Assembly: GCF_000378425.1 (NCBI RefSeq)
Contig: NZ_KB899813.1
Coordinates: 111,146-175,145, forward strand
Origin: Cohnella laeviribosi DSM 21336
Lineage (GTDB): Bacteria; Bacillota; Bacilli; Paenibacillales; Paenibacillaceae
Length of the DNA stretch: 64,000 nucleotides
Direction of reading: 5' to 3'
Under the pieces are notes generated by a model that did not search any database, was not told where the DNA came from, and worked only from the letters and a program-made list of their open reading frames with translations. The position numbers were made by a program, and so were the translations under genes. Below, one piece after another: positions 1 through 64,000 of this stretch (positions are counted from its first letter, which is position 1; every line of letters begins with the position of its first letter).

Positions 1-164
1 TTGCGCTTGCTCGAATGGCGGCTGCTTCGATGGAAGGACAGCTATAAGGGATAGGAGCCATTCCTGTAATGAATGAATTCGAGGTTTGAATGAAAAAAGT
101 ACCTTCTGTATACTGGGGAACGTTCCGACCAAAGAACAAATCCCAGCGCAGGAGGCACTCTACA

Positions 165-1460
165 ATGAAGTATAAACACGCCAGGAAACAGAATCAACGA
201 ATTCAACAAATTACCGAATCAACTCTTGTTGTCGGGGCCGACATTGCCAAGAAAACACATGTCGCCAGAGCCGTCGATTTCCGCGGAATCGAGCTCGGTA
301 AAGACTGCGTGTTCGGCAATGATCATCAAGGCTTAACGAAACTTGTAACGTGGATGAAGGAGCTTCAGCGGCGACATCACAAGACGGAAATCGTCTTGGG
401 GATCGAGCCCACCGGACACTACTGGTTTCCACTGGCTGAATATCTGCAGCGTGAAGGCGTAAGAGTCGTCGTTGTTAACCCACATCACGTAAACAAGAGC
501 AAAGAGCTTGAGGACAACTCACCGACCAAGAACGATTACAAAGACGCCAAGGTTATCGCCGATCTGGTGCGGGGTGGGAAATACAGCGAGCCTAAATTGC
601 CGATGAACGTCTACGCAGATCTTCGGATCCTGATGAATCTTCGGGAGAAGGTCATGGTTAACTTCGGCCAAGTCCAGCGCCGCATTCAGAATTGGTTAGA
701 CCGCTTCTTTCCGGAGTATGGCCAGGTGTTTAAGGACTGGGAGGGCAAGGCTTCGCTGATTACGCTGAGTGAATTCCCGACTCCGAGCGAGATTGTGGCG
801 CTAGGTGTGGGCGCAATCGTGCGTCGTTGGAAAGAAGACGTAAAGCGCGCCGTCGGTCCCAAACGAGCGTCGCAGTTGCTTGAAACGGCGAGAACCTCCA
901 TCGGCCTTAAACAAGGACTGGCAGCAGCGAAAATCGAGCTGAAGACTCTTCTGGAGCAATACGAGATGTTCGCCAAGCAGCTTGAGGACATCATGATGGA
1001 AGTGGAGCGTTTGTTAGCTCAAATTCCGGGAACGAAAGAAATGCTGACCATCCCTGGTGTTGCCATCGTGACGCTCGCCGGCTTCCTGGCTGAAGTCGGG
1101 GACCTTAGTGGTTACGACCACGGCCAGCAGATTATTCGGCTCGCTGGCTTAAATCTAAAAGAAAACAGCTCTGGCAAGAAGAAAGGCAAATCGACGATTA
1201 CAAAGCGTGGCAGATCCAGGCTTCGGGCTTTGTTGTTCCGAGCGGTGATGCCGATGGTGACGAAGAACGCCGAGTTTAAGGCGTTGCACCAGTACTTCAC
1301 GAAGCGAAGTCACAACCCGCTGAAAAAGAAGCAATCCATTGTGGCGCTCTGTGGTAAATTAATCCGAGTATTGTACACGCTAGGCACCAAACGCATTCCG
1401 TACCAGCCATCCGATGTTCTGGGGCCGGTACGTCAGGCCCAGTTACAGATGGCAGCTTAA
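165..1460 (+). CDS. IS110/IS1111-family transposase
   Basis: DEDD-type transposase/recombinase of 431 residues that catalyses movement of its own element. The N-terminal RuvC-like part shows the acidic residues in context: VGADIAKKTH, then GIEPTGHYW, then KNDYKDAKVIADLVR. The C-terminal Tnp_20 part has IPGVAIVTLAGFLAEVG and a GKSTITKRGRSRLR stretch ahead of the family's conserved Ser region. An in-frame ATG lies at 90, but the ATG at 165 has a GGAGG at 151-155 with normal spacing, so 165 is preferred. The frame is intact and the gene could be functional. The noncoding DNA after the stop is long and hairpin-rich, as expected for the IS1111 subgroup. Family assignment is firm; the subgroup is inferred. 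Confidence 0.92.
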   Translation: MKYKHARKQNQRIQQITESTLVVGADIAKKTHVARAVDFRGIELGKDCVFGNDHQGLTKLVTWMKELQRRHHKTEIVLGIEPTGHYWFPLAEYLQREGVRVVVVNPHHVNKSKELEDNSPTKNDYKDAKVIADLVRGGKYSEPKLPMNVYADLRILMNLREKVMVNFGQVQRRIQNWLDRFFPEYGQVFKDWEGKASLITLSEFPTPSEIVALGVGAIVRRWKEDVKRAVGPKRASQLLETARTSIGLKQGLAAAKIELKTLLEQYEMFAKQLEDIMMEVERLLAQIPGTKEMLTIPGVAIVTLAGFLAEVGDLSGYDHGQQIIRLAGLNLKENSSGKKKGKSTITKRGRSRLRALLFRAVMPMVTKNAEFKALHQYFTKRSHNPLKKKQSIVALCGKLIRVLYTLGTKRIPYQPSDVLGPVRQAQLQMAA

Positions 1461-1499
1461 TTCAAACCATTTTCACGTTTCTCACACAGAACTTGAAAT

Positions 1500-1800
1500 A
1501 AACCAACGACAATTGAAGCACGGAGCAGCCGTAGGATCTATTTCCATAAGGGCAACGACCCAGTAAAGGAGCAAGGAAACGGCGTCCACACCTCGAGAGG
1601 CAGAACGAAGGAATGTAAGGGCTAAGACCCAGCGTGACATGGGAGGGTAAGCCGTCGGGGGAATAGAGTGGATATCCAGAGTGCGGTCATACGACTCATC
1701 CATAGATTGGGAACAGCGTCCCAACCTCTATTCCCGCCTCCGGCTCCTCCAGAAAATTATGTCATAGCTACATGACTTATCCATCTTTCAGGATGGTCGA
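1500..1800 (+). ncRNA. candidate bridge-RNA region of the IS110/IS1111 element
   Basis: This noncoding stretch 3' of the transposase folds into several hairpins. A 10-bp stem pairs 1659-1668 (GGGAATAGAG) with 1726-1735 (CTCTATTCCC) and encloses a second stem TTGGGA/TCCCAA at 1707-1712/1719-1724. Two further hairpins follow: GTCAT/ATGAC at 1761-1765/1772-1776 and CCATC/GATGG at 1781-1785/1792-1796. In the IS1111 subgroup the target- and donor-guiding bridge RNA is known to be encoded in the right-hand noncoding end, which fits this position. Identification as a bridge RNA is inference; guide loops were not matched to a target. No protein gene is seen here. Confidence 0.45.
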
Positions 1801-1867
1801 TGGTTGAAAATCTAAGAACGAGTGAGAAAACGCGAGAAAACATTAAATAATAGTGGGAGGAAGTAAA

Positions 1868-2749
1868 ATGACAAATTCGGCGGAAGCCGCTCTTCAGCCG
1901 AACGGCGGCGTTCGTCAAGAAGCCGCCCCGGCGGCTGCAGGCAGCGGCCCCAAACGAACCGCCCGCCGGCGGGTTCGGGGCTTTAAGGCGGCGGCCAAAG
2001 ATTTCGTCCTGGGCGCCGCCCTCCCGGCGGCCGCGCTGATTGCATGGCAGTCCGCGTCAAGCGCGGGGCTGATCTCGCCCGTATTTCTGCCGTCGCCGTT
2101 TGCGATTCTGCAATCGTTCATAAGGCTTGCGGTATCGGACCAACTGCTGCATCACCTGCTGGTCAGCATGGGAAGGGCGGGATTGGGGTTTCTCCTCGGC
2201 GCCGCGGCCGGCCTGCTGTTCGGCCTGGCGACCGGCTTGTTCCGCAAGGCGCAGTATTTGCTGGATCCCAGCATTCAGGCGCTGCGGCTCGTTCCGCATC
2301 TGGCCCTTGCGCCGCTCATCATCCTGTGGTTCGGATTCGGCGAGGCGTCCAAGGTGGCCATCATTTCGAGCGGCGCGTTTTTTCCGCTTTATGTCAATAC
2401 CTTTCTCGGCATCCGCAACGCGGACAACAAGCTGTTCGAAGTGGCCCGGGTGCTCGGGTTCAGCCCCGGCAAAACCGTAACGAGGCTGGTGCTGCCCGCG
2501 GCGCTCCCGGATGTGCTGATCGGCATCCGGCTGTCGATGGCGGTGGCCTGGATCGGCCTGGTTGTGGCCGAGCTGATCGGCTCGCAGTCCGGCATCGGGT
2601 TTCTGATCAACGAAGCCAAACAGAATATGGAGACGGAGGTTATCTTTGCGGGCATTGCGGTTTTCGCGATGGTCGGCAAGCTGATCGACTCGCTCATGCG
2701 GGCGGTCGAGCGCAAATATCTGCACTGGCGCGACGGCTACCAGGGTTGA
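1868..2749 (+). CDS. ABC transporter permease, SsuC/TauC type
   Basis: Inner-membrane permease of a nitrate/sulfonate/taurine-type importer, 293 residues. The first about 45 residues are Ala/Arg-rich and cytoplasmic, followed by about six membrane segments. The ATPase-docking EAA loop reads EVARVLGFSPGKTVTRLVLP with a following G-I-R, typical of the family. The start is the ATG at 1868, preceded by GGGAGG at 1855-1860; an in-frame GTG at 1853 lies inside that site and is rejected. It heads a run of co-directional genes with a flavoprotein, ferredoxin and binding lipoprotein. No partner ATPase lies downstream; it could lie upstream of the insertion sequence or be shared with another transporter. 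The substrate is unknown. Confidence 0.88.
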   Translation: MTNSAEAALQPNGGVRQEAAPAAAGSGPKRTARRRVRGFKAAAKDFVLGAALPAAALIAWQSASSAGLISPVFLPSPFAILQSFIRLAVSDQLLHHLLVSMGRAGLGFLLGAAAGLLFGLATGLFRKAQYLLDPSIQALRLVPHLALAPLIILWFGFGEASKVAIISSGAFFPLYVNTFLGIRNADNKLFEVARVLGFSPGKTVTRLVLPAALPDVLIGIRLSMAVAWIGLVVAELIGSQSGIGFLINEAKQNMETEVIFAGIAVFAMVGKLIDSLMRAVERKYLHWRDGYQG

Positions 2750-2789
2750 ACGCTGTCCGGCCTGCAGCAACCAATAGGAGGTAGGAACA

Positions 2790-4418
2790 ATGGGACAAAA
2801 AGCGGTAAACGGTGCATTGAACCTGACGGCGGACGTGCTGGTCATCGGCGGCGGGCCCGCGGGAACGTGGGCGGCCGTTTCGGCCGCCGCCAAGGGCGCG
2901 AAGGTCGTCCTTGCCGATAAAGGCTACTGCGGTTCGAGCGGAGCGACGGCGCCTTCCGGCACGGGGGTATGGTACGTCAAGCCGGAGCGCGAGCTGCGGG
3001 AAGCGGCCAAAGCGAGCCGCTACACCATAGGAGGGCAGTTGGCCGAACACGGCTGGATGGACCGGGTGCTCGACCGCACCTACGAGAACATGAACAAGCT
3101 CGGCGAATTCGGTTATCCGTTCCCGCTCGACCCCGAAGGCAAGCCGCACCGGAGAAGCCTGCAGGGACCGGAATACATGCGTCTGATGCGCAGGCTGGTG
3201 CAGAAGGCCGGCGTCCAGATTCTCGACCACTCGCCGGCATTGGAATTGCTGGCGGACGCATACGGCGTCGGCGGCGCGTCGGGCGTCCGGACCCAGACGG
3301 GCGACGTCTGGACCGTAAGGGCGGGCGCGGTCGTCATCGCGACGGGGGGCTGCGCGTTTCTGAGCAAGGCGCTCGGCTGCAACGTGCTGACGGGCGACGG
3401 CTATTTGCTGGCCGCCGAGGCGGGCGCGGATTTGTCCGGCATGGAGTTTTCGAACGCCTATGCCATTTGCCCCACCTTCTCTTCCGTCACCAAAACGGCC
3501 TATTACACGTATGCGACGTTCTATTACGAGGACGGCACGCCGATCGAGGGAGCCGGCTCCAAGCGGGGGCGCTCGGTCATCGCGCGCAAGCTGCTGGAGG
3601 GCCACCGGGTGTACGTCTCGCTCGATCAGGCGCCGGAAGAACTGAAGCCGCTGCTGCGCGTCGGGCAAACGAACTTCTTTCTGCCGTTTGACCGCAGGGG
3701 CATCGATCCGTTTAAGGACCGGTTCCCGGTTACGCTCCGTCTGGAAGGCACCGTGCGGGGAACCGGCGGCATCCGGATCACGGACGAAAGCTGCGCGACG
3801 GTCGTTCCCGGCTTGTATGCAGCGGGCGACGCCGCCACCCGCGAGCTGATTTGCGGCGGATTTACCGGCGGAGGCAGCCATAACGCGGCCTGGGCCATGT
3901 CGTCGGGCTCGTTCGCCGGCGAAGGGGCGGCCGCGTACGCCAAGCGGCTCGGCGAACGAGCCGCCAGCCGCGACCTGAGGAGCGCGTCTTCCTCCTCGTT
4001 CGCAAGCGGCAAGGAGGCGGGCTTCGGAAACGCGAGCCGCCGCACGGAGGAAATCGTGCGCGCCGTGCAGGAGGAGGTCATGCCGTACGACCGCAATCTG
4101 TTCCGCACCGGGCCGAAGCTCGAAAGCTCGCTGAAGCGCTTGGACCAGATTTGGAACGAGCAGCGCGAGCGGGCGATCGAACGTTCGGCCGAAGGGGTCA
4201 AAGCCCGCGAAGCCGCCGCCATGACGGCGACCGCACGCTGGATGTACCATTCCGCCCTTGCGCGTAAGGAAACGCGCGGCATGCACAAGCGGGAGGATTA
4301 CCCGGAGATCGACCCGCGGCAGCATTACCGCCTGGCCAGCGGCGGCCTGGATCGCGTGTGGGTAAGGCCGGAGCCGGTGAAGCAAGAAGCCGCGGAGAAG
4401 GAGGGCGTTCCGCTTTGA
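2790..4418 (+). CDS. FAD-dependent oxidoreductase, fumarate reductase/AprA-type flavoprotein subunit
   Basis: A 542-residue soluble flavoprotein of the FAD_binding_2 family. The N-terminal Rossmann fold is clear (VLVIGGGPAGTWAA, residues about 15-29), followed by a CGSSGATAPSGTG segment where this family wraps the FAD, and a C-terminal FAD signature GLYAAGDAATRELICGGFTGGG. The C-terminal helical part (about 420-542) resembles the end of succinate dehydrogenase/adenylylsulfate reductase alpha subunits. It overlaps the next gene, a two-cluster ferredoxin, by 4 bp, mirroring the AprA/AprB arrangement, so the pair probably forms one electron-transfer enzyme. Its setting with an SsuA/SsuC-like importer suggests a redox step on an imported, perhaps sulfur-containing, compound. 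The substrate is not shown by the sequence. Confidence 0.85.
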   Translation: MGQKAVNGALNLTADVLVIGGGPAGTWAAVSAAAKGAKVVLADKGYCGSSGATAPSGTGVWYVKPERELREAAKASRYTIGGQLAEHGWMDRVLDRTYENMNKLGEFGYPFPLDPEGKPHRRSLQGPEYMRLMRRLVQKAGVQILDHSPALELLADAYGVGGASGVRTQTGDVWTVRAGAVVIATGGCAFLSKALGCNVLTGDGYLLAAEAGADLSGMEFSNAYAICPTFSSVTKTAYYTYATFYYEDGTPIEGAGSKRGRSVIARKLLEGHRVYVSLDQAPEELKPLLRVGQTNFFLPFDRRGIDPFKDRFPVTLRLEGTVRGTGGIRITDESCATVVPGLYAAGDAATRELICGGFTGGGSHNAAWAMSSGSFAGEGAAAYAKRLGERAASRDLRSASSSSFASGKEAGFGNASRRTEEIVRAVQEEVMPYDRNLFRTGPKLESSLKRLDQIWNEQRERAIERSAEGVKAREAAAMTATARWMYHSALARKETRGMHKREDYPEIDPRQHYRLASGGLDRVWVRPEPVKQEAAEKEGVPL

Positions 4419-4747
4419 TCGAGGTCATCAGCGAGTCCCGGTGCGTGGCGTGCGATCGGTGCGTATCCGTCTGCCCGACCAACGTGTTCGACCGTGCCGA
4501 AGGCGGCATTCCCGTCATCGCCAGGCAAAGCGACTGCCAGACCTGCTTTATGTGCGAGCTTTATTGTCCGGCGGACGCGCTTTACGTCGACCCCGATTCG
4601 GAGAAGGCCGTCGGCGTGACCGAAGCGCTTCTCGAGGAACGGGGCCTTTGGGGCGGATACCGGGAAAAGGTGGGTTGGGGCAAGGGCCGCAAGCCGGTCG
4701 CCGCTCATGAATACATGTATCAGTTATCGGTCAAAACCGGATTTTAA
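4415..4747 (+). CDS. 2x[4Fe-4S] ferredoxin-type subunit
   Basis: A 110-residue protein with two complete [4Fe-4S] binding motifs, CVACDRCVSVCP and CQTCFMCELYCP, in its first about 55 residues, then a basic, aromatic tail. The start is set at TTG 4415, which overlaps the flavoprotein stop (TTGA) and has AAGGAGGG at 4398-4405; upstream in-frame codons read into the flavoprotein gene. It is the likely electron-transfer partner of that flavoprotein, comparable to AprB next to AprA, although AprB proper is longer. Translational coupling implies equimolar production. Confidence 0.85.
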   Translation: MIEVISESRCVACDRCVSVCPTNVFDRAEGGIPVIARQSDCQTCFMCELYCPADALYVDPDSEKAVGVTEALLEERGLWGGYREKVGWGKGRKPVAAHEYMYQLSVKTGF

Positions 4748-4778
4748 ACCAAACGTCGACCGGAAGGAGCAGCAGAGA

Positions 4779-5864
4779 ATGAACAGAGGAAACAGAGAAA
4801 AAAGGGGGGCCGCGAGCCCGTTCAAACAAGCGCTGATCGCGGCCTTTGCGGCATCGATCCTCTTGATCCAGGCTTGCGGAGCTTCAGGGGGCAATGCGAG
4901 CCCGAGCGGCTCGGAAACGGGAGGAACGGGAGGAACCGCGGGAACGTCCCAAACGGCGGAAGCTTCGGCTCCCGCCGGCAACGTGCCGCCGGTTTTGAAC
5001 TACGGCTATATCGGCAGCAACGACAAGAATTTGCCCGGCGGAGCGGAAGGCTGGGGATTCTACAAAGGCATTATTCAGGAAGAGCTCAAAAAATACGGCA
5101 TTCGGGAAGTGAAGCTGACCGGCTTTCCGAACGGTCCCGACCAGACGGAGTCGCTCATCAGCGGACGGCTGGATTTCGGCACCCTCGGGGATACGCCGGC
5201 GATCATCGCCTACGCTTCCGGAGCCAAGACACGCCTGATCAATCAGCCGAGCATTACCACCGTCGGCTATTTGATTTCCCGCAGCGACGGACCGAAGACG
5301 CTTGAGGAGCTGAAGGGCAAAACGATCGCCATCCAGAAAGGCTCGTACATGCACCGCTATGTGGTCGGCTTGCTCAAGGACGCCGGGATTACGGACTATA
5401 AGCTGGTCCACATGCTGATTCCCGACGCCCAGGCGGCTTTGGCCGGCAACGATGTGGACGCCATGACGAATACGGGGTACACGGCTCAGAAATTGCTGGC
5501 CGACGGCTATACGCTGATCGACGATTCGACCCGGCATCCCGAGCTGCACGGCACGAGCGTGACGGTCGTATCGGAGCGCTATCTCGCCAAATTCCCCGAT
5601 TTTCCGAAAGTGTGGAGGGAAGCCCGCCTGAAGGCGCTGGAGGATCTGAAGCAGCACGAGGAGGAGTATTACCAATTCATTGCCGACCTGAACAAGTCGA
5701 CGGTCGAAACGGCCAAAAAGGTCAACCCGATCAGCGAACTCGAGGAAGAGCCGTTTACGCAAGAAGGGCTTGAGCGCCTTGCCGGCACCAAAAACTTCCT
5801 GGTCGAAGAAGGGCTGGCCAAAAAAGATTTCAACATCGACGATTGGATACTGAAGACGGAATAA
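4779..5864 (+). CDS. ABC substrate-binding lipoprotein, SsuA/NMT1-like
   Basis: Extracellular binding protein of 361 residues. It has a basic N terminus, a hydrophobic segment and a lipobox (LIQAC, then G), followed by a Gly/Ser/Thr linker, so it is probably lipid-anchored. The mature part has the NMT1/SsuA type II fold pattern: NYGYIGSNDKNLP, SLISGRLDFGTLGDTPAI, and LKGKTIAIQKGSYMH. The start is ATG 4779 with GGAAGGAG upstream; an ATG at 4707 would overlap the ferredoxin and hide the signal peptide. It belongs with the SsuC-like permease in the same operon and should define its substrate (sulfonate, nitrate-like or aromatic compounds are typical of the family). Confidence 0.88.
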   Translation: MNRGNREKRGAASPFKQALIAAFAASILLIQACGASGGNASPSGSETGGTGGTAGTSQTAEASAPAGNVPPVLNYGYIGSNDKNLPGGAEGWGFYKGIIQEELKKYGIREVKLTGFPNGPDQTESLISGRLDFGTLGDTPAIIAYASGAKTRLINQPSITTVGYLISRSDGPKTLEELKGKTIAIQKGSYMHRYVVGLLKDAGITDYKLVHMLIPDAQAALAGNDVDAMTNTGYTAQKLLADGYTLIDDSTRHPELHGTSVTVVSERYLAKFPDFPKVWREARLKALEDLKQHEEEYYQFIADLNKSTVETAKKVNPISELEEEPFTQEGLERLAGTKNFLVEEGLAKKDFNIDDWILKTE

Positions 5865-5885
5865 GCGGAAGGAGGCTGGGCAAAG

Positions 5886-6677
5886 ATGGGGAAACTCGCC
5901 ATTGCGGTTGAAACGTTTGCGTTTCCGCTGGACAACGGCCTCACGATCAGGGGCGAAGTGAAAGCCGTTCCGGACGGGAGACCGAAAGCGGCGGTTGTGG
6001 CCGGTCACGGGTTCAGAGGGCACAAGGATTGGGCGTTCTGGCCGGATGTGACGCGACAGTTGGCGGAGAGCGGGTTTTACGCGGTCGGCTTTGATTTCTC
6101 CCGCATCTCGGCCCGAAGCGAAGGCGCGGACGAGAAGCGCGTAGCCGAAGCCAGTACGTTAACCCAAGAGCTGGCCGATCTGGAGGCGGTCGTCACCCGT
6201 CTGCGGCACGGCGAGCTTCCGCTGGCCGAACAGGCGGATGCGGAGCGGATTACGCTGCTGGGGCACAGCCGCGCCGGAGGAAGCGGCATTTTGCTCGCTT
6301 CGGAGCGCCCGGAGCTGCTTAAGGCGCTGGTCGTTTGGAACGGTGGGGTGCTTCCGGCTCCTAGCGACGGTCCCGGGCTTACCCTTCAGGAGCGCGTGAT
6401 CGGCGAGGACTTGCGGGCGAACGCGAACCGTTTTCGGATCGCCGAAGCGTTTGTCGGCCTAACCGTCCCCGCGCTCGTTGTGCAGGGAGACCGGGATCGG
6501 GAGGAACTGATCGCGCAGATCAAGGCGTTCCGGGAAAAAGCGCCGCAACAGCAGTACCTGTTCATCGAAGGAGCGGACCATGTCTTCAATACGATCCATC
6601 CTTACGCAGGGGCGACCGGCCAGCTCCGCAAGGCGCTGGAAGGGACGATCCGCTTTCTCAAGGAAAAACTGGATTAA
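5886..6677 (+). CDS. alpha/beta hydrolase
   Basis: A cytoplasmic 263-residue alpha/beta hydrolase. The nucleophile elbow is GHSRAG (Ser128), the acid is probably Asp202 in VQGDRD, and the catalytic His is His232 in GADHVF, giving a complete triad in the expected order. It also has an early GHGFRGHKDW oxyanion-type segment. A GGAGG lies just before the ATG, and only 21 bp separate it from the binding protein gene, so it closes the operon ahead of a strong terminator. It may hydrolyse an ester of the imported compound; the substrate cannot be read from the sequence. Confidence 0.85.
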   Translation: MGKLAIAVETFAFPLDNGLTIRGEVKAVPDGRPKAAVVAGHGFRGHKDWAFWPDVTRQLAESGFYAVGFDFSRISARSEGADEKRVAEASTLTQELADLEAVVTRLRHGELPLAEQADAERITLLGHSRAGGSGILLASERPELLKALVVWNGGVLPAPSDGPGLTLQERVIGEDLRANANRFRIAEAFVGLTVPALVVQGDRDREELIAQIKAFREKAPQQQYLFIEGADHVFNTIHPYAGATGQLRKALEGTIRFLKEKLD

Positions 6678-6688
6678 AAACGGCTTGT

Positions 6689-6725
6689 GGCACCGGAGGG
6701 CGCTTCCCTCCCGGTGCCATTTTTC
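6689..6725 (+). terminator. rho-independent terminator of the transporter/flavoprotein operon
   Basis: GGCACCGGAGGG (6689-6700), a short loop, and its complement ending at 6718 with one bulged C, followed by ATTTTTCTTC. Confidence 0.85.
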
Positions 6726-6763
6726 TTCGGGACGAGCAGGAGCGTTTTTCCTTTTTGTGATAA

Positions 6764-7054
6764 AATGAACGCAGCAGCGGCGGGTATCTGATTTGGCTTT
6801 GGTTGAGAGAATCGAAGCCGGCAGGGTACGGGATCGCCGGCGGGCTTATTCTGGTTTTGTACGGGATCATCCCCACGCTTCAGAAATTTCCTTCGTTCGG
6901 GCGAGTGTACGCCGCTTACGGAGGCGTTTTTATTGTGGCGGCCGTCCTTTGGGGCTGGCTGGTCGACAGGCGGACTCCCGACATGTACGACTGGCTGGGC
7001 GCGGCCATTTGCCTCGCCGGCGTCGCGGTCATGCTGTGGGCGCCGAGACATTAG
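6764..7054 (+). pseudogene. ynfA: ynfA (UPF0060) membrane protein, N-terminus lost
   Basis: The reading frame gives a clear YnfA/UPF0060 protein ([23 protein letters not shown], then a C-terminal [14 protein letters not shown]), a small four-helix membrane protein of about 108 residues. The homologous frame continues upstream of the only start candidate (TTG 6803) as [10 protein letters not shown], matching the usual first-helix end, and then meets a TAA at 6761-6763 with no ATG/GTG/TTG. About 20 N-terminal residues are therefore missing. A protein from TTG 6803 would be 83 residues and lack the first helix. No ribosome binding site fits. It is probably a decayed gene. Confidence 0.7.
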
Positions 7055-7127
7055 CGAGGCTTCGCCGCTTGAATGTCGCCCCGTTGTCGTGATATTTTGA
7101 AGCTGGAGAACAACGGGAGGGGTTGGC

Positions 7128-8180
7128 ATGTTTCGAGTGACGGCGGTCTTATTATTGCTCGCCGCTTTTGTAAGCGCTTGCCAAATAGGGGGCCATCCGG
7201 CGCGGTACGAGGTCATCTATTCCATGGAAAAGGGAACGGCTTCCGCCCAGCAGACCGCGCCGCCGGCGGAAACGCCCCGGAAATATACGATCGGCATCGT
7301 GCCGAAGCTTGTCGAAATTCCGTATTTTAATCTTGTCGAGGACGGGGCGGCGGAGGCGGCCGAGCGGCTGGGCGTCGACATCGTGTACAAAGGGCCGACC
7401 GTCGCCGATTCCGCCCAGCAGATCAAGATCGTTCAGGAGCTTCTGGATCAAGGCGTTGACGCCATCGCCGTCTCGGCCAACGATCCGGAAAAGCTGCTGC
7501 CCGCGCTTGTCAAAGCCAGACAGCAGGGCATCAAAGTCATCACCTGGGATTCGGATACGTACCGCGAGGGAAGAGATTTTTTCGTCAACATGGTGGATGC
7601 GGAGACGCTGGGACGGCATTTGATGGATACGCTTGCATGGAATACGCAGGAAAAGGGAGAATTTGCGATCTTGACCGGCCAGGAGAAGGCGGCGACGCTG
7701 AACGAATGGATCAAATGGATCAAGGTGCAGCAGGAGGAGTTCTATCCGAAAATGAAGCTGGTCAAAATCGCCGCGACCGACGACGATCCGCAGAAGGCCT
7801 ATGAGCTCGCCAAGGGGCTTTTGGCGGAATACCCGAATTTGGCCGGCATCATCGGCAATTCGTCCGTCGGTCCTCCGGCCGCGGCGAAGGCGGTCAAGGA
7901 AGCGGGGCTGAGCGGCCGGGTCAAGGTGGTGGGGCTGTCGACGCCGAACATGATGGCCGATTATTTGCGGGACGGCTCGGCGCAGATCGCCACGCTCTGG
8001 AGCCCGAAGAAGCTCGGGTATTTGACGGTCGTCCTCGCGGTCGACGCGCTGGAGGGCAAGCGGCCGTACGACGGCCAGAATATCCGCAACGTCGGCATTA
8101 TCCGCGTGAACGGCGATGTCGTCATTATGGGAGAGCCGGTCGATTTTACGAAGGAAAACGTGAGCCAATATGATTTCTAA
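7128..8180 (+). CDS. sugar-binding lipoprotein, probable sensor component (Peripla_BP_4)
   Basis: Extracellular lipoprotein of 350 residues with a short signal peptide and lipobox (VSAC). The type I periplasmic binding fold is evident: YTIGIVPKLVEIPYFN, QGVDAIAVSANDP, and KVITWDSDT. It is clearly related to the binding protein at 16513-17586. A GGGAGGGG precedes the ATG. It has no adjoining ATPase or permease; instead it overlaps the sensor kinase gene by 11 bp, and the kinase in turn overlaps an AraC-type regulator. This is the layout of XylFII-LytS-YesN type systems, in which the lipoprotein presents the sugar to the kinase. The ligand is probably a monosaccharide, perhaps rhamnose by context. 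Confidence 0.85.
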   Translation: MFRVTAVLLLLAAFVSACQIGGHPARYEVIYSMEKGTASAQQTAPPAETPRKYTIGIVPKLVEIPYFNLVEDGAAEAAERLGVDIVYKGPTVADSAQQIKIVQELLDQGVDAIAVSANDPEKLLPALVKARQQGIKVITWDSDTYREGRDFFVNMVDAETLGRHLMDTLAWNTQEKGEFAILTGQEKAATLNEWIKWIKVQQEEFYPKMKLVKIAATDDDPQKAYELAKGLLAEYPNLAGIIGNSSVGPPAAAKAVKEAGLSGRVKVVGLSTPNMMADYLRDGSAQIATLWSPKKLGYLTVVLAVDALEGKRPYDGQNIRNVGIIRVNGDVVIMGEPVDFTKENVSQYDF

Positions 8181-10062
8181 GCTAAAACATCGAATACGGT
8201 TGCGCGGATTCCGTCTGAGCGCCAAGCTCATGATCACCTACGTGTTGCTGACGGTCATCCCCATGTGGCTGCTCGGCTACGTCTCCTACAGGCAATATAC
8301 GAAATCGATCGAAGAGCAGATCGGCGAGTACATGCCGCGTTTTCTCGTGCAGGCGAACGCGAACATCAAAAAGCATATGGACGAACTGTCGTCGCTGCCG
8401 GAACTGTTATTCAACTCGGACGATATGATCGCCATCCTCCGCAGGGATTCGTATCGAAGCCGGGCGGACCTGAACCGCGATCAGTTCGAAATGAACAGCT
8501 ATCTCGCCCGCACGTATTTGAACGGCAACAATCCCGACGTCATCGGCGTCTTTTTGCTGTCCAAAAACCGTTTGTTCCAGAGCACCAAACTCAGCTATTC
8601 CGGCCTGGACTGGCATCAGGCGTTTACGTCGTACGGCCAGGATCTGAAGCTGAGAACCAACGTCAAGGTGATTCTCCCCCGCGAGATCGGGCTGCGCTTT
8701 ATCGACAACGTTCCGTACGTGCTCATCATGAAGCAGATCGAAGACGTGGACAACCGCAAAAATCTCGGCACCATGTTTATTGCGGTACGGCTTTCGTTCA
8801 TCAGCACGGTTCTGCGCGATTTCGAGAAGAGCGACAAAGCCGATCTGTGGCTTATGAACCGAAGCGGGGAGATCATCTATCATACGGATCCGAAAAAAAT
8901 CGGCACGTTCGACGACAAGATCGGCGAATACCCGATTTTAAACGGCAGCTTCCGCGAACGGGGGGAAGACGGGCCGAGGCTGGTGAGCGTCAACGAGTCC
9001 GAAGATCTCGGATGGGTGCTCGTGCACAGCGTCCCGCTCGAGGAGCTGACGGAGCGCGCCGATTTCGTCCGCCGGGTTACCGTCATGGTGTTCGTGGGCG
9101 TGGTCGTCGCCAGCATTCTGATTTTCGCGCTGTTCTCGTTGAGGGTGACCCGGCCGCTCAAGAGGCTGAGCCGGCTGATGAAGCATGTGGAGATGGGGCA
9201 GTTCAACGTCGATCTTCAGGTTCAGAGCAAGGACGAAATCGGCGCGCTGGCGAACAGCTTCAATTCGATGGTGGCGACGATCCGCGAGCTGATCCAGCGG
9301 AACTATCACATCGAAATCCGGCAGAAGGAAGCCGAGCTGTACGCGCTGCAATCGCAGATCAATCCCCATTTTATGTACAATACGCTGGAGACGATTTCGA
9401 TGGCGGTCGAGGAAGGCGAAAAGGAAGCGGTCGTGGAAATGGTGACGCTGCTCGGCCGGATGCTTCGCTTCTCGGTCGGCAACAAATCGAAATTCGTGAC
9501 GATCGCCCAGGAAGTGCAGCATGTGCGCGATTATTTGACCATCCAGAAGTTCCGGTTCGAGGACCGTCTCGCCTTTGACATCGCCTATGCGCTCGAGGCG
9601 GACGGCGAGTCGTTGTATACGCCCAAATTCGTGCTGCAGCCGATTGTCGAAAATGCGATCAAATACGGTCTGGAGGCCCGCAAAGGGCTCGAGCTTCACA
9701 TTGCCGTCGGCGAGGAATTCGGCGCAAGAAGCGGCAAGCGGGACTTGGTGTTCCGCGTGCGCGACAACGGCCCGGGCATCCCCGCGGAGCGGCTGGAGGA
9801 GCTTGAGCGGACGATTCGCGAGGACGCTCTGGCCGGCAGGGATTCCGGCTTCGGCCTCAGCAACGTGAACGCGCGGATCGTCATGCTGCACGGGCCGGAT
9901 TACGGCGTTCAACTGCACAGCATCCACGGCATCGGGACGGAAGTCGCAATCCGCATCCCGGTGACGACCGCAAGCGAGATCGAACGAAGCGGGCACGGGG
10001 AAGAACGAAATGCGCGGGAGGAAACACGAAATGGAAACGATTCGCACCTTGATAGTGGATGA
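8170..10062 (+). CDS. sensor histidine kinase, YesM/LytS-like (His_kinase family)
   Basis: Membrane sensor kinase of 630 residues. A transmembrane helix at about residues 18-38 is followed by a large extracellular dCache-like domain, a second helix near 300-320, a HAMP linker (RPLKRLSRLMKHVE), the phospho-acceptor motif QINPHFMYNTLE (His400), and an HATPase_c domain with VENAIKYG, DNGPGIP and GFGLSNVNAR. Its ATG lies inside the end of the lipoprotein gene, so the two are translationally coupled. The extracellular domain probably contacts the binding lipoprotein encoded just upstream. It should phosphorylate the AraC-type regulator whose start lies inside its own 3' end. Confidence 0.92.
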   Translation: MISKLKHRIRLRGFRLSAKLMITYVLLTVIPMWLLGYVSYRQYTKSIEEQIGEYMPRFLVQANANIKKHMDELSSLPELLFNSDDMIAILRRDSYRSRADLNRDQFEMNSYLARTYLNGNNPDVIGVFLLSKNRLFQSTKLSYSGLDWHQAFTSYGQDLKLRTNVKVILPREIGLRFIDNVPYVLIMKQIEDVDNRKNLGTMFIAVRLSFISTVLRDFEKSDKADLWLMNRSGEIIYHTDPKKIGTFDDKIGEYPILNGSFRERGEDGPRLVSVNESEDLGWVLVHSVPLEELTERADFVRRVTVMVFVGVVVASILIFALFSLRVTRPLKRLSRLMKHVEMGQFNVDLQVQSKDEIGALANSFNSMVATIRELIQRNYHIEIRQKEAELYALQSQINPHFMYNTLETISMAVEEGEKEAVVEMVTLLGRMLRFSVGNKSKFVTIAQEVQHVRDYLTIQKFRFEDRLAFDIAYALEADGESLYTPKFVLQPIVENAIKYGLEARKGLELHIAVGEEFGARSGKRDLVFRVRDNGPGIPAERLEELERTIREDALAGRDSGFGLSNVNARIVMLHGPDYGVQLHSIHGIGTEVAIRIPVTTASEIERSGHGEERNAREETRNGNDSHLDSG

Positions 10063-11683
10063 CGAGCCGCGGATTCGCAGGGGCATTGAACGGCTGGTCC
10101 AGTCCTGCGGGGAAGGCTGGGAGATCGCGGGCGTTCTCTCCGACGGCAGGGAAGCGCTGGAGTTTCTGCACGAGACCGGAGGGGCGGTCGATCTGGTCAT
10201 CAGCGACGTGAAAATGCCGGAAATGGACGGCCTGACGTTCGTCAAGGAAGCCAGAAAGCATTATTCGTTTTTTCCGCTGTTTATTAGCGGCTACGACGAT
10301 TTCGAATATCTCCGGACCGCGCTGCGCGAAGGGGCGGTGGATTATCTGCTGAAGCCGGTGGATCGGGAGCAGTTTCATCAGCGGATGGCGGAGATCCGGG
10401 ACAAAATCGTCAGCGACCGTTCCCGCAGCCGCAAATTCGGCGAGCTGGAGCAGCGGGCCGAGAAGCTGCAGCGCACCCGGCAGACGCAGACGCTCAGCTA
10501 TACGACATCTCCCGGCGTCGATCTGTCGCGGCTTGGATACTGGGCCCAGGATTTTCCCAAAGGGCGTTATCGGCTGATGTACGTCAGCCTGGACGCCCTG
10601 CCGGTCAAAAGCCGCAGCTACACGGTCAAGGATTGGGAAGCCTATTTCTACGCGTTGGAAAATATTTTGGAGGAACTGATCGATTCGCACCATGCGGGGA
10701 CGGGAGGCCAAGGCTGGTGCTGGCGGGGCGGCCAATCCGACTTCTGGGCGCTGCTGCTGCCGGAGGAAGGCGGCGATGCGGAGGCATCCGTCCGGGAGCT
10801 GGCGGACCGGATCCGTTCGGCGATCCGGATGTATACGCCGTTCTCCGCCTCGATCGCCTGCAGCGACGCGATCGAGGATCTGTACCTGCTGCCGAGCGCA
10901 AAGCGCCAGTGCCTGTCTCTCATCCAATACCGGCTCGTAAGCGGCGGCAACCGGCTGTTCATGCCGGAGGAAGCGGGACGATCCCGGCAGTCGGAGGAGC
11001 CGGCCGAAGAGGAGCTGCCGGCCTCCGCGGAACGGCTGCGGCAAGCGGTGGAGCAGGGACGCCTTTCGGATGCGCTTCAGTGTTCCAGACAATTTTTCGA
11101 AGAGCTGAAGAAAAAGGAATCCCCCGCATCCATTCAGCGGGCGGTGCAGAATCTGCTGATTCTGATTCATTCGGCCGCTCTCGCAAGCTGCGGCCATTCC
11201 GGCTTTTCCGTTCCGCTGGAGGATGCGCTCGGGAAGCTGCAGAAGGCGGCCCATCTGCAGGAACTGCGGCGGGAAATCGACGGTTTGATTGAGGAAGCGG
11301 TCCGGGAGATCGAACGGACAAGGCGAAGCAGCAACAGCAGCACGCCGGTGGAGCAGGCCAAAGCCTGGATTCGCGAGCATTTGGCCGGCGACCTGACGAT
11401 CAAGCGGATTGCCGATCACGTCCATATGAATCCGACGTATTTCTGCGAATGCTTCAAAATGCAAACCGGGGAAACGGTGCTGGACTACGTCACCCGCCAG
11501 CGAATGGAGCGGGCGAAGGAGCTGCTGCGCGAGCCGGGGCTGAAGCTGCAGGAGGTTTGCGAGCGGATCGGGTACGCGGACGTCAAGTATTTCAGCCGGC
11601 TGTTCAAAGGGTGGACGGGGCTGACGCCGTCGCAGTACCGCGAGCAGGCGGCCCCTGCGCGGCCGGGCGCGGGCGCGGATTGA
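10031..11683 (+). CDS. YesN-type response regulator, AraC family
   Basis: A 550-residue regulator with an N-terminal receiver domain (LIVDDEP, phospho-acceptor Asp59 in VISDVKMPEMDG, switch residues FISGYDD and the KP in YLLKPVD) and a C-terminal pair of AraC helix-turn-helices (from about 445: IKRIADHVHMNPTYFCECF, then YADVKYFSRLFKGWTG). The start is ATG 10031, with GGGAGG about 10 nt upstream; GTG/ATG codons at 10010-10030 are less well placed. It overlaps the kinase gene by 32 bp. It probably activates the downstream ribose-type importer and mutarotase genes on sugar sensing; that link is inferred from position. Confidence 0.92.
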   Translation: METIRTLIVDDEPRIRRGIERLVQSCGEGWEIAGVLSDGREALEFLHETGGAVDLVISDVKMPEMDGLTFVKEARKHYSFFPLFISGYDDFEYLRTALREGAVDYLLKPVDREQFHQRMAEIRDKIVSDRSRSRKFGELEQRAEKLQRTRQTQTLSYTTSPGVDLSRLGYWAQDFPKGRYRLMYVSLDALPVKSRSYTVKDWEAYFYALENILEELIDSHHAGTGGQGWCWRGGQSDFWALLLPEEGGDAEASVRELADRIRSAIRMYTPFSASIACSDAIEDLYLLPSAKRQCLSLIQYRLVSGGNRLFMPEEAGRSRQSEEPAEEELPASAERLRQAVEQGRLSDALQCSRQFFEELKKKESPASIQRAVQNLLILIHSAALASCGHSGFSVPLEDALGKLQKAAHLQELRREIDGLIEEAVREIERTRRSSNSSTPVEQAKAWIREHLAGDLTIKRIADHVHMNPTYFCECFKMQTGETVLDYVTRQRMERAKELLREPGLKLQEVCERIGYADVKYFSRLFKGWTGLTPSQYREQAAPARPGAGAD

Positions 11684-11950
11684 ATGGCGTTGCACCGGGC
11701 ATGGGCTTGCGGCGTCCTGCGGGCATAATTGGCGGCTTTTTGCCGGGCTTTTATTGGGTATCCCTTCCGCTCAGGGGGCGGGAATTGAAGAACTGTCTTT
11801 CTTAACGGAGATTGGCGCGTGGGCGTAAGGGACGAGATTCGGGCACGGTCCGTCCAAATCACGGTCGAAAGGAGTGCAGGCCTGTTTTTCAAACAAAACA
11901 AAATTCGCGCGATCAAGCCCCGAAAAGCAGATGAGCCGCTCGCCGGGGCT

Positions 11951-12270
11951 TCATCCAATCCCGTCCAGCAGCAAGCGCGGATTCGTTAATTCTTTTATCG
12001 TATAGTTCGGTGAGACATGGAGTTCCTCTTGAACATCGGAAAATGGAGCAAGCCGGAAATAGCCCTCCAAAATGCCGGTCAACTCATCCTCTTCAAGATG
12101 CATACGATAATACTTGGCAGCATAACGAAGCGCATCGCGGGCGATATCCCAAAAGTCGATATACCGTCCCGTCAGGGCGCGGATCATATTGTATTCGTGA
12201 TACTTGGTCCGCCATAAGGCTCTCACTTGATCGCTTTTCCCGGGAAGGCGGCATCGAATCGCGTTTTCAT
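11951..12270 (-). pseudogene. haloacid dehalogenase type II remnant, frameshifted and truncated
   Basis: On the minus strand the frame encodes RALWRTKYHEYNMIR, GRYIDFWDIARDALRYA and GYFRLAPFSDVQEEL, characteristic of the cap region of L-2-haloacid dehalogenases. Directly upstream the family continues in another frame (FDAAFPG), joined by a frameshift in the run near 12234-12244. The segment with the catalytic nucleophile Asp is absent, and after FSDVQEEL about 100 core residues are missing before a 16-17 residue tail that resembles the family C terminus. The gene is therefore broken by a frameshift and a deletion. Confidence 0.72.
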
Positions 12271-12360
12271 GGAAATGCCCAGCATCGGACTGTAATTGAG
12301 GTTATGGAACGGGAAGCGGCAAGCGCGAACCCGCGATGGGTTACGTGCCGCAGTGTGCAT

Positions 12361-12595
12361 CCGCGAAGTAGTCCGTCCAGTACGCTACATCGCCTCCGTT
12401 CGTGGTGCTGAGCCGCCAAGTAGTCCGTCCAGTACGCTACATGGCCTCCGTCCGTGATGCTCAGCCGCCAGGTAGTCCGTCCAGTACGCTACATGGCCTC
12501 CGTCCGTGATGCTCAGCCGCCAAGTAGTCCGTCCAGTACGCTACATCGCCTCCGTTCGTGGTGCTGAGCCGCCAAGTAGTCCGTCCAATACCTCT
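12361..12595. repeat. 52-bp tandem repeat array 1 (five units)
   Basis: The word TAGTCCGTCC recurs at 12369, 12421, 12473, 12525 and 12577, an exact 52-bp period. Each unit has a conserved core (AGTCCGTCCAGTACGCTACAT) and a 28-bp partner segment of two near-identical types arranged A-B-B-A. The fifth unit changes within the core to ...CCAATACCTCTCC and ends the array. 52 is not a multiple of three, so no protein repeat is encoded. Confidence 0.9.
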
Positions 12596-12749
12596 CCGGC
12601 CTCCATCCATTCAGTAGAGAGGCCTGCTTGCTGCACGCACGGAAAAAAAGTCCCCTAAGACGGCACCGCCCGTTTGCTTGCGGCGTCCCCGAAGCAAAAA
12701 ACCGAAAACGTTCCCCCCTACCCGAAAAATGTCTCCTCCGTGAAACCGA

Positions 12750-12764
12750 AAGAAAGCGTTATCT
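12750..12764 (+). promoter_or_regulatory. candidate cre (CcpA) site
   Basis: AAGAAAGCGTTATCT matches the consensus WTGNAANCGNWNNCA except at two positions. It lies 90 bp before the ABC ATPase start, where a repressor site for a sugar uptake operon would be expected. The match is modest. Confidence 0.35.
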
Positions 12765-12853
12765 TAAACATACGGAATTTCGATTCGAGCGTTGCGTGCC
12801 GTTGGGGCCGTAGCGGCCAATCGAAATGCGCGGGTACGGAGGGAGAGAAAGAA

Positions 12854-14368
12854 ATGGCCGAATACGTGCTGGAGCTGAAGGGCATCACCAAGACGTTCCC
12901 CGGCGTCAAAGCGTTGGACAATGTCTACTTCAAGCTGAGGCCGGGCGAAATCCATGCGCTGATGGGCGAGAACGGCGCGGGCAAATCGACTTTTATCAAG
13001 GTGATTACCGGGGTTCATGCGCCCGACGAAGGCGAAATCTACCTGAACGGCGAGAAGGTGGAGTTCAAAAGTCCGAACGACGCGAAAAAAGCCGGCATCG
13101 CCGCGATCTATCAGCACGTTACGTGCTATCCGGATTTGAGCGTTACCGAGAATATTTTCATGGGCCACGAAAAGGTGTCGAAGCTGACCAAGCGCATCTT
13201 GTGGAACGACATGCATGCGGAGGCCGAACGGCTGCTGAGAGAGCTGGGCGCGACGTTCAGCCCGAAGACGCAGATGGGCGCGCTGAGCGTTGCCGAACAG
13301 CAGATCGTCGAAATCGCGAAAGCGCTGTCCATGGACGCCAAGATCATCATTATGGACGAGCCGACCGCCGCGCTGTCGCGGAACGAAAGCGAGGAGCTGT
13401 ACCGCATCGCCGAACGGCTTAGAGATAGAGGCGCGTCGATCATTTTCATATCGCACCGGTTCGAGGACATGTACCGGCTGGCCAGCATGGTCACGGTGTT
13501 TCGGGATTCGAAGTACATCGGCACATGGCGGGTGGACGAAATCTCGAACCCCGACCTGATCGTGGCGATGGTCGGACGCGAGATCACCCAACTGTTCCCG
13601 AAGAAGGAGGCGAAGATCGGCGAGGAGCTGCTGCGGGTCGAAGGGTTGGGACGGACGGGGTATTTCGCGGATGTGTCGTTCAGCCTGCGGCGCGGCGAAA
13701 TTCTCGGCTTGACCGGACTTGTCGGCGCGGGGCGGACCGAAGTGTGCCAGGCGTTGTTCGGCGTGACGGGCTACGACAAGGGCAAGATTTACTTCAAAGG
13801 CCGGGAATGGAAGGTAAAAAGCCCGCTTGAGGCGATGAAGCGCGGCATCGGATATTTGCCCGAGGACCGGCAGAAGCAGGGGCTTGTGCTGCAGTGGAGC
13901 ATCGGGCGCAACATTACGCTGCCTTCTCTTGAGAAATACGCAAGGCGCGGCCTGCTCCGCACGGCCAGCGAGGCGCAAACCGCCAAACATCTGGCGGAGA
14001 AGGTCAGCGTGAAGGCGGGAAGCATTTTCGACCTGGTCAGCTCCCTGTCCGGGGGCAACCAGCAGAAGGTGGTCTTCGCCAAGCTGCTGACCGCCGATCT
14101 GGACGTTCTCATTCTCGACGAGCCGACCAAGGGCGTCGATGTCGGGGCGAAGTCGGCGATTTACGAAATCATCAGCGAGCTGGCGTGCAGCGGTTACGGC
14201 ATCATCATGGTTTCGTCCGAAATGCCCGAAATTATCGGAATGTGCGACCGGGTCGCCGTCATGAGAGAAGGGCGGATCACGGCCATGCTGGACCGCAAGG
14301 ACATTACGCAGGAAGCGATTTTGCAGGCGTCGATGGCGGGCGAGCCGGCGCCGGCCGAAATCCGATAA
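12854..14368 (+). CDS. sugar ABC importer ATP-binding protein (RbsA/RhaT type)
   Basis: Duplicated ABC ATPase of 504 residues that energises a ribose-type monosaccharide importer. The first half has Walker A GENGAGKST, signature LSVAEQQ and Walker B IIIMDEPTAALS; the second has the typical degenerate P-loop GLVGAGRTE, signature LSGGNQQ and LILDEPTKGVD. This pattern is normal for RbsA/AraG/XylG/RhaT proteins. The start is ATG 12854 with GGAGGG upstream; the longer frame back to 12674 lacks homology. Two permeases, a binding protein and rhamnose mutarotase follow in order, which suggests L-rhamnose as substrate. Confidence 0.92.
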   Translation: MAEYVLELKGITKTFPGVKALDNVYFKLRPGEIHALMGENGAGKSTFIKVITGVHAPDEGEIYLNGEKVEFKSPNDAKKAGIAAIYQHVTCYPDLSVTENIFMGHEKVSKLTKRILWNDMHAEAERLLRELGATFSPKTQMGALSVAEQQIVEIAKALSMDAKIIIMDEPTAALSRNESEELYRIAERLRDRGASIIFISHRFEDMYRLASMVTVFRDSKYIGTWRVDEISNPDLIVAMVGREITQLFPKKEAKIGEELLRVEGLGRTGYFADVSFSLRRGEILGLTGLVGAGRTEVCQALFGVTGYDKGKIYFKGREWKVKSPLEAMKRGIGYLPEDRQKQGLVLQWSIGRNITLPSLEKYARRGLLRTASEAQTAKHLAEKVSVKAGSIFDLVSSLSGGNQQKVVFAKLLTADLDVLILDEPTKGVDVGAKSAIYEIISELACSGYGIIMVSSEMPEIIGMCDRVAVMREGRITAMLDRKDITQEAILQASMAGEPAPAEIR

Positions 14369-14383
14369 GAGGTGAACACCGGG

Positions 14384-15433
14384 ATGAAACAAAAAATGTT
14401 TGCGGACGCGGCGCTGGCGGTCGGGACCGGCCAGGGGGCGGCGACGAAAACTACAATCAGCGCGAAATTCGCGAAGTTCAGGGAGCTGGGCCTGCTCGCC
14501 GTCATCGTTTTGATCTGCATCGGCGTGCAGATTCGCAACCCGAGCTTTCTGACCTGGGAAAATATCAACGACATCGCCGCGAACACGGCGATTCTTTCGA
14601 TTTTGTCCGTCGGCATGATGCTGGTCATTATTACCCGGGGAATAGACCTGTCGATCGGCGCGACGCTGGCGCTTTCCGGCATGATCGCCGCGTTGACGGT
14701 GAAGGCGCATCCGGGTCTGCATCCGCTGGCCGCGCTGCTGCTCGGCTTTGCCGTCGGGCTCGCGTGCGGGATAGTGATCGGCTTTCTGGTGGCCAAAGTC
14801 GGGATATTGCCGATCATCGCCACGCTCGGCATGATGAACGTCTTCCGCGGGCTCACGTATGAAGCGAGCGGCGGCAAGTGGGTCAGCGCGCATCAGATGC
14901 CGGACAGCTTCAAGCAGATCGCGACCGGGTCGCTGCTCGGCATCAACAATCTGATTGTCATCGCGGTCGTGATTTACGCGGTCGCTTACTACTTCGTAAG
15001 CCATACCCGCACCGGCAGACAGGTGTACGCGGTCGGCAGCAATCCGGAATCGGCGGAAATCAGCGGGATCAAAACGAAGCGCATCCTGTGGCTCGTGTAT
15101 ACCATTATGGGCGGGCTGACGGGCCTTGCCGGCGTTCTGTGGGTGTCCAAATTCGCGTCCGCGCAAGGGGATACGGCTTCCGGATACGAGCTGAGCGTCA
15201 TCGCCGCGTGCGTGCTCGGCGGCGTCAGCATCGCCGGCGGCTCCGGCAAAATTTCCGGCATTATTCTCGGGGCCGTGCTGCTCGGCATTTTGAACAACGC
15301 CCTTCCGATGATCAACGTTTCGCCGTTCTGGCAGAACTGGATCCAGGGCATGATCATTCTGGCCGCCGTCGTTTTCAACGCGCTGGTGAAGCGCGGCATC
15401 GACCGCAACAACCTGATGAGGAGGAAAATCTAG
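14384..15433 (+). CDS. sugar ABC importer permease 1 (RbsC/RhaP-like)
   Basis: Integral membrane protein of 349 residues in the BPD_transp_2 family, with 8-10 hydrophobic segments. Family hallmarks are SVGMMLVIITRGIDLSIGA, VGILPIIATLGMMN and the EAA-like loop AVGSNPESAEISGIKTKR. The start is ATG 14384 (GAGGTG at 14369-14374); a GTG at 14372 is within the ribosome binding region. It lies 15 bp after the ATPase gene and should pair with the second permease as a heterodimer, as in rhamnose and autoinducer-type importers. Confidence 0.9.
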   Translation: MKQKMFADAALAVGTGQGAATKTTISAKFAKFRELGLLAVIVLICIGVQIRNPSFLTWENINDIAANTAILSILSVGMMLVIITRGIDLSIGATLALSGMIAALTVKAHPGLHPLAALLLGFAVGLACGIVIGFLVAKVGILPIIATLGMMNVFRGLTYEASGGKWVSAHQMPDSFKQIATGSLLGINNLIVIAVVIYAVAYYFVSHTRTGRQVYAVGSNPESAEISGIKTKRILWLVYTIMGGLTGLAGVLWVSKFASAQGDTASGYELSVIAACVLGGVSIAGGSGKISGIILGAVLLGILNNALPMINVSPFWQNWIQGMIILAAVVFNALVKRGIDRNNLMRRKI

Positions 15434-15436
15434 GCC

Positions 15437-16432
15437 ATGGAACCGAGAGTTTTGACAAGCAAGAAGCCGTTGACGCTCAAAGGCTTTTTCCTCCAATGGG
15501 AATGGATGCTGGTCCTTCTGTTTATCGCCGTCATCGTTATGAACGTGAACCTGTCCGACTATTTCTGGGATTACAACAATCTGCGGGACGCCACGATGAG
15601 CTTTCTCGACAAGGCGTTTATCGTGCTCCCGATGGTCTTTATCATCATTCTCGCGGACATCGACATTTCCGTCGGTTCCATCGTCGCCTTGTCCTCGGTC
15701 ATCATGGCGGACTTGTACGCCCATGGGGTTCCGATGGAGCTTGCGCTGATCGTCTGCCTGGCGGTCGGCACCTTGTGCGGCTACATCAACGGGCTGCTCA
15801 TCGTCAAGTTCAAGGAACTGTCCTCGGTGATCGTCACGCTGTCGACGATGATCATTTACCGGGGCATCGCCTATATCCTGCTCAAGGACCAATCGGTGGG
15901 GAAATTCCCGAAATGGTTCAACTATTTGGGCTGGGGTTATGTCGGAAGCATTCCGTTTATCCTGATCGCTTTCGCCGTATTCGCCGTTCTGTTCGGCATT
16001 TTGCTGCACAAAACGACGTTCGGCCGCAAAGTGTACGCCATCGGCAGCAACCCGACCGCAAGCCGCTATTCCGGCGTGCAGGTCGACCGGATCAAAATTA
16101 TCGTCTTCACGCTGGCCGGGCTGATGTCGGCGGTGACGGCGCTGTTCCTGACTTCGAGAATGGGCAGCACCCGCCCGAATATCGCGACGGGCTACGAGCT
16201 GGACGTCATCGCGATGGTCGTGCTCGGCGGCATCAGCACCGCAGGCGGCAAAGGCCGGATGATCGGCGCCATTCTCGCGGTGTTTCTGATCGGGTACCTG
16301 CGTTACGGCCTGGGGCTGATCAACATCTCCGCCCAAACGCTGCTGATCGTGATCGGCCTGCTGCTCATCTTCGCCGTTTCGGTGCCGAAGCTGAAATGGA
16401 AAGGGACGGGCGCCAAGGGCAAAGCGGTTTAA
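15437..16432 (+). CDS. sugar ABC importer permease 2 (RbsC/RhaQ-like)
   Basis: A 331-residue BPD_transp_2 permease, paralogous to permease 1. It shows ILADIDISVGSIVALSSV, FKELSSVIVTLSTM and AIGSNPTASRYSGVQVDR, with the same loop spacing. It begins 3 bp after the stop of the previous gene. Two distinct permeases per operon are typical of RhaPQ systems, in contrast to the homodimeric RbsC. Confidence 0.9.
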   Translation: MEPRVLTSKKPLTLKGFFLQWEWMLVLLFIAVIVMNVNLSDYFWDYNNLRDATMSFLDKAFIVLPMVFIIILADIDISVGSIVALSSVIMADLYAHGVPMELALIVCLAVGTLCGYINGLLIVKFKELSSVIVTLSTMIIYRGIAYILLKDQSVGKFPKWFNYLGWGYVGSIPFILIAFAVFAVLFGILLHKTTFGRKVYAIGSNPTASRYSGVQVDRIKIIVFTLAGLMSAVTALFLTSRMGSTRPNIATGYELDVIAMVVLGGISTAGGKGRMIGAILAVFLIGYLRYGLGLINISAQTLLIVIGLLLIFAVSVPKLKWKGTGAKGKAV

Positions 16433-16512
16433 GCAGGGGCGACGACGGTACGACCCGGTCCAAGCGGCCGGATTGTATAAACAGGTTGAGGACAAAAAAG
16501 GGAGGACCAAAC

Positions 16513-17586
16513 ATGAAAAAAGTTCTGACGTTGGGACTTGCGGCCGTAATGGCCGTGACGCTGCTGGCCGGCTGCGGCGGCAACAACAAGGAAGCGGGCG
16601 CAAGCGGCGGCGGCAGCCCGTCGGCAAGCGCCGGCCAGCCGTCCGACGCGGGCGGCAAAAAACGATTGGCCATCATCTTCAAAAACACGGGCAACCCGTA
16701 CGGCGAAAAACAAATGGAAGGCTTCAAAAAAGCGGTCGAAGAAAACGGCGACGAAGCGATTCTGAAGGCGCCGGACCAACCGACCGCGGAAGCGCAAATC
16801 CAAATGATCGAAGAGCTGATCTCCCAGAAGGTCGACGCGATCGCGATCGCCGCCAACGATCCGGACGCGCTTCAGCCCGCGCTGCAAAAAGCGATGAACG
16901 CCGGCATCAAGGTGATTTCGCTCGACTCCGCCGTCAATGCGCAAAGCCGCATCACGCACGTAAACCAGGCGGACCCCGAACGGATCGGCCGCACGCTGAT
17001 CCAGGGCGTATCCGAAATGATCGGCGGCGAAGGCGAAATCGCGATTTTGAGCGCGACCAGCCAAGCGACCAACCAGAACACCTGGATCGAATGGATGAAA
17101 AAAGAGCTTGAAGATCCGAAATACGCGAACATCAAGCTGGTGAAAGTGGCGTACGGGGACGACCTGCGCGACAAGAGCGTTTCCGAAACCGAGGCGCTGC
17201 TCAAATCGTACCCGAACCTCAAAGCGATCATCGCGCCGACGACGGTCGGGATCGCCGCGGCGGGCAAAGTGCTGACGGACAAAGGGCTGAAGGACAAGGT
17301 GAAGCTGACCGGACTCGGCCTGCCGAGCGAAATGGCCGAATACATCGAAAGCGGCGTCTGCCCGTGGATGTACCTGTGGAATCCGATCGACGTCGGTTAC
17401 CTGGCCGGCTATACGGCAGAGGCGCTGGTCAAAGGCGAAATTACCGGCGCCGTCGGCGAGAAATTCACGGCCGGCACGCTCGGCGAGAAGGAAATCGTCG
17501 CCGACGGCGACGGCACGCAAGTGATGCTGGGCGATCCGTTCAAATTCGACTCGGGCAACATTGCGGAGTGGAAAGAAGTGTATTGA
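16513..17586 (+). CDS. rhamnose-type sugar-binding lipoprotein (RhaS-like)
   Basis: Binding lipoprotein of 357 residues: signal peptide with lipobox LLAGC, a Gly/Ser-rich linker, then a type I binding fold (LAIIFKNTGNPYGEKQMEGF, KVDAIAIAANDPDALQPAL, GIKVISLDSAVNAQ). Start ATG 16513 follows GGGAGG. A frame running from 14878 across the permeases into this gene is accidental. It supplies the substrate to the two permeases and ATPase upstream. Rhamnose is inferred from the adjacent mutarotase gene and similarity in style to RhaS; other deoxy- or pentose sugars remain possible. Confidence 0.9.
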   Translation: MKKVLTLGLAAVMAVTLLAGCGGNNKEAGASGGGSPSASAGQPSDAGGKKRLAIIFKNTGNPYGEKQMEGFKKAVEENGDEAILKAPDQPTAEAQIQMIEELISQKVDAIAIAANDPDALQPALQKAMNAGIKVISLDSAVNAQSRITHVNQADPERIGRTLIQGVSEMIGGEGEIAILSATSQATNQNTWIEWMKKELEDPKYANIKLVKVAYGDDLRDKSVSETEALLKSYPNLKAIIAPTTVGIAAAGKVLTDKGLKDKVKLTGLGLPSEMAEYIESGVCPWMYLWNPIDVGYLAGYTAEALVKGEITGAVGEKFTAGTLGEKEIVADGDGTQVMLGDPFKFDSGNIAEWKEVY

Positions 17587-17619
17587 TCCGACTGGGGACT
17601 TGAATTTGGCATAACGCAG

Positions 17620-17686
17620 AAAAAGCCGGGCACATCGCGGCGGCAAGGGCGCGGACCTTTGCTCCGGGAGGCCCCCGGCTTTTTCG
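17620..17686 (+). terminator. terminator after the sugar-binding protein gene
   Basis: AAAAGCCGGG (17621-17630) pairs with CCCGGCTTTTT (17674-17684) across a 43-nt loop that can itself fold. The T-run makes it a plausible, possibly leaky, terminator before rhaM. Confidence 0.6.
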
Positions 17687-17719
17687 TTTATCCCGAATCC
17701 GGAAAGGAGCCGAGAACGA

Positions 17720-18046
17720 ATGAACAAAAGCAATAAATTCGCCTGGACCTGGCTCGTCAAGGAAGATAAAGTGGAGGAATACGTAAAGCTTCATCAGGAG
17801 GCATGGCCGGAAGTGCTGGAGGAGCACAGCCGGGCGGGCATCCGCAACTACTCGATTTTTCAGGAGGGGAACCGCTTTTTCTACTGCTTCGAATGCGACG
17901 ACGTGGACGCCGCCTTCGCCTACATCGCCAGGAGCGAGGCGTGCGCCCGCTGGAACGCCATAACCTCCGCCATGATGGAGACGGCTTTCGATATGGGCGA
18001 ACCGGAGCCGATCCGGCCGATGCGGGAGATTTTTTATTTGAAGTAA
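17720..18046 (+). CDS. rhaM: L-rhamnose mutarotase
   Basis: A 108-residue dimeric alpha/beta-barrel enzyme that interconverts alpha- and beta-L-rhamnopyranose, helping feed rhamnose isomerase. The family pattern is present: VEEYVKLHQEAWPEV (Tyr21 and His25 fit the catalytic Tyr/His of YiiL), IRNYSIF, ARWNAI and the C-terminal EIFYLK. AAGGAG precedes the ATG. It is separated from the importer by a terminator-like hairpin but points the same way, and is the main evidence that the importer is for rhamnose. Rhamnose isomerase, kinase and aldolase are not in the window. Confidence 0.9.
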   Translation: MNKSNKFAWTWLVKEDKVEEYVKLHQEAWPEVLEEHSRAGIRNYSIFQEGNRFFYCFECDDVDAAFAYIARSEACARWNAITSAMMETAFDMGEPEPIRPMREIFYLK

Positions 18047-18078
18047 GAGCGAGGCAACCCGGTTCCGCCCGCCGCCCC

Positions 18079-18108
18079 TTGGACTTTCCCGCGTTTCGCG
18101 GGTATGAT
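18079..18108 (+). promoter_or_regulatory. putative promoter with a palindrome in its spacer
   Basis: TTGGAC (18079-18084) and TATGAT (18103-18108) are 18 bp apart. The spacer holds the inverted repeat CCCGCG-TTT-CGCGGG (18088-18102). The -35 match is poor and the -10 is good. The hairpin lacks a T-run, so an operator is more likely than a terminator. Confidence 0.4.
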
Positions 18109-18160
18109 ACTTACAATAAGGTATGCAGGAAGCCAGGCGGCAAGGAAAGCGGGGATCGCC

Positions 18161-18859
18161 ATGGAGAAAAAGGTGCTGGTCGTCGACGATGAGCGGAGCA
18201 TCGTGAATGCGCTGGCTTACGCGCTGCGCAGGGAAGGGTATGCGGTCGAGACGGCCCATGACGGGGAAGAGGCGCTGGCGAAAGCGGCGGCGTTTCGGCC
18301 TCACGTGATCATTCTCGACGTCATGATGCCGAAGCTCAGCGGCTACGAGGTCTGCCGGAAGCTGCAAAACCGGAAAGGCACGGGCATTATTTTGGCGACC
18401 GTCAAAAACGATATTGTCGACAAGGTTCTCGGGCTTGAGCTGGGCGCGGACGACTATGTGACCAAACCGTTCGACATGCGGGAGCTGCTGGCCAGAGTGA
18501 AAGCGCTGGCGAGGCGCATGGAGTACGGCGCCGGCGAGGACGCGGAAGAAATCGTCATCGGGGAGGTGCGGCTGAGTAAAGCCGAGCGGACGCTGACCGT
18601 AGCGGGACGTCCGGTCGAACTGACGCCGAAGGAATTCGATCTGCTGGCGCACCTTCTGTCCCATCCCGAGCGGGTCTATTCCAGAGAGCAGCTGCTCGAT
18701 CTCGTTTGGGGCATGGATTATGCCGGCGGAACCCGGACGGTCGACATTCATATCCAGCGGCTGCGCAAAAAACTCGGAGCGCCGGGCCAGCATCTGCTTC
18801 AGACCGTCTATGGCGTCGGGTACAAAGGCACCGGCCAGGGCGGCGGAGAGCGGCCATGA
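18161..18859 (+). CDS. OmpR-family response regulator
   Basis: A 232-residue regulator. The receiver domain (VLVVDDERS, phospho-acceptor Asp53 in IILDVMMPK, KP in YVTKPFD) is followed by a winged-helix DNA-binding domain (LTPKEFDLLAHLLSHPERVYSREQL, then TRTVDIHIQRLRKKLG). The start at ATG 18161 gives a normal receiver N terminus; an ATG-less extension to 18104 overlaps the promoter. It shares 4 bp with the kinase gene. The signal and targets are not evident. Confidence 0.92.
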   Translation: MEKKVLVVDDERSIVNALAYALRREGYAVETAHDGEEALAKAAAFRPHVIILDVMMPKLSGYEVCRKLQNRKGTGIILATVKNDIVDKVLGLELGADDYVTKPFDMRELLARVKALARRMEYGAGEDAEEIVIGEVRLSKAERTLTVAGRPVELTPKEFDLLAHLLSHPERVYSREQLLDLVWGMDYAGGTRTVDIHIQRLRKKLGAPGQHLLQTVYGVGYKGTGQGGGERP

Positions 18860-20310
18860 AGTCCGGCGGACAACGTGGCGCATCGGCCGACGGCCGGCGC
18901 CGCGCCTTCAAGCTCAGCATCAAGCTGAAGCTGAGCGCCGTGCTCGCCCTGCTGCTGCTGCTCACCGTGCTCGTCATGAGCGAGCTTGTGCTCAGGGGCA
19001 TCGAACGCAATCAGCAGCAGCGCACCGAAGCCGAGCTGGCGCGGCACAGCCGGACGGCGGAGCAGTACGTGCGGCAGAATTACTACAGCGCGGACGTTCC
19101 GCCGGAAGACGAGGCGTTTATGGCGCAGCGGGGACAGCGGCTTGCCCTTTATATTTCGACGCTGATCGGCTTGCCGACGGCGCTGTACGACGCTTCGGGC
19201 CGGGAGGTCGGCAATTCGCTTCAGCCTCAAGGTTCCGGCGCGGCGGCGGATACGCTTGCCTATGCGCTGAAAGGCTATATCGCGTACGAGACGTCCGGCG
19301 ATTCGCTCGTTTACTTCTCCCCGCTGCGGGTCGACGGCCGGATCGTCGGCGTCGTCCGCCTGCAGTATTCGTTAAAGAGCGCCCAGGATTTTCTGAAGGC
19401 GATCCGGGGACTGTTCCGGACGGCGGGCGTGGTCGTATTTGCCGCCGGCTTCGCGATCGGCTATTTGTATTTTCACCGCTTTGCGTCCCAGATCGGGAGG
19501 CTGCGCCAGGCTTCCCAGCAAATCCGCTCCGGCCGCTTCCTGCGCGAGATTCCGGTGCGGCGGCGGGACGAGCTGGGGGATCTGGGCGAGGATATCTATT
19601 TCATGAGCGGGGCGATCGAAGCGCATATCGAGCGGCAGAAACAATTTATCGGCAATGTAAGCCACGAATTTAAGACGCCGTTGACTTCGATCAAGGCTTA
19701 CGTCGACCTGCTCGATCTGTACCGCGACGATCCCCGGCTTGCGGCCGAAGCGGCCGAAAGCATCGGCAGGGAGACGGATCGGCTGTACGAGATGGTCGAA
19801 AAAGTGCTCCGCTTGTCCGCTATGGAAAAGTACGATTTCGAGCAGCATGCCGAGCGGATCGATCTGAAGGAACTGCTTGCCGAGCTGTGCGGGCGGATGA
19901 GAGGAAAAGCGGAGCGCTACGGCCTCGTTTTGTCGACCGATCTGGAGGCGGCGGAATGTTGGGCGGATCGGGAAAGCCTTGCGCATATTTTCATCAATTT
20001 GATCGACAACGCCATCAAGTATAACGTGCCGCAGGGGTCGGTGACGGTAAGCTGCCGCATGGAACGGAAAGAGGCGGTTGTCCGGGTGACGGATACGGGA
20101 ATCGGCATTCCGGAGGAAGCGCGCGAGAAAATCTTCGAACCGTTCTATACGGTAAGCAAGGATCGCGCCCGCAGCTACGGCGGCACCGGTCTCGGCCTGT
20201 CGCTCGTTCGCGGGCTTGTGGAGAAGCAGGGCGGGACGATCGCGGTGTCGGATGCCGGAGCCGGCGGAACGCGATTCACGGTTCGGCTTCCCGCCCAGCC
20301 GAAGCGGTAA
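18856..20310 (+). CDS. sensor histidine kinase (HisKA class)
   Basis: A 484-residue classical kinase. Transmembrane helices at about residues 26-48 and 190-212 flank an extracellular domain of about 140 residues. A HAMP domain, the dimerisation/phospho-acceptor motif [16 protein letters not shown] (His270) and an HATPase domain ([32 protein letters not shown]) follow. It starts at ATG 18856, overlapping the regulator stop. It works with the OmpR-type regulator; the lipoprotein gene 92 bp downstream could be a target or accessory. Confidence 0.92.
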
Positions 20311-20401
20311 AAAGATTTTACAAGTTGGAAACAATTCGAGACGGCGCCGATACAACCTTCCGCTATGATGGTCTCATCGACAAGGAAAGGGGAATGTCAT
20401 C

Positions 20402-21496
20402 ATGACGACAAAAAGGAACAAGGCCGCCATCGGCGCCGTATTCTGTTTGGCGTTTGCCGTTACGGCGTGCACGGGAGAAAACGGAGCGGAGAGCGAGGGT
20501 TCCCGCCAGACGATCCAAAAGCCGGACAAAACGATCACGGTGGTGGAAACGCCGGAGCCGAAGGCGGGACCGATCGAGGTCGCGAACATTAAAAACGTCG
20601 AAGGAATGGGACAGGGCTTCCTGAACGAGGATGCCGTTATCGTGATGAGGCAAAATCCCGACGTCAAGCCGATTCAGGTCGAAGGCACGACCCAGCCGCC
20701 CAACAATCTGTACGCCTACGACCTCCAATCGAACACCGCCGAGGCGCTCAAGCCGGACAGCGAAAACCAGAACTTCGCCGTGCTGTCGCCCGACGGCAAG
20801 CATCTTTTTTACAAGGTCAACTACGAGGAGGACGCGCACGGATTCATTCTGAATCTGGAGACGAAGCGGGCGGTGCCGACGGGAGACAGCCTGATCGACT
20901 ACGCGGACGCGCAGTGGCTGGACAACTCGACGGTCATGTTCCGGACGATGGAAGGGAAGCTGGTGACATCGGACCTCGAAGGCAAGACGAAGGTGCTGTT
21001 TGAAGGGCCGAAGGAAGGCCGGATCGTGTCGGCGGCCAAGACGGCGGAAGGCCTTTATTACGTAGCGAACGAAAAGCTGTACTTTTTGGCCGACGGCGCC
21101 GCGGAGCCGAGCCTTGTGGCCGAATCGGCCGAGTCGGTGGTTCCTTCTCCGGACGGCAAACAGCTTGCCGTCGTCAAGAAGGCGACGGAGACGACCCGCA
21201 CTTTGTTTATTACGGATACGAAGGGCAACGAGCTGCTTAAGCTCGGAACCGCCACTCAGGTATTCGGCGTCTCCTGGTCGCCCGACAGCGCCAAAATCGT
21301 GTACAACCTGATGTCCGAGGACGGGGGCGACGGCGGGATCATCGTGGCCGATGCCGTGACCGGCGAGACGACCGGGCTGTCGGTCGACGTCCAGAACGCG
21401 GCCAGCACGCTGCGCTGGAGCCCGTCCGGCAAGAAGATCCTGGTGACGACGTTTAAAGAACAGGGCTTCGTCAGCTATGTCATCACGTTGAAATAA
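20402..21496 (+). CDS. lipoprotein with TolB-like beta-propeller repeats
   Basis: A 364-residue predicted lipoprotein: signal peptide with lipobox VTAC, then WD40-like PD40 repeats such as FAVLSPDGKHLFYK, SVVPSPDGKQLAVVKK, GVSWSPDSAKIVYN and LRWSPSGKKILVTT, indicating an extracellular beta-propeller. The catalytic function is unknown; such proteins often bind partners at the cell surface. It follows a two-component pair, suggesting a sensory or regulated role. AAGGGGAA precedes the ATG and a strong terminator follows. Confidence 0.75.
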   Translation: MTTKRNKAAIGAVFCLAFAVTACTGENGAESEGSRQTIQKPDKTITVVETPEPKAGPIEVANIKNVEGMGQGFLNEDAVIVMRQNPDVKPIQVEGTTQPPNNLYAYDLQSNTAEALKPDSENQNFAVLSPDGKHLFYKVNYEEDAHGFILNLETKRAVPTGDSLIDYADAQWLDNSTVMFRTMEGKLVTSDLEGKTKVLFEGPKEGRIVSAAKTAEGLYYVANEKLYFLADGAAEPSLVAESAESVVPSPDGKQLAVVKKATETTRTLFITDTKGNELLKLGTATQVFGVSWSPDSAKIVYNLMSEDGGDGGIIVADAVTGETTGLSVDVQNAASTLRWSPSGKKILVTTFKEQGFVSYVITLK

Positions 21497-21506
21497 GCGC
21501 AAACGA

Positions 21507-21534
21507 AAGCCGCCGGCATCCGGCGGCTTATTTG
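21507..21534. terminator. bidirectional terminator-type hairpin
   Basis: AAGCCGCCGG (21507-21516), CAT loop, CCGGCGGCTT (21520-21529) then ATTTG. It lies between convergent genes and overlaps the stop codon of the small minus-strand ORF. Confidence 0.75.
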
Positions 21535-21617
21535 ATGTTCAACCAAATAACGGTAACGAACAAGAAAATCAGCAAGCAAAAACCGAGTACCCAAAACACC
21601 GCTTTACGGCCTTCCAT
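21528..21617 (-). CDS. 29-residue single-pass membrane peptide
   Basis: Minus-strand ORF of 29 codons: a charged start (MEGRK), then about 20 continuous hydrophobic residues (WVLGFCLLIFLFVTVIW) and a short NIK tail. A GGGTGGTGA precedes the ATG at good spacing. The stop codon lies in the stem of the terminator hairpin. It lies 80 bp downstream of the hypothetical gene at 21697-21987 on the same strand. No function is known to me; composition and ribosome binding site argue for a real small membrane protein. Confidence 0.5.
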   Translation of the reverse strand: MEGRKAVFWVLGFCLLIFLFVTVIWLNIK

Positions 21618-21696
21618 GCGGTCACCACCCTGTTTGATGTCTTGCGATTATATCCATAGAACGGAAGCGGCTCGTCCCGAAGGGAACGGAGCCCCG

Positions 21697-21987
21697 TTAA
21701 TGCCAGCGCGCCAGCGAGAAGGCCAGCTTGCCGGTCAGAATCGGAAACAGCTCGGAAACCGACCCGACGAACGGCGTCGGCTGGATTTTGCCTTTGGGGC
21801 CTGCGAGATTCAGCCAGAAGCAATCGGCGCCAAGCTGCAGCAGCAACACGCGCAAAGCTTCTTCCCCTTTCTCCCGGGAATAGACGGTAAGGTAGGTGTC
21901 ATGCGCCCGGACGTTCAGGTGATCGAACTTTCGGGTGTGAAGAGCGTGCTGCAACAACTTCTGCGCCTGTTGAAGCGACATGGGCAT
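21697..21987 (-). CDS. conserved-looking hypothetical protein (96 residues)
   Basis: I do not recognise a family. The protein starts MPMSLQQAQKLLQ, is soluble and mixed alpha/beta in appearance, and ends with PFVGSVSELFPILTGKLAFSLARWH. GGGAGG lies 10 nt before ATG 21987 on the minus strand, which decides the start; the frame extends upstream to 22047 without support. Amino acid composition looks like a genuine protein. It converges on the beta-propeller lipoprotein gene and is divergent from the DUF72 gene. Confidence 0.6.
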   Translation of the reverse strand: MPMSLQQAQKLLQHALHTRKFDHLNVRAHDTYLTVYSREKGEEALRVLLLQLGADCFWLNLAGPKGKIQPTPFVGSVSELFPILTGKLAFSLARWH

Positions 21988-22143
21988 GACGAAGCGGCCT
22001 CCCGAAAACAAGGAATCGCCGATTCTCGAACCAGGAAGAGAAAGCACGAAAGACGCGTGAGGATCGGGGTTCGCAGACCATCTTTATCTTTTCTTTATAA
22101 TATTATCAAAAACCGGCTTGGGGAAAAAGCGGGAACAGGCGCG

Positions 22144-22152
22144 TGTTATAAT
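22144..22152 (+). promoter_or_regulatory. extended -10 promoter for the DUF72 gene
   Basis: TGTTATAAT at 22144-22152 is a perfect -10 with a TG extension, 35 bp before the start codon. No good -35 is present. Confidence 0.45.
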
Positions 22153-22186
22153 AGCGCTTAGCATCATCGTGCGGCAGGAGGCATCC

Positions 22187-23080
22187 ATGATTCATATCGG
22201 TTTGAGCGGATGGGGCGATCACGATTTGCTGTACGGTCCCTCCGTCAAGGCAAAAGACAAATTAAAGGTTTACGCCCGGCATTTTCCCGTTGTCGAGGTG
22301 GACAGCTCCTTTTACGCGATTCAACCGAAGGAGCGCTTCGCGCGCTGGGTGGAGGAGACGCCGGCTTCGCTCCGTTTCGTCGTGAAAGCGTATCAGGGCA
22401 TGACGGGACATCAGCGGGGCCAACCCCGAACGGAGGCGGGCGGGACGCAGGCGATGTACGACGCCTTTTGCGATTCGCTCGAGCCCGCACTCGAGACCGG
22501 CCGGCTTGCGGCCGTGCTGTTTCAATATCCGCCGTGGTTCGATTGCACCCGGGAAAACGTGCAGGTGCTGCGGGAGACGAGGCGGCGGATGGACGGGTTC
22601 CCCTGCGCGCTGGAGTTTCGGCACCAGAGCTGGTTCGCGCCCGCCTTCCGGGAGAAGACGCTCGAATTTATGAGGGACGAGCGCTGGATTCACAGCGTGT
22701 GCGATGAACCGCAGGCGGGAATGGGCTCCGTTCCGACCGTGCTCGAGGCGACCGACCCGCACGTTACCCTTGTCCGGATGCACGGCCGCAATGCCGCGGG
22801 ATGGCAATCGGCCGGCGCGCCGAACTGGCGGGAGGTGCGTTATCTGTACCGGTACAGCCTGGAGGAGCTGGAAGCGTGGCGCCTTCATTTGCAGCGGCTG
22901 CAACAGATGAGCCGGGATATCTATGTCATTTTCAACAATAACTCGGGCGGGGATGCGGCGGCAAACGCAAAGCAAATGATGGAACTGCTTGATCAGTTGT
23001 CACCCGACGGCATGCGGCCGAGCGATCCGCGGGATACGCAGCCGGAGGAGGAACCGCCCGAGCAGCTGAGCCTGTTCTGA
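22187..23080 (+). CDS. DUF72 domain protein
   Basis: A 297-residue member of the DUF72 (YecE/YunF) family, TIM-barrel-like proteins of unproven function. Family features are the start IHIGLSGWGDHD, VEVDSSFYAIQ, RFVVKAYQGMTGH, LFQYPPWF and the C-terminal YVIFNNNSGGDAAANAK. GGAGG precedes ATG 22187; the in-frame extension to 22118 is rejected. It appears to be monocistronic. Confidence 0.88.
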   Translation: MIHIGLSGWGDHDLLYGPSVKAKDKLKVYARHFPVVEVDSSFYAIQPKERFARWVEETPASLRFVVKAYQGMTGHQRGQPRTEAGGTQAMYDAFCDSLEPALETGRLAAVLFQYPPWFDCTRENVQVLRETRRRMDGFPCALEFRHQSWFAPAFREKTLEFMRDERWIHSVCDEPQAGMGSVPTVLEATDPHVTLVRMHGRNAAGWQSAGAPNWREVRYLYRYSLEELEAWRLHLQRLQQMSRDIYVIFNNNSGGDAAANAKQMMELLDQLSPDGMRPSDPRDTQPEEEPPEQLSLF

Positions 23081-23539
23081 TGCTGCGCCGAAGCAGACAC
23101 GCCAAAATAGATGCAACGACGCAGACGCGCCGAAGTGTCGAAATCGGATTCGCCTTCGCAGGTCGGCGAATTGCGTCAGGTTGAATCGGCTGGTTGAGTC
23201 GGACGGCTGAATCGGGCGGTTGAATTGCCGAGTGCGGACGCCGCCGTAAAAGGCAACAGCGTTCTTTTTTTGCCGCTTCTCCCATTCCTCCTCTCTCTGC
23301 ACTCCTCTTTCTCTGTTTGTTTCCCGTTATTTGTCCCTCATGATCGGGAGGGTTGCCGAATCCTCTTCGTTCGGCCCCTTACCGCAAACGGGCTAATTGG
23401 CGTTCCGACGTGCAAACCTCTTCCAAATAGGCTAACCGTGCTCCACTGTGCCAATCCGTCTCCAAACGGGCAAACCCGCGTTGCCGTTCGGCTTGGAAAC
23501 GGGCACAGCCGAGGACTTCGCTTCTTAAAGCCGGGCTCG

Positions 23540-23770
23540 CAGCGAAGTCCGCCCAGTACGCTACATTGTCCACTGCCGCAGTTCTCAGCCGCCATGTAGT
23601 CCGCCCAGTACGCTACATTGCCCACTGCCGCAGTGCTCAGCCGCCATGTAGTCCACCCAGTACGCTACATTGTCCACTGCCGCAGTTCTCAGCCGCCATG
23701 TAGTCCGTCCAGTACGCTACATTGTCCACTGCCGCAGTTCTCAGCCGCCATGTAGTCCGCCCAGTACCTC
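23540..23770. repeat. 52-bp tandem repeat array 2 (five units)
   Basis: The AGTCC word of the unit occurs at 23546, 23598, 23650, 23702 and 23754, again exactly 52 bp apart. The core is the same as in array 1 (GTAGTCCGCCCAGTACGC then TACATTG), with a different partner segment (CACTGCCGCAG...CTCAGCCGCC). As in array 1 the last unit changes to CCAGTACCTCTC and the array stops. Confidence 0.9.
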
Positions 23771-23786
23771 TCATGGTCTCGAGCGG

Positions 23787-23976
23787 CTATATTGGAGTTT
23801 GTGCAGGATACCGGCTCCTTTTGCCCATTTTCGGAACGTATGTTGGATTTTCTCCACTGAAATGCCCCGTGAGCGTTGCGGATTCTGCTTAAGTAGGCAA
23901 AATGAATGGATATATCCAACATAGACCGGCTTACGGCCTCCTGAACGGATTGTAGATTGGATTTTTCCAAGATAGA
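23787..23976. repeat. dispersed inverted-repeat element, copy 1
   Basis: Contains CTATATTGGA (23787-23796), GTATGTTGGA (23838-23847), TCCAACATAG (23915-23924) and TTCCAAGATAG (23965-23975). The left end is followed by TTTGTGCAGGATACCGGC, nearly identical to the start of copy 2 at 47824. It is noncoding, with an imperfect palindromic organisation. Confidence 0.7.
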
Positions 23977-24173
23977 TGTGGAATCCAGTGAATTTTAATA
24001 TAGTCGTGCTGGTTCGCGCTGGGGATATAGGAGCGATGTATGGATTACGATGAAATAGCCGCGGCTAATGGCCGAGGTTGGCTGTGTAACGGTGATTGTG
24101 AAGATGGACGAGGAGGCGTATCACGAACGAGCCGCCCGTCGTTGGCCCGAAACGGAAGCAGAGGGATTTCCGA

Positions 24174-24276
24174 CATCTTCTCCTGGCATCTTCTCCTGGT
24201 ATCTTCTCCTGGCATCTTCTCCTGGTATCTTCTCCTGGTATCTTTTCCTGCCATCTTTCACCGACATCTACCATAC
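24174..24276. repeat. 13-bp tandem repeat
   Basis: Six units of YATCTTCTCCTGG (24174, 24187, 24200, 24213, 24226, 24239) followed by two decayed units (CATCTTTCACCGA, CATCTACCATAC). Confidence 0.85.
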
Positions 24277-24517
24277 TACCATACAAGTGTGGTAGTATTA
24301 TTGAGCAGGTATTTCTTCGGCGCGAACAAACCATGAAATGCACATAGGGCTGATGAAGAATCTGCGATCCATGAATCGCATGGAGGCATCGCCACCGAAG
24401 GCATCGCCATCGGGGCATCCGCGATCAAAGAATTGCCACGAGGCGTCCGCGATCAAGGCATCGCGCCATCGAGGCGTCTGCAATCGAAGCATCCGCAATC
24501 AAGGAGGAATCCCGATC

Positions 24518-26584
24518 ATGAACGACAGTTCGATCCGGACCAAGCCCGGATACGAAGCATGGCTCGGTTCGCCGTTCATTTCCGATGCCGAGCGGCTTTC
24601 GCATGTCGCGAATTGGACAAAAGCGATTTCCGTTCGGGAAGAAGACGAATGCATTTCGACCGCTCTGGCGGAACTGGAAACCGCATTGGAGAAGCTGACC
24701 GGACAGCGTCCTGCAAGGGACATCCCTCAGGATCAAGGGGGATACTTGGTTATCGGCACGTTCAATGGCAGCCCGGAAGTCAGGGAGGCGTTTGATGAAG
24801 CCGAACAGGCGGCCGTTTCCCCGGAAGGATTCCGGATTCGCACGCGCGGCCGCGCCGTCGTCATCGCCGGGGTTTCGCCCAAAGGCGTTCTGTACGGGGC
24901 TTTTCATTTCCTGCGGCTGATCCGGACCGGAGCAAATCTGGGCGAATTGGATGTCCTGGAAAATCCGGCGAACGGGCTGCGCATGATCAACCATTGGGAC
25001 AACGCCGACGGCAGCATTGAAAGGGGATACGCGGGCAGATCCATTTTTTACTCGGACAACGAGATCGTCGAAGACTTGACCCGCGTCCGCGATTACGCCC
25101 GAATGCTGGCTTCCGTCGGTCTGAACGCCGTGTCGATCAACAACGTCAACGTACATAAGGTCGAGACGACGTTTCTGACCGAGCGGTACTTGCCCCGGAT
25201 CGCCGAGATCGCGGACGTGTTTCGCGCTTACGGCATCCGGACGTTCCTGAGCATCAACTTCGCCAGCCCGATCGAGATCGGGGGTCTTTCGACCGCAGAC
25301 CCGCTGGACCCGGACGTGCAGGCGTGGTGGAAGGAGAAAACGGAGGAGATTTACCGTTACATCCCCGACTTCGGCGGCTATCTGGTCAAAGCGGACTCGG
25401 AATTCCGTCCGGGCCCGTTTACTTACGGCCGGGATCATGCCGACGGGGCCAACATGCTGGCGAGCGCCTTGCAGCCGTTCGGCGGCATCGTGATTTGGCG
25501 CTGCTTTGTCTACAACTGCAAACAGGATTGGCGGGACCGGAAGACGGATCGCGCCCGCGCCGCCTACGACCATTTTACTCCGCTGGACGGGCGGTTTTTG
25601 GAAAATGTCGTGCTCCAGGTCAAGAACGGCCCGATGGACTTCCAGGTGCGCGAGCCGGTTTCGCCGCTGTTCGGAGCCATGCCGAAGACGAACATGATCA
25701 TTGAATTCCAGATTACGCAGGAATACACGGGTCAGCAGCGCCATCTGTGCTATCTTGTCCCGCAGTGGAAAGAGGTGCTGGATTTCGATACCTATGCGAA
25801 AGGCGCCGGATCGACGGTGAAGCGCGTCGTGGACGGCTCCCTTTTCGGCAGCAAATACAGCGGCTTCGCGGCGGTTTCCAACATCGGCGACGATGCGAAC
25901 TGGACCGGCCATCTGCTGGCTCAAGCCAACTTGTACGGATACGGCCGTTTGGCCTGGAACCCGGAGCTTTCGGCGGAAGAGATCGCGAAGGAATGGATCG
26001 AGCTGGCGCTCGGCCATGACGAACGCGTCGTCCGCGTCGTGTCCGAAATGCTGCTGGACTCGTGGAGCATCTACGAATCCTACACCGCTCCGCTTGGCGT
26101 CGGCTGGATGGTCAAGCCGAATCACCATTACGGCCCGGATGTCGACGGATACGAGTATTCGATGTGGGGCACGTACCATTACGCGGATTGCCGCGGCATC
26201 GGCGTCGACCGGACCCGGAAAACCGGCACGGGCTACGCGGGACAGTACAGGGAGCCTCACTCCAGCAACTACGAGGACCCCTCCACGACGCCGGACGAGC
26301 TGCTGCTTTTCTTCCATCATGTTCCTTATACCCATGTGCTGCACTCGGGCAAAACGGTGATCCAGCATATTTACGATTCCCATTTCGAAGGGGCCGAACG
26401 CGCGGAAGCGCTGGTCGCCAAGTGGGATACGCTGAAGGGCCTCGTCCGCGAGGAGATCTTCACGCAGGTCAAAAGCCGTTTGGAAGAGCAGGCGGAGCAC
26501 GCCAAGGAATGGCGGGACGTCATCAACACTTATTTTTACCGCAAAAGCGGCATTCCGGATGCGCACGGCCGCACGATTTATTGA
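24518..26584 (+). CDS. aguA: alpha-glucuronidase, GH67
   Basis: Intracellular GH67 enzyme of 688 residues, about full family length, that removes 4-O-methylglucuronic acid from short aldouronates. Catalytic residues can be placed by their contexts: Glu295 in [10 protein letters not shown], Asp374 in [12 protein letters not shown] and Glu402 in QITQEYTGQ, each ten positions after the Geobacillus stearothermophilus residues E285, D364 and E392. No signal peptide is seen, so substrates must be imported, which fits the adjoining ABC transporter. The start is ATG 24518 with AAGGAGG upstream; the frame back to 24338 runs through repeats. Confidence 0.95.
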
Positions 26585-26641
26585 CCGGGCCCGCCCCGGA
26601 ATCGCCGGTTCATAGAGAAGCGGGGAATGCCCGCACGCGTC

Positions 26642-26667
26642 AAGAGATGCTTCGGCATCTCTTTTCG
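26642..26667 (+). terminator. terminator after alpha-glucuronidase
   Basis: AGAGATGC, TTCG loop, GCATCTCT, then TTTCGTATTTTTT. Confidence 0.85.
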
Positions 26668-26685
26668 TATTTTTTATAAGATTTC

Positions 26686-26728
26686 GTGCATCTCTCTTCT
26701 ACTGCCCGATTCGGGGCGCTTTTATAAT
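26686..26728 (+). promoter_or_regulatory. promoter with shared 17-bp element (permease operon)
   Basis: GTGCATCTCTCTTCTAC at 26686-26702 is followed after 20 bp by a TATAAT -10 (26723-26728). The same 17 bp with the same 20-bp gap occurs before the binding-protein gene at 30489-30531. There is no good -35, as expected for an activator-dependent promoter; the YesN-type regulator at 32004-33626 is the obvious candidate activator. Confidence 0.7.
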
Positions 26729-26761
26729 TTGGATGAGGAAAGATGACGCGAGGTGACCAGC

Positions 26762-27739
26762 ATGAGCCGTATTGCAGCAGAACACGACATCCATGCAAGC
26801 TACGCTGCCGGTAAGGTTAAACGGAAACGCAACCGTTTCCTGAGCAGATGGGAGACGCCGGGACTCGGCTACCTGTTCATTTCTCCCTGGCTTGTCGGCT
26901 TTCTATTGCTGACGCTGTATCCGATGCTATTGTCGCTGTATTACTCCTTTACGGATTATACGCTGATGAAGCCCATCAAATGGGTTGGTTTGCGGAATTA
27001 TGAAAGGATTTTCACAGCCGACGACAAATTTCTCCAGTCGGTGAAAGTGACGTTCCTGTACGTTCTGGGATCGGTTCCGCTAAAGCTGATTTTCGCGCTA
27101 TTTATCGCGGTTGTGCTCAATAAAGCTGTGAAAGGCATCTCGGCGTACCGCGTCGCCATTTATTTCCCCTCGCTGATCGGGGGAAGCATCGCCGTGTCGA
27201 TGCTGTGGCGCAACATCTTCGGGGTCGACGGGTTCATCAACAGCGTGCTGGACAAGTTCGGCATCGAAGGAAGCGGATGGATCAGCAACCCGAAGACGGC
27301 GCTTTGGTCGCTTATTTTGCTGTCCGTGTGGCAGTTCGGTTCGGCCATGGTGATTTTCCTTGCCGGGTTAAAGCAAATTCCGAAGGATTTGTACGAAGCT
27401 TCCAGCGTCGACGGAGCGAACCGCTTTGTGCAATTTTTCCGGATTACGCTGCCGATGCTATCGCCCACCCTTTACTTTAACCTGATCATGGGGATCATCG
27501 GCGCCTTCCAAATGTTCACTTCCGCTTACGTGATCACGAACGGCGGACCGATGAACTCGACCTTGGTTTACGCGGTCTACTTGTACGAGCGCGCCTTCAA
27601 CCGCTATCAGCTCGGCTACGCTTCTTCACTCGCCTGGATCATGCTTGTCATGATCGCGATTGTCGCCGCGGCTATCGCGCTGACCTCGAAATACTGGGTG
27701 TTCTACGAGACCGACACGGGAAGGGGGAAACGCAAATGA
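26762..27739 (+). CDS. carbohydrate ABC importer permease 1 (LplB/UgpA-like)
   Basis: A 325-residue membrane protein of the MalF/UgpA class. After a basic cytoplasmic N terminus there are six membrane segments starting GYLFISPWLVGFLLLTLYP. The EAA loop reads EASSVDGANRFVQFFRITLP. The start is ATG 26762 with GAGGTGA just upstream; a GTG at 26753 lies inside that site. It pairs with the next permease and, by context, imports aldouronates or other xylo-oligosaccharides. No dedicated ATPase is nearby, which is usual because such importers share an MsmX-type ATPase. Confidence 0.92.
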   Translation: MSRIAAEHDIHASYAAGKVKRKRNRFLSRWETPGLGYLFISPWLVGFLLLTLYPMLLSLYYSFTDYTLMKPIKWVGLRNYERIFTADDKFLQSVKVTFLYVLGSVPLKLIFALFIAVVLNKAVKGISAYRVAIYFPSLIGGSIAVSMLWRNIFGVDGFINSVLDKFGIEGSGWISNPKTALWSLILLSVWQFGSAMVIFLAGLKQIPKDLYEASSVDGANRFVQFFRITLPMLSPTLYFNLIMGIIGAFQMFTSAYVITNGGPMNSTLVYAVYLYERAFNRYQLGYASSLAWIMLVMIAIVAAAIALTSKYWVFYETDTGRGKRK

Positions 27740-28578
27740 GCGCCAAAGCGAAAAGCGGCTTCCGGCATCTGTTCATGATTTTGTTGAGTTTGGTGATGGT
27801 GTATCCGGTTTTCTGGTGGATCGGAGCCTCGCTCAAAAGCAACGAGGAACTGAGTTCCCCGAACCTCTTCCCGTCCGTCCCGCAGTGGCGGAATTTCACG
27901 GACGGATGGAAGGCGATACCGGGCCATACGTTCACCGAATTTTACTTGAATACGTTGGGACTGGAACTGGCCGTTCTGGTCACGACGCTCGTATCCTGCA
28001 CGTTGGTGGCGTTCGGATTCGCGAGGCTGGATTTTCCGCTCAAGAAATTCTGGTTCTCCGTGCTCATGCTTACCCTGATGCTTCCCGGGCAGGTGCTGAT
28101 CATTCCGCAGTACGCCATGTTCCATCAATTCGGCTGGGTCAATACGTACTGGCCGTTTATCGTTCCCCATCTGCTCGCTTCCGGAGCGGGCGGCACGTTC
28201 TTCGTCTTCCTGCTCGTCCAGTTCATCCGCGGCGTTCCCCGCGAGCTGGACGAATCGGCGAAGATCGACGGCTGCTCCTGGTTCGGCATCTACTTGCGCA
28301 TCGTCATGCCGCTCACGAAGCCGGCCATCGTCACCGTCGTCATCTTCTGCTTCCTGTGGAACTGGGATGACTTCCTCGGCCATTTGCTGTATATTAATTC
28401 AGTCAGCAAATATACCGTAGGCTTGGCGCTGAAAATGATCAACGACACCCAGTCCGGCATGCAGTGGGGACAAGTGCTGGCGATGTCTCTGGTGTCGATC
28501 GTGCCGGCGACCGTGGTGTTCGCCATCGCCCAGAAACAACTGGTGGAAGGCGTGGCGACGACGGGAATAAAAGGGTAA
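27736..28578 (+). CDS. carbohydrate ABC importer permease 2 (UgpE/YtcP-like)
   Basis: A 280-residue MalG-class permease with six membrane segments. It begins within the stop of permease 1 (ATGA overlap). The EAA loop is ELDESAKIDGCSWFGIYLRI, followed by the conserved MPLTKPAI. The C terminus KQLVEGVATTGIKG is typical of this class. It ends the transport operon before a long hairpin. Confidence 0.92.
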   Translation: MSAKAKSGFRHLFMILLSLVMVYPVFWWIGASLKSNEELSSPNLFPSVPQWRNFTDGWKAIPGHTFTEFYLNTLGLELAVLVTTLVSCTLVAFGFARLDFPLKKFWFSVLMLTLMLPGQVLIIPQYAMFHQFGWVNTYWPFIVPHLLASGAGGTFFVFLLVQFIRGVPRELDESAKIDGCSWFGIYLRIVMPLTKPAIVTVVIFCFLWNWDDFLGHLLYINSVSKYTVGLALKMINDTQSGMQWGQVLAMSLVSIVPATVVFAIAQKQLVEGVATTGIKG

Positions 28579-28627
28579 GGCGGAACCCGGAAACCGGAAA
28601 CCGGACCGCCGGGATGCCACTATATCC

Positions 28628-28671
28628 AGACGACCAAAAAAGCGACGATTTTCGTTGCTTTTTTGTCGTCT
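28628..28671 (+). terminator. long terminator hairpin between permease and kinase genes
   Basis: AGACGACC-AAAAAAGCGACG pairs with CGTTGCTTTTTT-GTCGTCT with one mismatch and one bulge. The T-run lies inside the symmetrical stem, and the structure would terminate in either direction. Confidence 0.65.
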
Positions 28672-28688
28672 GACAGACGGGACGGGGA

Positions 28689-30440
28689 ATGATGGGAAAT
28701 CCTTTCAAAAAATACCGGATCGATTATTTGTTCTTCGGCTGCTTCGCCCTGTTGATTCTGGTCATGCTCGGATGCACCGTCTGGACGAGCTACAGCCTGT
28801 CTTCCAAGGAACTGGCGAAAGCGACGTCCGTCCACCAGCAGAAGCTGCTGGACCAGCTCAACAACGAGATCGCCTCCCGCCTGACGATGATCGAGCAGAT
28901 TTCGCTGTCGACCTCGCGCGACAACAAGCTGATTTATTTTCTGAGCAAGAGCGGCTCGGAGGACGAGTTCACCCGGTTCCAGACCTTCAAGGAAGTGCAG
29001 CAATCGCTCGCGAATCTCACGTATTCCATTCCGTTAATCCAGGGAATCGATCTTTACATGAAGCATCCGTTCCAAGCGGACTCGTACAGCTATATTCAAT
29101 TCCGGGATCTTGACAAAGCTTCGGAGCAGAGCTGGTACCCGGACATGCGGAAGAACGACTTCGTGTGGACGGGAAAGCAAGTGATCAAGGCGTTTCAAGG
29201 CGATATTGCCGTCATCAGTTTCGTCCGTTCGATTGAATACAACAACCGCCATCTCGGTTATCTCGTCGTGCACGCCAAAGCGGATTCGCTGGAAGAGATG
29301 CTGGCTGGCTCCTCGGCGGATGCCAACCGGATGATGCTGGATGCAACCGGCCAGCCGATTCTGACGATCGGGAAGGTGCCGGACGAGGCGCAGTGGTCCG
29401 AATGGAAAAACAAGCTTACCGACCGGTCGGGCCTTTTCCGCGTAGCCTTGCAGGGAGAGCGGGGAGGCGGACTTTTGGTCTACTCCAAAATGAACCAGTC
29501 GAACTGGACGATGGTGGAAGTTACGCCCTGGTCGTCCATCGCCAAGGGCAGCGTCCGTTTGGCCGAGACGATCGGCGTGATCGGCGCCGTCTCCATCGTT
29601 CTGGCGCTGCTGCTCGCGCTCTGGCTCAGCAGGCAATTGACGTCCCCGATCCGGACGCTGGTGTCGGCGATGAACCTCTATACCCTCTCCGGGCGAAAGG
29701 TGGACCTGCCCGAAGATTACCGGAACGAATTCGGCTACTTGTTTGCGGGCTACCGCAAGCAGATGGATCGGATCGAGGAGCTGTACAACTCGCTTGAAGC
29801 CCGCCATGAGCAGCTTCGCAGGGCGGAGATCGAAACGCTGCAGGCCAACATCAATCCCCACTTTCTTTACAATACGTTGGACCAGTTGAACTGGATGGCC
29901 ATTTCGGCCGGCCAGCCGGAAATGAGCCGGATTCTCGAACTGATGGGCCGGATGTTCCGCATCGGCCTGTCCAACGGCGAGAGCTTTATTACGGTTGCGG
30001 ATGAACTGGAGCATGTCCAATGCTACCTGGAAATTCAGCGGCTCAGGTTGGGCAACGGCTTGAACTACAAGATCGAGGTTACGGAAGAGGCGCGCAAGCT
30101 CTACATTCTCAAGATGGTGCTTCAGCCTTTCGTCGAGAACGCCGTGATCCACGGCTTTCATCTCCAAAGCGGCGGAACCGTCGTCATCCGCATTCGTCCC
30201 GAGGAAGGCTTCCTCCGGATTGCGGTCGAGGATAACGGCGTCGGCCTGCGGTCCGATCCGGACCGGCAAGCGAAACGCAAGACCGGAGGCTACGGGATAC
30301 GCAATGTCCGGGAACGGATCAAAGCCTATTTCGGACATCCGTACGGCGTCGTTCTATCGAACCGCGAGGAAGGCGGGACGAGAGTCCTCATTACGCTGCC
30401 GCTCATGCGCGAACGTCCCGGGCCGGCGAATCCGAACTAG
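28689..30440 (+). CDS. YesM-type sensor histidine kinase
   Basis: A 583-residue membrane kinase. A transmembrane helix (YLFFGCFALLILVMLGCTVW) near residue 12, an extracellular sensor of about 260 residues, a second helix (IGVIGAVSIVLALLLALWLS), a HAMP-type linker, the His-kinase motif NINPHFLYNTLDQ (His391) and an HATPase domain (VENAVIHGFHL, VEDNGVG, GGYGIRNVRERI). GGGGA precedes the ATG. It should phosphorylate the AraC-type regulator encoded after the binding-protein gene, linking extracellular oligosaccharide to transporter expression. Confidence 0.92.
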   Translation: MMGNPFKKYRIDYLFFGCFALLILVMLGCTVWTSYSLSSKELAKATSVHQQKLLDQLNNEIASRLTMIEQISLSTSRDNKLIYFLSKSGSEDEFTRFQTFKEVQQSLANLTYSIPLIQGIDLYMKHPFQADSYSYIQFRDLDKASEQSWYPDMRKNDFVWTGKQVIKAFQGDIAVISFVRSIEYNNRHLGYLVVHAKADSLEEMLAGSSADANRMMLDATGQPILTIGKVPDEAQWSEWKNKLTDRSGLFRVALQGERGGGLLVYSKMNQSNWTMVEVTPWSSIAKGSVRLAETIGVIGAVSIVLALLLALWLSRQLTSPIRTLVSAMNLYTLSGRKVDLPEDYRNEFGYLFAGYRKQMDRIEELYNSLEARHEQLRRAEIETLQANINPHFLYNTLDQLNWMAISAGQPEMSRILELMGRMFRIGLSNGESFITVADELEHVQCYLEIQRLRLGNGLNYKIEVTEEARKLYILKMVLQPFVENAVIHGFHLQSGGTVVIRIRPEEGFLRIAVEDNGVGLRSDPDRQAKRKTGGYGIRNVRERIKAYFGHPYGVVLSNREEGGTRVLITLPLMRERPGPANPN

Positions 30441-30488
30441 GACCGGATCGGGAGATGAGGATCAGATCGGATAATTTTGAAATATATT

Positions 30489-30531
30489 GTGCATCTCTCT
30501 TCTACAAACGGGCATGGAGAGTTGTTACGAT
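30489..30531 (+). promoter_or_regulatory. promoter with shared 17-bp element (binding-protein gene)
   Basis: GTGCATCTCTCTTCTAC at 30489-30505 and a TACGAT -10 at 30526-30531, separated by 20 bp exactly as in the permease promoter at 26686-26728. Confidence 0.7.
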
Positions 30532-30576
30532 AGTTCATGAAAAGCGGTTGTCATACAAAAGGGGAGATGATTGTAC

Positions 30577-31893
30577 ATGAAGGTTTGGAAGCGCTTATCG
30601 GGCATTTCGGCATCGCTGGTTCTGGCTTTGTCTCTCGCCGCTTGCGGAAGCGGCGGCGGCAACAGCGCAAGCCCGTCGTCCGATTCCGCCTCGGGAAGCG
30701 GCGGCGCGGCCGGCGGAGAAAAGGTCAAGCTTCGCATCATGTGGTGGGGTTCGCAGCAACGGCACCAGGCGACGTTGAATGCGCTGGATTTCTATACCAA
30801 GCAAAATCCCAACGTGACGTTCGAACCCGAGTACTCCGGCATGGAGGGCTACCTGGACAAGCTGTCGACCCAAGCCGCGGCCAATAACGCGCCCGACATT
30901 TTTCAGATCGACCCGAGCTGGGTAGCGGACTGGGCTTCCCGGGGCCAACTGGCGGACTTGTCGGAAGGCGTCGATTTGTCGAATGTGGACGAGAAGCTGG
31001 TCAACGGCGGAAAAGTCGACGGCAAGCAAGTGGCGATTCCGCTCGGTTCGGCCGCATACGGCATGATCTACGACAAAGCGGCGATGGAAAAACTCGGTCT
31101 GCAGCCGCCGAAAAACGGCTGGACCTGGGACGACTTCTTCAAGCTGGCGAAGGAGTCCAAATCCAAGTTGGCGGAAGGCCAATATTTCACGAAGGACTAT
31201 GCGGGCGATTACTTCGCCTTTAGCGCCTTCCACTATGCGGAAGGAAAAGGCTTGCTGGTCACGGAGGACGGCAAGTTCAACATCGACAGGGACACGTTCC
31301 TGAAATGGACGAAGCAGTTCGAGGAGCTGCGCAATCTGGGCGTCGTTCCGCCGGCCGACGTCAACGCGTCGGACAAGGAAATGGACCCGACCGGCGACCT
31401 GATGGTGAAAGGCAAAATCTTGATTCGCCTGTCGTTCTCGAACAACTTCGTTTCCTGGGACAGCCTGAAGCCCGGCGCGTACGATTTGGTCACGATGCCG
31501 CGCTCGAAAGAAGCGGGCGGCTGGCTGAAGCCCTCCCTGTTCTTCGGCGTCTCCGCTCATTCCGCGCATCAGGAAGAAGCCAAAAAGTTCCTCGATTGGT
31601 TCACGAACAGCCCGGACGCCGTCAAAATTCTCGGCACGACGCGGGGCAACCCGGTCAACAACAAAGTCGCGGCCGAAGTGGCTTCCAGCTTCAGCGCGGC
31701 CGACAAGGTCGGCATGGAGATGTACAACGCGACTGCGGTCGACGGCCAGCAATGGACGGCCGGCGCAAGCGGCTGGACCAACTGGGTCGACAAAGACTGG
31801 GCGCTCATTCGGGATGAATTGAGCTTCAAGAAGACAACGCCCGAGCAAGCGTATGAAGAGCTGAAGAGCATGGCTCAGGAGTACGAAAATTAA
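30577..31893 (+). CDS. oligosaccharide-binding lipoprotein (SBP_bac_1)
   Basis: A 438-residue extracellular binding protein with a lipobox (LAAC) and Ser/Gly linker, followed by a type II fold: LRIMWWGSQQRHQATLNALDF, DIFQIDPSWVADWASRGQL, and KTTPEQAYEELKS near the end. Start ATG 30577 follows GGGGAG at 30561-30566. It is the solute receptor for permeases 26762-28578. Proximity to the GH67 enzyme suggests aldouronates as ligand, as in the aldouronate utilization cluster of Paenibacillus sp. JDR-2. It is transcribed from its own activator-type promoter, so receptor and permeases can be made in different amounts. Confidence 0.9.
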   Translation: MKVWKRLSGISASLVLALSLAACGSGGGNSASPSSDSASGSGGAAGGEKVKLRIMWWGSQQRHQATLNALDFYTKQNPNVTFEPEYSGMEGYLDKLSTQAAANNAPDIFQIDPSWVADWASRGQLADLSEGVDLSNVDEKLVNGGKVDGKQVAIPLGSAAYGMIYDKAAMEKLGLQPPKNGWTWDDFFKLAKESKSKLAEGQYFTKDYAGDYFAFSAFHYAEGKGLLVTEDGKFNIDRDTFLKWTKQFEELRNLGVVPPADVNASDKEMDPTGDLMVKGKILIRLSFSNNFVSWDSLKPGAYDLVTMPRSKEAGGWLKPSLFFGVSAHSAHQEEAKKFLDWFTNSPDAVKILGTTRGNPVNNKVAAEVASSFSAADKVGMEMYNATAVDGQQWTAGASGWTNWVDKDWALIRDELSFKKTTPEQAYEELKSMAQEYEN

Positions 31894-32003
31894 TAGAATG
31901 GAGTAAAATAAGAAACATGCCCGGTACGCTCTCGTGCGCCGGGCATGTTCCGATGTAGCGGATAGGATGAAGTTCCCGCTTGGCCAAAGGAGTGAAGAAC
32001 GAA

Positions 32004-33626
32004 ATGTGGAAGATTGCCATCATCGACGACGACCGCCAAGTGCTGCAAGGAATGAAGCATGCCATTCCCTGGGAGGAGCTTCATGCGGAATGGGCCGGAG
32101 AGGCGCTTAACGGCAGAGACGGCCTTGACCTGATCCGTTCCGTTTGCCCGGATATTTTGATCACCGACATTTATATGCCTGTCATGAACGGATTGGATAT
32201 GATCGAATGCCTTCGCGAGGAGCAATTCAACGGCAAGATCATCATCTTAAGCGGTTATTCGGATTTCGAGTACGCGAGGCAGGCGCTGCGCCTGAATGTG
32301 AGCGATTACTTGTCGAAGCCGATCAGCATTCCGACGTTGAAAGAGGTGCTGGGCAGAGTCATCGCGAGCCTTGCCGAAGAGGAAGAGAACCGCATGAAGC
32401 AGGACGAGCTGCAGCGCCGTCTGATGCTGTACGCGCCGTTCGTCGAGAAGGAATGGATCAAGTCCGCTATTTCGGGAACGCTTACGGGAACCTATTTGCA
32501 GAGCGAATCGATGCCGGCGCCTTACCGGTTCTGGCAAACGGCCCGGCATGTCGTGGTAGGCATCAACATTGTCCGGGATATTCGGGTCGGCGCTTTCTCG
32601 TTGTCCGATCTGAACCTTTTCCGATTTGCGGTGCGCAATATCGCCTGCGAAGTGACGGCGGAACGATTCTCCGCGTTCGAATATACCGAGCTTCACGGCA
32701 CGCATTCGGCCCTTTTGATCCATCCCCCGGCGGAGATGGACGAGCGGCAAACGGAATCGCTGCTCAAAGAGCTCGGCGTGAAGCTGATCGAAGCGGCGGC
32801 AAGCTATTTGAAGTTAACCCTTTATGTCGGCCTGGGCGGAATCAAGACGGATTGGCGGGATATTCCCGATTCCACGGAGGAAGCCTTCCGGGCGATTGAA
32901 CAAAGGGGACCGGCGCTGGTTGCCGGCTACGCTTTGTACGGGAGCCGGGAGGGGGGCCAAGGCCATGCGCGTTCCTCGCTCATCCGGCCGGTCAAGTTCT
33001 ACCAGGAGCTGGCGGGCGCGATCAAAATGGGGCAGGAGACGCTGGCGAACGGCATCATCGATCAATTTGTCGCCCAATTGTCCGACCGCAAGGAAGCCGG
33101 TCCCGAATATTTGAAGATGCTCGCCAGGGAGATCTGGGCGATTCTGGCTTACAGCATGTACGAGGTCGGCATCGTCTTGGACGAAATTTTCCCCGATTCG
33201 AAGGTCCATCAGGAATGGCTCGGGATCACCCGCGCCGACCAATTGGCGGAATGGCTCAAAGGCAAGGTGTCCGACATTTGCAATAGCCGCCAGTGGCGCG
33301 GGAACGGCAAGCACCGGCAGGCGGTCGATTTCATGATTCAATACATTCACGAGAACTACAACGAGGATATTACGCTGTCCGACCTGGCCGATAAAGTGTA
33401 TATCTCGCGGAATTATTTGTCGTATATTTTCAAAAACATCACCGGCGAGTCCTTCAACTCGTACCTGACGCGCGTCCGCATGGAGAAGGCCAAAGAATTG
33501 CTTATGGAACACAAAATGCTGGTCTACGAAGTGGCGGAAAAAGTCGGGTATCAAAACGTTCCGTATTTCAGCACATTGTTCAAAAAATATACCGGCTTGA
33601 AACCGACGGAAATCGTCCGGTCTTAA
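32004..33626 (+). CDS. YesN-type response regulator, AraC family
   Basis: A 540-residue regulator: receiver domain (IAIIDDDRQ, Asp55 in ILITDIYMPVMNG, ILSGYSDFEYAR, YLSKPIS), a long middle region, and an AraC DNA-binding pair at the C terminus (ITLSDLADKVYISRNYLSYIF, VGYQNVPYFSTLFKKYTG). AAAGGAGTGA lies 10 nt before ATG 32004. It is the partner of the kinase at 28689 and the likely binder of the shared 17-bp element before the permease and binding-protein genes. Confidence 0.92.
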   Translation: MWKIAIIDDDRQVLQGMKHAIPWEELHAEWAGEALNGRDGLDLIRSVCPDILITDIYMPVMNGLDMIECLREEQFNGKIIILSGYSDFEYARQALRLNVSDYLSKPISIPTLKEVLGRVIASLAEEEENRMKQDELQRRLMLYAPFVEKEWIKSAISGTLTGTYLQSESMPAPYRFWQTARHVVVGINIVRDIRVGAFSLSDLNLFRFAVRNIACEVTAERFSAFEYTELHGTHSALLIHPPAEMDERQTESLLKELGVKLIEAAASYLKLTLYVGLGGIKTDWRDIPDSTEEAFRAIEQRGPALVAGYALYGSREGGQGHARSSLIRPVKFYQELAGAIKMGQETLANGIIDQFVAQLSDRKEAGPEYLKMLAREIWAILAYSMYEVGIVLDEIFPDSKVHQEWLGITRADQLAEWLKGKVSDICNSRQWRGNGKHRQAVDFMIQYIHENYNEDITLSDLADKVYISRNYLSYIFKNITGESFNSYLTRVRMEKAKELLMEHKMLVYEVAEKVGYQNVPYFSTLFKKYTGLKPTEIVRS

Positions 33627-33653
33627 AGGCGGGAGAACAAAGGGGCGGAAAAA

Positions 33654-34448
33654 GTGAGTGTAACCGTTGGGCAAGTCATCCAGCGCTTGGTGGAGCCGTG
33701 CGAACGGTTGGACGATTCGGTCGACCGGTTGATCGCGGGAACGCCGGAGACCCGGGTGACGGGAATCGCGACCGTTTTTTCGGCCACGCATGAAGCGGTG
33801 GAGCGGGCGGCCGCTTTGGGGGCCAATCTTCTGATCACGCACGAAGGAACCTTCTACAACCATCAAGAACGGACCGATTGGCTGCAGGACAGTCCCGTTT
33901 ATCAGAACAAACGCAGGCTCATTGAAGAATCCGGCATGGCCATTTACCGTTTTCACGATCATTGGCACCGGTACCGTCCCGACGGCATTATGGCCGGTCT
34001 GATCCAAGCTTTGGATTGGGAACCCTTCGTCGAAGAGCATTTGCCGGCGGCTTCCGTCGTATCCCTTCCCGTCAGGACGGTAAGGGAAATTGCCGGGTAC
34101 GTGAAGGAAAAGCTCGGCATTCCCCATGTTCGCGTTGCCGGCGATCCGTCCTTGCCCTGTTCGCGGGTCGGGCTGCTGGTGGGCTATAGGGGAAGCGGGG
34201 CGAACGCGATTCCGCTTTTTGAACAGAAGCGGCTGGATCTCGTCATTGCCGGCGAAGGCCCCGAATGGGAGACGCCGGAATACGTGCGGGACGCCGCCAG
34301 CCAGGGAAACGGAAAGGCCGTCCTGTTCCTTGGCCACGAAGCCAGCGAAGAGCCGGGCATGCGTTATTTGGCCGAACGGTTGAAAGAGGCCTTTCCCGAG
34401 GTTCCCGTACATTTCATCGCTTCGAAACCTGTCTTTACCATCGTCTGA
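33654..34448 (+). CDS. Nif3-like dinuclear metal-centre protein
   Basis: A 264-residue member of the Nif3/YbgI family, which forms hexamers with a two-metal site. Metal ligands are suggested by LLITHEGTFYNH, the HDHWHRYRPDG segment and the late GEGPEWETPEYVRDA. It begins at GTG 33654, 27 bp after the regulator, so it may be the last gene of that operon. Its biochemical role is uncertain; a hydrolase or cofactor-processing function has been proposed for the family. Confidence 0.75.
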   Translation: MSVTVGQVIQRLVEPCERLDDSVDRLIAGTPETRVTGIATVFSATHEAVERAAALGANLLITHEGTFYNHQERTDWLQDSPVYQNKRRLIEESGMAIYRFHDHWHRYRPDGIMAGLIQALDWEPFVEEHLPAASVVSLPVRTVREIAGYVKEKLGIPHVRVAGDPSLPCSRVGLLVGYRGSGANAIPLFEQKRLDLVIAGEGPEWETPEYVRDAASQGNGKAVLFLGHEASEEPGMRYLAERLKEAFPEVPVHFIASKPVFTIV

Positions 34449-34450
34449 GC

Positions 34451-34500
34451 GCCTTCCCGCGGAACGGAATGCGGGTCCGTAGGGATCGGGCGTTTTTTTC
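34451..34500 (+). terminator. probable terminator after the Nif3-like gene
   Basis: CGCC-CCCGC...GCGGG-GGCG nested stems ending in CGTTTTTTTC at about 34490-34500. Confidence 0.5.
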
Positions 34501-34784
34501 TTCGACGACTGACTCCTTAACATCCCCTGTTTGTTTTTTCCGTTTTTGAAGGTCATGTTCGGGCGTGCGTCGGAACCGTCTTTGTTAGGCTCTTTCCGGC
34601 AAACGGACGAACCGCTTTCAAACGGATGAACCCGTCTTAAAGCCGGCGAGGCCCGCGCTGCGTTCCGGTTAGAAGACGGGAATGGACCGGAACGCCCGCG
34701 CTAAAGCCGGTTTCGCAACGGGAGTTCCGCTCGCAGGGGGCCGGTCGGGCGATGGGGTCATAGACGGGTGACAACGCTCAGCGG

Positions 34785-35285
34785 TCATGTAGTCCGTCCA
34801 GTACGCTTCTTTGCCGCTAACCTCGTCGCTGCCCCGTCATGTAGTCCGTCCAGTACGCTTCTTTGCTGCCAGTTTCGCTGCTCATCCGCCAAGTAGTCCG
34901 CCCAGTACGCTTCTTTGCTGCCAACCTTGTCGCTGCCCCGTCAAGTAGTCCGTCCAGTGCGCTTCTTTGCTGCTAACCTCGTCGCTAACCCGTCATGTAG
35001 TCCGTCCAGTACGCTTCTTTGCTGCTAACCTCGTCGCTGCCCCGTCAAGTAGTCCGCCCAGTACGCTTCTTTGCTGCTAACCTCGTCGCTGCCTCGTCAA
35101 GTAGTCCGTCCAGTACGCTTCTTTGCTGCTAACCTCGTCGCTGCCCCGTCATGTAGTCCGTCCAGTACGCTTCTTTGCCGACAGTTTCGCTGCTGACCCT
35201 CCATGTAGTCCGCCCAGTACGCTACATTTCCTCCGTCTGTGGTGTTCACCCGCCAAGTAGTCCGTCCAGTACGCTACATTGCCGC
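34785..35285. repeat. 52-bp tandem repeat array 3 (ten units)
   Basis: AGTCC words occur at 34791, 34843, 34895, 34947, 34999, 35051, 35103, 35155, 35207 and 35259, all exactly 52 bp apart. Units 1-8 carry GTACGCTTCTTTGC in the core instead of GTACGCTACATTG and the partner segment CTAACCTCGTCGCTGCC. Units 9 and 10 return to the CTACATT form and unit 9 carries a partner segment like that of array 1. Confidence 0.92.
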
Positions 35286-35463
35286 TGCGTCAGCCTGGCA
35301 GCGACCGCATGCCAATGCCGGCGCTTCTTTTCGTCACCGGGATTTTTATCCGGGGCAAGCCGCCTTCGGGAGGTTGAAAAAGGCAAAAAAAGGTATAATG
35401 AAATCAATACCGGTTGCGGCTCATGCTGTCCGGCATGTCCGGAGCGAAAGGAGAGGGACGTTA

Positions 35464-36870
35464 GTGGCCTACAACAGCATTATCGTTCGCGTCGAACTGA
35501 ACCATGCGCTGATTCATTTTGGGGATGTGGCTTCAGCCATCGGCAAGGCGGGCGGAGATATCACCTCGATCGACGTGATTCGGCCGGGGCAGGACATTTC
35601 CGTTCGCGACATTACGGTTCATATTCCGGAAGAAGGGGAGGCGCGGGTCGTCGAGGCGCTCAAAGAGCTGAACGGTCTTCAGCTCGTCAACGTGTCGGAC
35701 CGCACTTTTCTCGCGCATCTGGGCGGCAAAATCGCCATTCAGCCCAGTCTGCCGATCCGCAACCGCGACGATCTGTCCAGAGTGTATACGCCCGGCGTCG
35801 CCAGGGTGTCCGCCGCGATTCACGAGAACCGGGACAAGGCTTACTCGCTTACGATCAAGCGGAATACGGTGGCCGTCGTGACGGACGGCACGGCCGTGCT
35901 GGGGCTCGGCGACATCGGACCGTACGCCGCGGCTCCGGTCATGGAAGGGAAAGCGATGCTGTTCAAGCAGCTTGCGGGCGTCGACGCTTTTCCGATCTGC
36001 CTCGATACGAAAGATACGGAGGAAATCATCCGGACGATCAAGGCGATCGCGCCCATCTTCGGCGGCATCAACCTGGAGGACATCGCCTCGCCGCGCTGCT
36101 TCGAGATCGAGACGCGGCTTTCGGAGCAGCTGGACATTCCGATTTTCCACGACGACCAGCACGGCACGGCGATCGTCGTGATCGCCGGGCTGCTGAACGC
36201 GCTGAAGGTTGTGGGCAAACGCATCGATCAGGTGCGCGTGGTCGTCAACGGGATCGGCGCGGCGGGCGTCTCGATATGCAAAATGCTGCTGGCCGCCGGC
36301 GTGCGCCGGCTCGTGCCGGTTGACCGCGAAGGCGCCATCGTCCGCGGAAATGCGTATCCGCACCATCCGATGTGGCAGTGGCTGGCCGAACAGCCGCAGG
36401 TCGAGGCGCAGCCCGGGACGCTTAAGGAAGTGATCCGGGACGCGGATGTGTTTATCGGGGTATCCCGCGGAGGCGTGCTGAGCGCGGAGGATGTAAGCCA
36501 AATGGCGCCGGACCGCATCGTCTTCGCCATGGCGAATCCCCAACCGGAAATCGATCCCGAGGCGGCGCTTCCGATCGTGCGGGTGTTCGCCACCGGCCGC
36601 AGCGATTACCCGAACCAAATCAACAATGTGCTCGTTTTTCCGGGCATTTTCCGCGGCGCGCTCGATTGCAGAGCCCGCACCATCAACGAGCCGATGAAGC
36701 TGGCCGCCGCCCGCGCCATCGCCTCGGTCGTGTCGCCGGACGAGCTGAACGCCCAGTACATCATTCCGAGCATCTTCAACGAGCAGGTGGTCGCCAAAGT
36801 CAGGCACGCCGTGATCGAGACGGCGATCCTGACCGGCGTCGCCCGGCGCACGCCGCCGGATTTCCGTTAA
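35464..36870 (+). CDS. NAD-dependent malic enzyme with N-terminal ACT-like domain
   Basis: A 468-residue malic enzyme (oxidative decarboxylation of malate to pyruvate). Residues 1-80 look like an ACT regulatory domain (IIVRVELNHALIHFGDVASAIG). The catalytic part shows VYTPGVARV, NTVAVVTDGTAVLGLGDIGP, FPICLDTKDTEE, the metal-binding FGGINLEDIASPRC and IFHDDQHGTAIV, and the NAD site VVVNGIGAAGVS. GTG 35464 with AAGGAG is the start; the frame extends upstream into repeat DNA without homology. It is a single-gene unit. B. subtilis-type ACT-containing enzymes (YtsJ/MalS relatives) are the closest style. Confidence 0.9.
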   Translation: MAYNSIIVRVELNHALIHFGDVASAIGKAGGDITSIDVIRPGQDISVRDITVHIPEEGEARVVEALKELNGLQLVNVSDRTFLAHLGGKIAIQPSLPIRNRDDLSRVYTPGVARVSAAIHENRDKAYSLTIKRNTVAVVTDGTAVLGLGDIGPYAAAPVMEGKAMLFKQLAGVDAFPICLDTKDTEEIIRTIKAIAPIFGGINLEDIASPRCFEIETRLSEQLDIPIFHDDQHGTAIVVIAGLLNALKVVGKRIDQVRVVVNGIGAAGVSICKMLLAAGVRRLVPVDREGAIVRGNAYPHHPMWQWLAEQPQVEAQPGTLKEVIRDADVFIGVSRGGVLSAEDVSQMAPDRIVFAMANPQPEIDPEAALPIVRVFATGRSDYPNQINNVLVFPGIFRGALDCRARTINEPMKLAAARAIASVVSPDELNAQYIIPSIFNEQVVAKVRHAVIETAILTGVARRTPPDFR

Positions 36871-36899
36871 CGCTACTACCCATTCACGATAGAGTACGG

Positions 36900-36905
36900 T
36901 ATAAT
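36900..36905 (+). promoter_or_regulatory. -10 box upstream of the cobalamin riboswitch
   Basis: Perfect TATAAT 48 bp before the riboswitch start; no good -35 is visible. Confidence 0.45.
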
Positions 36906-36952
36906 GCGGAGGAAGCGGCCAACGCTTGAAAAATAGAATGAGATTTCGGCCA

Positions 36953-37121
36953 GTTGGTGCCTTGCCCGGTTTTCGGACCGGACAAGGGTAAAAGGGAAGC
37001 CGGTGAAAGTCCGGCGCGGTCCCGCCACTGTTATCCGGATGCGTCCCCCACAATGCCACTGCTTTGCGGAAGCGGGAAGGCGGGGGACGCGGCATCGCCG
37101 GTAAGCCAGGAAACCTGCCAG
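36953..37121 (+). ncRNA. cobalamin (AdoCbl) riboswitch
   Basis: Contains the family landmarks in order: GGTGCCTTGCCC near the 5' end, GGGAAGCCGGTGAAAGTCC, then GGCGCGGTCCCGCCACTGT, a variable hairpin, and the B12 box AGCCAGGAAACCTGCC at 37104-37119. It precedes the B12 uptake and assembly genes, which it should turn off when cobalamin is plentiful. A stem TTAGCC...GGCTA enclosing ATCCTT/AAGGAT (about 37128-37164) may be the expression platform; no classical terminator is seen. Confidence 0.95.
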
Positions 37122-37369
37122 CTGCGCTTAGCCAACGGAATCCTTCGCGGAAAGGATCGGCTAGATCAGGAGTTTGACCATGCTTGGGACCCTTTGTGCC
37201 TGCCGACGGGGTTCTTGGCGTTGGTTCTTGGCGTTCTGTTTCCCTGATTTGCTGACCCTGCTTGCCGGCGACGGAAGCGGGGTTTTGTCGTTTTACGATC
37301 GGTTGGAGTCTTTCATTCGAATCTCAAGCGGTGTCCGTCAAACCAGACAGAAAGGAATGTTGGGTGGAC
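37122..37369 (+). other. long leader between riboswitch and btuF
   Basis: About 250 bp with no supported gene. It contains the candidate expression-platform hairpin and a short direct repeat (GTTCTTGGCGTT twice near 37210-37231). Confidence 0.5.
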
Positions 37370-38380
37370 ATGAAACGCTACTTAACGGGGTTGATCTCGC
37401 TTGTGCTGCTGGTTGCGGCGCTGGCCGGATGCGGCGGCTCGAACCGGGAAGGGGGAGCGTCGCCCACCGCTTCGGTCAGTTCGCCGGCATCCGCATCGCC
37501 CGCCGCGTCGCCTTCGGCAAGCGAACCATCGAAGGAGACGCAGTATCCGCTGACGGTTAAGGATGCAACCGGCGAGTCGTTCACGTTCGACCGGGCGCCG
37601 GAACGCATCGTCTCCACCTCTCCGGCCGAAACGGAAATCCTGTTCGCGCTCGGGCTCGGCGATCAGGTGGTCGGGGTCTCCGATTTCGATAACTACCCGG
37701 AAGAGGCGACGCAAAAACAGAAGGTCGGCAGCATCATGAAGCCGAACGAGGAAACGCTTGTCAGCCTGAAGCCCGATTTGGTCATTACGGGCATCTCGAT
37801 GCCGGAAGACGTCGTGACCAAGCTTCGCTCGCTTGGCCTGAAGCTGTACAAAACGGATCCGAAATCGATCGACGACGTCATGAACAACATTTTGCAGATC
37901 GGCAAAATCACGAACCGGCAGCAGGAAGCCGAAGCGCTCGTCGATTCGATGAAGAAGGACGTCGCGCGGGTAACCGAAGCGGTGGCGGGCGTGAAGGAAG
38001 AAGACAAGAAGAAAGTTTACGTCGAATTCGCTCCGGGCTGGACGGTCGGCAAAGGCGAATTCATGGACGAGCTGATTACGCTGGCCGGAGGCATTAACGT
38101 GGCGGGCGACACCGAAGGCTGGAATCAGATCAACGAAGAAACGATCGTGCAAAAGGATCCGGACGTCATTTTGTTCACGCTGGGCGTCACGGACAGCGAA
38201 TCGGGCAAAACGCTGGAGGAAATTATCCGCGGCCGCAGCGGATGGGACCAAATCAAGGCGATCAAGGATAACCGCGTTATCGGCCTCGATCAGGACGTGC
38301 TGTCGCGTCCCGGTCCGCGCATTACGCAAGGACTCATAGACGTGGCCAAAGCGATTTATCCCGACCTGGTGAAAGAATGA
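37370..38380 (+). CDS. btuF: cobalamin/corrinoid-binding lipoprotein (BtuF type)
   Basis: A 336-residue binding lipoprotein (lipobox LAGC, Ser/Ala/Pro linker) with a Peripla_BP_2 fold: PERIVSTSPAETEILFALGLGDQVVGVSDFDNYP and later VYVEFAPGWTVGKGEFMDELITLAGG, as in class III (BtuF/FhuD/FepB) receptors. Start ATG 37370 is chosen because it begins the signal peptide. The upstream riboswitch and downstream BtuC/BtuD/CobT genes make a corrinoid rather than a siderophore the likely ligand. Confidence 0.88.
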   Translation: MKRYLTGLISLVLLVAALAGCGGSNREGGASPTASVSSPASASPAASPSASEPSKETQYPLTVKDATGESFTFDRAPERIVSTSPAETEILFALGLGDQVVGVSDFDNYPEEATQKQKVGSIMKPNEETLVSLKPDLVITGISMPEDVVTKLRSLGLKLYKTDPKSIDDVMNNILQIGKITNRQQEAEALVDSMKKDVARVTEAVAGVKEEDKKKVYVEFAPGWTVGKGEFMDELITLAGGINVAGDTEGWNQINEETIVQKDPDVILFTLGVTDSESGKTLEEIIRGRSGWDQIKAIKDNRVIGLDQDVLSRPGPRITQGLIDVAKAIYPDLVKE

Positions 38381-39411
38381 GACGAAAAGTGGTGATAGGG
38401 GGAGGAGCCGCGCTTGCGCTCCTTCTTCTTACCGTGACGTTCAGCCTTTCGACGGGATCGGCGAACTTGCCGCCGGCGGACGTATGGGGCATTTTGCTGC
38501 ACAGCCTGCCCGGAGCGGACGCTTGGCTGACGCCCCATTGGGAGGTGTCGAGCGAGCAGATCGTTCTGAAAATCCGCTTGCCCCGCATCGCGCTCGCCAT
38601 TCTGATCGGCGCCATGCTGTCGGTCGCGGGGGCGGGTTTTCAGGGCGTACTGCGCAATCCGCTCGCCGATCCTTACACGCTCGGCGTCGCGTCCGGCTCG
38701 GCGGTCGGCGCCGCGTTTCTCATGCTGACGGGCCTCAGCTACGGCCTGTTTGCGCAGTGGACCGTTCCGGTCGTCGCCTTTGCGACCGGACTGCTCAGCC
38801 TGGCGCTGGTGCTGAGGCTCGCCCGCGTGCAGGGGCGCCTCCGCATGGAGACGCTGCTGCTGTCGGGCGTCGTGCTGCAGGCTTTTTTCGGCTCGCTCGT
38901 GTCGTTTATGGTTTCGAGATCGGACAAGGTCATTAACGAGATCGTATTCTGGATGCTCGGCAGCCTGGCGCTCAGGGGATGGTCGTATTCGGCCGTGCTG
39001 CTGCCTTATTTGGCGGCCGGTCTTATCGTCATGATGGGCTACGCGCGCACGCTGAATTTGTTTGCGCTCGGGGAAAGGCAGGCCGCGCATCTGGGCGTGC
39101 GCGTCGAGCGGACAAAGGTCGCCATTCTCGTCGTCTGCACGCTGATGACGGCGGCGGCCGTGTCGGTCGTCGGCATTATCGGTTTTGTCGGCATGGTGGT
39201 GCCCCATCTGATCCGGCTGCTGACCGGACCGGACTACCGCTTGCTCATTCCGCTGTCCGCGATCGGCGGCGCCGTTTACTTGCTGCTGGCGGATACGGCG
39301 GCCCGCACGCTGCTTGCGCCGACGGAAATCCCGATCGGCGTCGTGACCGCCTTTCTCGGCGCGCCGTTTTTCGCTTACCTGCTCCGGCGCAAAAGCCGGT
39401 CCAGAGGGTAG
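38377..39411 (+). CDS. btuC: corrinoid ABC transporter permease (FecCD/BtuC)
   Basis: A 344-residue FecCD-family permease with about ten membrane helices. It shows LRLPRIALAILIGAMLSVAGAGFQ, NPLADPYTLGVASG and GFVGMVVPHLIR, all conserved for BtuC/FecC. The start overlaps the btuF stop (ATGA). It works as a homodimer with two BtuD ATPases. Confidence 0.92.
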   Translation: MRRKVVIGGGAALALLLLTVTFSLSTGSANLPPADVWGILLHSLPGADAWLTPHWEVSSEQIVLKIRLPRIALAILIGAMLSVAGAGFQGVLRNPLADPYTLGVASGSAVGAAFLMLTGLSYGLFAQWTVPVVAFATGLLSLALVLRLARVQGRLRMETLLLSGVVLQAFFGSLVSFMVSRSDKVINEIVFWMLGSLALRGWSYSAVLLPYLAAGLIVMMGYARTLNLFALGERQAAHLGVRVERTKVAILVVCTLMTAAAVSVVGIIGFVGMVVPHLIRLLTGPDYRLLIPLSAIGGAVYLLLADTAARTLLAPTEIPIGVVTAFLGAPFFAYLLRRKSRSRG

Positions 39412-39426
39412 AAGAGGGGGAGAAGC

Positions 39427-40275
39427 ATGATTGCGGCAGACCGTCTGGGCAAGTCGTACGGGGGAAGCCGGGTGCTGTCGGACGTCAGCTTTACCGTGTA
39501 CGAAGGGGAGTTTTTCGGCATTATCGGACCGAACGGCAGCGGCAAATCGACGCTGCTCAAGCTGCTGTCCGGCGTGGAGAAGGCGGATGAAGGCTCGGTT
39601 GCGCTCGGCGGCAAAACGGTCGTCGCGCCGGACGGGACGCGTTCGGTAAGCGGAGGCCGCCCGGTCGCGGAGTACGCGCGCAAGGAGTTGGCGCGGTTTG
39701 TCGCCGTGCTGGAACAGGAGGCGCTGCCGCAAATCGGGTTTACGGTGCGGGAGGTGGCCGAAATGGGGCGGTTCCCGTACCAGAATTGGCTCGGCGAGGA
39801 ACCGGAAGGCGCGGACGGGACGATCGATTCGATCCTGGACCGGCTCGGGCTCGCCCCGCTTGCCGACCGGACGCTCGAGCATCTGAGCGGCGGGGAACGG
39901 CAGCGCGTCGCGCTGGCGAAAGTGATGGCGCAGGAGCCGCGGCTGCTTTTGCTGGACGAGCCGACGACCTATCTTGATATCGGCAGGCAAATCCAGCTGA
40001 TGGACAGCATCTGCGATTGGCAAAAACGGACGGAGGGCCTTACGGTCGTCGCCGTGCTGCACGATTTGAATTTGGCGGCGCTGTACTGCGACCGGCTGCT
40101 GCTGCTGAACCGGGGGGAAGCCGTCGGGATCGGCACGCCGGAGGAGATTCTGACGGCCGAACGGATCAAGGCCGTATACGGCATATCGCCGGTTGTGACG
40201 GCGCATCCGGCAACCGGGGCGCCGCAAATTTTGCTGCAGCCGGAATCGGGAGTCAAGGGAGAACAACGAGGATGA
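39427..40275 (+). CDS. btuD: corrinoid ABC transporter ATPase (BtuD type)
   Basis: A 282-residue ABC ATPase: Walker A GPNGSGKST, Q-loop near FVAVLEQEALPQIGFTV, signature LSGGERQRVALAK, Walker B LLLLDEPTTYLDIG and switch His in VAVLHDLNLAA. GAGGGGGAGAAGC precedes the ATG. It energises BtuC and ends by overlapping cobT. Confidence 0.92.
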   Translation: MIAADRLGKSYGGSRVLSDVSFTVYEGEFFGIIGPNGSGKSTLLKLLSGVEKADEGSVALGGKTVVAPDGTRSVSGGRPVAEYARKELARFVAVLEQEALPQIGFTVREVAEMGRFPYQNWLGEEPEGADGTIDSILDRLGLAPLADRTLEHLSGGERQRVALAKVMAQEPRLLLLDEPTTYLDIGRQIQLMDSICDWQKRTEGLTVVAVLHDLNLAALYCDRLLLLNRGEAVGIGTPEEILTAERIKAVYGISPVVTAHPATGAPQILLQPESGVKGEQRG

Positions 40276-41330
40276 CGACATGGATTCAATCGGTAATCGA
40301 CGGCATCGGTCCGCTTGACGAGCGGGCGATGCGGGAAGCGGAAGAGAGGCTCGGCCAATTGACGAAGCCGCCGGGGAGTCTCGGCAGGCTGGAGGCGCTC
40401 GCGGTTCGGCTGGCGGGCATAACCGGAGTCGCCGTGCCGCCGGCGCCGCTCAAGAAGGCGGTCGTCGTCATGGCGGCCGACCATGGCGTTTGCGAGGAAG
40501 GCGTGAGCGCCTTCCCGCAGGAGGTGACGCCGCAGATGGTTCTGAACTTTCTGAACGGCGGCGCGGCGATCAACGTGCTGTCGCGGCAGACCGGCGCGGA
40601 TGTCGTCTGCGTCGATATCGGCGTGAAGGGCGAACTGAAGCACGAAAAGCTGCTGTCGCGCAAAGTGCGGCCCCAGGGCACGGCGAATATCGCGAGGGGG
40701 CCGGCGATGTCGCGCGGCGAAGCCGAACGGGCGATTTCCGTCGGCATGGAGCTGGCGGTCGAGCTGTACGGGCAGGGCTACCGCCTGCTGGCCACGGGCG
40801 AGATGGGCATCGGCAATACGACGCCGAGCGCGGCGCTGCTTGCCGTTCTGGCCGGGCTCGACGTCAAGGAAGCCGTCGGAAGAGGTACCGGCGTGAACGA
40901 GGAGGGACTGCTGCGCAAACAGGATGCCGTGCTGCGGGCGATTGAAACGAACCGTCCCGATCCCGGGGACGCGATGGATGCGCTGGCCAAGGTCGGGGGG
41001 CTGGAAATCGCCGGGCTGGCCGGTCTGATTCTCGGCGCGGCCGCCAAGCGCTGTCCGGTCGTCGTCGACGGTTTTATTTCCTCCGTGGCGGCCTTGGTTG
41101 CCTGCCGGATGGCGCCGTCCGCCCGGGATTATTTGATTCCGTCCCACCTGTCCGGAGAACGGGGACACCGGCTCGTGCTGCAGGAACTGGGCCTGGAGCC
41201 GATGCTTCACCTGGAGATGCGGCTCGGCGAAGGCACAGGCGCGGCGCTCTGCTTTCCGCTGATCGACGCGGCGGGCGGCGTGCTGAGGGAAATGGCGACG
41301 TTCGACAGCGCCGGAGTGTCCAGAGGCTGA
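40272..41330 (+). CDS. cobT: nicotinate-nucleotide-dimethylbenzimidazole phosphoribosyltransferase
   Basis: A 352-residue CobT that makes alpha-ribazole phosphate from NaMN and the lower-ligand base. Recognisable segments are LTKPPGSLGRLE, VMAADHGVCEEGVSAFPQEVT, GEMGIGNTTPSAA and the catalytic Glu320 in RLGEGTGAA. The start overlaps the btuD stop (ATGA); a longer frame beginning at 40017 is inside btuD. It takes part in the nucleotide loop assembly branch, upstream of CobS. Confidence 0.95.
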   Translation: MTTWIQSVIDGIGPLDERAMREAEERLGQLTKPPGSLGRLEALAVRLAGITGVAVPPAPLKKAVVVMAADHGVCEEGVSAFPQEVTPQMVLNFLNGGAAINVLSRQTGADVVCVDIGVKGELKHEKLLSRKVRPQGTANIARGPAMSRGEAERAISVGMELAVELYGQGYRLLATGEMGIGNTTPSAALLAVLAGLDVKEAVGRGTGVNEEGLLRKQDAVLRAIETNRPDPGDAMDALAKVGGLEIAGLAGLILGAAAKRCPVVVDGFISSVAALVACRMAPSARDYLIPSHLSGERGHRLVLQELGLEPMLHLEMRLGEGTGAALCFPLIDAAGGVLREMATFDSAGVSRG

Positions 41331-41346
41331 GAGGAGGCGGGCGGTC

Positions 41347-41922
41347 ATGGTCGTGCTGGTGACCGGCGGAGCGAGAAGCGGCAAAAGCTCGTTTGCCGAA
41401 AAATACGCCGCGCTGTCGGCCGAACGCGGCGTCTATGTGGCGACCTCGCAGATAGGAGACGAGGAGATGGAGCGGCGCGTCGCGCTGCATCGCGGGCGGC
41501 GCGAGCGCGGCGGTTTTCCGTGGGAAACGGTCGAGGAGCCGTACGAGCTGTGCCGGGTGCTGCGGGAGCAAGAAGAGGCGCCGGTCGTGCTGGTCGATTG
41601 CCTGACGCTGTGGCTGTCGAACTGGCTGCTGCGGGAAGAAGCGGCAGCCGATGCCGAAGCCCGCGTCATCCGGCGGATCGATGAGCTGGCCGGGCTGCTC
41701 GGCGGATACGCGGGCCATGCCGTGCTCGTCACGAACGAGGTTGGCGACGGTATCGTTCCCGAAACCCGGCTCGGACGCGTATACCGCGATTTGGCGGGCG
41801 TGATGAATCAGCGGGTGGCGGCGGTTAGCGACCGCGTTTTTCTCGTGACGGCGGGCATTCCGGTCGAATTGAAAAGCCTGGCGTTCCGCTGGCCGGAGGA
41901 AGGGACGGACGCGCGGGCATGA
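41347..41922 (+). CDS. cobU: adenosylcobinamide kinase/guanylyltransferase
   Basis: A 191-residue bifunctional CobU/CobP: phosphorylates adenosylcobinamide and then transfers GMP. P-loop GGARSGKSSFAE is at residues 6-17; the guanylylated His is in the RVALHRGRR segment; DCLTLWLSN and VTNEVGDGIVPE are conserved. GAGGAGG precedes the ATG. It overlaps cbiB by 4 bp. Confidence 0.93.
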   Translation: MVVLVTGGARSGKSSFAEKYAALSAERGVYVATSQIGDEEMERRVALHRGRRERGGFPWETVEEPYELCRVLREQEEAPVVLVDCLTLWLSNWLLREEAAADAEARVIRRIDELAGLLGGYAGHAVLVTNEVGDGIVPETRLGRVYRDLAGVMNQRVAAVSDRVFLVTAGIPVELKSLAFRWPEEGTDARA

Positions 41923-42896
41923 TGTTTTGGTCCGTCCGGGAAACGTTGCTGCTCCTGGCCGCCGCCATCGTTATCGACTGGTGCGTCGGCGATCCGCCCC
42001 GTCTGCCGCATCCGGTCGTCGGGATCGGGAAGCTGATCGGCCTGCTCGAACGGCTGCTGCTTCGCGGCAGCGGGTCCCGAACCGTCACCCGCCTGAAGGG
42101 CGCCGTCCTGGCGCTGACGGTCGTGGCGGCGACGGCGCTGCTGATGTGGGGGCTGTGTCTGCTGGCGTACCGGATTCACCCTTGGGCCGGCTTTGCCGTG
42201 AACGCGTGGTTTATTTCGACGACGATTGCGGTCAAGGGGTTAAAGGACGCGGCCATGCTCGTCTACGAGCCTTTGCGGCAAGGGGATTTGGCGCTGGCCC
42301 GGAAGATGGTCGGCCGGATCGTCGGCCGCGACACGGACGGTCTGGAGGAACGGGAGGTCGCCCGCGCGGCGGTCGAGACGGTGGCGGAAAACACGGTGGA
42401 CGCCTTCGTGGCGCCGCTGTTTTTCGCGCTGATCGGGGCGGCCCCGCTGGCCATGCTGTACCGGGCGGCGAACACGCTCGATTCGATGGTCGGCTACAAA
42501 AACGAAAAATACCGCGATTTCGGCTGGGCTTCCGCCCGGCTTGACGATGCGCTGAACTGGATTCCCGCGAGGGTGACGGGCGCGCTGCTCAGCTTGACGG
42601 CGGCCTGTTCGCGCAACGCTTCGGGAAAAAGGGCGTGGCGCGCGATCCGGACGTTCGCGCATCTGCATCCGAGCCCGAACAGCGGCATTCCCGAAGCGGC
42701 CGTGGCGGGAGCGCTCGGCGTCGAGCTCGGGGGAACGAACCGGTACGGCGGCGTCGTCAGCGAACGCGCCCGGCTCGGCTGGCCTTTGCGCCCGCTCGAG
42801 GCGGACGATATCGTCCGGACGGTTCGCTTGATGTACGGGGTGAGTTGCTGGCTGGCGGGGGGATTGCTGTGCGTATGGTTAAGTCTGGAGTTATGA
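41919..42896 (+). CDS. cbiB: adenosylcobinamide-phosphate synthase
   Basis: A 325-residue integral membrane protein (CbiB/CobD) that attaches aminopropanol phosphate to adenosylcobyric acid. It has DPPRLPHPVVGIGKLI near the N terminus, ETVAENTVDAFVAPLFF in the middle and HPSPNSGIPEAAVAGALGV toward the end, all family hallmarks. It overlaps cobU at its start and cobS at its end. Confidence 0.93.
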   Translation: MMFWSVRETLLLLAAAIVIDWCVGDPPRLPHPVVGIGKLIGLLERLLLRGSGSRTVTRLKGAVLALTVVAATALLMWGLCLLAYRIHPWAGFAVNAWFISTTIAVKGLKDAAMLVYEPLRQGDLALARKMVGRIVGRDTDGLEEREVARAAVETVAENTVDAFVAPLFFALIGAAPLAMLYRAANTLDSMVGYKNEKYRDFGWASARLDDALNWIPARVTGALLSLTAACSRNASGKRAWRAIRTFAHLHPSPNSGIPEAAVAGALGVELGGTNRYGGVVSERARLGWPLRPLEADDIVRTVRLMYGVSCWLAGGLLCVWLSLEL

Positions 42897-43681
42897 GCGC
42901 TGTCGAACCGCTGGTCGTCGCGCTGCAGTTTTTGACGCGGATTCCGGTGCCCGTGAAGGCGGAATTTACGGAGCGGAACTGCCGGCGGAGCGTTGTTTTC
43001 TATCCGGCTGCAGGGCTTGCCATCGGCGGCCTGCTCGCCGCGGCCGCCTGGGCGCTCGGGCGCGCGTTGCCGCCGCTGCCGGCGGCGGCTTTGCTGACGG
43101 CGCTTTGGATCGCGCTGTCCGGCGCCCTGCATCTGGACGGCCTGATGGACACGGCCGACGGCTTGCTCAGCCACCGCTCGCGGGAGCGGATGCTGGAGAT
43201 TATGAAGGACAGCCGGGTCGGGGCGATGGGCGTTGCCGCCGGCTCGCTGTCCGTGTTGCTGCGGGCGGCGCTGCTGTCTTCGCTGCTCGAAGGCGGCGGC
43301 GCGTTCGCGCTGACGGTTCTTGCGCTGGTTCCGGTCTGGAGCCGCGCCTTCATGCCGGCCGCCATCGCCGGCTGGCCCTACGCCCGCCTGCCGGGCGAAG
43401 GGCTCGGCGGCCTGTTTCGCGGCGTCAAGGCCCGGCACGCGGTTTGCGCTTTTCTGGCCGCCGCCGCGATCGGCGCTGCCGTTGCCGCCGTAGCGGGGCT
43501 GTGGAGCCTGCGGGAGGCGGCCGTCCTGCTGGCAGCCGCGGCGGCGTTTGCCTATGCCGCCGGGGCGCTGCTTGCCTCCGCCGCGGCGCGCAAGCTGGGC
43601 GGGCTGACCGGGGACGTCTACGGCGCGCTGAACGAATGCATCGAGATCGGCCTGCTGCTGCTTGCGGTTGCCTATATTTGA
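42875..43681 (+). CDS. cobS: adenosylcobinamide-GDP ribazoletransferase
   Basis: Membrane-bound CobS that joins alpha-ribazole (phosphate) to adenosylcobinamide-GDP, completing cobalamin. It shows ALQFLTRIPVP, GALHLDGLMDTADGL and the DSRVGAMGV motif, then several hydrophobic helices. Two starts are possible: ATG 42875 (GGGGGGA about 11 nt upstream, 268 residues) and ATG 42893 (overlapping the cbiB stop as ATGA, 262 residues); the first has the better ribosome binding site. The usual CobC phosphatase gene is not seen. Confidence 0.92.
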   Translation: MVKSGVMSAVEPLVVALQFLTRIPVPVKAEFTERNCRRSVVFYPAAGLAIGGLLAAAAWALGRALPPLPAAALLTALWIALSGALHLDGLMDTADGLLSHRSRERMLEIMKDSRVGAMGVAAGSLSVLLRAALLSSLLEGGGAFALTVLALVPVWSRAFMPAAIAGWPYARLPGEGLGGLFRGVKARHAVCAFLAAAAIGAAVAAVAGLWSLREAAVLLAAAAAFAYAAGALLASAAARKLGGLTGDVYGALNECIEIGLLLLAVAYI

Positions 43682-44538
43682 TGATTCGGGGAGTGCGCCG
43701 CCGATCCTGGCGTGCCGCTTGGCTGTTTGGCCGCCAGACCGCCAAGCGTGTGGCCGCGTCGTCGTTTGTCTGTCGCTGATCGCGCGGTCGCTTACTGCGG
43801 GGCCATGACCGCGTCCTCGCTTGTTGCCTGGCCGCTTGACCGTGCCGTCGTTGACTGCGCTTATTGCGCGGCCTTGCGTGCGTCTTCGCTTGACCGTCGC
43901 TTGATTGCGCGGTTGCACGGTCGCTCGCGTCGGCTGTGCGAATGCGTGTATTTTTCCGGCAGTAAAGCCGGACACAGCATCCGCTATTTTCTCCGAGCGC
44001 TCCGATATTCGTCCGGATCCGGACATACGATCCGCTAAAGGCGCTAAAACCGCCGAAATCGGCTCAATTATGAGCGCATAACGGAACCTCTGTCCGGCAG
44101 TCCGCCGAATGGGCCTTCCCGAGCGGAAATAAGGGAACGACGGTCCGGACACGACAACTGCTTGTTCGCCCCTGCCGTTTGCGCCAACCGTTAACCAGTT
44201 ACGGCAACCGTTCGCACAACCGGTTACACCAACCGTTCGCCCCAACCGTTTGCGCCAACCGGTTACACCAACCAGTTCCGCCAACCATCTGTGAACCGTT
44301 TTCGCCAACGAACCTGAACAAACGGGATACGAGCCGATGAAAAGCCGGGGGAAAGGCGGAAAAGGGAAAATGGCCGTCATCTTCTAACTAGATCGCGCCA
44401 ACAAATACGCCAATCAAACATGAACATAGAACGCTAGAATGCTAAAACGCTAGAACGCTAGAACGCGCCTTGCCATACCTTTTGACTTGCCATACATAGC
44501 AATTTACTTTTCATACGTTGAAAAAGGAGGAAGCGGCC
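43682..44538. other. intergenic region inside the B12 cluster
   Basis: About 850 bp without a supported gene between cobS and cobD. 43690-43950 is a low-complexity stretch rich in CGCTTG-like words; 43967-44097 is the possible MITE; 44150-44330 repeats variants of GCCAACCGTT; 44425-44465 repeats AACGCTAG. It splits what would otherwise be one continuous operon. Confidence 0.6.
43967..44097. repeat. inverted-repeat bounded element, possible MITE
   Basis: CCGGACA (43967-43973) and its complement TGTCCGG (44091-44097) bound a 131-bp segment with a central palindrome TCCGGATCCGGA. It encodes nothing recognisable. Confidence 0.45.
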
Positions 44539-45633
44539 ATGCTGGAACGTTACGGGCACGGGGGCGACTGGGATACGGCGGAAGAGCGGTACGGCAAGCC
44601 GGAGGCCGGTTGGCTGGATTACAGCGCCAATATGAATCCGGCGGGTCCGCCGCCTTGCGTCGAGCGGATCTTTCGGGAGCGGTGGCGAGACATCGCGCGC
44701 TATCCCGATCCGGCCGTCCGCGGTTTGCGGCGGAAGCTGGCCGCGGCGTACGGGATTCCGGAGGACAGCATCCTCGCCGGCAACGGAGCGGCGGAACTGA
44801 TCGATCTCGCCGTCAGGGGGCTCGCGCCGCGCGAAGCGGTTCTTGTGCAGCCTTCGTTTTCGGAATACGGGGAGGCGCTGCGCAAGGCGGGCGTGAAGAC
44901 GCGGGAGCTCGTGCTGAGAGCGGAAAACGGCTTCGAGCTGACCGCTGCGGAAGCAGCCGGCCTTTCCCTGGCGGAAGGCAGCTGCGTCTTCCTCGGGCAT
45001 CCGAACAATCCGACGGGAAGGCTCGTTCCGGCTAAAACGATGGCGCTGCTCAAGCAATCGCCTGCAACGCTGCTGATTGACGAAGCCTTTATGGACTTTG
45101 TCCCGCACGCCGAGGACGTCTCGCTGCTTCGGGAAGCCGCCGCGTCCGAGCGCATCGCCGTTTTCCGCTCCATGACGAAGTTTTACGCCATCCCCGGCAT
45201 CCGTCTCGGCTTCATGGTCGCCCATCCGCGGATCATCGCCCGTCTTCGGGAATTGCAGCCGCCCTGGAGCGTCAATTTTCTCGCTCAACGCATCGGGGAA
45301 GCGCTGCCGGACGAACGGGAATACGCGGAAAAAACGCTGGCATGGCTTGCCGAGGAGCGGCCCTGGCTGATCCGGCGGCTTGAACGCCTCGGTCTGGACG
45401 TCGTGCCGAGCGAGACGAACTACTTGCTCGCCGCGCTGCCCGGGGATGGCGCATGGGATGCGCCGAAGCTGCAGGAGCGCCTTGCGAGACGCGGCATTCT
45501 GATTCGCGACGCCTCGCGGTTTACGGGTCTTGACGCGCGTTATTTCCGCATCGCCGTCCGGCTGCGGCGGGAGAACGAGCGGCTGCTTGCCGAGCTGGAA
45601 CAGGCGCTGCGGGAAGGAGCGGATCGGCCGTGA
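44539..45633 (+). CDS. cobD: threonine-phosphate decarboxylase
   Basis: A 364-residue PLP enzyme that makes (R)-1-amino-2-propanol O-2-phosphate for CbiB. It has the aminotransferase class I/II fold: LDYSANMNPAGPP, ILAGNGAAELIDLA, GHPNNPTGRL, and the PLP lysine Lys214 in SMTKFYAIPGIRLG. AAGGAGG precedes ATG 44539. It overlaps cbiP by 4 bp. Histidinol-phosphate aminotransferase is the nearest alternative, but the B12 context and start motif favour CobD. Confidence 0.9.
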   Translation: MLERYGHGGDWDTAEERYGKPEAGWLDYSANMNPAGPPPCVERIFRERWRDIARYPDPAVRGLRRKLAAAYGIPEDSILAGNGAAELIDLAVRGLAPREAVLVQPSFSEYGEALRKAGVKTRELVLRAENGFELTAAEAAGLSLAEGSCVFLGHPNNPTGRLVPAKTMALLKQSPATLLIDEAFMDFVPHAEDVSLLREAAASERIAVFRSMTKFYAIPGIRLGFMVAHPRIIARLRELQPPWSVNFLAQRIGEALPDEREYAEKTLAWLAEERPWLIRRLERLGLDVVPSETNYLLAALPGDGAWDAPKLQERLARRGILIRDASRFTGLDARYFRIAVRLRRENERLLAELEQALREGADRP

Positions 45634-47288
45634 CGAAGGCGAAAGCGCGAACGCTCATGCTGCAGGGCACCGCCTCCGACGTCGGCAAAAGCGTGCTGAC
45701 CGCCGCCTTGTGCCGGATTTTCAAGCAGGACGGCTACCGGGTCGCCCCGTTCAAATCGCAAAACATGTCCAACAATTCGTACGTAACGCCGGACGGCAAG
45801 GAAATCGGCCGGGCGCAAGGGATGCAGGCCGATGCGTGCGGCATCCCGGCGACGACGGACATGAATCCGATTTTGCTCAAGCCGAGCCGGGAGATGTCCG
45901 CGCAAGTCGTCGTGCACGGCAAGCCTTACCGCGATCTGGACGCCAGAACGTACCGGGAATCGTATTTGCCGCAGGCCGAGGCGATTGTAAAGGAATCGTT
46001 GGAACGGCTTAGAGCCGCATACGATATCGTCGTGATCGAAGGCGCGGGAAGCCCGGCGGAGATCAACCTGAAGGATCGGGATATCGTCAACATGCGGCTG
46101 GCGAAGTGGGCGGACGCTCCGGTGCTGCTGGTCGCCGACATCGACCGGGGCGGGGTGTTCGCTTCCGTCGTCGGCACGCTGGAGCTGCTGGAACCGGAAG
46201 AGCGCGAGAGGGTAAAAGGCATCGTCATCAACAAGTTCCGGGGCGACCTCTCGCTGCTGCAGCCCGGGCTCGACTGGTTGGAGCGGCGAATCGGCAAGCC
46301 CGTCGTGGGGGTCGTTCCGTACTTGCCGGGTCTTGCGCTGGAGGACGAGGATTCGGCCTCGCTTGATGGCAAGCGCAATCGCGCGCCGAAGCAGGAGCCG
46401 TTGACGGACCGCGAACGAAAGCGCGAAGGCTCCGGGGGCATTTCCCCGGACGTCCGCTCCAGCGGCAGCGCCCAAGGCGTTGTCCCGCCCGGCCGCCCGC
46501 TCGACATTGCGATTATCCGGCTGCCGCGCATCTCGAACTTTACCGACGCCGACCCGCTGCTGGCGGAGCCGGATACGACCGTCCGCTACGTTTCGTCGGT
46601 AGACGACTGGGGAGAGCCGGACGCGGTCATTCTGCCCGGCAGCAAAAACACGGCCGAAGACCTGCGCCACCTGCGCGCCAGCGGCCTGGAAGCGAAGCTG
46701 CTCGCGTTCGCCGAGCGCGGCGGCCGGGTCGTCGGCATTTGCGGCGGGTATCAAATGATGGGCCGGCGGCTGGCGGACCCGGAAGGAGTGGAGTCCGCTT
46801 CGGCCGTGACCGAAGGCATCGGGCTGCTGCCGCTGGAGACGGTGTTCGCGTCCGACAAGCGGACCGAGCGGGTGACAGGGACGGCCGACTTGAACGTTCC
46901 CGGCGGCCCGGCGCTAAAGGTCGAAGGCTACGAAATCCATATGGGCCGCACCCGCGCGCTGGAGCCGGTCCATGCGCCGTTTTGCCTCCGTTCCGAGCGG
47001 TCGCCCGATGTGCCGGACGCTTATCACCCGGACGGAGCGATGTCCGCGGACGGGAAGCTGTGGGGAACGTATTTGCACGGCGTGTTCCACAACGACGCTT
47101 TGCGCCGGGCTTGGCTGAACCAGCTTCGCGCGGACAAGGGGCTGCCGCCGCTTGACGAGCCAACCGATTTCGGAAAAATCCGGGAGCGAGCGTTCGATCT
47201 TCTGGCGGATCACGTCCGGAGGCACCTGGATATGGCGCGAATCTATCGAATGATCGGGGCGGAGATCGGACATGGACAAGCCGAGTAA
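45630..47288 (+). CDS. cbiP: cobyric acid synthase
   Basis: A 552-residue glutamine amidotransferase (CbiP/CobQ) that amidates cobyrinic acid a,c-diamide. N-terminal ATP site GTASDVGKS (about 14-22) with FKSQNMSNNSYVTPDG, then the class I amidotransferase domain with nucleophile Cys371 in GICGGYQMMG and a late YLHGVFHND His motif. It starts at GTG 45630. At about residues 246-291 there is a charged, low-complexity insertion (KRNRAPKQEPLTDRERKREG...) between domains that I do not expect in the family, making the protein longer than the usual about 500 residues. Confidence 0.93.
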   Translation: MTKAKARTLMLQGTASDVGKSVLTAALCRIFKQDGYRVAPFKSQNMSNNSYVTPDGKEIGRAQGMQADACGIPATTDMNPILLKPSREMSAQVVVHGKPYRDLDARTYRESYLPQAEAIVKESLERLRAAYDIVVIEGAGSPAEINLKDRDIVNMRLAKWADAPVLLVADIDRGGVFASVVGTLELLEPEERERVKGIVINKFRGDLSLLQPGLDWLERRIGKPVVGVVPYLPGLALEDEDSASLDGKRNRAPKQEPLTDRERKREGSGGISPDVRSSGSAQGVVPPGRPLDIAIIRLPRISNFTDADPLLAEPDTTVRYVSSVDDWGEPDAVILPGSKNTAEDLRHLRASGLEAKLLAFAERGGRVVGICGGYQMMGRRLADPEGVESASAVTEGIGLLPLETVFASDKRTERVTGTADLNVPGGPALKVEGYEIHMGRTRALEPVHAPFCLRSERSPDVPDAYHPDGAMSADGKLWGTYLHGVFHNDALRRAWLNQLRADKGLPPLDEPTDFGKIRERAFDLLADHVRRHLDMARIYRMIGAEIGHGQAE

Positions 47289-47907
47289 AGAACGCGGCCC
47301 TGGTGCTGGTATTTACGGGCGACGGTAAAGGCAAAACGACCGCCGCGATGGGCTGGCGGCAAGGGCGGCGGGCCGGGGGCACCGCGTGCTGGCGATTCAG
47401 TTTATCAAGTCGCCGCAGCGAAGCTACGGAGAGCAGATTGCGCTGCAAAAGCTGGGTGTCGAAATCGTGCAGACCGGCGCCGGCTTCACCTGGACGAAAA
47501 CGCCTGAGGAACATAGGGAGGCGCTGCGCCAAGGCTGGGCGCTGGCCAGGGAACGGATTTTGCGCGGCAAGGAGAAGCTCATCATTCTCGACGAGATCAA
47601 TAACGCGCTCGCGATTGACCGCTTCCCGATCGACGACGTGCTCCCGCTGCAGGAAGTGCTGGAGACGATTAGCCGCCGGCCGCAGGGGATGCACCTGGTG
47701 CTGACCGGACGGGACGCGCACCCGGACATCATCGCTGCTGCCGACCTTGTGACGGAAATGAAGGCGGTCAAGCACTATTACGACGAAGGCGCAACGGCCG
47801 TCATGGGATTGAATTGTAGCCGCCTATGTTGGATTTTGTACAGGATATCGGCCCCTTTTTGCTGCATACCGCTTCTATCCCGCATTTCATCCAATAGAAC
47901 TTCGTAG
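47272..47907 (+). pseudogene. cobA: cob(I)alamin adenosyltransferase gene with two compensating frameshifts
   Basis: The protein is clearly CobA/BtuR, but three pieces in two frames are needed to read it. From ATG 47272 (overlapping cbiP by 17 bp) the frame reads MDKPSKERG. An extra base near 47298 shifts to the frame encoding VLVFTGDGKGKTTAAMG, which holds the P-loop. A missing G near 47357 restores the first frame as LAARAAGRGHRVLAIQFIKS to the end. Both changes lie in C or G runs, so sequencing error is possible. Without correction a TAA follows within 20 codons. After AVMGLN, where the family normally ends, the frame runs on into a dispersed repeat to 47907. Confidence 0.85.
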
Positions 47908-48018
47908 GTAGACAGCTTTACCCGCTTGAGCGGGCCAAAAGACGGGATATTTCCAACATAGGTACGCTGCCACCGCCTAAACGACTCATTTTACTGGACA
48001 ATTTCCAAGATAGACAGC
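47824..48018. repeat. dispersed inverted-repeat element, copy 2
   Basis: Perfect 10-bp inverted repeat CTATGTTGGA (47824-47833)/TCCAACATAG (47952-47961), followed by TTCCAAGATAGAC to 48015. The left part (TTTTGTACAGGATATCGGCCCC) and right part match copy 1 at 23787-23976. It abuts the natural end of cobA. Confidence 0.75.
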
Positions 48019-48232
48019 CCCTTCCATCCCTATGCCGGCCAAGACGGGGACGTCAACCAGAAGGCCTTGATCGGCGAACTGAAAAGCGGCCTGCACAAAG
48101 GACGCAAAGGCGAGTGTTCACCCGGGCGGCTCGGACCTTCCGGTCGGATTTCCGGCGCAACGCGAACTTGCATAAAACATGCGGAGATGTCAAAAATTAA
48201 ACACCGAATCTATCCAAGAGGAGGTTTATCGC

Positions 48233-48664
48233 GTGTCGCTTACGCCATACGAACCGTTCGGCGCTTTGGAGCATTGGAGAAGGGATTTGGACCGTTTCTT
48301 TAACGATTTTCCGGCAAGTCTCAGGCCGGGAAGCGGCTTCCCCCGCATGGATGTCTATGAGACCGACAAAGAAGTCGTAGTGCATTGCGAAATTCCCGGC
48401 GTCGAGAAAAAAGAGGACATCCATATCGATGTGAACGGAGACCGGCTGACCGTCGGAGGCGTATACCATAGCTCCAGGGAATTGAAGGAGGCGCAAATGC
48501 ACCGGCGGGAACGGTTCGAAGGACGCTTTCAGCGCTCGGTGACGCTGCCTGCGCAGGTCAAGAACGAAGGCATTACCGCCAGCTATAAGAATGGGCTGCT
48601 CGAAATCCATTTGCCCAAGCAGGAACCGGGATCGAACAACCGTATCGACATCGAGTTTCATTGA
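48233..48664 (+). CDS. small heat-shock protein, Hsp20 family
   Basis: A 143-residue alpha-crystallin-domain chaperone that binds unfolding proteins in the cytoplasm. The domain starts at about residue 38 (FPRMDVYETDKEVVVHCEIPGVEKKEDIHIDV), includes RRERFEGRFQRSVTLP, and ends with the conserved YKNGLLEIHLPK. Start GTG 48233 follows AGAGGAGG at 48218-48225 with good spacing; upstream codons are unlike the family. It is a single-gene unit with a terminator directly after. Confidence 0.92.
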   Translation: MSLTPYEPFGALEHWRRDLDRFFNDFPASLRPGSGFPRMDVYETDKEVVVHCEIPGVEKKEDIHIDVNGDRLTVGGVYHSSRELKEAQMHRRERFEGRFQRSVTLPAQVKNEGITASYKNGLLEIHLPKQEPGSNNRIDIEFH

Positions 48665-48701
48665 AGCCAAGACGAAGACAACGTGAACAGTAATAAATCA
48701 G

Positions 48702-48743
48702 CCGCTTGTTTTCCGGACCGGACGGGATGCGAGCGGTTTTTTT
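48702..48743 (+). terminator. terminator after hsp20
   Basis: CCGCT (48702-48706) pairs with AGCGG (48732-48736), enclosing a CCGGACCGG region, followed by seven Ts. Confidence 0.6.
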
Positions 48744-48930
48744 GCCGGGAAAAACGAGGACTCGGGGGTTTCCGGAATTGAGTTTTTGCCGGGAAAAACG
48801 AGGACTCGGGGGTTTCCGGAATTGAGTTTTTGCCGGGAAAAACGAGGACTCGGGCGTTTCCGGAATTGAGCTTTTGCCGGGCAAAACGGGGACTCGAGGC
48901 ATTCCCGGATTTGAGCTTGCCGGACAAAAT
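48744..48930. repeat. 44-bp tandem repeat
   Basis: The word GCCGGGAAAA starts units at 48744, 48788 and 48832, with diverged units at 48876 and 48919; the period is 44 bp (last 43). Each unit has ACGAGGACTCGGGG followed by TTTCCGGAATTGAG. Units 1-2 are identical; divergence rises toward the AraC gene. Minus-strand frames across it give repetitive peptides that I do not regard as real. Confidence 0.88.
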
Positions 48931-48980
48931 CGGCTATGATGGCGAAGAGACATCGAGGATGTTCCGGAGGCGTCATACGT

Positions 48981-49835
48981 ATGAAAATCGTCGAGGATCT
49001 GGATTCCCGTTCCGTCGGTATGGAGACGGCTCCGACCGCATCGGCGAACGGGAGCCCGCTGTATGTTCAGTATATCGGTCATTATTACGCCAATCCGAAA
49101 TACAGCATTGAGCGGGAGCGGCTCGACTCGTTCCTGCTTGCGTATTCGCTGCGGGGCAAAGGGGAATTGACGTATCGGGACAAGGTGTATCCGCTAGACA
49201 AAGGAACCGCCTTCATGATCGATTGCCGGGAATACCACCGGTACCGGAATATCGCGGATGACATTTGGGAATTCGCCTGGGTTCATTTTCACGGGCGAAT
49301 GGCGGAGGATTACGTGCAGCCGTTCATGAAGTACGGCGGTCCGGTTACGGATGCGGAAGCCGCGCAAGGCGCCGATCAAATCCGCGCGATCATGCAGGCG
49401 ATGAAGCAGGTGGACGAGCGCTCCGGCCTGCTGGGCTCGCTGCAGCTGATCGGGCTCGTCAACGGCCTGCTGCTTCAGGCCATGCGCGGCAAGCTGCAAG
49501 AGGAACGCGTTCCGGCTTACATCGCCCAAGCGAAGATGAGCCTGGAAAAGCGTCTTCGGGAAAGCTTCCGGCTGGACGATTGGGCGCGGGAATTTTCGCT
49601 CAGCAAGTACCACCTGTCCCGAGAATTCAAGCGTTATACCGGCTACAGCCCTTACGAGTATCTGCTCAATGTCCGGCTCAGGGCGGCCAAAGACTTGCTG
49701 CGGACGACCGATCTTACCGTCGAGGAGATTGCGCGGCAGGCGGGCTTTTCGAACGCCACCCAGTTCATACACATGTTCAAGCAGAAGGAAAGCATGACCC
49801 CGCTGCAGTTCCGCAAGGCTTGGCGGGGCCTTTAG
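48981..49835 (+). CDS. AraC-family transcriptional regulator
   Basis: A 284-residue regulator with an N-terminal cupin-like sugar-sensing domain (YSLRGKGELTYRDKVYPLDKGTAFMIDCREYHRY) and a C-terminal double helix-turn-helix (LDDWAREFSLSKYHLSREFKRYTGYSPYEYLL, then IARQAGFSNATQFIHMFKQKE). Start ATG 48981 has GGAGG about 10 nt upstream; ATG pairs at 48936/48939 lack one. It converges on the YesN-type regulator gene and may control the neighbouring transport locus. Confidence 0.88.
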   Translation: MKIVEDLDSRSVGMETAPTASANGSPLYVQYIGHYYANPKYSIERERLDSFLLAYSLRGKGELTYRDKVYPLDKGTAFMIDCREYHRYRNIADDIWEFAWVHFHGRMAEDYVQPFMKYGGPVTDAEAAQGADQIRAIMQAMKQVDERSGLLGSLQLIGLVNGLLLQAMRGKLQEERVPAYIAQAKMSLEKRLRESFRLDDWAREFSLSKYHLSREFKRYTGYSPYEYLLNVRLRAAKDLLRTTDLTVEEIARQAGFSNATQFIHMFKQKESMTPLQFRKAWRGL

Positions 49836-49862
49836 CGCCGGGCAGCCGGCGTGTTCGGAGCT

Positions 49863-51440
49863 TCAGGAACGATTGCTGCGGTACTGCTCCGGGGTGAAGC
49901 CGGTCAATTTCTTGAACAGGCGGAAAAAATATTTGTCGTTGTCGAAGCCGAGCGTCTTGGCGATTTTGTACACCTTCTCGTCCGTCTCCGCAAGCAGCCG
50001 CTTCGCATGCTCGATGCGCAGCCGGTTTGTGTAGTCCGTAAAGTTTTCGCCGGTTTTCTCCTTGAACAGATAGCTCAAATAGCTCGGATTGAGATAAAAC
50101 AGCGAGGCGACGCGGTCGAGCGTCAAATCCTTGCCGTAATTTTTTTGAATATACGTTTTGACGTTGTCGATCAGGCTGTCCGAGGAGTAGGGCGAGTTCT
50201 CCTTGAACAATCCTGTGATATCCGACAGCAGGCCGGACATATATTGGCGGATCTCTTCCGGTTCGAAGGACACGCTCATGACGGCTTCGAAGCTGGAGGA
50301 CGGCGAGTTGCGGACGGGCGTCTGAAAGTAGCCGGCCAGCGCGTGCTTGACTTCCTGCACGATCTGGCGGCACTGTTCCTTCAGCGCGGCTAGCGGAAGA
50401 TCCGGCCTCCGGGCGTAGCTGTCGAACAGATCCGCGATCAGCTCTTCGACGCGGGCGGCGTTGCCGGACTCCACGTAAAACAGCAGATCGTCCGCGCGAT
50501 CCCAGACGGCGGGAAGGGGAGCGGGAGCTTCCTGCCGGTAGACGGCGAATCTCTTGCCTTCGCCGATCGGCCTTGCGTCAAGCACGGCCAGCGTCTCCTC
50601 GTAGGCGCGGCGCAATTCGGCCGCCGAGCCGTGAATGCCGCTGATGCCGACGACGGCCCGGCCTTGCCCGCTTGACTCGCAGCGCGCGATCCACGCTTGG
50701 GCCGCGCCGATCGCCGCCGCCGTCATGTCCGCGTCGTCCGCCATAGCCTGCGCCTGGCTCTGGCCCGCAAAGCGCAGCAGAACCATGCCCATCTGCTCGC
50801 TCTGCGGATGTGCGATATAAAGCTCGTTTTCGCCCGCAAATCCCGGGACTGCCGTTTCCGGCCCTTGCTTGCCGTATATCGTCAGAACGATGAACGAGGC
50901 GGGTGCATCCAGAAAATCGCGGAGGCGTCCGGAACGGAATTCCGGCAGCTTGTCCTTGGGATGAAGCCCGACCATCAGGTGGGCGAGCGCCTGCAAATCC
51001 GCCTGCAGGCTGATCTGCTCCTTCTCGGCGTTGCTCGTCTCCGCTTCCCGCCTCGAAGCGTTGTCTTTGTCCAGCGCGGCGACCGCTTTGCGGAGCGCCT
51101 CGTGGATTTCCTCCCGGCTGAACGGCTTGAGCAGATAGCCGACCACTTTGGCCGAAATCGCCTCCCGCATGTATTCGAAGTCGGAGTATCCGCTGATGAT
51201 GATGATTTTTTTGTCCGGATAGTCCTGCTGAAGCGTGCGGAGCAGCAGCTTGCCGTCCATGACGGGCATCCGCATGTCGGTGAGGATGATGTCCGGATCG
51301 GCGGAACGGATGAGCGCCAGGGCGTCTTCTCCGTTGTCCGCTTCTCCGCAGAAGCTTAGTTCGCCGGGAAACGAATCGATTTTTTTGCGCATGCCTCTTC
51401 GGATGGAAGGCTCGTCGTCGACGATGATGTATTTGTACAT
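49863..51440 (-). CDS. YesN-type response regulator, AraC family
   Basis: Minus-strand 525-residue regulator: receiver (IIVDDEPSIRRGM, Asp55 in ILTDMRMPVMDG, ISGYSDFEYMR, YLLKPFS) and C-terminal AraC pair (LTLDRVASLFYLNPSYLSYLF, GFDNDKYFFRLFKKLTGFTPEQYR). AGGAGG precedes the ATG. It is 13 bp downstream of the kinase gene on the same strand and forms a two-component pair divergent from the ABC importer at 53471. Confidence 0.92.
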   Translation of the reverse strand: MYKYIIVDDEPSIRRGMRKKIDSFPGELSFCGEADNGEDALALIRSADPDIILTDMRMPVMDGKLLLRTLQQDYPDKKIIIISGYSDFEYMREAISAKVVGYLLKPFSREEIHEALRKAVAALDKDNASRREAETSNAEKEQISLQADLQALAHLMVGLHPKDKLPEFRSGRLRDFLDAPASFIVLTIYGKQGPETAVPGFAGENELYIAHPQSEQMGMVLLRFAGQSQAQAMADDADMTAAAIGAAQAWIARCESSGQGRAVVGISGIHGSAAELRRAYEETLAVLDARPIGEGKRFAVYRQEAPAPLPAVWDRADDLLFYVESGNAARVEELIADLFDSYARRPDLPLAALKEQCRQIVQEVKHALAGYFQTPVRNSPSSSFEAVMSVSFEPEEIRQYMSGLLSDITGLFKENSPYSSDSLIDNVKTYIQKNYGKDLTLDRVASLFYLNPSYLSYLFKEKTGENFTDYTNRLRIEHAKRLLAETDEKVYKIAKTLGFDNDKYFFRLFKKLTGFTPEQYRSNRS

Positions 51441-51453
51441 GGCGCTAAACCTC

Positions 51454-53244
51454 CTATGCCATCGCGGGAATCTCGATTCGGACGGTCGTTCCGGCTCCTT
51501 GCGCGCTTTCGAAGGAGAGCCCGTATTCGGGACCGTAATACAGCGCGATTCGCGAATGCACGTTTTTCAGTCCGATGCTTTGCCGGCTGCGTTCGCCGAT
51601 CCGGGCGAACTCGGGCTGTTCGGCCAGCCGTTTGCGGAGCTCCATCGCCTGCTCGGGGGTCATGCCGACGCCGTCGTCGGTCACTTCGAACACAATCCGG
51701 TCGCCGCGCGCAAAGCCCTTTATCGTGACGCATCCTTTGCCCCGCTTCGTTTCCAGCCCGTGATAGATCGCGTTTTCCACCAGCGGCTGCAGCAGCAGTT
51801 TCAGCATTTTGGCGTTTTCGATGCCGGCTTCGATCTGCTTGTCGAAACGAATCCGGTCCTCGTAACGGATACGCTGAATAGCGATATAATTGTCCACGTG
51901 CTTCAGTTCGTCCGAAATCGGCACCAGCTCGCTGTCCGTCTTGATGCTGTACCGGAACATATCCCCGAGCGCCTTGGTCATGACGGCGATGCTTTCGACT
52001 TCCTCCACTTCGGCTATGCTGTTGATCGATTCGAGCGTGTTGTACAGGAAGTGCGAGTTAATCTGCGCCTCCAGCGCCTTCATTTGCGCGTCCAACGTCA
52101 AAATCCGGTTCTGGTAGCGCTCCCGGATAAACGCGTCCATATCCTTCATCATCTTGTCGTATTCGTTGTACAAAATGCCGATTTCGTCCATCCGCCGCAG
52201 CTGCTTGTCGGCCGTCACGAACTTTTGCGATTTGTTTTTGCGCATGATCCGGCTCAGCTCGACGATCGGCTTCGTGATCAGGTTGGAGAGAACGATAGAC
52301 AATAGGATAAAGATGGCGGCGCAGCTGACCGAGACGTAAAGAATGATTTTTTTGGAGATGCCGTACTCCTTGTAGAGCTCCGCCAGGGAAATGCTGGCGA
52401 TAATCTTCCAGTCGTTGCTCGGGAACGACTGAATCAGCGTCAGCTTGCCGCCTTCGTGAAATTCCGCCTGGTCGGATCGCATCGCCTTTACTTGGCGGAA
52501 AATAGCGTCCGGCAGCTGCTGGCCGATCAGCTTGCGGGAAGCGTCGAACAAGATTTTGCCTTCCCCGTTGGCCAAATAAAGACTGGAAATATTCGGGATA
52601 ATATCACGATCCAGCCCTTTGAAAATATCCAGGCTGCAGTCCAGCATGAACACGCCGAGAAATTGCTGCGAATCCAGGTCGTAGATGGCGCGGGAGAACA
52701 TGATCGACGGCTTTGCGTTGATGATGAAGGGCTTGACGTCGACATTGCCGATGTACAGGCCGCCGCTCTTGGCGATGGTCTGTTCGTACCAATCGTCGCC
52801 AAGCGGATTGTAGCCCACCTTCAGGTCCGTGCCGATGCCGTAGCTGATCGATTTGCCGTCGGGGGAGAATAAATACAGGCCGTTGATATAATCGTAGCTC
52901 AAAATCAGGTTTTCAAAAATTTGCTTGAGCCGATTGCGGATCAGGAACGGGCTGTACGGGTCGTTTGCGGCAAGCAGCTTTTTGAGTTCGTCCCGGATCG
53001 TAATGGACGAGGCCGGGTCGGACGTCTGCTGCTGCAGCGTGATCGAAATCCGGTCGATATTTTGCAGAATCGTGTCGATCCGCTCCATCGTGTTGTTGAT
53101 CGTATTGGAGGCGACAAGCGACGTTTGCTTGCTTACAAGGTTCGTGTAGCTCCGGTAGGAACTGAACGTGACGACGGTGATCGGGATGATGGAAATGGCG
53201 ATGAATACGAGAAACAGCTTGTTGCGGATGCTGAAAAACGCCAT
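51454..53244 (-). CDS. YesM-type sensor histidine kinase
   Basis: Minus-strand 596-residue membrane kinase: transmembrane helix at about 10-30, extracellular dCache-like sensor (ANDPYSPFLIRNRLKQIFENL, LYLFSPDGKSISYG), second helix near 285-305, HAMP linker, phospho-acceptor His398 in AQINSHFLYNTLES, and HATPase domain (LVENAIYHGLE, VTDDGVGM, SIGLKNVHSRIALY). The usual NPHF reads NSHF here, a small departure. GGAGGGG precedes the ATG. It should sense the ligand delivered by the divergent importer locus. Confidence 0.92.
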   Translation of the reverse strand: MAFFSIRNKLFLVFIAISIIPITVVTFSSYRSYTNLVSKQTSLVASNTINNTMERIDTILQNIDRISITLQQQTSDPASSITIRDELKKLLAANDPYSPFLIRNRLKQIFENLILSYDYINGLYLFSPDGKSISYGIGTDLKVGYNPLGDDWYEQTIAKSGGLYIGNVDVKPFIINAKPSIMFSRAIYDLDSQQFLGVFMLDCSLDIFKGLDRDIIPNISSLYLANGEGKILFDASRKLIGQQLPDAIFRQVKAMRSDQAEFHEGGKLTLIQSFPSNDWKIIASISLAELYKEYGISKKIILYVSVSCAAIFILLSIVLSNLITKPIVELSRIMRKNKSQKFVTADKQLRRMDEIGILYNEYDKMMKDMDAFIRERYQNRILTLDAQMKALEAQINSHFLYNTLESINSIAEVEEVESIAVMTKALGDMFRYSIKTDSELVPISDELKHVDNYIAIQRIRYEDRIRFDKQIEAGIENAKMLKLLLQPLVENAIYHGLETKRGKGCVTIKGFARGDRIVFEVTDDGVGMTPEQAMELRKRLAEQPEFARIGERSRQSIGLKNVHSRIALYYGPEYGLSFESAQGAGTTVRIEIPAMA

Positions 53245-53330
53245 GCCGGCCTCGCCCCTCCTGAACCTTGTCCAATCTAAAAATAGTGCACCAAAAAATC
53301 AAAAGCAATTATACTGCAAGCGCAGGTAAA

Positions 53331-53345
53331 ATGAAAGCGTGCACA
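53331..53345 (+). promoter_or_regulatory. candidate cre (CcpA) site in the divergent region
   Basis: ATGAAAGCGTGCACA matches WTGNAANCGNWNNCA at 14 of 15 positions. It lies between the divergent kinase and binding-protein genes, close to a minus-strand TATAAT at 53308-53313. Confidence 0.6.
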
Positions 53346-53359
53346 AGCATGACCTCATA

Positions 53360-53379
53360 CTCCACTTGCGCAACTGGAG
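53360..53379. promoter_or_regulatory. 20-bp palindromic operator candidate
   Basis: CTCCACTTGCGCAACTGGAG is symmetrical except for one position pair, with a central TTGCGCAA. It lies 91 bp before the binding-protein start and resembles a LacI-type operator in symmetry; no LacI gene is in the window. Confidence 0.45.
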
Positions 53380-53470
53380 AACGCTGGACGTCGAGCGGGC
53401 CGATGATTAGCCCTGCCCGCAGGGACGATCGTCCGGACGCACAACGAGAACATACGGGGGGAATACGCAC

Positions 53471-54811
53471 ATGAAATCTTGGAAAAAGGGATTTGCCGGC
53501 GCGATGGTTTTCGTTCTGTGCCTGGTTTTGCTCAGCGCCTGCGGCAGCTCAAGCGACAATGCCGCTTCAAGCGGCTCCTCGGAAGGCGGCTCGTCGGATC
53601 CGTCGTCGAAGCCGGTCACGATTACGCTGATGGCCTCGGGCACGAAGGCGGCAAACGGCGAAGACTTCCTACTGGACATCATGCCGAAGCTCGTCAAGGA
53701 GAAATTCCCGAACGTCACGCTGGAAACGTCTAAGCTCCCGGACGATCAGTACGAAACGTCGGTCCGGACGAAGCTGGCAGCGGGACAAGGCCCCGACATC
53801 TTCTGGATATGGCCGCGCATGTCGTCGATGGGCGCCGTCGATATGGCCAAGGCGGGCTACGCCGCCGATCTGTCGGATCTGTCCTTCATGAACAACATCA
53901 GCGAAAGCGCCCGCAAAGACATGTCCTATGAAGGCAAAGTGTACGGCATTGCGAACGGCATCGATTTTCTCGGCGTGTATTACAACAAGGAGCTGTTCGA
54001 GAAAGCCGGCATCACGTCCGTCCCGACGGATTGGGAATCCTTCCTCGCGGCGTGCCAGAAGCTGAAGGACGCGGGCATTACGCCGATCGTCATGGGCGAC
54101 AAGGATTCGTGGTACATCCAGTTCGGCATGTACCAAATCGCCGCCAACGTCGTCTATCCGGGCGAAATGGACTTCGACACGAAGCTGCAGGCCGGCGAGC
54201 GTTCGCTGACCGATCCGAAATGGGTCAAAACGATTTCGATGTATAAAGAGCTGTACGACAAAGGCTATATCGTCAAAAATTCGCTCGGCATCGGCGGAAC
54301 CCAAGCCGCGCAATTGTTCGTGGACGGCAAAGCGGCCATGGCGTTCGACGGCACGTGGAACTATCAGGCCCTCACGGCCAAAGGCGCAGCCGACTTCACC
54401 CGCGGGTTCTTCCCGCTGCCGGCCAACCCGGCCGGCCAGCCGACCTATATCTCGGCGGCCACTTCCGCTGGCTTTGCGGTCAACGCAAAGTCGAAGAACG
54501 TCGAGCTGGCCAAACAAATTCTCGAATATCTGTTCGACGGCCAGTCTCCGCTGTTCAAGGCGTGGGTCGAAACGAATCCGTCGATCAGCGTGTACAAGGA
54601 CGTTCCGCTGAACCACGACCTGTACAAGGACGCATACGAGGTATACAAAACCGGCAACGCGGTCTACTTCTGCAACCAAATGTGGCCGAGCGGCGTCGCC
54701 GACGAAATGCAGGCCAAGTTCTCCGAAATTATCGGCGGCAAGAAAACGACGCCGGAAGACGTGGCGAAAGCGATGGACGCCAAGTTCAAGCAATTGTGGA
54801 AAAACCATTAA
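53471..54811 (+). CDS. sugar-binding lipoprotein (SBP_bac_1)
   Basis: A 446-residue extracellular solute receptor. Lipobox LLSAC, Ser/Gly linker, then a type II binding fold: KPVTITLMASGTKAANGEDFL, PDIFWIWPRMSSMGAVDMAKAG, VYYNKELFEKAGI, and the GKAAMAFDGTWNYQ segment common in this family. GGGGGGA precedes the ATG. It feeds permeases at 54900 and 55778. The ligand is an oligosaccharide or glycoside, not identified. Confidence 0.9.
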   Translation: MKSWKKGFAGAMVFVLCLVLLSACGSSSDNAASSGSSEGGSSDPSSKPVTITLMASGTKAANGEDFLLDIMPKLVKEKFPNVTLETSKLPDDQYETSVRTKLAAGQGPDIFWIWPRMSSMGAVDMAKAGYAADLSDLSFMNNISESARKDMSYEGKVYGIANGIDFLGVYYNKELFEKAGITSVPTDWESFLAACQKLKDAGITPIVMGDKDSWYIQFGMYQIAANVVYPGEMDFDTKLQAGERSLTDPKWVKTISMYKELYDKGYIVKNSLGIGGTQAAQLFVDGKAAMAFDGTWNYQALTAKGAADFTRGFFPLPANPAGQPTYISAATSAGFAVNAKSKNVELAKQILEYLFDGQSPLFKAWVETNPSISVYKDVPLNHDLYKDAYEVYKTGNAVYFCNQMWPSGVADEMQAKFSEIIGGKKTTPEDVAKAMDAKFKQLWKNH

Positions 54812-54899
54812 CCCGCTGGCTGTTGGAAGCGGCAATTGATCCGGTTGACGGTCTCCCCGTCTTCCGGATACGGCCGCGAGCGGAAAGGAATGAAGCAGC

Positions 54900-55781
54900 A
54901 TGAATTCGACGGTCATGAAAAAGTCGCTGTACTTTTTTGCCGTGCCGGCCCTTCTTTTTTACCTGTTGTTTTGGATCTTCCCCATCTTGAAGCTGTTTCA
55001 ATACAGCTTTACGGACTTTAACGGCTTCGCGACCCAATACAGCTATATCGGCTTCAGCAATTACAAGGAATTGTTCCGCGAAGGAACGCTGGGAGAGTCG
55101 GTCAAAAATACGCTGATCTACACGTTCATTTCCGTTGTCCTCGGCAACCTCATCGCGTTGGGGCTCGCCCTGATCCTGAATTTGAAAATCCGAGCCAAAG
55201 GGCTGTACCGTTCTTTGGCCTATATTCCGACCTTGTTCAGCGCGATTGTCGTCGGGTTCATCTGGAGCTACGTGTACATGCCGGAGTCCGGCCTGCTGGC
55301 GACCCTGCTCGGCAAGCTCGGCATCGACAGCGGCGACATGAATTTGCTCGGCAGCTATTCTTCCGCGCTGTACGCGATTATTTTCGTCGAAATCTGGAAA
55401 AACATCGGCACGAGCACGATCATTTTCCTGGCCGGACTGCAGACGGTGCCGAACGACCTGATCGAAGCGGGCAAAATCGACGGCGCGAGTGCCTGGAATC
55501 TGTTCCGCCATATCAAAGTTCCGCTGCTCGCGACCGCGATCACCATCAACGTCACCTTAAGCCTCATCAACGGGCTGAAGGCGTTCGACTATCCGTTCAT
55601 CATGACGAACGGGGGTCCTGGAACGTCGACGAACACGCTGATTTTCTCGATTTACAAGATGGCCTTTACGGAACAGATTTTCGGCAAGGCTTCCGCGCTC
55701 GGAATCATTTCGTTTGCGCTCATCATCGCCATTACCGCCGTCGTTGTGGTCCGGCTGAACAAGCGGGAGGTGTCGGCATGA
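54900..55781 (+). CDS. carbohydrate ABC importer permease 1 (MalF/UgpA class)
   Basis: A 293-residue permease with six membrane segments from FFAVPALLFYLLFWIFPILK. The EAA loop reads LIEAGKIDGASAWNLFRHIKVP. AAAGGA precedes the ATG. It overlaps the next permease by 4 bp. As in the aldouronate-type locus, no ATPase is encoded nearby. Confidence 0.92.
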   Translation: MNSTVMKKSLYFFAVPALLFYLLFWIFPILKLFQYSFTDFNGFATQYSYIGFSNYKELFREGTLGESVKNTLIYTFISVVLGNLIALGLALILNLKIRAKGLYRSLAYIPTLFSAIVVGFIWSYVYMPESGLLATLLGKLGIDSGDMNLLGSYSSALYAIIFVEIWKNIGTSTIIFLAGLQTVPNDLIEAGKIDGASAWNLFRHIKVPLLATAITINVTLSLINGLKAFDYPFIMTNGGPGTSTNTLIFSIYKMAFTEQIFGKASALGIISFALIIAITAVVVVRLNKREVSA

Positions 55782-56614
55782 AGCTCGCCGAGATATCCAG
55801 AAAAACGTTGATTCATCTGTGCATCACCGTTCTGCTCGTCGTCAACCTGTACCCGCTCGTCATCGCTTTTTCCAGTTCGCTGCGTTCGGCGGACAATATG
55901 ACGAATCCGATCGTCCTGTTTAACGAAATTACGTTATCCAGCTATAAAGACGCTTTCGCTCGCATGCACTTTCCGACCGCCTTGCTGAACAGCGCCATTT
56001 TGACCGGCATTTCCGTCATCGCGGTCGTCCTTCTGGCGGCCATGGCCGCTTATCCGATGGCAAGGCTGAAGACCGGGCTGAGCAAGTTTTTGTATTTGTT
56101 TTTCCTCGGCGGGCTTGTCGTCCCGGGCCAAATGGTGCTGATTCCGATCGTGCAGATGATGAATTCGATGCATATTCCCAGCACGCAGTTTACGCCGATT
56201 TTGTTGTTTATTACGTGCAGCCTTCCGTTCTCGACCTTTTTGTATACCGGATTTATCAAGAGCAGCGTTCCCGAAGAAGTGGAAGAGTCCGCGCATCTGG
56301 ACGGAGCGGGCCTGTTCCGCCGCTTTTGGCTGATCGTCTTTCCGCTGCTGGTTCCGGTTACGGTATCGGTCGTCATTACGCAGGGCGTCTGGATCTGGAA
56401 CGATTATTTCTTCAATATGATCTTTATTACCAAAGCGGATCAGTCCCCGCTGCCGCTCGCGATGCTCGGCTTCCTCGGCGACCAGCAAAATCCGACGCAG
56501 TGGAACGTTCTGTTCGCGGCCTGCTTCCTTTGCGCGCTGCCGCTGCTCGTCTTGTTTGCGTTCCTACAAAAATATTTCGTCGGCGGCCTGACGGTCGGCT
56601 CCGTTAAAGGATAA
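55778..56614 (+). CDS. carbohydrate ABC importer permease 2 (MalG/UgpE class)
   Basis: A 278-residue MalG-class permease with an EAA loop VEESAHLDGAGLFRRFWLIVFP and C-terminal KYFVGGLTVGSVKG. It is coupled to permease 1 by an ATGA overlap and is followed 46 bp later by the dehydrogenase gene, so import and catabolism are probably cotranscribed. Confidence 0.92.
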   Translation: MKLAEISRKTLIHLCITVLLVVNLYPLVIAFSSSLRSADNMTNPIVLFNEITLSSYKDAFARMHFPTALLNSAILTGISVIAVVLLAAMAAYPMARLKTGLSKFLYLFFLGGLVVPGQMVLIPIVQMMNSMHIPSTQFTPILLFITCSLPFSTFLYTGFIKSSVPEEVEESAHLDGAGLFRRFWLIVFPLLVPVTVSVVITQGVWIWNDYFFNMIFITKADQSPLPLAMLGFLGDQQNPTQWNVLFAACFLCALPLLVLFAFLQKYFVGGLTVGSVKG

Positions 56615-56660
56615 TGTTCCGGCACGAACCATCCATACAAACAGAAGGAGAGCGAAGAAA

Positions 56661-57728
56661 ATGAGCGAAGCGATGGTGCCCGCTACGATGAAAGCCGCCG
56701 TCATGACGAAGCCCGGCCATATCGTCGTGGAAGAGCTCCCGGTTCCGCAGCCCAAGGCGGACGAGGTGCTGGTCAAAGTGATGGCCGTCGGCGTCTGCGG
56801 GTCCGACGTGCATTATTTCGAGCATGGAAGAATCGGTGACGCGGTCGTGCGGTATCCGATGATTCTCGGCCACGAATGCGCGGGCGAGGTGGCCGCGGTC
56901 GGGTCCGCCGTTACCCGCCATCGGGTCGGGGACCGCGTCGCCATCGAGCCGGGCGTGACTTGCGGCCGCTGCGAGGCATGCAAGGCGGGGCGCTACAACC
57001 TGTGCCCCGACGTGGTCTTTTACGCGACGCCGCCCGTCGACGGCGCGTTCGCCCAATATGTGACGATCCGCGAGGATTTCGCGTTCGGTATTCCCGATCA
57101 TCTGTCGTACGAGGAAGCTGCGCTGATCGAGCCGTTTTCCGTCGGCATTCATGCCGCGAAGCGTACGCGGCTGCAGCCGGGATCGACGGTCGCTATCATG
57201 GGAATGGGGCCGGTCGGGCTGATGGCCGTCGTCGCCGCCAAGGCGTTCGGCGCGGGCCGGATTATCGTGGCGGACCTGGAGCCGGCTCGCCTCGAAGCCG
57301 CGCTGAAGCTGGGGGCGACGCATGCCATTAACGTGCGCGAGGAGGATGCGGTCAACAAGGTGTTCGAACTGACCGGAGGCCGCGGCGCCGATGTCGCCTG
57401 GGAAACGGCCGGCTATCCCCGCGCGCTCCAGTCCGCGCTGCTGTCGCTTCGCCGCGGCGGCAAGCTGGCGGTCGTCGGGCTTCCCGCCCAGGCGGAAATT
57501 CCGCTTAACGTGCATGCGATGACGGACCGCGAAATCGACATTTACGGCGTCTTCCGCTATGCGAACACCTATCCGAGCGCCATCGAAATGCTGGCCTCCG
57601 GCATCGCCGACGCCGCGGCGCTCGTGACGGACCGCTATCCGCTGGCGCAAACGCAAGAGGCGATGGTGCGCGCGATGACGAACAAAAGCGGCAGCCTGAA
57701 AGTGATGGTATACCCGAACGCGGAATAA
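56661..57728 (+). CDS. zinc-dependent polyol (sorbitol/xylitol-type) dehydrogenase
   Basis: A 355-residue medium-chain dehydrogenase that oxidises a sugar alcohol with NAD. Catalytic zinc ligands are in GVCGSDVHYFEHG, GHECAGEV and ALIEPFSVG; the structural zinc cysteines are CGRCEACKAGRYNLC; the nucleotide site is GMGPVGLM, with an acidic ADLEPARLE strand end favouring NAD over NADP. GGAG precedes the ATG. It lies between the importer and the GH78-like gene, suggesting that the imported glycoside releases a polyol or related sugar. Confidence 0.9.
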   Translation: MSEAMVPATMKAAVMTKPGHIVVEELPVPQPKADEVLVKVMAVGVCGSDVHYFEHGRIGDAVVRYPMILGHECAGEVAAVGSAVTRHRVGDRVAIEPGVTCGRCEACKAGRYNLCPDVVFYATPPVDGAFAQYVTIREDFAFGIPDHLSYEEAALIEPFSVGIHAAKRTRLQPGSTVAIMGMGPVGLMAVVAAKAFGAGRIIVADLEPARLEAALKLGATHAINVREEDAVNKVFELTGGRGADVAWETAGYPRALQSALLSLRRGGKLAVVGLPAQAEIPLNVHAMTDREIDIYGVFRYANTYPSAIEMLASGIADAAALVTDRYPLAQTQEAMVRAMTNKSGSLKVMVYPNAE

Positions 57729-57741
57729 AGAGGTGTGAACA

Positions 57742-59295
57742 TTGAGCATAAACGAAGCGCTGCTGGCGAAAGCGGAGCAGCTGATACCGAGCATGATCGA
57801 AACCAGGGTGGAGCCAGTCCGCCTTGTCGACGTCCATGAGGACGCCCAAGCCGTTCAGGGCTGGAGCGCCAGAGCCGCCGGCGACGCCGGCGCGATCAAG
57901 ACCGGGGCTTACGGCAAGGGAGACAGCTTTGTTCTCGACTTCGGCGACCACCTGGTCGGGTATTTGCGTTTGTCCGTTCGCCCCGTCGGCAGTCCGCCCG
58001 ACGCGCCGCTGCGCCTGAAGCTGATCTTCGGGGAGACGCCGTGCGAGATCGGCGAGCCGTTCGAGAGCTACAACGGCTGGCTCAGCAGCTCCTGGCTGCA
58101 GGAAGAAATCCTGACCGTGGACGTCCTGCCGGCCGAGCTTCGGCTGCCGCGCCGCTACTGCTTCCGGTACGTGAAGGTCGCGGTCGTCGATACGTCGCCG
58201 AAATACAAGGTTTCGTTTCCCGACGTTCACTGCATCGCGGTGACCTCGGGCGATCCTTCCAACATCAGGCCTTTGCCGGAGCATTATCCCGAAGATATCG
58301 CGGCGATGGACCGGATCGGCATCAAGACGCTGCAGGATTGCATGCAGACCGTCTTCGAGGACGGACCGAAGCGGGACCGCCGGCTGTGGATCGGCGATTT
58401 GCGGCTGCAGGCGCTCGCCAATTACGAGACGTTCCGCAACGACGATCTGGTCAAGCGCTGCCTGTATCTGTTCGGCAGTTTGCTGCTGGAGGACGGAGCG
58501 GTCGGCGCCTGCATCTTCGAGAAGCCGGCGCCGCATGTGGACGATACGCGCCTGTACGACTATTCGCTGTTTTTCGTGCCGACGCTGCTCGATTACGTCG
58601 AGGCGACGAATGACCGGCAGACGCTCGAAGAGCTGTGGCCGGTCGCCCGCAGTCAGCTTGAAATCGGGCTGCGCCGCCTGGATGAGCGGGGCGTCGTCCG
58701 GGACGACGCGACGTGGTGGTGCTTCATCGATTGGCATGAGGAGCTAAATAAGCAGGCGCCCGCCCAAGCGGTGCTGCTGTACTGCCTGAAGCGCGGACTG
58801 AAGCTGGCCCGGAAGATGCGGGACGGAGCCGCCGAAGCTTGGATCGCCGCCGGCATCGACGAGGTGACCCGGGCGACGCTTGCGCATTTGTGGGACGAGG
58901 AGCGGGGCTTCTTCGTCAGCGGGGAGCGGCGCCAGGTGTCCTGGGCGTCGCAAATCTGGATGGTTCTGGCCGAAGTGTTCGGCCCGGAGGACAACGCCAA
59001 GCTGCTGAGACGGCTGGCGGAGGAGCCGGAGGCGGTCCCGATGACGACGCCGTATATGTACCATCATTATATCGAGGCGCTCATCGCCAGCGGCGAGCCC
59101 GAAGTGGCGCTAAAGCAGATGCGCCGCTACTGGGGCGGGATGGTCGAGGACGGCGCCGACACCTTCTGGGAGCTGTACAACCCCGACGACAAGCGGATGT
59201 CGCCTTACGGCAGCTTCCTCATCAACAGCTATTGCCATGCTTGGAGCTGCACGCCCACGTACTTTATCCGGAAGCATTTCAAGGATATGTTCTGA
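57742..59295 (+). CDS. GH78-like (alpha-L-rhamnosidase-related) six-hairpin glycosidase
   Basis: A 517-residue protein with an N-terminal beta-sandwich-like part (about 40-170) and an (alpha/alpha)6 barrel. The signature EDGPKRDRRLWIGDLRLQALANYETF near residue 205-230 parallels the D-G-P-x-R-D-R-x-x-W-x-G-D acid motif of GH78 enzymes, and DATWWCFIDW and TFWELYNPDD fall where later active-site residues sit. It is shorter than full GH78 enzymes. The start is TTG 57742 with AGAGGTG upstream. No signal peptide is present, so it acts on imported glycosides. The exact linkage is uncertain. Confidence 0.75.
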   Translation: MSINEALLAKAEQLIPSMIETRVEPVRLVDVHEDAQAVQGWSARAAGDAGAIKTGAYGKGDSFVLDFGDHLVGYLRLSVRPVGSPPDAPLRLKLIFGETPCEIGEPFESYNGWLSSSWLQEEILTVDVLPAELRLPRRYCFRYVKVAVVDTSPKYKVSFPDVHCIAVTSGDPSNIRPLPEHYPEDIAAMDRIGIKTLQDCMQTVFEDGPKRDRRLWIGDLRLQALANYETFRNDDLVKRCLYLFGSLLLEDGAVGACIFEKPAPHVDDTRLYDYSLFFVPTLLDYVEATNDRQTLEELWPVARSQLEIGLRRLDERGVVRDDATWWCFIDWHEELNKQAPAQAVLLYCLKRGLKLARKMRDGAAEAWIAAGIDEVTRATLAHLWDEERGFFVSGERRQVSWASQIWMVLAEVFGPEDNAKLLRRLAEEPEAVPMTTPYMYHHYIEALIASGEPEVALKQMRRYWGGMVEDGADTFWELYNPDDKRMSPYGSFLINSYCHAWSCTPTYFIRKHFKDMF

Positions 59296-59300
59296 CGAAA

Positions 59301-59336
59301 AAATCCCGCCAAGCTCGGCTGGGCCTGGCGGGATGA
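59301..59336 (-). terminator. terminator for the minus-strand YjcZ-like gene
   Basis: ATCCCGCCA...TGGCGGGAT stem (59303-59334); read on the minus strand it is followed by TTTTTT. It may also stop the plus-strand operon weakly. Confidence 0.65.
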
Positions 59337-59344
59337 AGAAGAAC

Positions 59345-59446
59345 TTAGAAACCGATGCCGGCGCGCAGAATGATGATAAGAAGAATGAACAGAACAAGGA
59401 CGAATGCAAACGCGCTTCCGCCGCCGTATCCACCAACATAACCCAT
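59345..59446 (-). CDS. YjcZ-family small membrane protein
   Basis: Minus-strand ORF of 33 codons encoding MGYVGGYGGGSAFAFVLV then a run of Leu/Ile and ending RAGIGF. The Gly/Tyr-rich N terminus followed by one hydrophobic helix is the hallmark of YjcZ-type proteins of Bacillales, several of which are made during sporulation. GGTGGTGAT lies before the ATG and a terminator directly follows. Too short for standard gene callers, but the family pattern is distinctive. Confidence 0.85.
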   Translation of the reverse strand: MGYVGGYGGGSAFAFVLVLFILLIIILRAGIGF

Positions 59447-59653
59447 CGAAATCACCACCGGATGTTTTATTGTGATGTTGAATCGCATCGTCAGTTTATG
59501 CGCCGGCGGTCTCCGTGGCTTGTACGCTTACCTAGCCCTATCTTTGTCGAACGATTTACGGTCCCGTCCGCCTTGCGGCCGGGACGTTTGCTTTTAAGGC
59601 GGGATGCAAGGATAATAGAAAGCAAAATCGTTGTTCAACGGAGGAATGACGCC

Positions 59654-60220
59654 TTGCCTCATTTGTTGATCAGGGGAATCGCTCCCGAACGGGTTCGCGC
59701 CGTCAGCCGGCCGCTGATTGCGGAGCTGGCCGCCATTTACGAATGTCCGCCGGACCATATTATGCTGGAATGCCTGCATACCACCGCATTTTTCGACGGA
59801 GAAGAGGCGCCCTCGTATCCTTTTATCGAAGTGGCCTGGTTCGACCGGGGACCGGAAGCTCGCGACCGGTTTGCGGAGGCGGTGGATCGCCATGTGCGGG
59901 GGCTTGGCGTTCCGGAGCTGGAAATCGCGTTTCGGGTTTATCGTCAAGAAGACTACTATATAAATGGAAAAAGCGTGCGGGCCGAAAACGAGGAACGGAA
60001 GCGGGAGAAAGAGTGGAAGCAGGAGCGGGACCAGGAGCGGAAGCGGGAAAAGGACTCCGCAAGTTCGCATCCGTCCATGGAGGCGCTGCAGTCCGCCCTG
60101 CGGGAAGCGGAGTCGGAAAACCGCAAGCTGAAGGAGGAACTGGCGAAAGCAAGAAGAGCGCTGCTGTCGGCGACGGGAGGGCGCATGTCGAGCAAGCTGA
60201 GAGATGCGCTTCGGGAATAA
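59654..60220 (+). CDS. DUF1904-type protein with charged C-terminal coiled coil
   Basis: A 188-residue protein. Residues 1-105 resemble the DUF1904/tautomerase-like fold (PHLLIRGIAPERVRAVSRPLIAELA, ending with FRVYRQEDYYINGK). Residues about 110-185 are a Lys/Glu/Arg-rich helical tail (KREKEWKQERDQERKREKD, then LQSALREAESENRKLKEEL), likely a coiled coil. Start TTG 59654 with GGAGG at 59640-59644 gives Pro2, as in tautomerase-type proteins; the frame runs back to 59237 through other genes. Function unknown. Confidence 0.75.
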   Translation: MPHLLIRGIAPERVRAVSRPLIAELAAIYECPPDHIMLECLHTTAFFDGEEAPSYPFIEVAWFDRGPEARDRFAEAVDRHVRGLGVPELEIAFRVYRQEDYYINGKSVRAENEERKREKEWKQERDQERKREKDSASSHPSMEALQSALREAESENRKLKEELAKARRALLSATGGRMSSKLRDALRE

Positions 60221-60277
60221 GCGTCTCGCTGGAACGGTTGGCGGTCGGCACCATCGAGGCAGGCAGGAGGCACTGGG

Positions 60278-60562
60278 ATGGATCAAGATCTGATTTTTCT
60301 TTTTGTCGCGTATCTGGTTTTCATCAATCTGCTTGCGTACGGCATGATGGGAGCCGACAAACGGCGGGCCAAACGGAAGCAAAGACGCATCCCGGAGGCC
60401 CGCCTGTTTCTGGCGGCCGCCGCCTTCGGAGCGCTGGGGGCGTGGCTCGGCATGCGGGTATGGCGGCACAAGACGAAGCACGCTTCCTTCGTCGTCGGCA
60501 TTCCCGTTTTGCTCGCGGTCAATGTGCTGGTTCTCGTCTGGTTGTTTCAAAGCATGCGATAA
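60278..60562 (+). CDS. DUF1294 family membrane protein
   Basis: A 94-residue membrane protein with three hydrophobic segments and the family motif GADKRRAKRKQRRIPEARL followed by GALGAWLGMRVWRHKTKH. AGGAGG precedes the ATG. Small DUF1294 proteins have no assigned role. It converges on the LCP gene. Confidence 0.88.
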   Translation: MDQDLIFLFVAYLVFINLLAYGMMGADKRRAKRKQRRIPEARLFLAAAAFGALGAWLGMRVWRHKTKHASFVVGIPVLLAVNVLVLVWLFQSMR

Positions 60563-60580
60563 ACGGGCCGGCCCGTTCCG

Positions 60581-61645
60581 CTACCGGGCGGAGTCCGACG
60601 AAGGATCGACGCTGACGACGTCGGCCAGCTCCAAATCGGCGGCCGGAGGGAGACCGGCCTGCGTCCTTAGCGAATCGATCGCTTCGGTCAAATCGTTTTC
60701 GTCCACGTAAATGTAGGGGCTTTCCCAACGGGTTTCCAGCGGGATGACCCGGATGCTGTCGGGCTTCATGTCCCGGAAATGCAAAATCCAGTCGCGCAGT
60801 TCGGACTTCGGAATGTCGGTGCGCACGTTGTCGCCCACGATGTCGATGACATCGTCCCATTGGGCCATGCCTTTGAAAGAGGCCAGCTTGTCGAGAAGCT
60901 TGGTGAGCACCTGCTGCTGGCGGCCGTTGCGCTCGATGTCGGAAGACGGCCCCGTCCCGCCGTTGGACTTGCGGTAGCGGACAAAGTCGAGCACTTGCTT
61001 GCCGTTCAGTTCTTGCAGGCCTTTTTTGAGATCGATGTTGGTTCCGTCCGCGTTGTCGCGGTATTTCATGTCCATATCGACGTCGATCGTCAGCCCGCCG
61101 ACGGCATCGACAAGCTGCCTCAGCCCGTCGAAGTTGATGACCGCCATGTAGTCGATCGGAAGCTGGAACAGCTCGCTGAAAAACGCTTTGGTGTTGGCGA
61201 TGGCCGTCTCCTTGTCCTTGCCGTAGAAATAGGCGTAATAATAGTTTGCCTTGTGGGGGCTGAGCGTCTTCGGCTTTAATTGCATGTCGCGGGGAAGCGA
61301 CACGATGCTGGCGGTCCGGGTGTTCAAATTGAGGCTTACGAGCATAATCACATCCGTATTGAGCGTGCCGCCGCTTCCTTCTCGTTGATCCACGCCCGCC
61401 AGCAGGAAGGTCAGCGCTTCGGTTCTCTCTTCCTGCGGTTTCGGTTCCGTCGTGCTCTCCGGCTCATTCGGGGACGAAGCGGACGGGGAAGGGGAATTCG
61501 GCGCCGCTATGCGGCCCAGAGCGGAATCCGTCTTGTACATCAGATAACCGGCATAGGCGGCAACCGCGACGACAATCGAACAGAAAACGAGGCTAACGGC
61601 TAGGGCCGTTCTACGAAGCTTGCTTTTGGGCAGTTTCAGTTTCAT
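60581..61645 (-). CDS. LytR-CpsA-Psr (LCP) family protein
   Basis: Minus-strand 354-residue membrane-anchored enzyme. A single N-terminal helix (AVSLVFCSIVVAVAAYAGYLMY) is followed by a Pro/Ser/Glu linker and an LCP domain: LLAGVDQREGSGGTLNTDVIMLVSL, SIVSLPRDMQL, KANYYYAYFYG, VGGLTIDVDMDM and VLDFVRYRKSNGG. LCP proteins transfer undecaprenyl-linked glycopolymers to peptidoglycan. GGAGGAA precedes the ATG. The conserved Arg/Asp residues of the active site are present. Confidence 0.92.
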   Translation of the reverse strand: MKLKLPKSKLRRTALAVSLVFCSIVVAVAAYAGYLMYKTDSALGRIAAPNSPSPSASSPNEPESTTEPKPQEERTEALTFLLAGVDQREGSGGTLNTDVIMLVSLNLNTRTASIVSLPRDMQLKPKTLSPHKANYYYAYFYGKDKETAIANTKAFFSELFQLPIDYMAVINFDGLRQLVDAVGGLTIDVDMDMKYRDNADGTNIDLKKGLQELNGKQVLDFVRYRKSNGGTGPSSDIERNGRQQQVLTKLLDKLASFKGMAQWDDVIDIVGDNVRTDIPKSELRDWILHFRDMKPDSIRVIPLETRWESPYIYVDENDLTEAIDSLRTQAGLPPAADLELADVVSVDPSSDSAR

Positions 61646-61834
61646 AGGTTCCTCCGGATCGTTCTTGGGACTGTATGCGCAATCATGCTTTTATTGTAAA
61701 CCGATCCGAGCTGCGCCGGAAACAAAAAAATTCCACAGATTAGACGATTCGGCTCGTTTTTGGTTGCACGGCTTGCGGAAAAAAATCGTGGTGCCGGGTC
61801 CGGCCGTCTTTTGCAAAATGATTCCAGAATCCGA

Positions 61835-61863
61835 TGGAAGCCGGGCGAGGTCTGTTCTATAAT
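61835..61863 (+). promoter_or_regulatory. putative sigma-A promoter of the aldo/keto reductase gene
   Basis: TATAAT at 61858-61863 with TGGAAG 17 bp upstream; the start codon follows after 34 bp. Confidence 0.45.
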
Positions 61864-61897
61864 GAAGGCAAACAACAGAAAGTGAGGGAAACCGGAT

Positions 61898-62794
61898 ATG
61901 GAAAAGCGGATTTACGGGAAAACAGGCCTGAATGTAAGCGTTCTCGGGTTCGGCGGGGCCGAAATCGGATTCGAAGGGGCGTCGCCCGGCCAAGTCGAGC
62001 GGCTGCTGAACGACGCCCTCGATTCGGGGCTGAACGTCATCGATACCGCCGAATGCTACGCGAACAGCGAGGAGCTGATCGGCCAGACGGTGGCGCATCG
62101 GCGCAGCGACTATTATTTGTTTACCAAGTGCGGCCATGCCAGCGGCTTCGATCTGCCGGACTGGGATCCGAAGCTGCTGGAGCAAAGCATCGACCGCAGC
62201 CTGCGGCGCTTGCGGACGGATTACGTGGACGTCATTCACCTGCACAGCTGCAGCGAAGAGGTGCTGAGGCGCGGCGAGGTCATCGAGGTGCTGCAGCGGG
62301 CCAAGGAGAAAGGAAAAACACGGTTTATCGGCTACAGCGGCGATCATACCGATGCGCTGTATGCGGTGCGGACGGGAGCGTTCGATTCGCTGATGATTTC
62401 CGTCAACATCGCCGACCAGGAGGCCATCGACCTGGTGTTGCCGGAAGCGGCCGCGCGCGGGCTGGGCGTCGTCGTCAAGCGTCCGATCGCCAACTTTGCC
62501 TGGCGGTACGACGCCAAGCCGGACGTGGAGTATCATCAGACGTATTGGGAACGGCTGCAGCAGCTCGACTATCCGCAGTTCCGCTCCAAAGACGAGCAGA
62601 CGGTCGGAATGGCGCTCAGGTTCGCGCTTGCCGTGCCGGGCGTACATACGGCGATCGTCGGCACCAAAAATCCCGAGCGCTGGCGGACGAACGCCCGGCT
62701 GCTGGAAGCCGGCCCGCTGCCCGAAGAGACGTACCGGGCGATTCGCGAGCGCTGGAAGGAAGCAGCGCGTCCCGATTGGATCGGGCAGGAATAA
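61898..62794 (+). CDS. aldo/keto reductase
   Basis: A 298-residue NADPH-dependent reductase of the AKR family. Active-site residues are visible: Asp and Tyr in NVIDTAECYANSEELIG, the Lys in YLFTKCGH, and the His in YVDVIHLHSCS. The cofactor region near the C terminus is AIVGTKNPERWRTNARLLEAG. Length is slightly shorter than classic AKRs, as in the YhdN/Tas-like group. It is a single gene; the substrate is unknown. Confidence 0.9.
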   Translation: MEKRIYGKTGLNVSVLGFGGAEIGFEGASPGQVERLLNDALDSGLNVIDTAECYANSEELIGQTVAHRRSDYYLFTKCGHASGFDLPDWDPKLLEQSIDRSLRRLRTDYVDVIHLHSCSEEVLRRGEVIEVLQRAKEKGKTRFIGYSGDHTDALYAVRTGAFDSLMISVNIADQEAIDLVLPEAAARGLGVVVKRPIANFAWRYDAKPDVEYHQTYWERLQQLDYPQFRSKDEQTVGMALRFALAVPGVHTAIVGTKNPERWRTNARLLEAGPLPEETYRAIRERWKEAARPDWIGQE

Positions 62795-62822
62795 GCGTCC
62801 GATCGTTTGACCGTTTTATAAA

Positions 62823-63047
62823 GGGGCTGTCCCAAAAGGTCAAAAAATGCCTCGAGACTGCCCCGTGCATATTCTGTCAAACCCAAAGAAGCCATTCCTT
62901 GGTAAAATGGAAGTGTCCAGCAACCATTTCAAGGAGGGCTTCTTTTGTACATTCTAACTCTGTTTACCAATGGATTTAGAAGAGGATATCCCGCAAAATC
63001 ATCTCGTGCGCGTCGTCAATGATGCCGTCAACCGACTGGAGCCAAGT
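62823..63047 (+). mobile_element. IS1182-family remnant
   Basis: GGGGCTGTCCCAAAAGGTC at 62824-62842 looks like the end of an IS1182-type element. It is followed by a short frame (62970-63047) reading MDLEEDIPQNHLVRVV and NDAVNRLEPSR, matching the N terminus of IS1182 transposases. The rest of the transposase is gone. 63048-63246 contains an A+T-rich stretch and no supported gene. Confidence 0.65.
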
Positions 63048-63246
63048 CGATGAGGATTCAAAGTTTTTAATTTCTATTGACAATTAAGAAATGTTAGAAA
63101 ACGGGGCGTTATAGGCATAATATGAGACGACATGCAGTCCGTCATTCGCTTGCTGAAGATTAAAAACCTAAAAGTGGGCTTGAAAAAACTGGGGAAATAC
63201 GGTTGTAGGGCTCAAGCTACTGACTTGGCCTGGTAGGAGATAATGT

Positions 63247-63675
63247 ATGCATATACGTTTATTAATCATTTTTATAGCTTTCGTTTTTTGCTGCACAGCT
63301 TGCTCTGAAAAAAATCAAATTACTGTGGAAAAACAAAGTTATGTAAGATGGTACAAAAAAAAGAATGAACTAGAATTATATATTGTGGTGTCAAATTCCA
63401 CAAAGCATGATGTTTCATTTCAAGCATCGATAATTTTCCTTAATAAAAAATTAAAGGAATCTGTTGGTGTAGAAGCTGAACAATTGAAAACAGATGATAG
63501 AAATAATAACTCACCATTTCGCCTAAGTGCTAATAACGAAACCGTTTTTCAACGTAAATTCAAAACACACAGTATACTGACACAAGAAATGTTATCAAAA
63601 GGAGTCGGAATAAAAATTTCGGATCAACATAAAACCTATATCATTGCTATTAAGTATGGCGATATCGTTAATTAA
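63247..63675 (+). CDS. AT-rich hypothetical lipoprotein
   Basis: A 142-residue protein with a signal peptide and lipobox-like TAC (IIFIAFVFCCTACSEKN), followed by a domain with alternating beta-like segments (ELELYIVVSNSTKHDVSFQASIIFL). Codon and base use are strikingly A+T-rich compared with the surrounding genes, and it sits between IS1182-type remnants, so it was probably acquired. I do not recognise a family; the mature part resembles small surface-associated beta-sandwich domains only in general style. Confidence 0.6.
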   Translation: MHIRLLIIFIAFVFCCTACSEKNQITVEKQSYVRWYKKKNELELYIVVSNSTKHDVSFQASIIFLNKKLKESVGVEAEQLKTDDRNNNSPFRLSANNETVFQRKFKTHSILTQEMLSKGVGIKISDQHKTYIIAIKYGDIVN

Positions 63676-63812
63676 AAAACTACTAACTATTAGTACGAGG
63701 GAGGGAAATTATGAGATCTAGAAGTCCGGTGAAAAAGTCCGTATAAGCAGGCCTTTCCCATGGTTTTATCGAATTTATTTTAGTAACAAAACGATCGAAA
63801 GAGTGAATGAGC

Positions 63813-64000
63813 ATGAAAGCCCATAAGTCGTCGGCCATCCAGCCGCAATTGTTCCAATTCGTGAATATGGATGATCTCGTGCCGAAAAAACACATCCTGC
63901 GCCAACTGAACGAAGCGCTTGATTTTTCCATCATCCATGATTGGGTGGCGCCGCTGTATACGGAACGTACCGGCCGCCCGGCGGCTGACCCGGAACGGAT
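63813..64000 (+). CDS. IS1182-family transposase, N-terminal part (runs off window)
   Basis: From ATG 63813 the frame stays open to the window end and encodes a DUF772-type transposase N terminus: QPQLFQFVNMDDLVPKKHIL, LNEALDFSIIHDW, and LYTERTGRPAADPER. The window cuts the gene after about 62 residues. A second IS1182-like sequence starts only about 1 kb upstream, so the two may be different elements or nested insertions. Confidence 0.75.
   Translation, partial: MKAHKSSAIQPQLFQFVNMDDLVPKKHILRQLNEALDFSIIHDWVAPLYTERTGRPAADPER

Follow-up and report, generated by a model that had tools for sequence, protein, structure and literature searches.

The three tandem arrays in the window (the whole 64-kb stretch of DNA analyzed here) belong to a family of repeats whose unit is built around a 25-bp dyad core, with both halves carrying one degenerate motif. 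We tentatively read the arrays as strips of sites for a putative dimeric DNA-binding protein, phased at 51 or 52 bp, a reading to which the sequences lend close to an even chance. Mapping of the core, together with TRF (period 52 and 0% indels for all three arrays), bore out the five, five and ten units and the exact 52-bp spacing described in the initial annotation, which had also placed the loci correctly except that the true core starts lie 1 to 2 bases further to the left:

12366..12592, + strand: array 1, 5 cores at 52-bp pitch, the last core degenerate
23542..23768, + strand: array 2, 5 cores at 52-bp pitch
34787..35279, + strand: array 3, 10 cores at 52-bp pitch

Core starts (GTAG...) fall at 12368, 12420, 12472, 12524 and 12576 in array 1 and at 23544, 23596, 23648, 23700 and 23752 in array 2, while the ten starts of array 3 run from 34789 to 35257, every step being exactly 52. 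The right arms of array 3 read CTTCTT in eight units and CTACAT in two; in arrays 1 and 2 the final unit has TACC at its end, and an ending in ...GTACGC is not universal among cores. With up to 3 mismatches allowed, the window contains 21 core matches (20 within the arrays and one stray at 54109), compared with 0.22 expected from shuffles. Identity with a known repeat or with rRNA or tRNA had been raised as a possible objection. No Rfam or tRNA match was found over the three arrays, the only Rfam match in the window being a cobalamin riboswitch elsewhere, and locus L042 had no Rfam match up to E 1; we therefore rejected a known structured RNA. The distances of ~11 kb between arrays, also pointed out earlier, are present but look incidental, since another array lies on the same contig ~37 kb upstream of array 1.

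Searching the complete genome and its relatives, as had been proposed, yielded 183 core matches and at least 28 arrays of the 52-bp family in the source genome and, with a two-core profile, showed the family in 5/37 genomes of Cohnella's genus and in 8/22 genomes of a second genus of the Paenibacillaceae, one of them Paenibacillus lycopersici. The extracted set comprises 80 arrays of 2 to 20 units each, with 518 units from 12 genomes, totals that are lower bounds drawn from the first-listed core matches of the source genome and a subset of the profile-matching loci in relatives. Outside the array statistics stand single-unit loci (for example L035, L038, L059, L060, L072 and L073, and further L086, L090, L095-L097, L100 and L102), as do L032-L034, of which L032 overlaps L079 and L033 overlaps L066. 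Two sister species, G002 and G009, whose malic enzymes are 90% and 89% identical, respectively, carry no arrays, and the arrays are thus dispensable. Among the named genomes, an exact tandem 16-mer pattern had no match and a looser tandem pattern matched P. lycopersici only. No plasmid or phage copies were found by blastn with array 3 as query, none were found in IMG/VR with the exact pattern, and open-licence PMC papers yielded no description of this repeat. The extracted arrays, along with the array-free sisters, form a natural library for finding the protein, usable through binding or through gene presence/absence.

Each half-site consists of A[T/A]G[T/A][A/G]G and an inner part such as TGCAC, so that GTAG, GTGG or GAGG sits inside both symmetric arms. 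In the source genome, the symmetry is confined to the outer arms and does not extend to the inner 13 bp of the core. Across 52 arrays outside the source genome, base frequencies of the left half and the reverse-complemented right half correlate at 0.93, and complementarity holds at pair 1/25 in 48 arrays and at pair 3/23 in 51. The outer pairs 2/24 and 4/22 are complementary in 16 and 24 of the 52, compared with higher values in shuffles (24.7 and 29.8), a deficit that would be allowed by a tolerant protein site, but not by a maintained stem. Conversely, the inner pairs 7/19 and 9/17 are complementary in 33 and 35 of the 52, compared with 25.1 and 26.7 in shuffles that ignore relatedness among arrays; in the inner part, the two arms change in step, a covariation that would also fit a hairpin. 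The two-fold symmetry, which we regard as the main clue, was absent from the initial annotation.

The spacing of the cores is tight. At loci of 12 genomes, 405/428 spacings between neighbors, counted up to 230 bp, measure 51 or 52 bp, a count made without a chaining limit on loci that were found by single-core patterns with no spacing requirement in G000, G035 and G015 and wholly or partly by period-aware searches elsewhere. Free variation of the period, which would have spoken against the proposed element, was therefore not seen between species; because the pitch outside the source genome is 52 or 51 bp, it is tight, not single-valued. Two modules flanking the arrays, each absent from many arrays, served as a control for how length changes accumulate:

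23752..23978, + strand: module D, starting with the last core of array 2 and recurring after other source-genome arrays (14 partner ends)
34543..34788, + strand: module U, upstream of array 3 and partly common to 5 other array starts

The spacer of 26-27 bp diverges far more than the core. Neighboring spacers in the source genome show 419 substitutions to 1 length change, whereas the modules of the same arrays show 3720:233 (D, 16:1) and 1477:141 (U, 10.5:1), or one gap per 10-16 substitutions, with the array extraction and the substitution-to-length counts biased toward the period because units were chained within 48-56 bp only. Spacer length in the source genome is thus constrained beyond that of flanking repeats, in agreement with the selection on spacing that had been suggested. 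Active copying, suggested alongside it, is visible as well, since units of one array resemble each other more closely than they do units of other arrays, and homogenization through copying could hide indels. Ratios are intermediate in G035 (366:11) and G015 (127:4) and looser in P. lycopersici (58:10), where such loose lengths make strong phase selection a poor fit. Off-size spacings such as 48-50 and 53-55 show no preference for whole turns, and an added helical turn is hinted at by just two spacings of 60. Register is kept in the mixed arrays of G035 (L066 and L067), one of which ends with two units of the other core type and another with one, all still at 52 bp. Within spacers there are weak shared positions, notably a CCGCC-like 3' end; a strong second dyad there was rejected, its symmetry reaching at best ~3.0-3.6/8 pairs compared with ~2 in shuffles.

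A pitch of 51-52 bp would amount to five helical turns at 10.2-10.4 bp per turn, so that dimers bound to successive cores would line up on one face of the helix, where they could cooperate or bridge DNA, by analogy with ParB, which does so on the repeated sites of the F-plasmid centromere. Changes in the inner part of the site would go hand in hand with changes in the putative protein, and binding might result in chromosome folding or in silencing or insulation of neighboring genes. The symmetric core and the kept pitch give a testable prediction, namely a protein on one helix face every five turns; the dyad could equally be a recombinase site. The F-plasmid centromere (parS-F, or sopC) consists of twelve 43-bp tandem direct repeats, and in each of them an inverted repeat serves as the binding site of a dimeric protein (PMC6238139). 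The arrays likewise are tandem repeats that each contain an inverted repeat, but parS-F is one plasmid locus with a known ParB, whereas the arrays, with a putative protein, occupy many chromosomal loci at 51-52 bp. By extension of this analogy, the arrays might be a chromosomal counterpart of plasmid centromere arrays, that is, lineage-restricted, fast-evolving strips of five-turn-phased dyads through which a dimeric protein would fold or insulate the chromosome at dozens of intergenic places, with site and protein specificity changing together between species; we consider this fuller model unlikely.

The extracted arrays are mostly intergenic, and no array in the window is covered by a called gene. 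Array 1 lies between a response-regulator/AraC-type gene and an ABC transporter ATPase gene, array 2 between a DUF72 gene and a GH67 gene, and array 3 between a DUF34/NIF3 gene and a malic enzyme gene, as called by a home-made coding model that superseded ORF-based minus-strand genes around array 3:

12854..14368, + strand: ABC transporter ATPase gene, downstream of array 1
22118..23080, + strand: DUF72 gene, upstream of array 2
24338..26584, + strand: GH67 gene, downstream of array 2
33654..34448, + strand: DUF34/NIF3 gene, upstream of array 3
35464..36870, + strand: malic enzyme gene, downstream of array 3

For malic enzyme, the gene caller chose 35239 as the start, which falls within the last stretch of array 3; 35464, behind the ribosome-binding-site-like GGAGAGGGA, is likelier. 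No shared neighbor gene family stands out among 114 flanking proteins. No array lies upstream of the malic enzyme gene at 29 relatives' loci, gaps that are not strictly comparable because these loci do not conserve the gene that precedes array 3. Two array neighborhoods may be common to the source genome and P. lycopersici, one with a glutamine amidotransferase (L056/L098, 77% identical) and one with DUF34/NIF3 (array 3/L096, 44-45% identical). With these two reservations, a conserved array position was rejected on the strength of the 29 array-free malic enzyme loci.

Other explanations account for parts of these data. Of the 45 arrays flanked by a called gene on each side, 26 separate codirectional and 17 convergent genes, as would suit transcribed tandem hairpins at gene ends (stabilizers, terminators or processing sites), and the covariation of the inner arms between species points the same way, as does folding better than shuffles in array 2 (z -2.4) and a G035 array (z -2.3 and -3.0). 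However, array 3 (z 0.9 and 1.1, both strands) and a G404 stretch (z 0.1) fold no better than shuffles, arrays between codirectional genes run both ways (9 along the genes and 17 against them, as roughly assigned), and several source-genome arrays begin directly after a hairpin-plus-T-run terminator. With outer arms that vary without compensation, folding that is not common to all arrays and no Rfam match, we rejected an RNA hairpin as the common denominator and regard an RNA-level element as very unlikely. Functionless minisatellites (VNTRs), which grow and shrink by slippage and unequal recombination and inherit their period from one ancestral unit, would explain the within-array homogenization, the range in unit number and the frequent length changes of the small P. 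lycopersici arrays. Yet slippage alone would keep neither length at 419:1, given the ratios of the control modules, nor the symmetry of a core whose inner bases change on both arms, and we find this explanation improbable.

The main rival of the binding-strip reading is a selfish REP- or MITE-like repeat whose unit length is fixed by recombinase or transposase geometry, for example that of an excised small circle, and not by host function; it is a serious possibility, if a doubtful one. It would fit the patchy presence in the two genera, the array-free close relatives G002 and G009 and the array-free malic enzyme loci. Some of the arrays are framed by the leader-like U and the tail-like D, which also recalls BrickBuilt, a MITE-minisatellite of Porphyromonas gingivalis whose interspersed tandem units lie between genes and come with a leader and a tail module; those units are 23 bp long and without spacers, and the ends are small inverted repeats (PMC4596501). 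Here, many arrays are module-free, and comparison of U with D revealed no terminal inverted repeat (such inverted matches as there were involved other flanking sequence), unlike a BrickBuilt-type MITE with an internal minisatellite. Likewise, the GTAG or GTGG in the arm resembles the tag of GTAG-tagged REP/BIME elements with RAYT, which are described as palindromic, intergenic, present in many copies and mostly downstream of genes (PMC3733652), and the arrays too are palindromic, intergenic, multicopy and mostly downstream of genes. A mark of RAYT-mobilized REPs is an unpaired GTAG tag beside a 20-40 bp palindrome; in the arrays, GTAG, GTGG or GAGG lies within symmetric arms on both sides, in tandem units of fixed pitch. 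In a search within the source genus, PF01797 (the Y1 transposase family, including RAYTs) had 0 matches in G015 and G004, both array-bearing drafts, and RAYT/REP mobilization was therefore rejected as a simple answer; matches in G000 (1), G035 (3) and G022 (1) include IS200-type copies, which say little about RAYT either way. Also against a selfish repeat are the lack of copies in the plasmid, phage and IMG/VR searches and the added explanation it needs for the shortage of indels inside units.

The suggestion in the initial annotation that the arrays are an undescribed element class did not hold up, because STAR and BrickBuilt are already known examples of tandem repeats scattered between genes, with a motif that is conserved and spacers that differ by locus (PMC3532100; PMC4596501). 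STAR elements of Staphylococcus are described as interspersed intergenic direct repeats of ~50 nt, with a short conserved motif, a spacer of at least 40 bp that is distinct by locus and a variable unit number; function and spreading mechanism are stated to be unknown, and STAR-like interspersed tandem repeats thus stand described without either (PMC3532100). The arrays share the interspersed intergenic direct repeats and the locus-specific spacers, but the 14-bp STAR motif T(G/A/T)TGTTG(G/T)GGCCC(C/A) occurs 0 times in the window (up to 2 mismatches) and at 0/174 loci (exact), which argues against STAR membership by motif. Relative to these excerpted descriptions, what is new is the 25-bp dyad core with a five-turn pitch, 51-52 bp, kept across two genera. 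A CRISPR array was rejected, as spacers within one array are near copies of each other, not unrelated. The MIRU of mycobacteria are, like the arrays, interspersed intergenic tandem repeats (~50-100 bp) at dozens of loci; they carry small reading frames, whereas the 52-bp period here is not a multiple of three.

The initial annotation had placed the three arrays of the window between genes and given them an exact 52-bp period. Both descriptions held: each array lies in an intergenic gap, and every step from one core start to the next is 52 bp. A unit comprises a 25-bp core with two-fold symmetry and a 26- to 27-bp spacer. At up to 3 mismatches, the core GTAGTCCRYCCAGTACG had 20 array matches and one stray match in the window, against 0.22 expected in shuffled sequence, and Tandem Repeats Finder gave the same result for the three arrays. 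Two further repeats, modules D and U, flank arrays of this genome downstream and upstream, respectively.

Arrays (core starts) and flanking modules in the window
12368-12576: array 1, precedes an ABC transporter ATPase gene
23544-23752: array 2, flanked by DUF72 and GH67 genes
34789-35257: array 3, flanked by DUF34/NIF3 and malic enzyme genes
23752-23978: module D, at least ~230 bp long, recurs downstream of further arrays in this genome and follows 16 array ends
34543-34788: module U, upstream of array 3 and common to the starts of 5 further arrays in this genome

At 13 of 31 array ends, two TTGGATTTT motifs in module D have a spacing of exactly 51 bp, and at one end of 52 bp; the copies are related by descent and not independent. 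The window also holds an unrelated tandem repeat (48739-48915; 4 copies at a 44-bp period with 93% matches and 0% indels) and a cobalamin riboswitch (36938-37136; Rfam RF00174, 121 bits).

This genome (4.48 Mb, 102 contigs) has 183 core matches with at most 2 mismatches, compared with 5 for the reversed pattern, and stretches fetched from it yielded at least 28 arrays with two or more units (150 units). Two unit forms are frequent, with CTACAT or CTTCTT as the right arm, and both sometimes occur in one array. Single-core patterns found arrays in two genomes of the same genus, G035 and G015, where the core is sometimes a longer palindrome (e.g., ATGTAGTGCACCCGGTGCACTACAT), and a looser tandem pattern across named genomes found Paenibacillus lycopersici (G413 and G478, whose coordinates agree and which we treated as one genome). 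The sequence profile R1, covering two cores with their spacer, matched 5 of the 37 genomes searched in the genus and 8 of the 22 in a second genus of the family. Searches across more than 40 genomes used stricter filters, at the cost of weak matches; 15 of 394 genomes matched family-wide, including two of a third genus with a single marginal match each, and among 398 genomes phylum-wide the matches were this genome and one marginal only.

The period is also kept across species. When spacings from 20 to 230 bp between neighboring cores (up to 4 mismatches allowed) were counted without a preset period, 405 of 428 in loci of 12 genomes were 51 or 52 bp, with a pitch of 52 in this genome and most G035 arrays and mostly 51 elsewhere. 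Spacer divergence between arrays far exceeds core divergence, with weakly shared positions persisting, notably a CCGCC-like 3' end. Adjacent units of this genome differed by 419 spacer substitutions and one length change (92 comparisons). As an internal control for indel rate, we used the modules flanking the same arrays: module D gave 3720 substitutions to 233 gap openings (16 copies, 120 pairs) and module U 1477 to 141 (8 copies, 28 pairs), pairwise counts that are non-independent and include some tails that appear non-homologous. Scaled by copy number, module D (248:16) differed from the spacers (419:1) with a Fisher p of ~2e-6, a rough figure. Spacer length is looser in G035 (366 substitutions to 11 length changes) and G015 (127 to 4), and the spacers of P. 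lycopersici show no shortage of length changes (58 to 10). At two G035 loci (L066 and L067), GTGCAC-type arrays have a last one or two units of TCCGYC type, with the 52-bp register unchanged; at a third (L064), the spacer resembles a degenerate second core, so that steps alternate between 28-29 and 23 bp. One locus of genome G404 (L135) carries two arrays with very different cores (GGTACC and TCCAGC types), each with a pitch of 51-52 bp.

In 52 arrays outside this genome, the left half of the core and the reverse complement of the right half share one degenerate motif, A[T/A]G[T/A][A/G]G with an inner part after it (frequency correlation, 0.93); core pair 1/25 is complementary in 48 of these arrays and pair 3/23 in 51. 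Compared with shuffles, and with kinship ignored, complementarity was lower at pairs 2/24 (16 vs 24.7) and 4/22 (24 vs 29.8), so that matching places tend to T on one arm and A on the other; it was higher at pairs 7/19 (33 vs 25.1) and 9/17 (35 vs 26.7), because species differ in the inner part of both arms (TGCAC, CGTAC, GGTAC, or TGCTC). The pairing excess was absent in two narrower subsets of 28 and 31 arrays, where 92% and 95% of shuffles reached the observed total. The core of this genome has symmetric outer arms and a conserved inner 13 bp that is not palindromic.

Judging from sequence, we propose, with slightly less than even confidence, that the arrays are strips of phased binding sites for a putative dimeric protein. 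A degenerate half-site on both arms with uncompensated outer arms is the trace expected of a dimeric DNA-binding protein, while a maintained RNA or cruciform stem would be expected to show outer-arm compensation. As 51-52 bp is five turns of B-DNA, this pitch would set every predicted site on the same helix face. On neither strand did two-unit RNAs of array 3 fold better than shuffles (z = 0.9 and 1.1), and the same held for a G404 stretch (z = 0.1). Better folding than in shuffles was seen for array 2 (z = -2.4, on the one strand examined) and for a G035 array (z = -2.3 and -3.0), indicating that RNA structure is no common property of the arrays.

A selfish element, the leading alternative, would fit as well, given the patchy occurrence among genomes, the positions that move between them, and the flanking modules common to several arrays. 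The same-genus genomes G002 and G009 are array-free and close to array-bearing ones, as judged from malic enzyme alone (90% and 89% identical). Array positions seem mostly unshared: the malic enzyme loci of 29 relatives, including array-rich G035, hold no array, seven hold one stray 4-mismatch core match, and the gene preceding array 3 is not conserved there. Two array neighborhoods may be common to P. lycopersici and this genome, one with arrays near a glutamine amidotransferase gene (L056 and L098, 77% identical) and one in which a DUF34/NIF3 homologue (44-45% identical) is followed by array 3 here and by a lone unit (L096) in P. lycopersici. MITEs with internal minisatellites and leader and tail modules exist, as the cited part of the BrickBuilt report describes (PMC4596501), and GTAG-tagged REPs are thought, in the cited part of another, to be mobilized by RAYT transposases (PMC3733652); however, the Y1 family was absent from the search results of array-bearing G015 and G004, both of the same genus. 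A different enzyme may mobilize the arrays.

The initial annotation's candidate "undescribed element class" does not hold as worded: the arrays belong to the interspersed tandem-repeat kind, but are distinguished within it by the dyad core and five-turn pitch. Nearest in layout are STAR elements, with a conserved motif, locus-specific spacers, and a length of ~50 nt, whose function is stated as unknown in the part of the source cited (PMC3532100); the STAR motif was not found in the window or fetched loci. Nearest to phased protein-binding sites in proposed working, by analogy, would be the F-plasmid centromere, described in the cited part of PMC6238139 as twelve 43-bp repeats whose inverted repeats are bound by ParB. 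The arrays are assigned to neither type.

A home-made gene caller assigned both neighbors for 45 of 80 arrays, and these gaps were codirectional in 26 cases, convergent in 17, and divergent in 2, versus 39, 2, and 2 for gene pairs in the window itself. Convergent gaps appear enriched against this background, which has few divergent pairs too and so gives no calibration for the scarcity of divergent array gaps. No family stood out among 114 flanking proteins (25 commonest families); the commonest were two overlapping AraC-type helix-turn-helix models, each in 6 of the 114.
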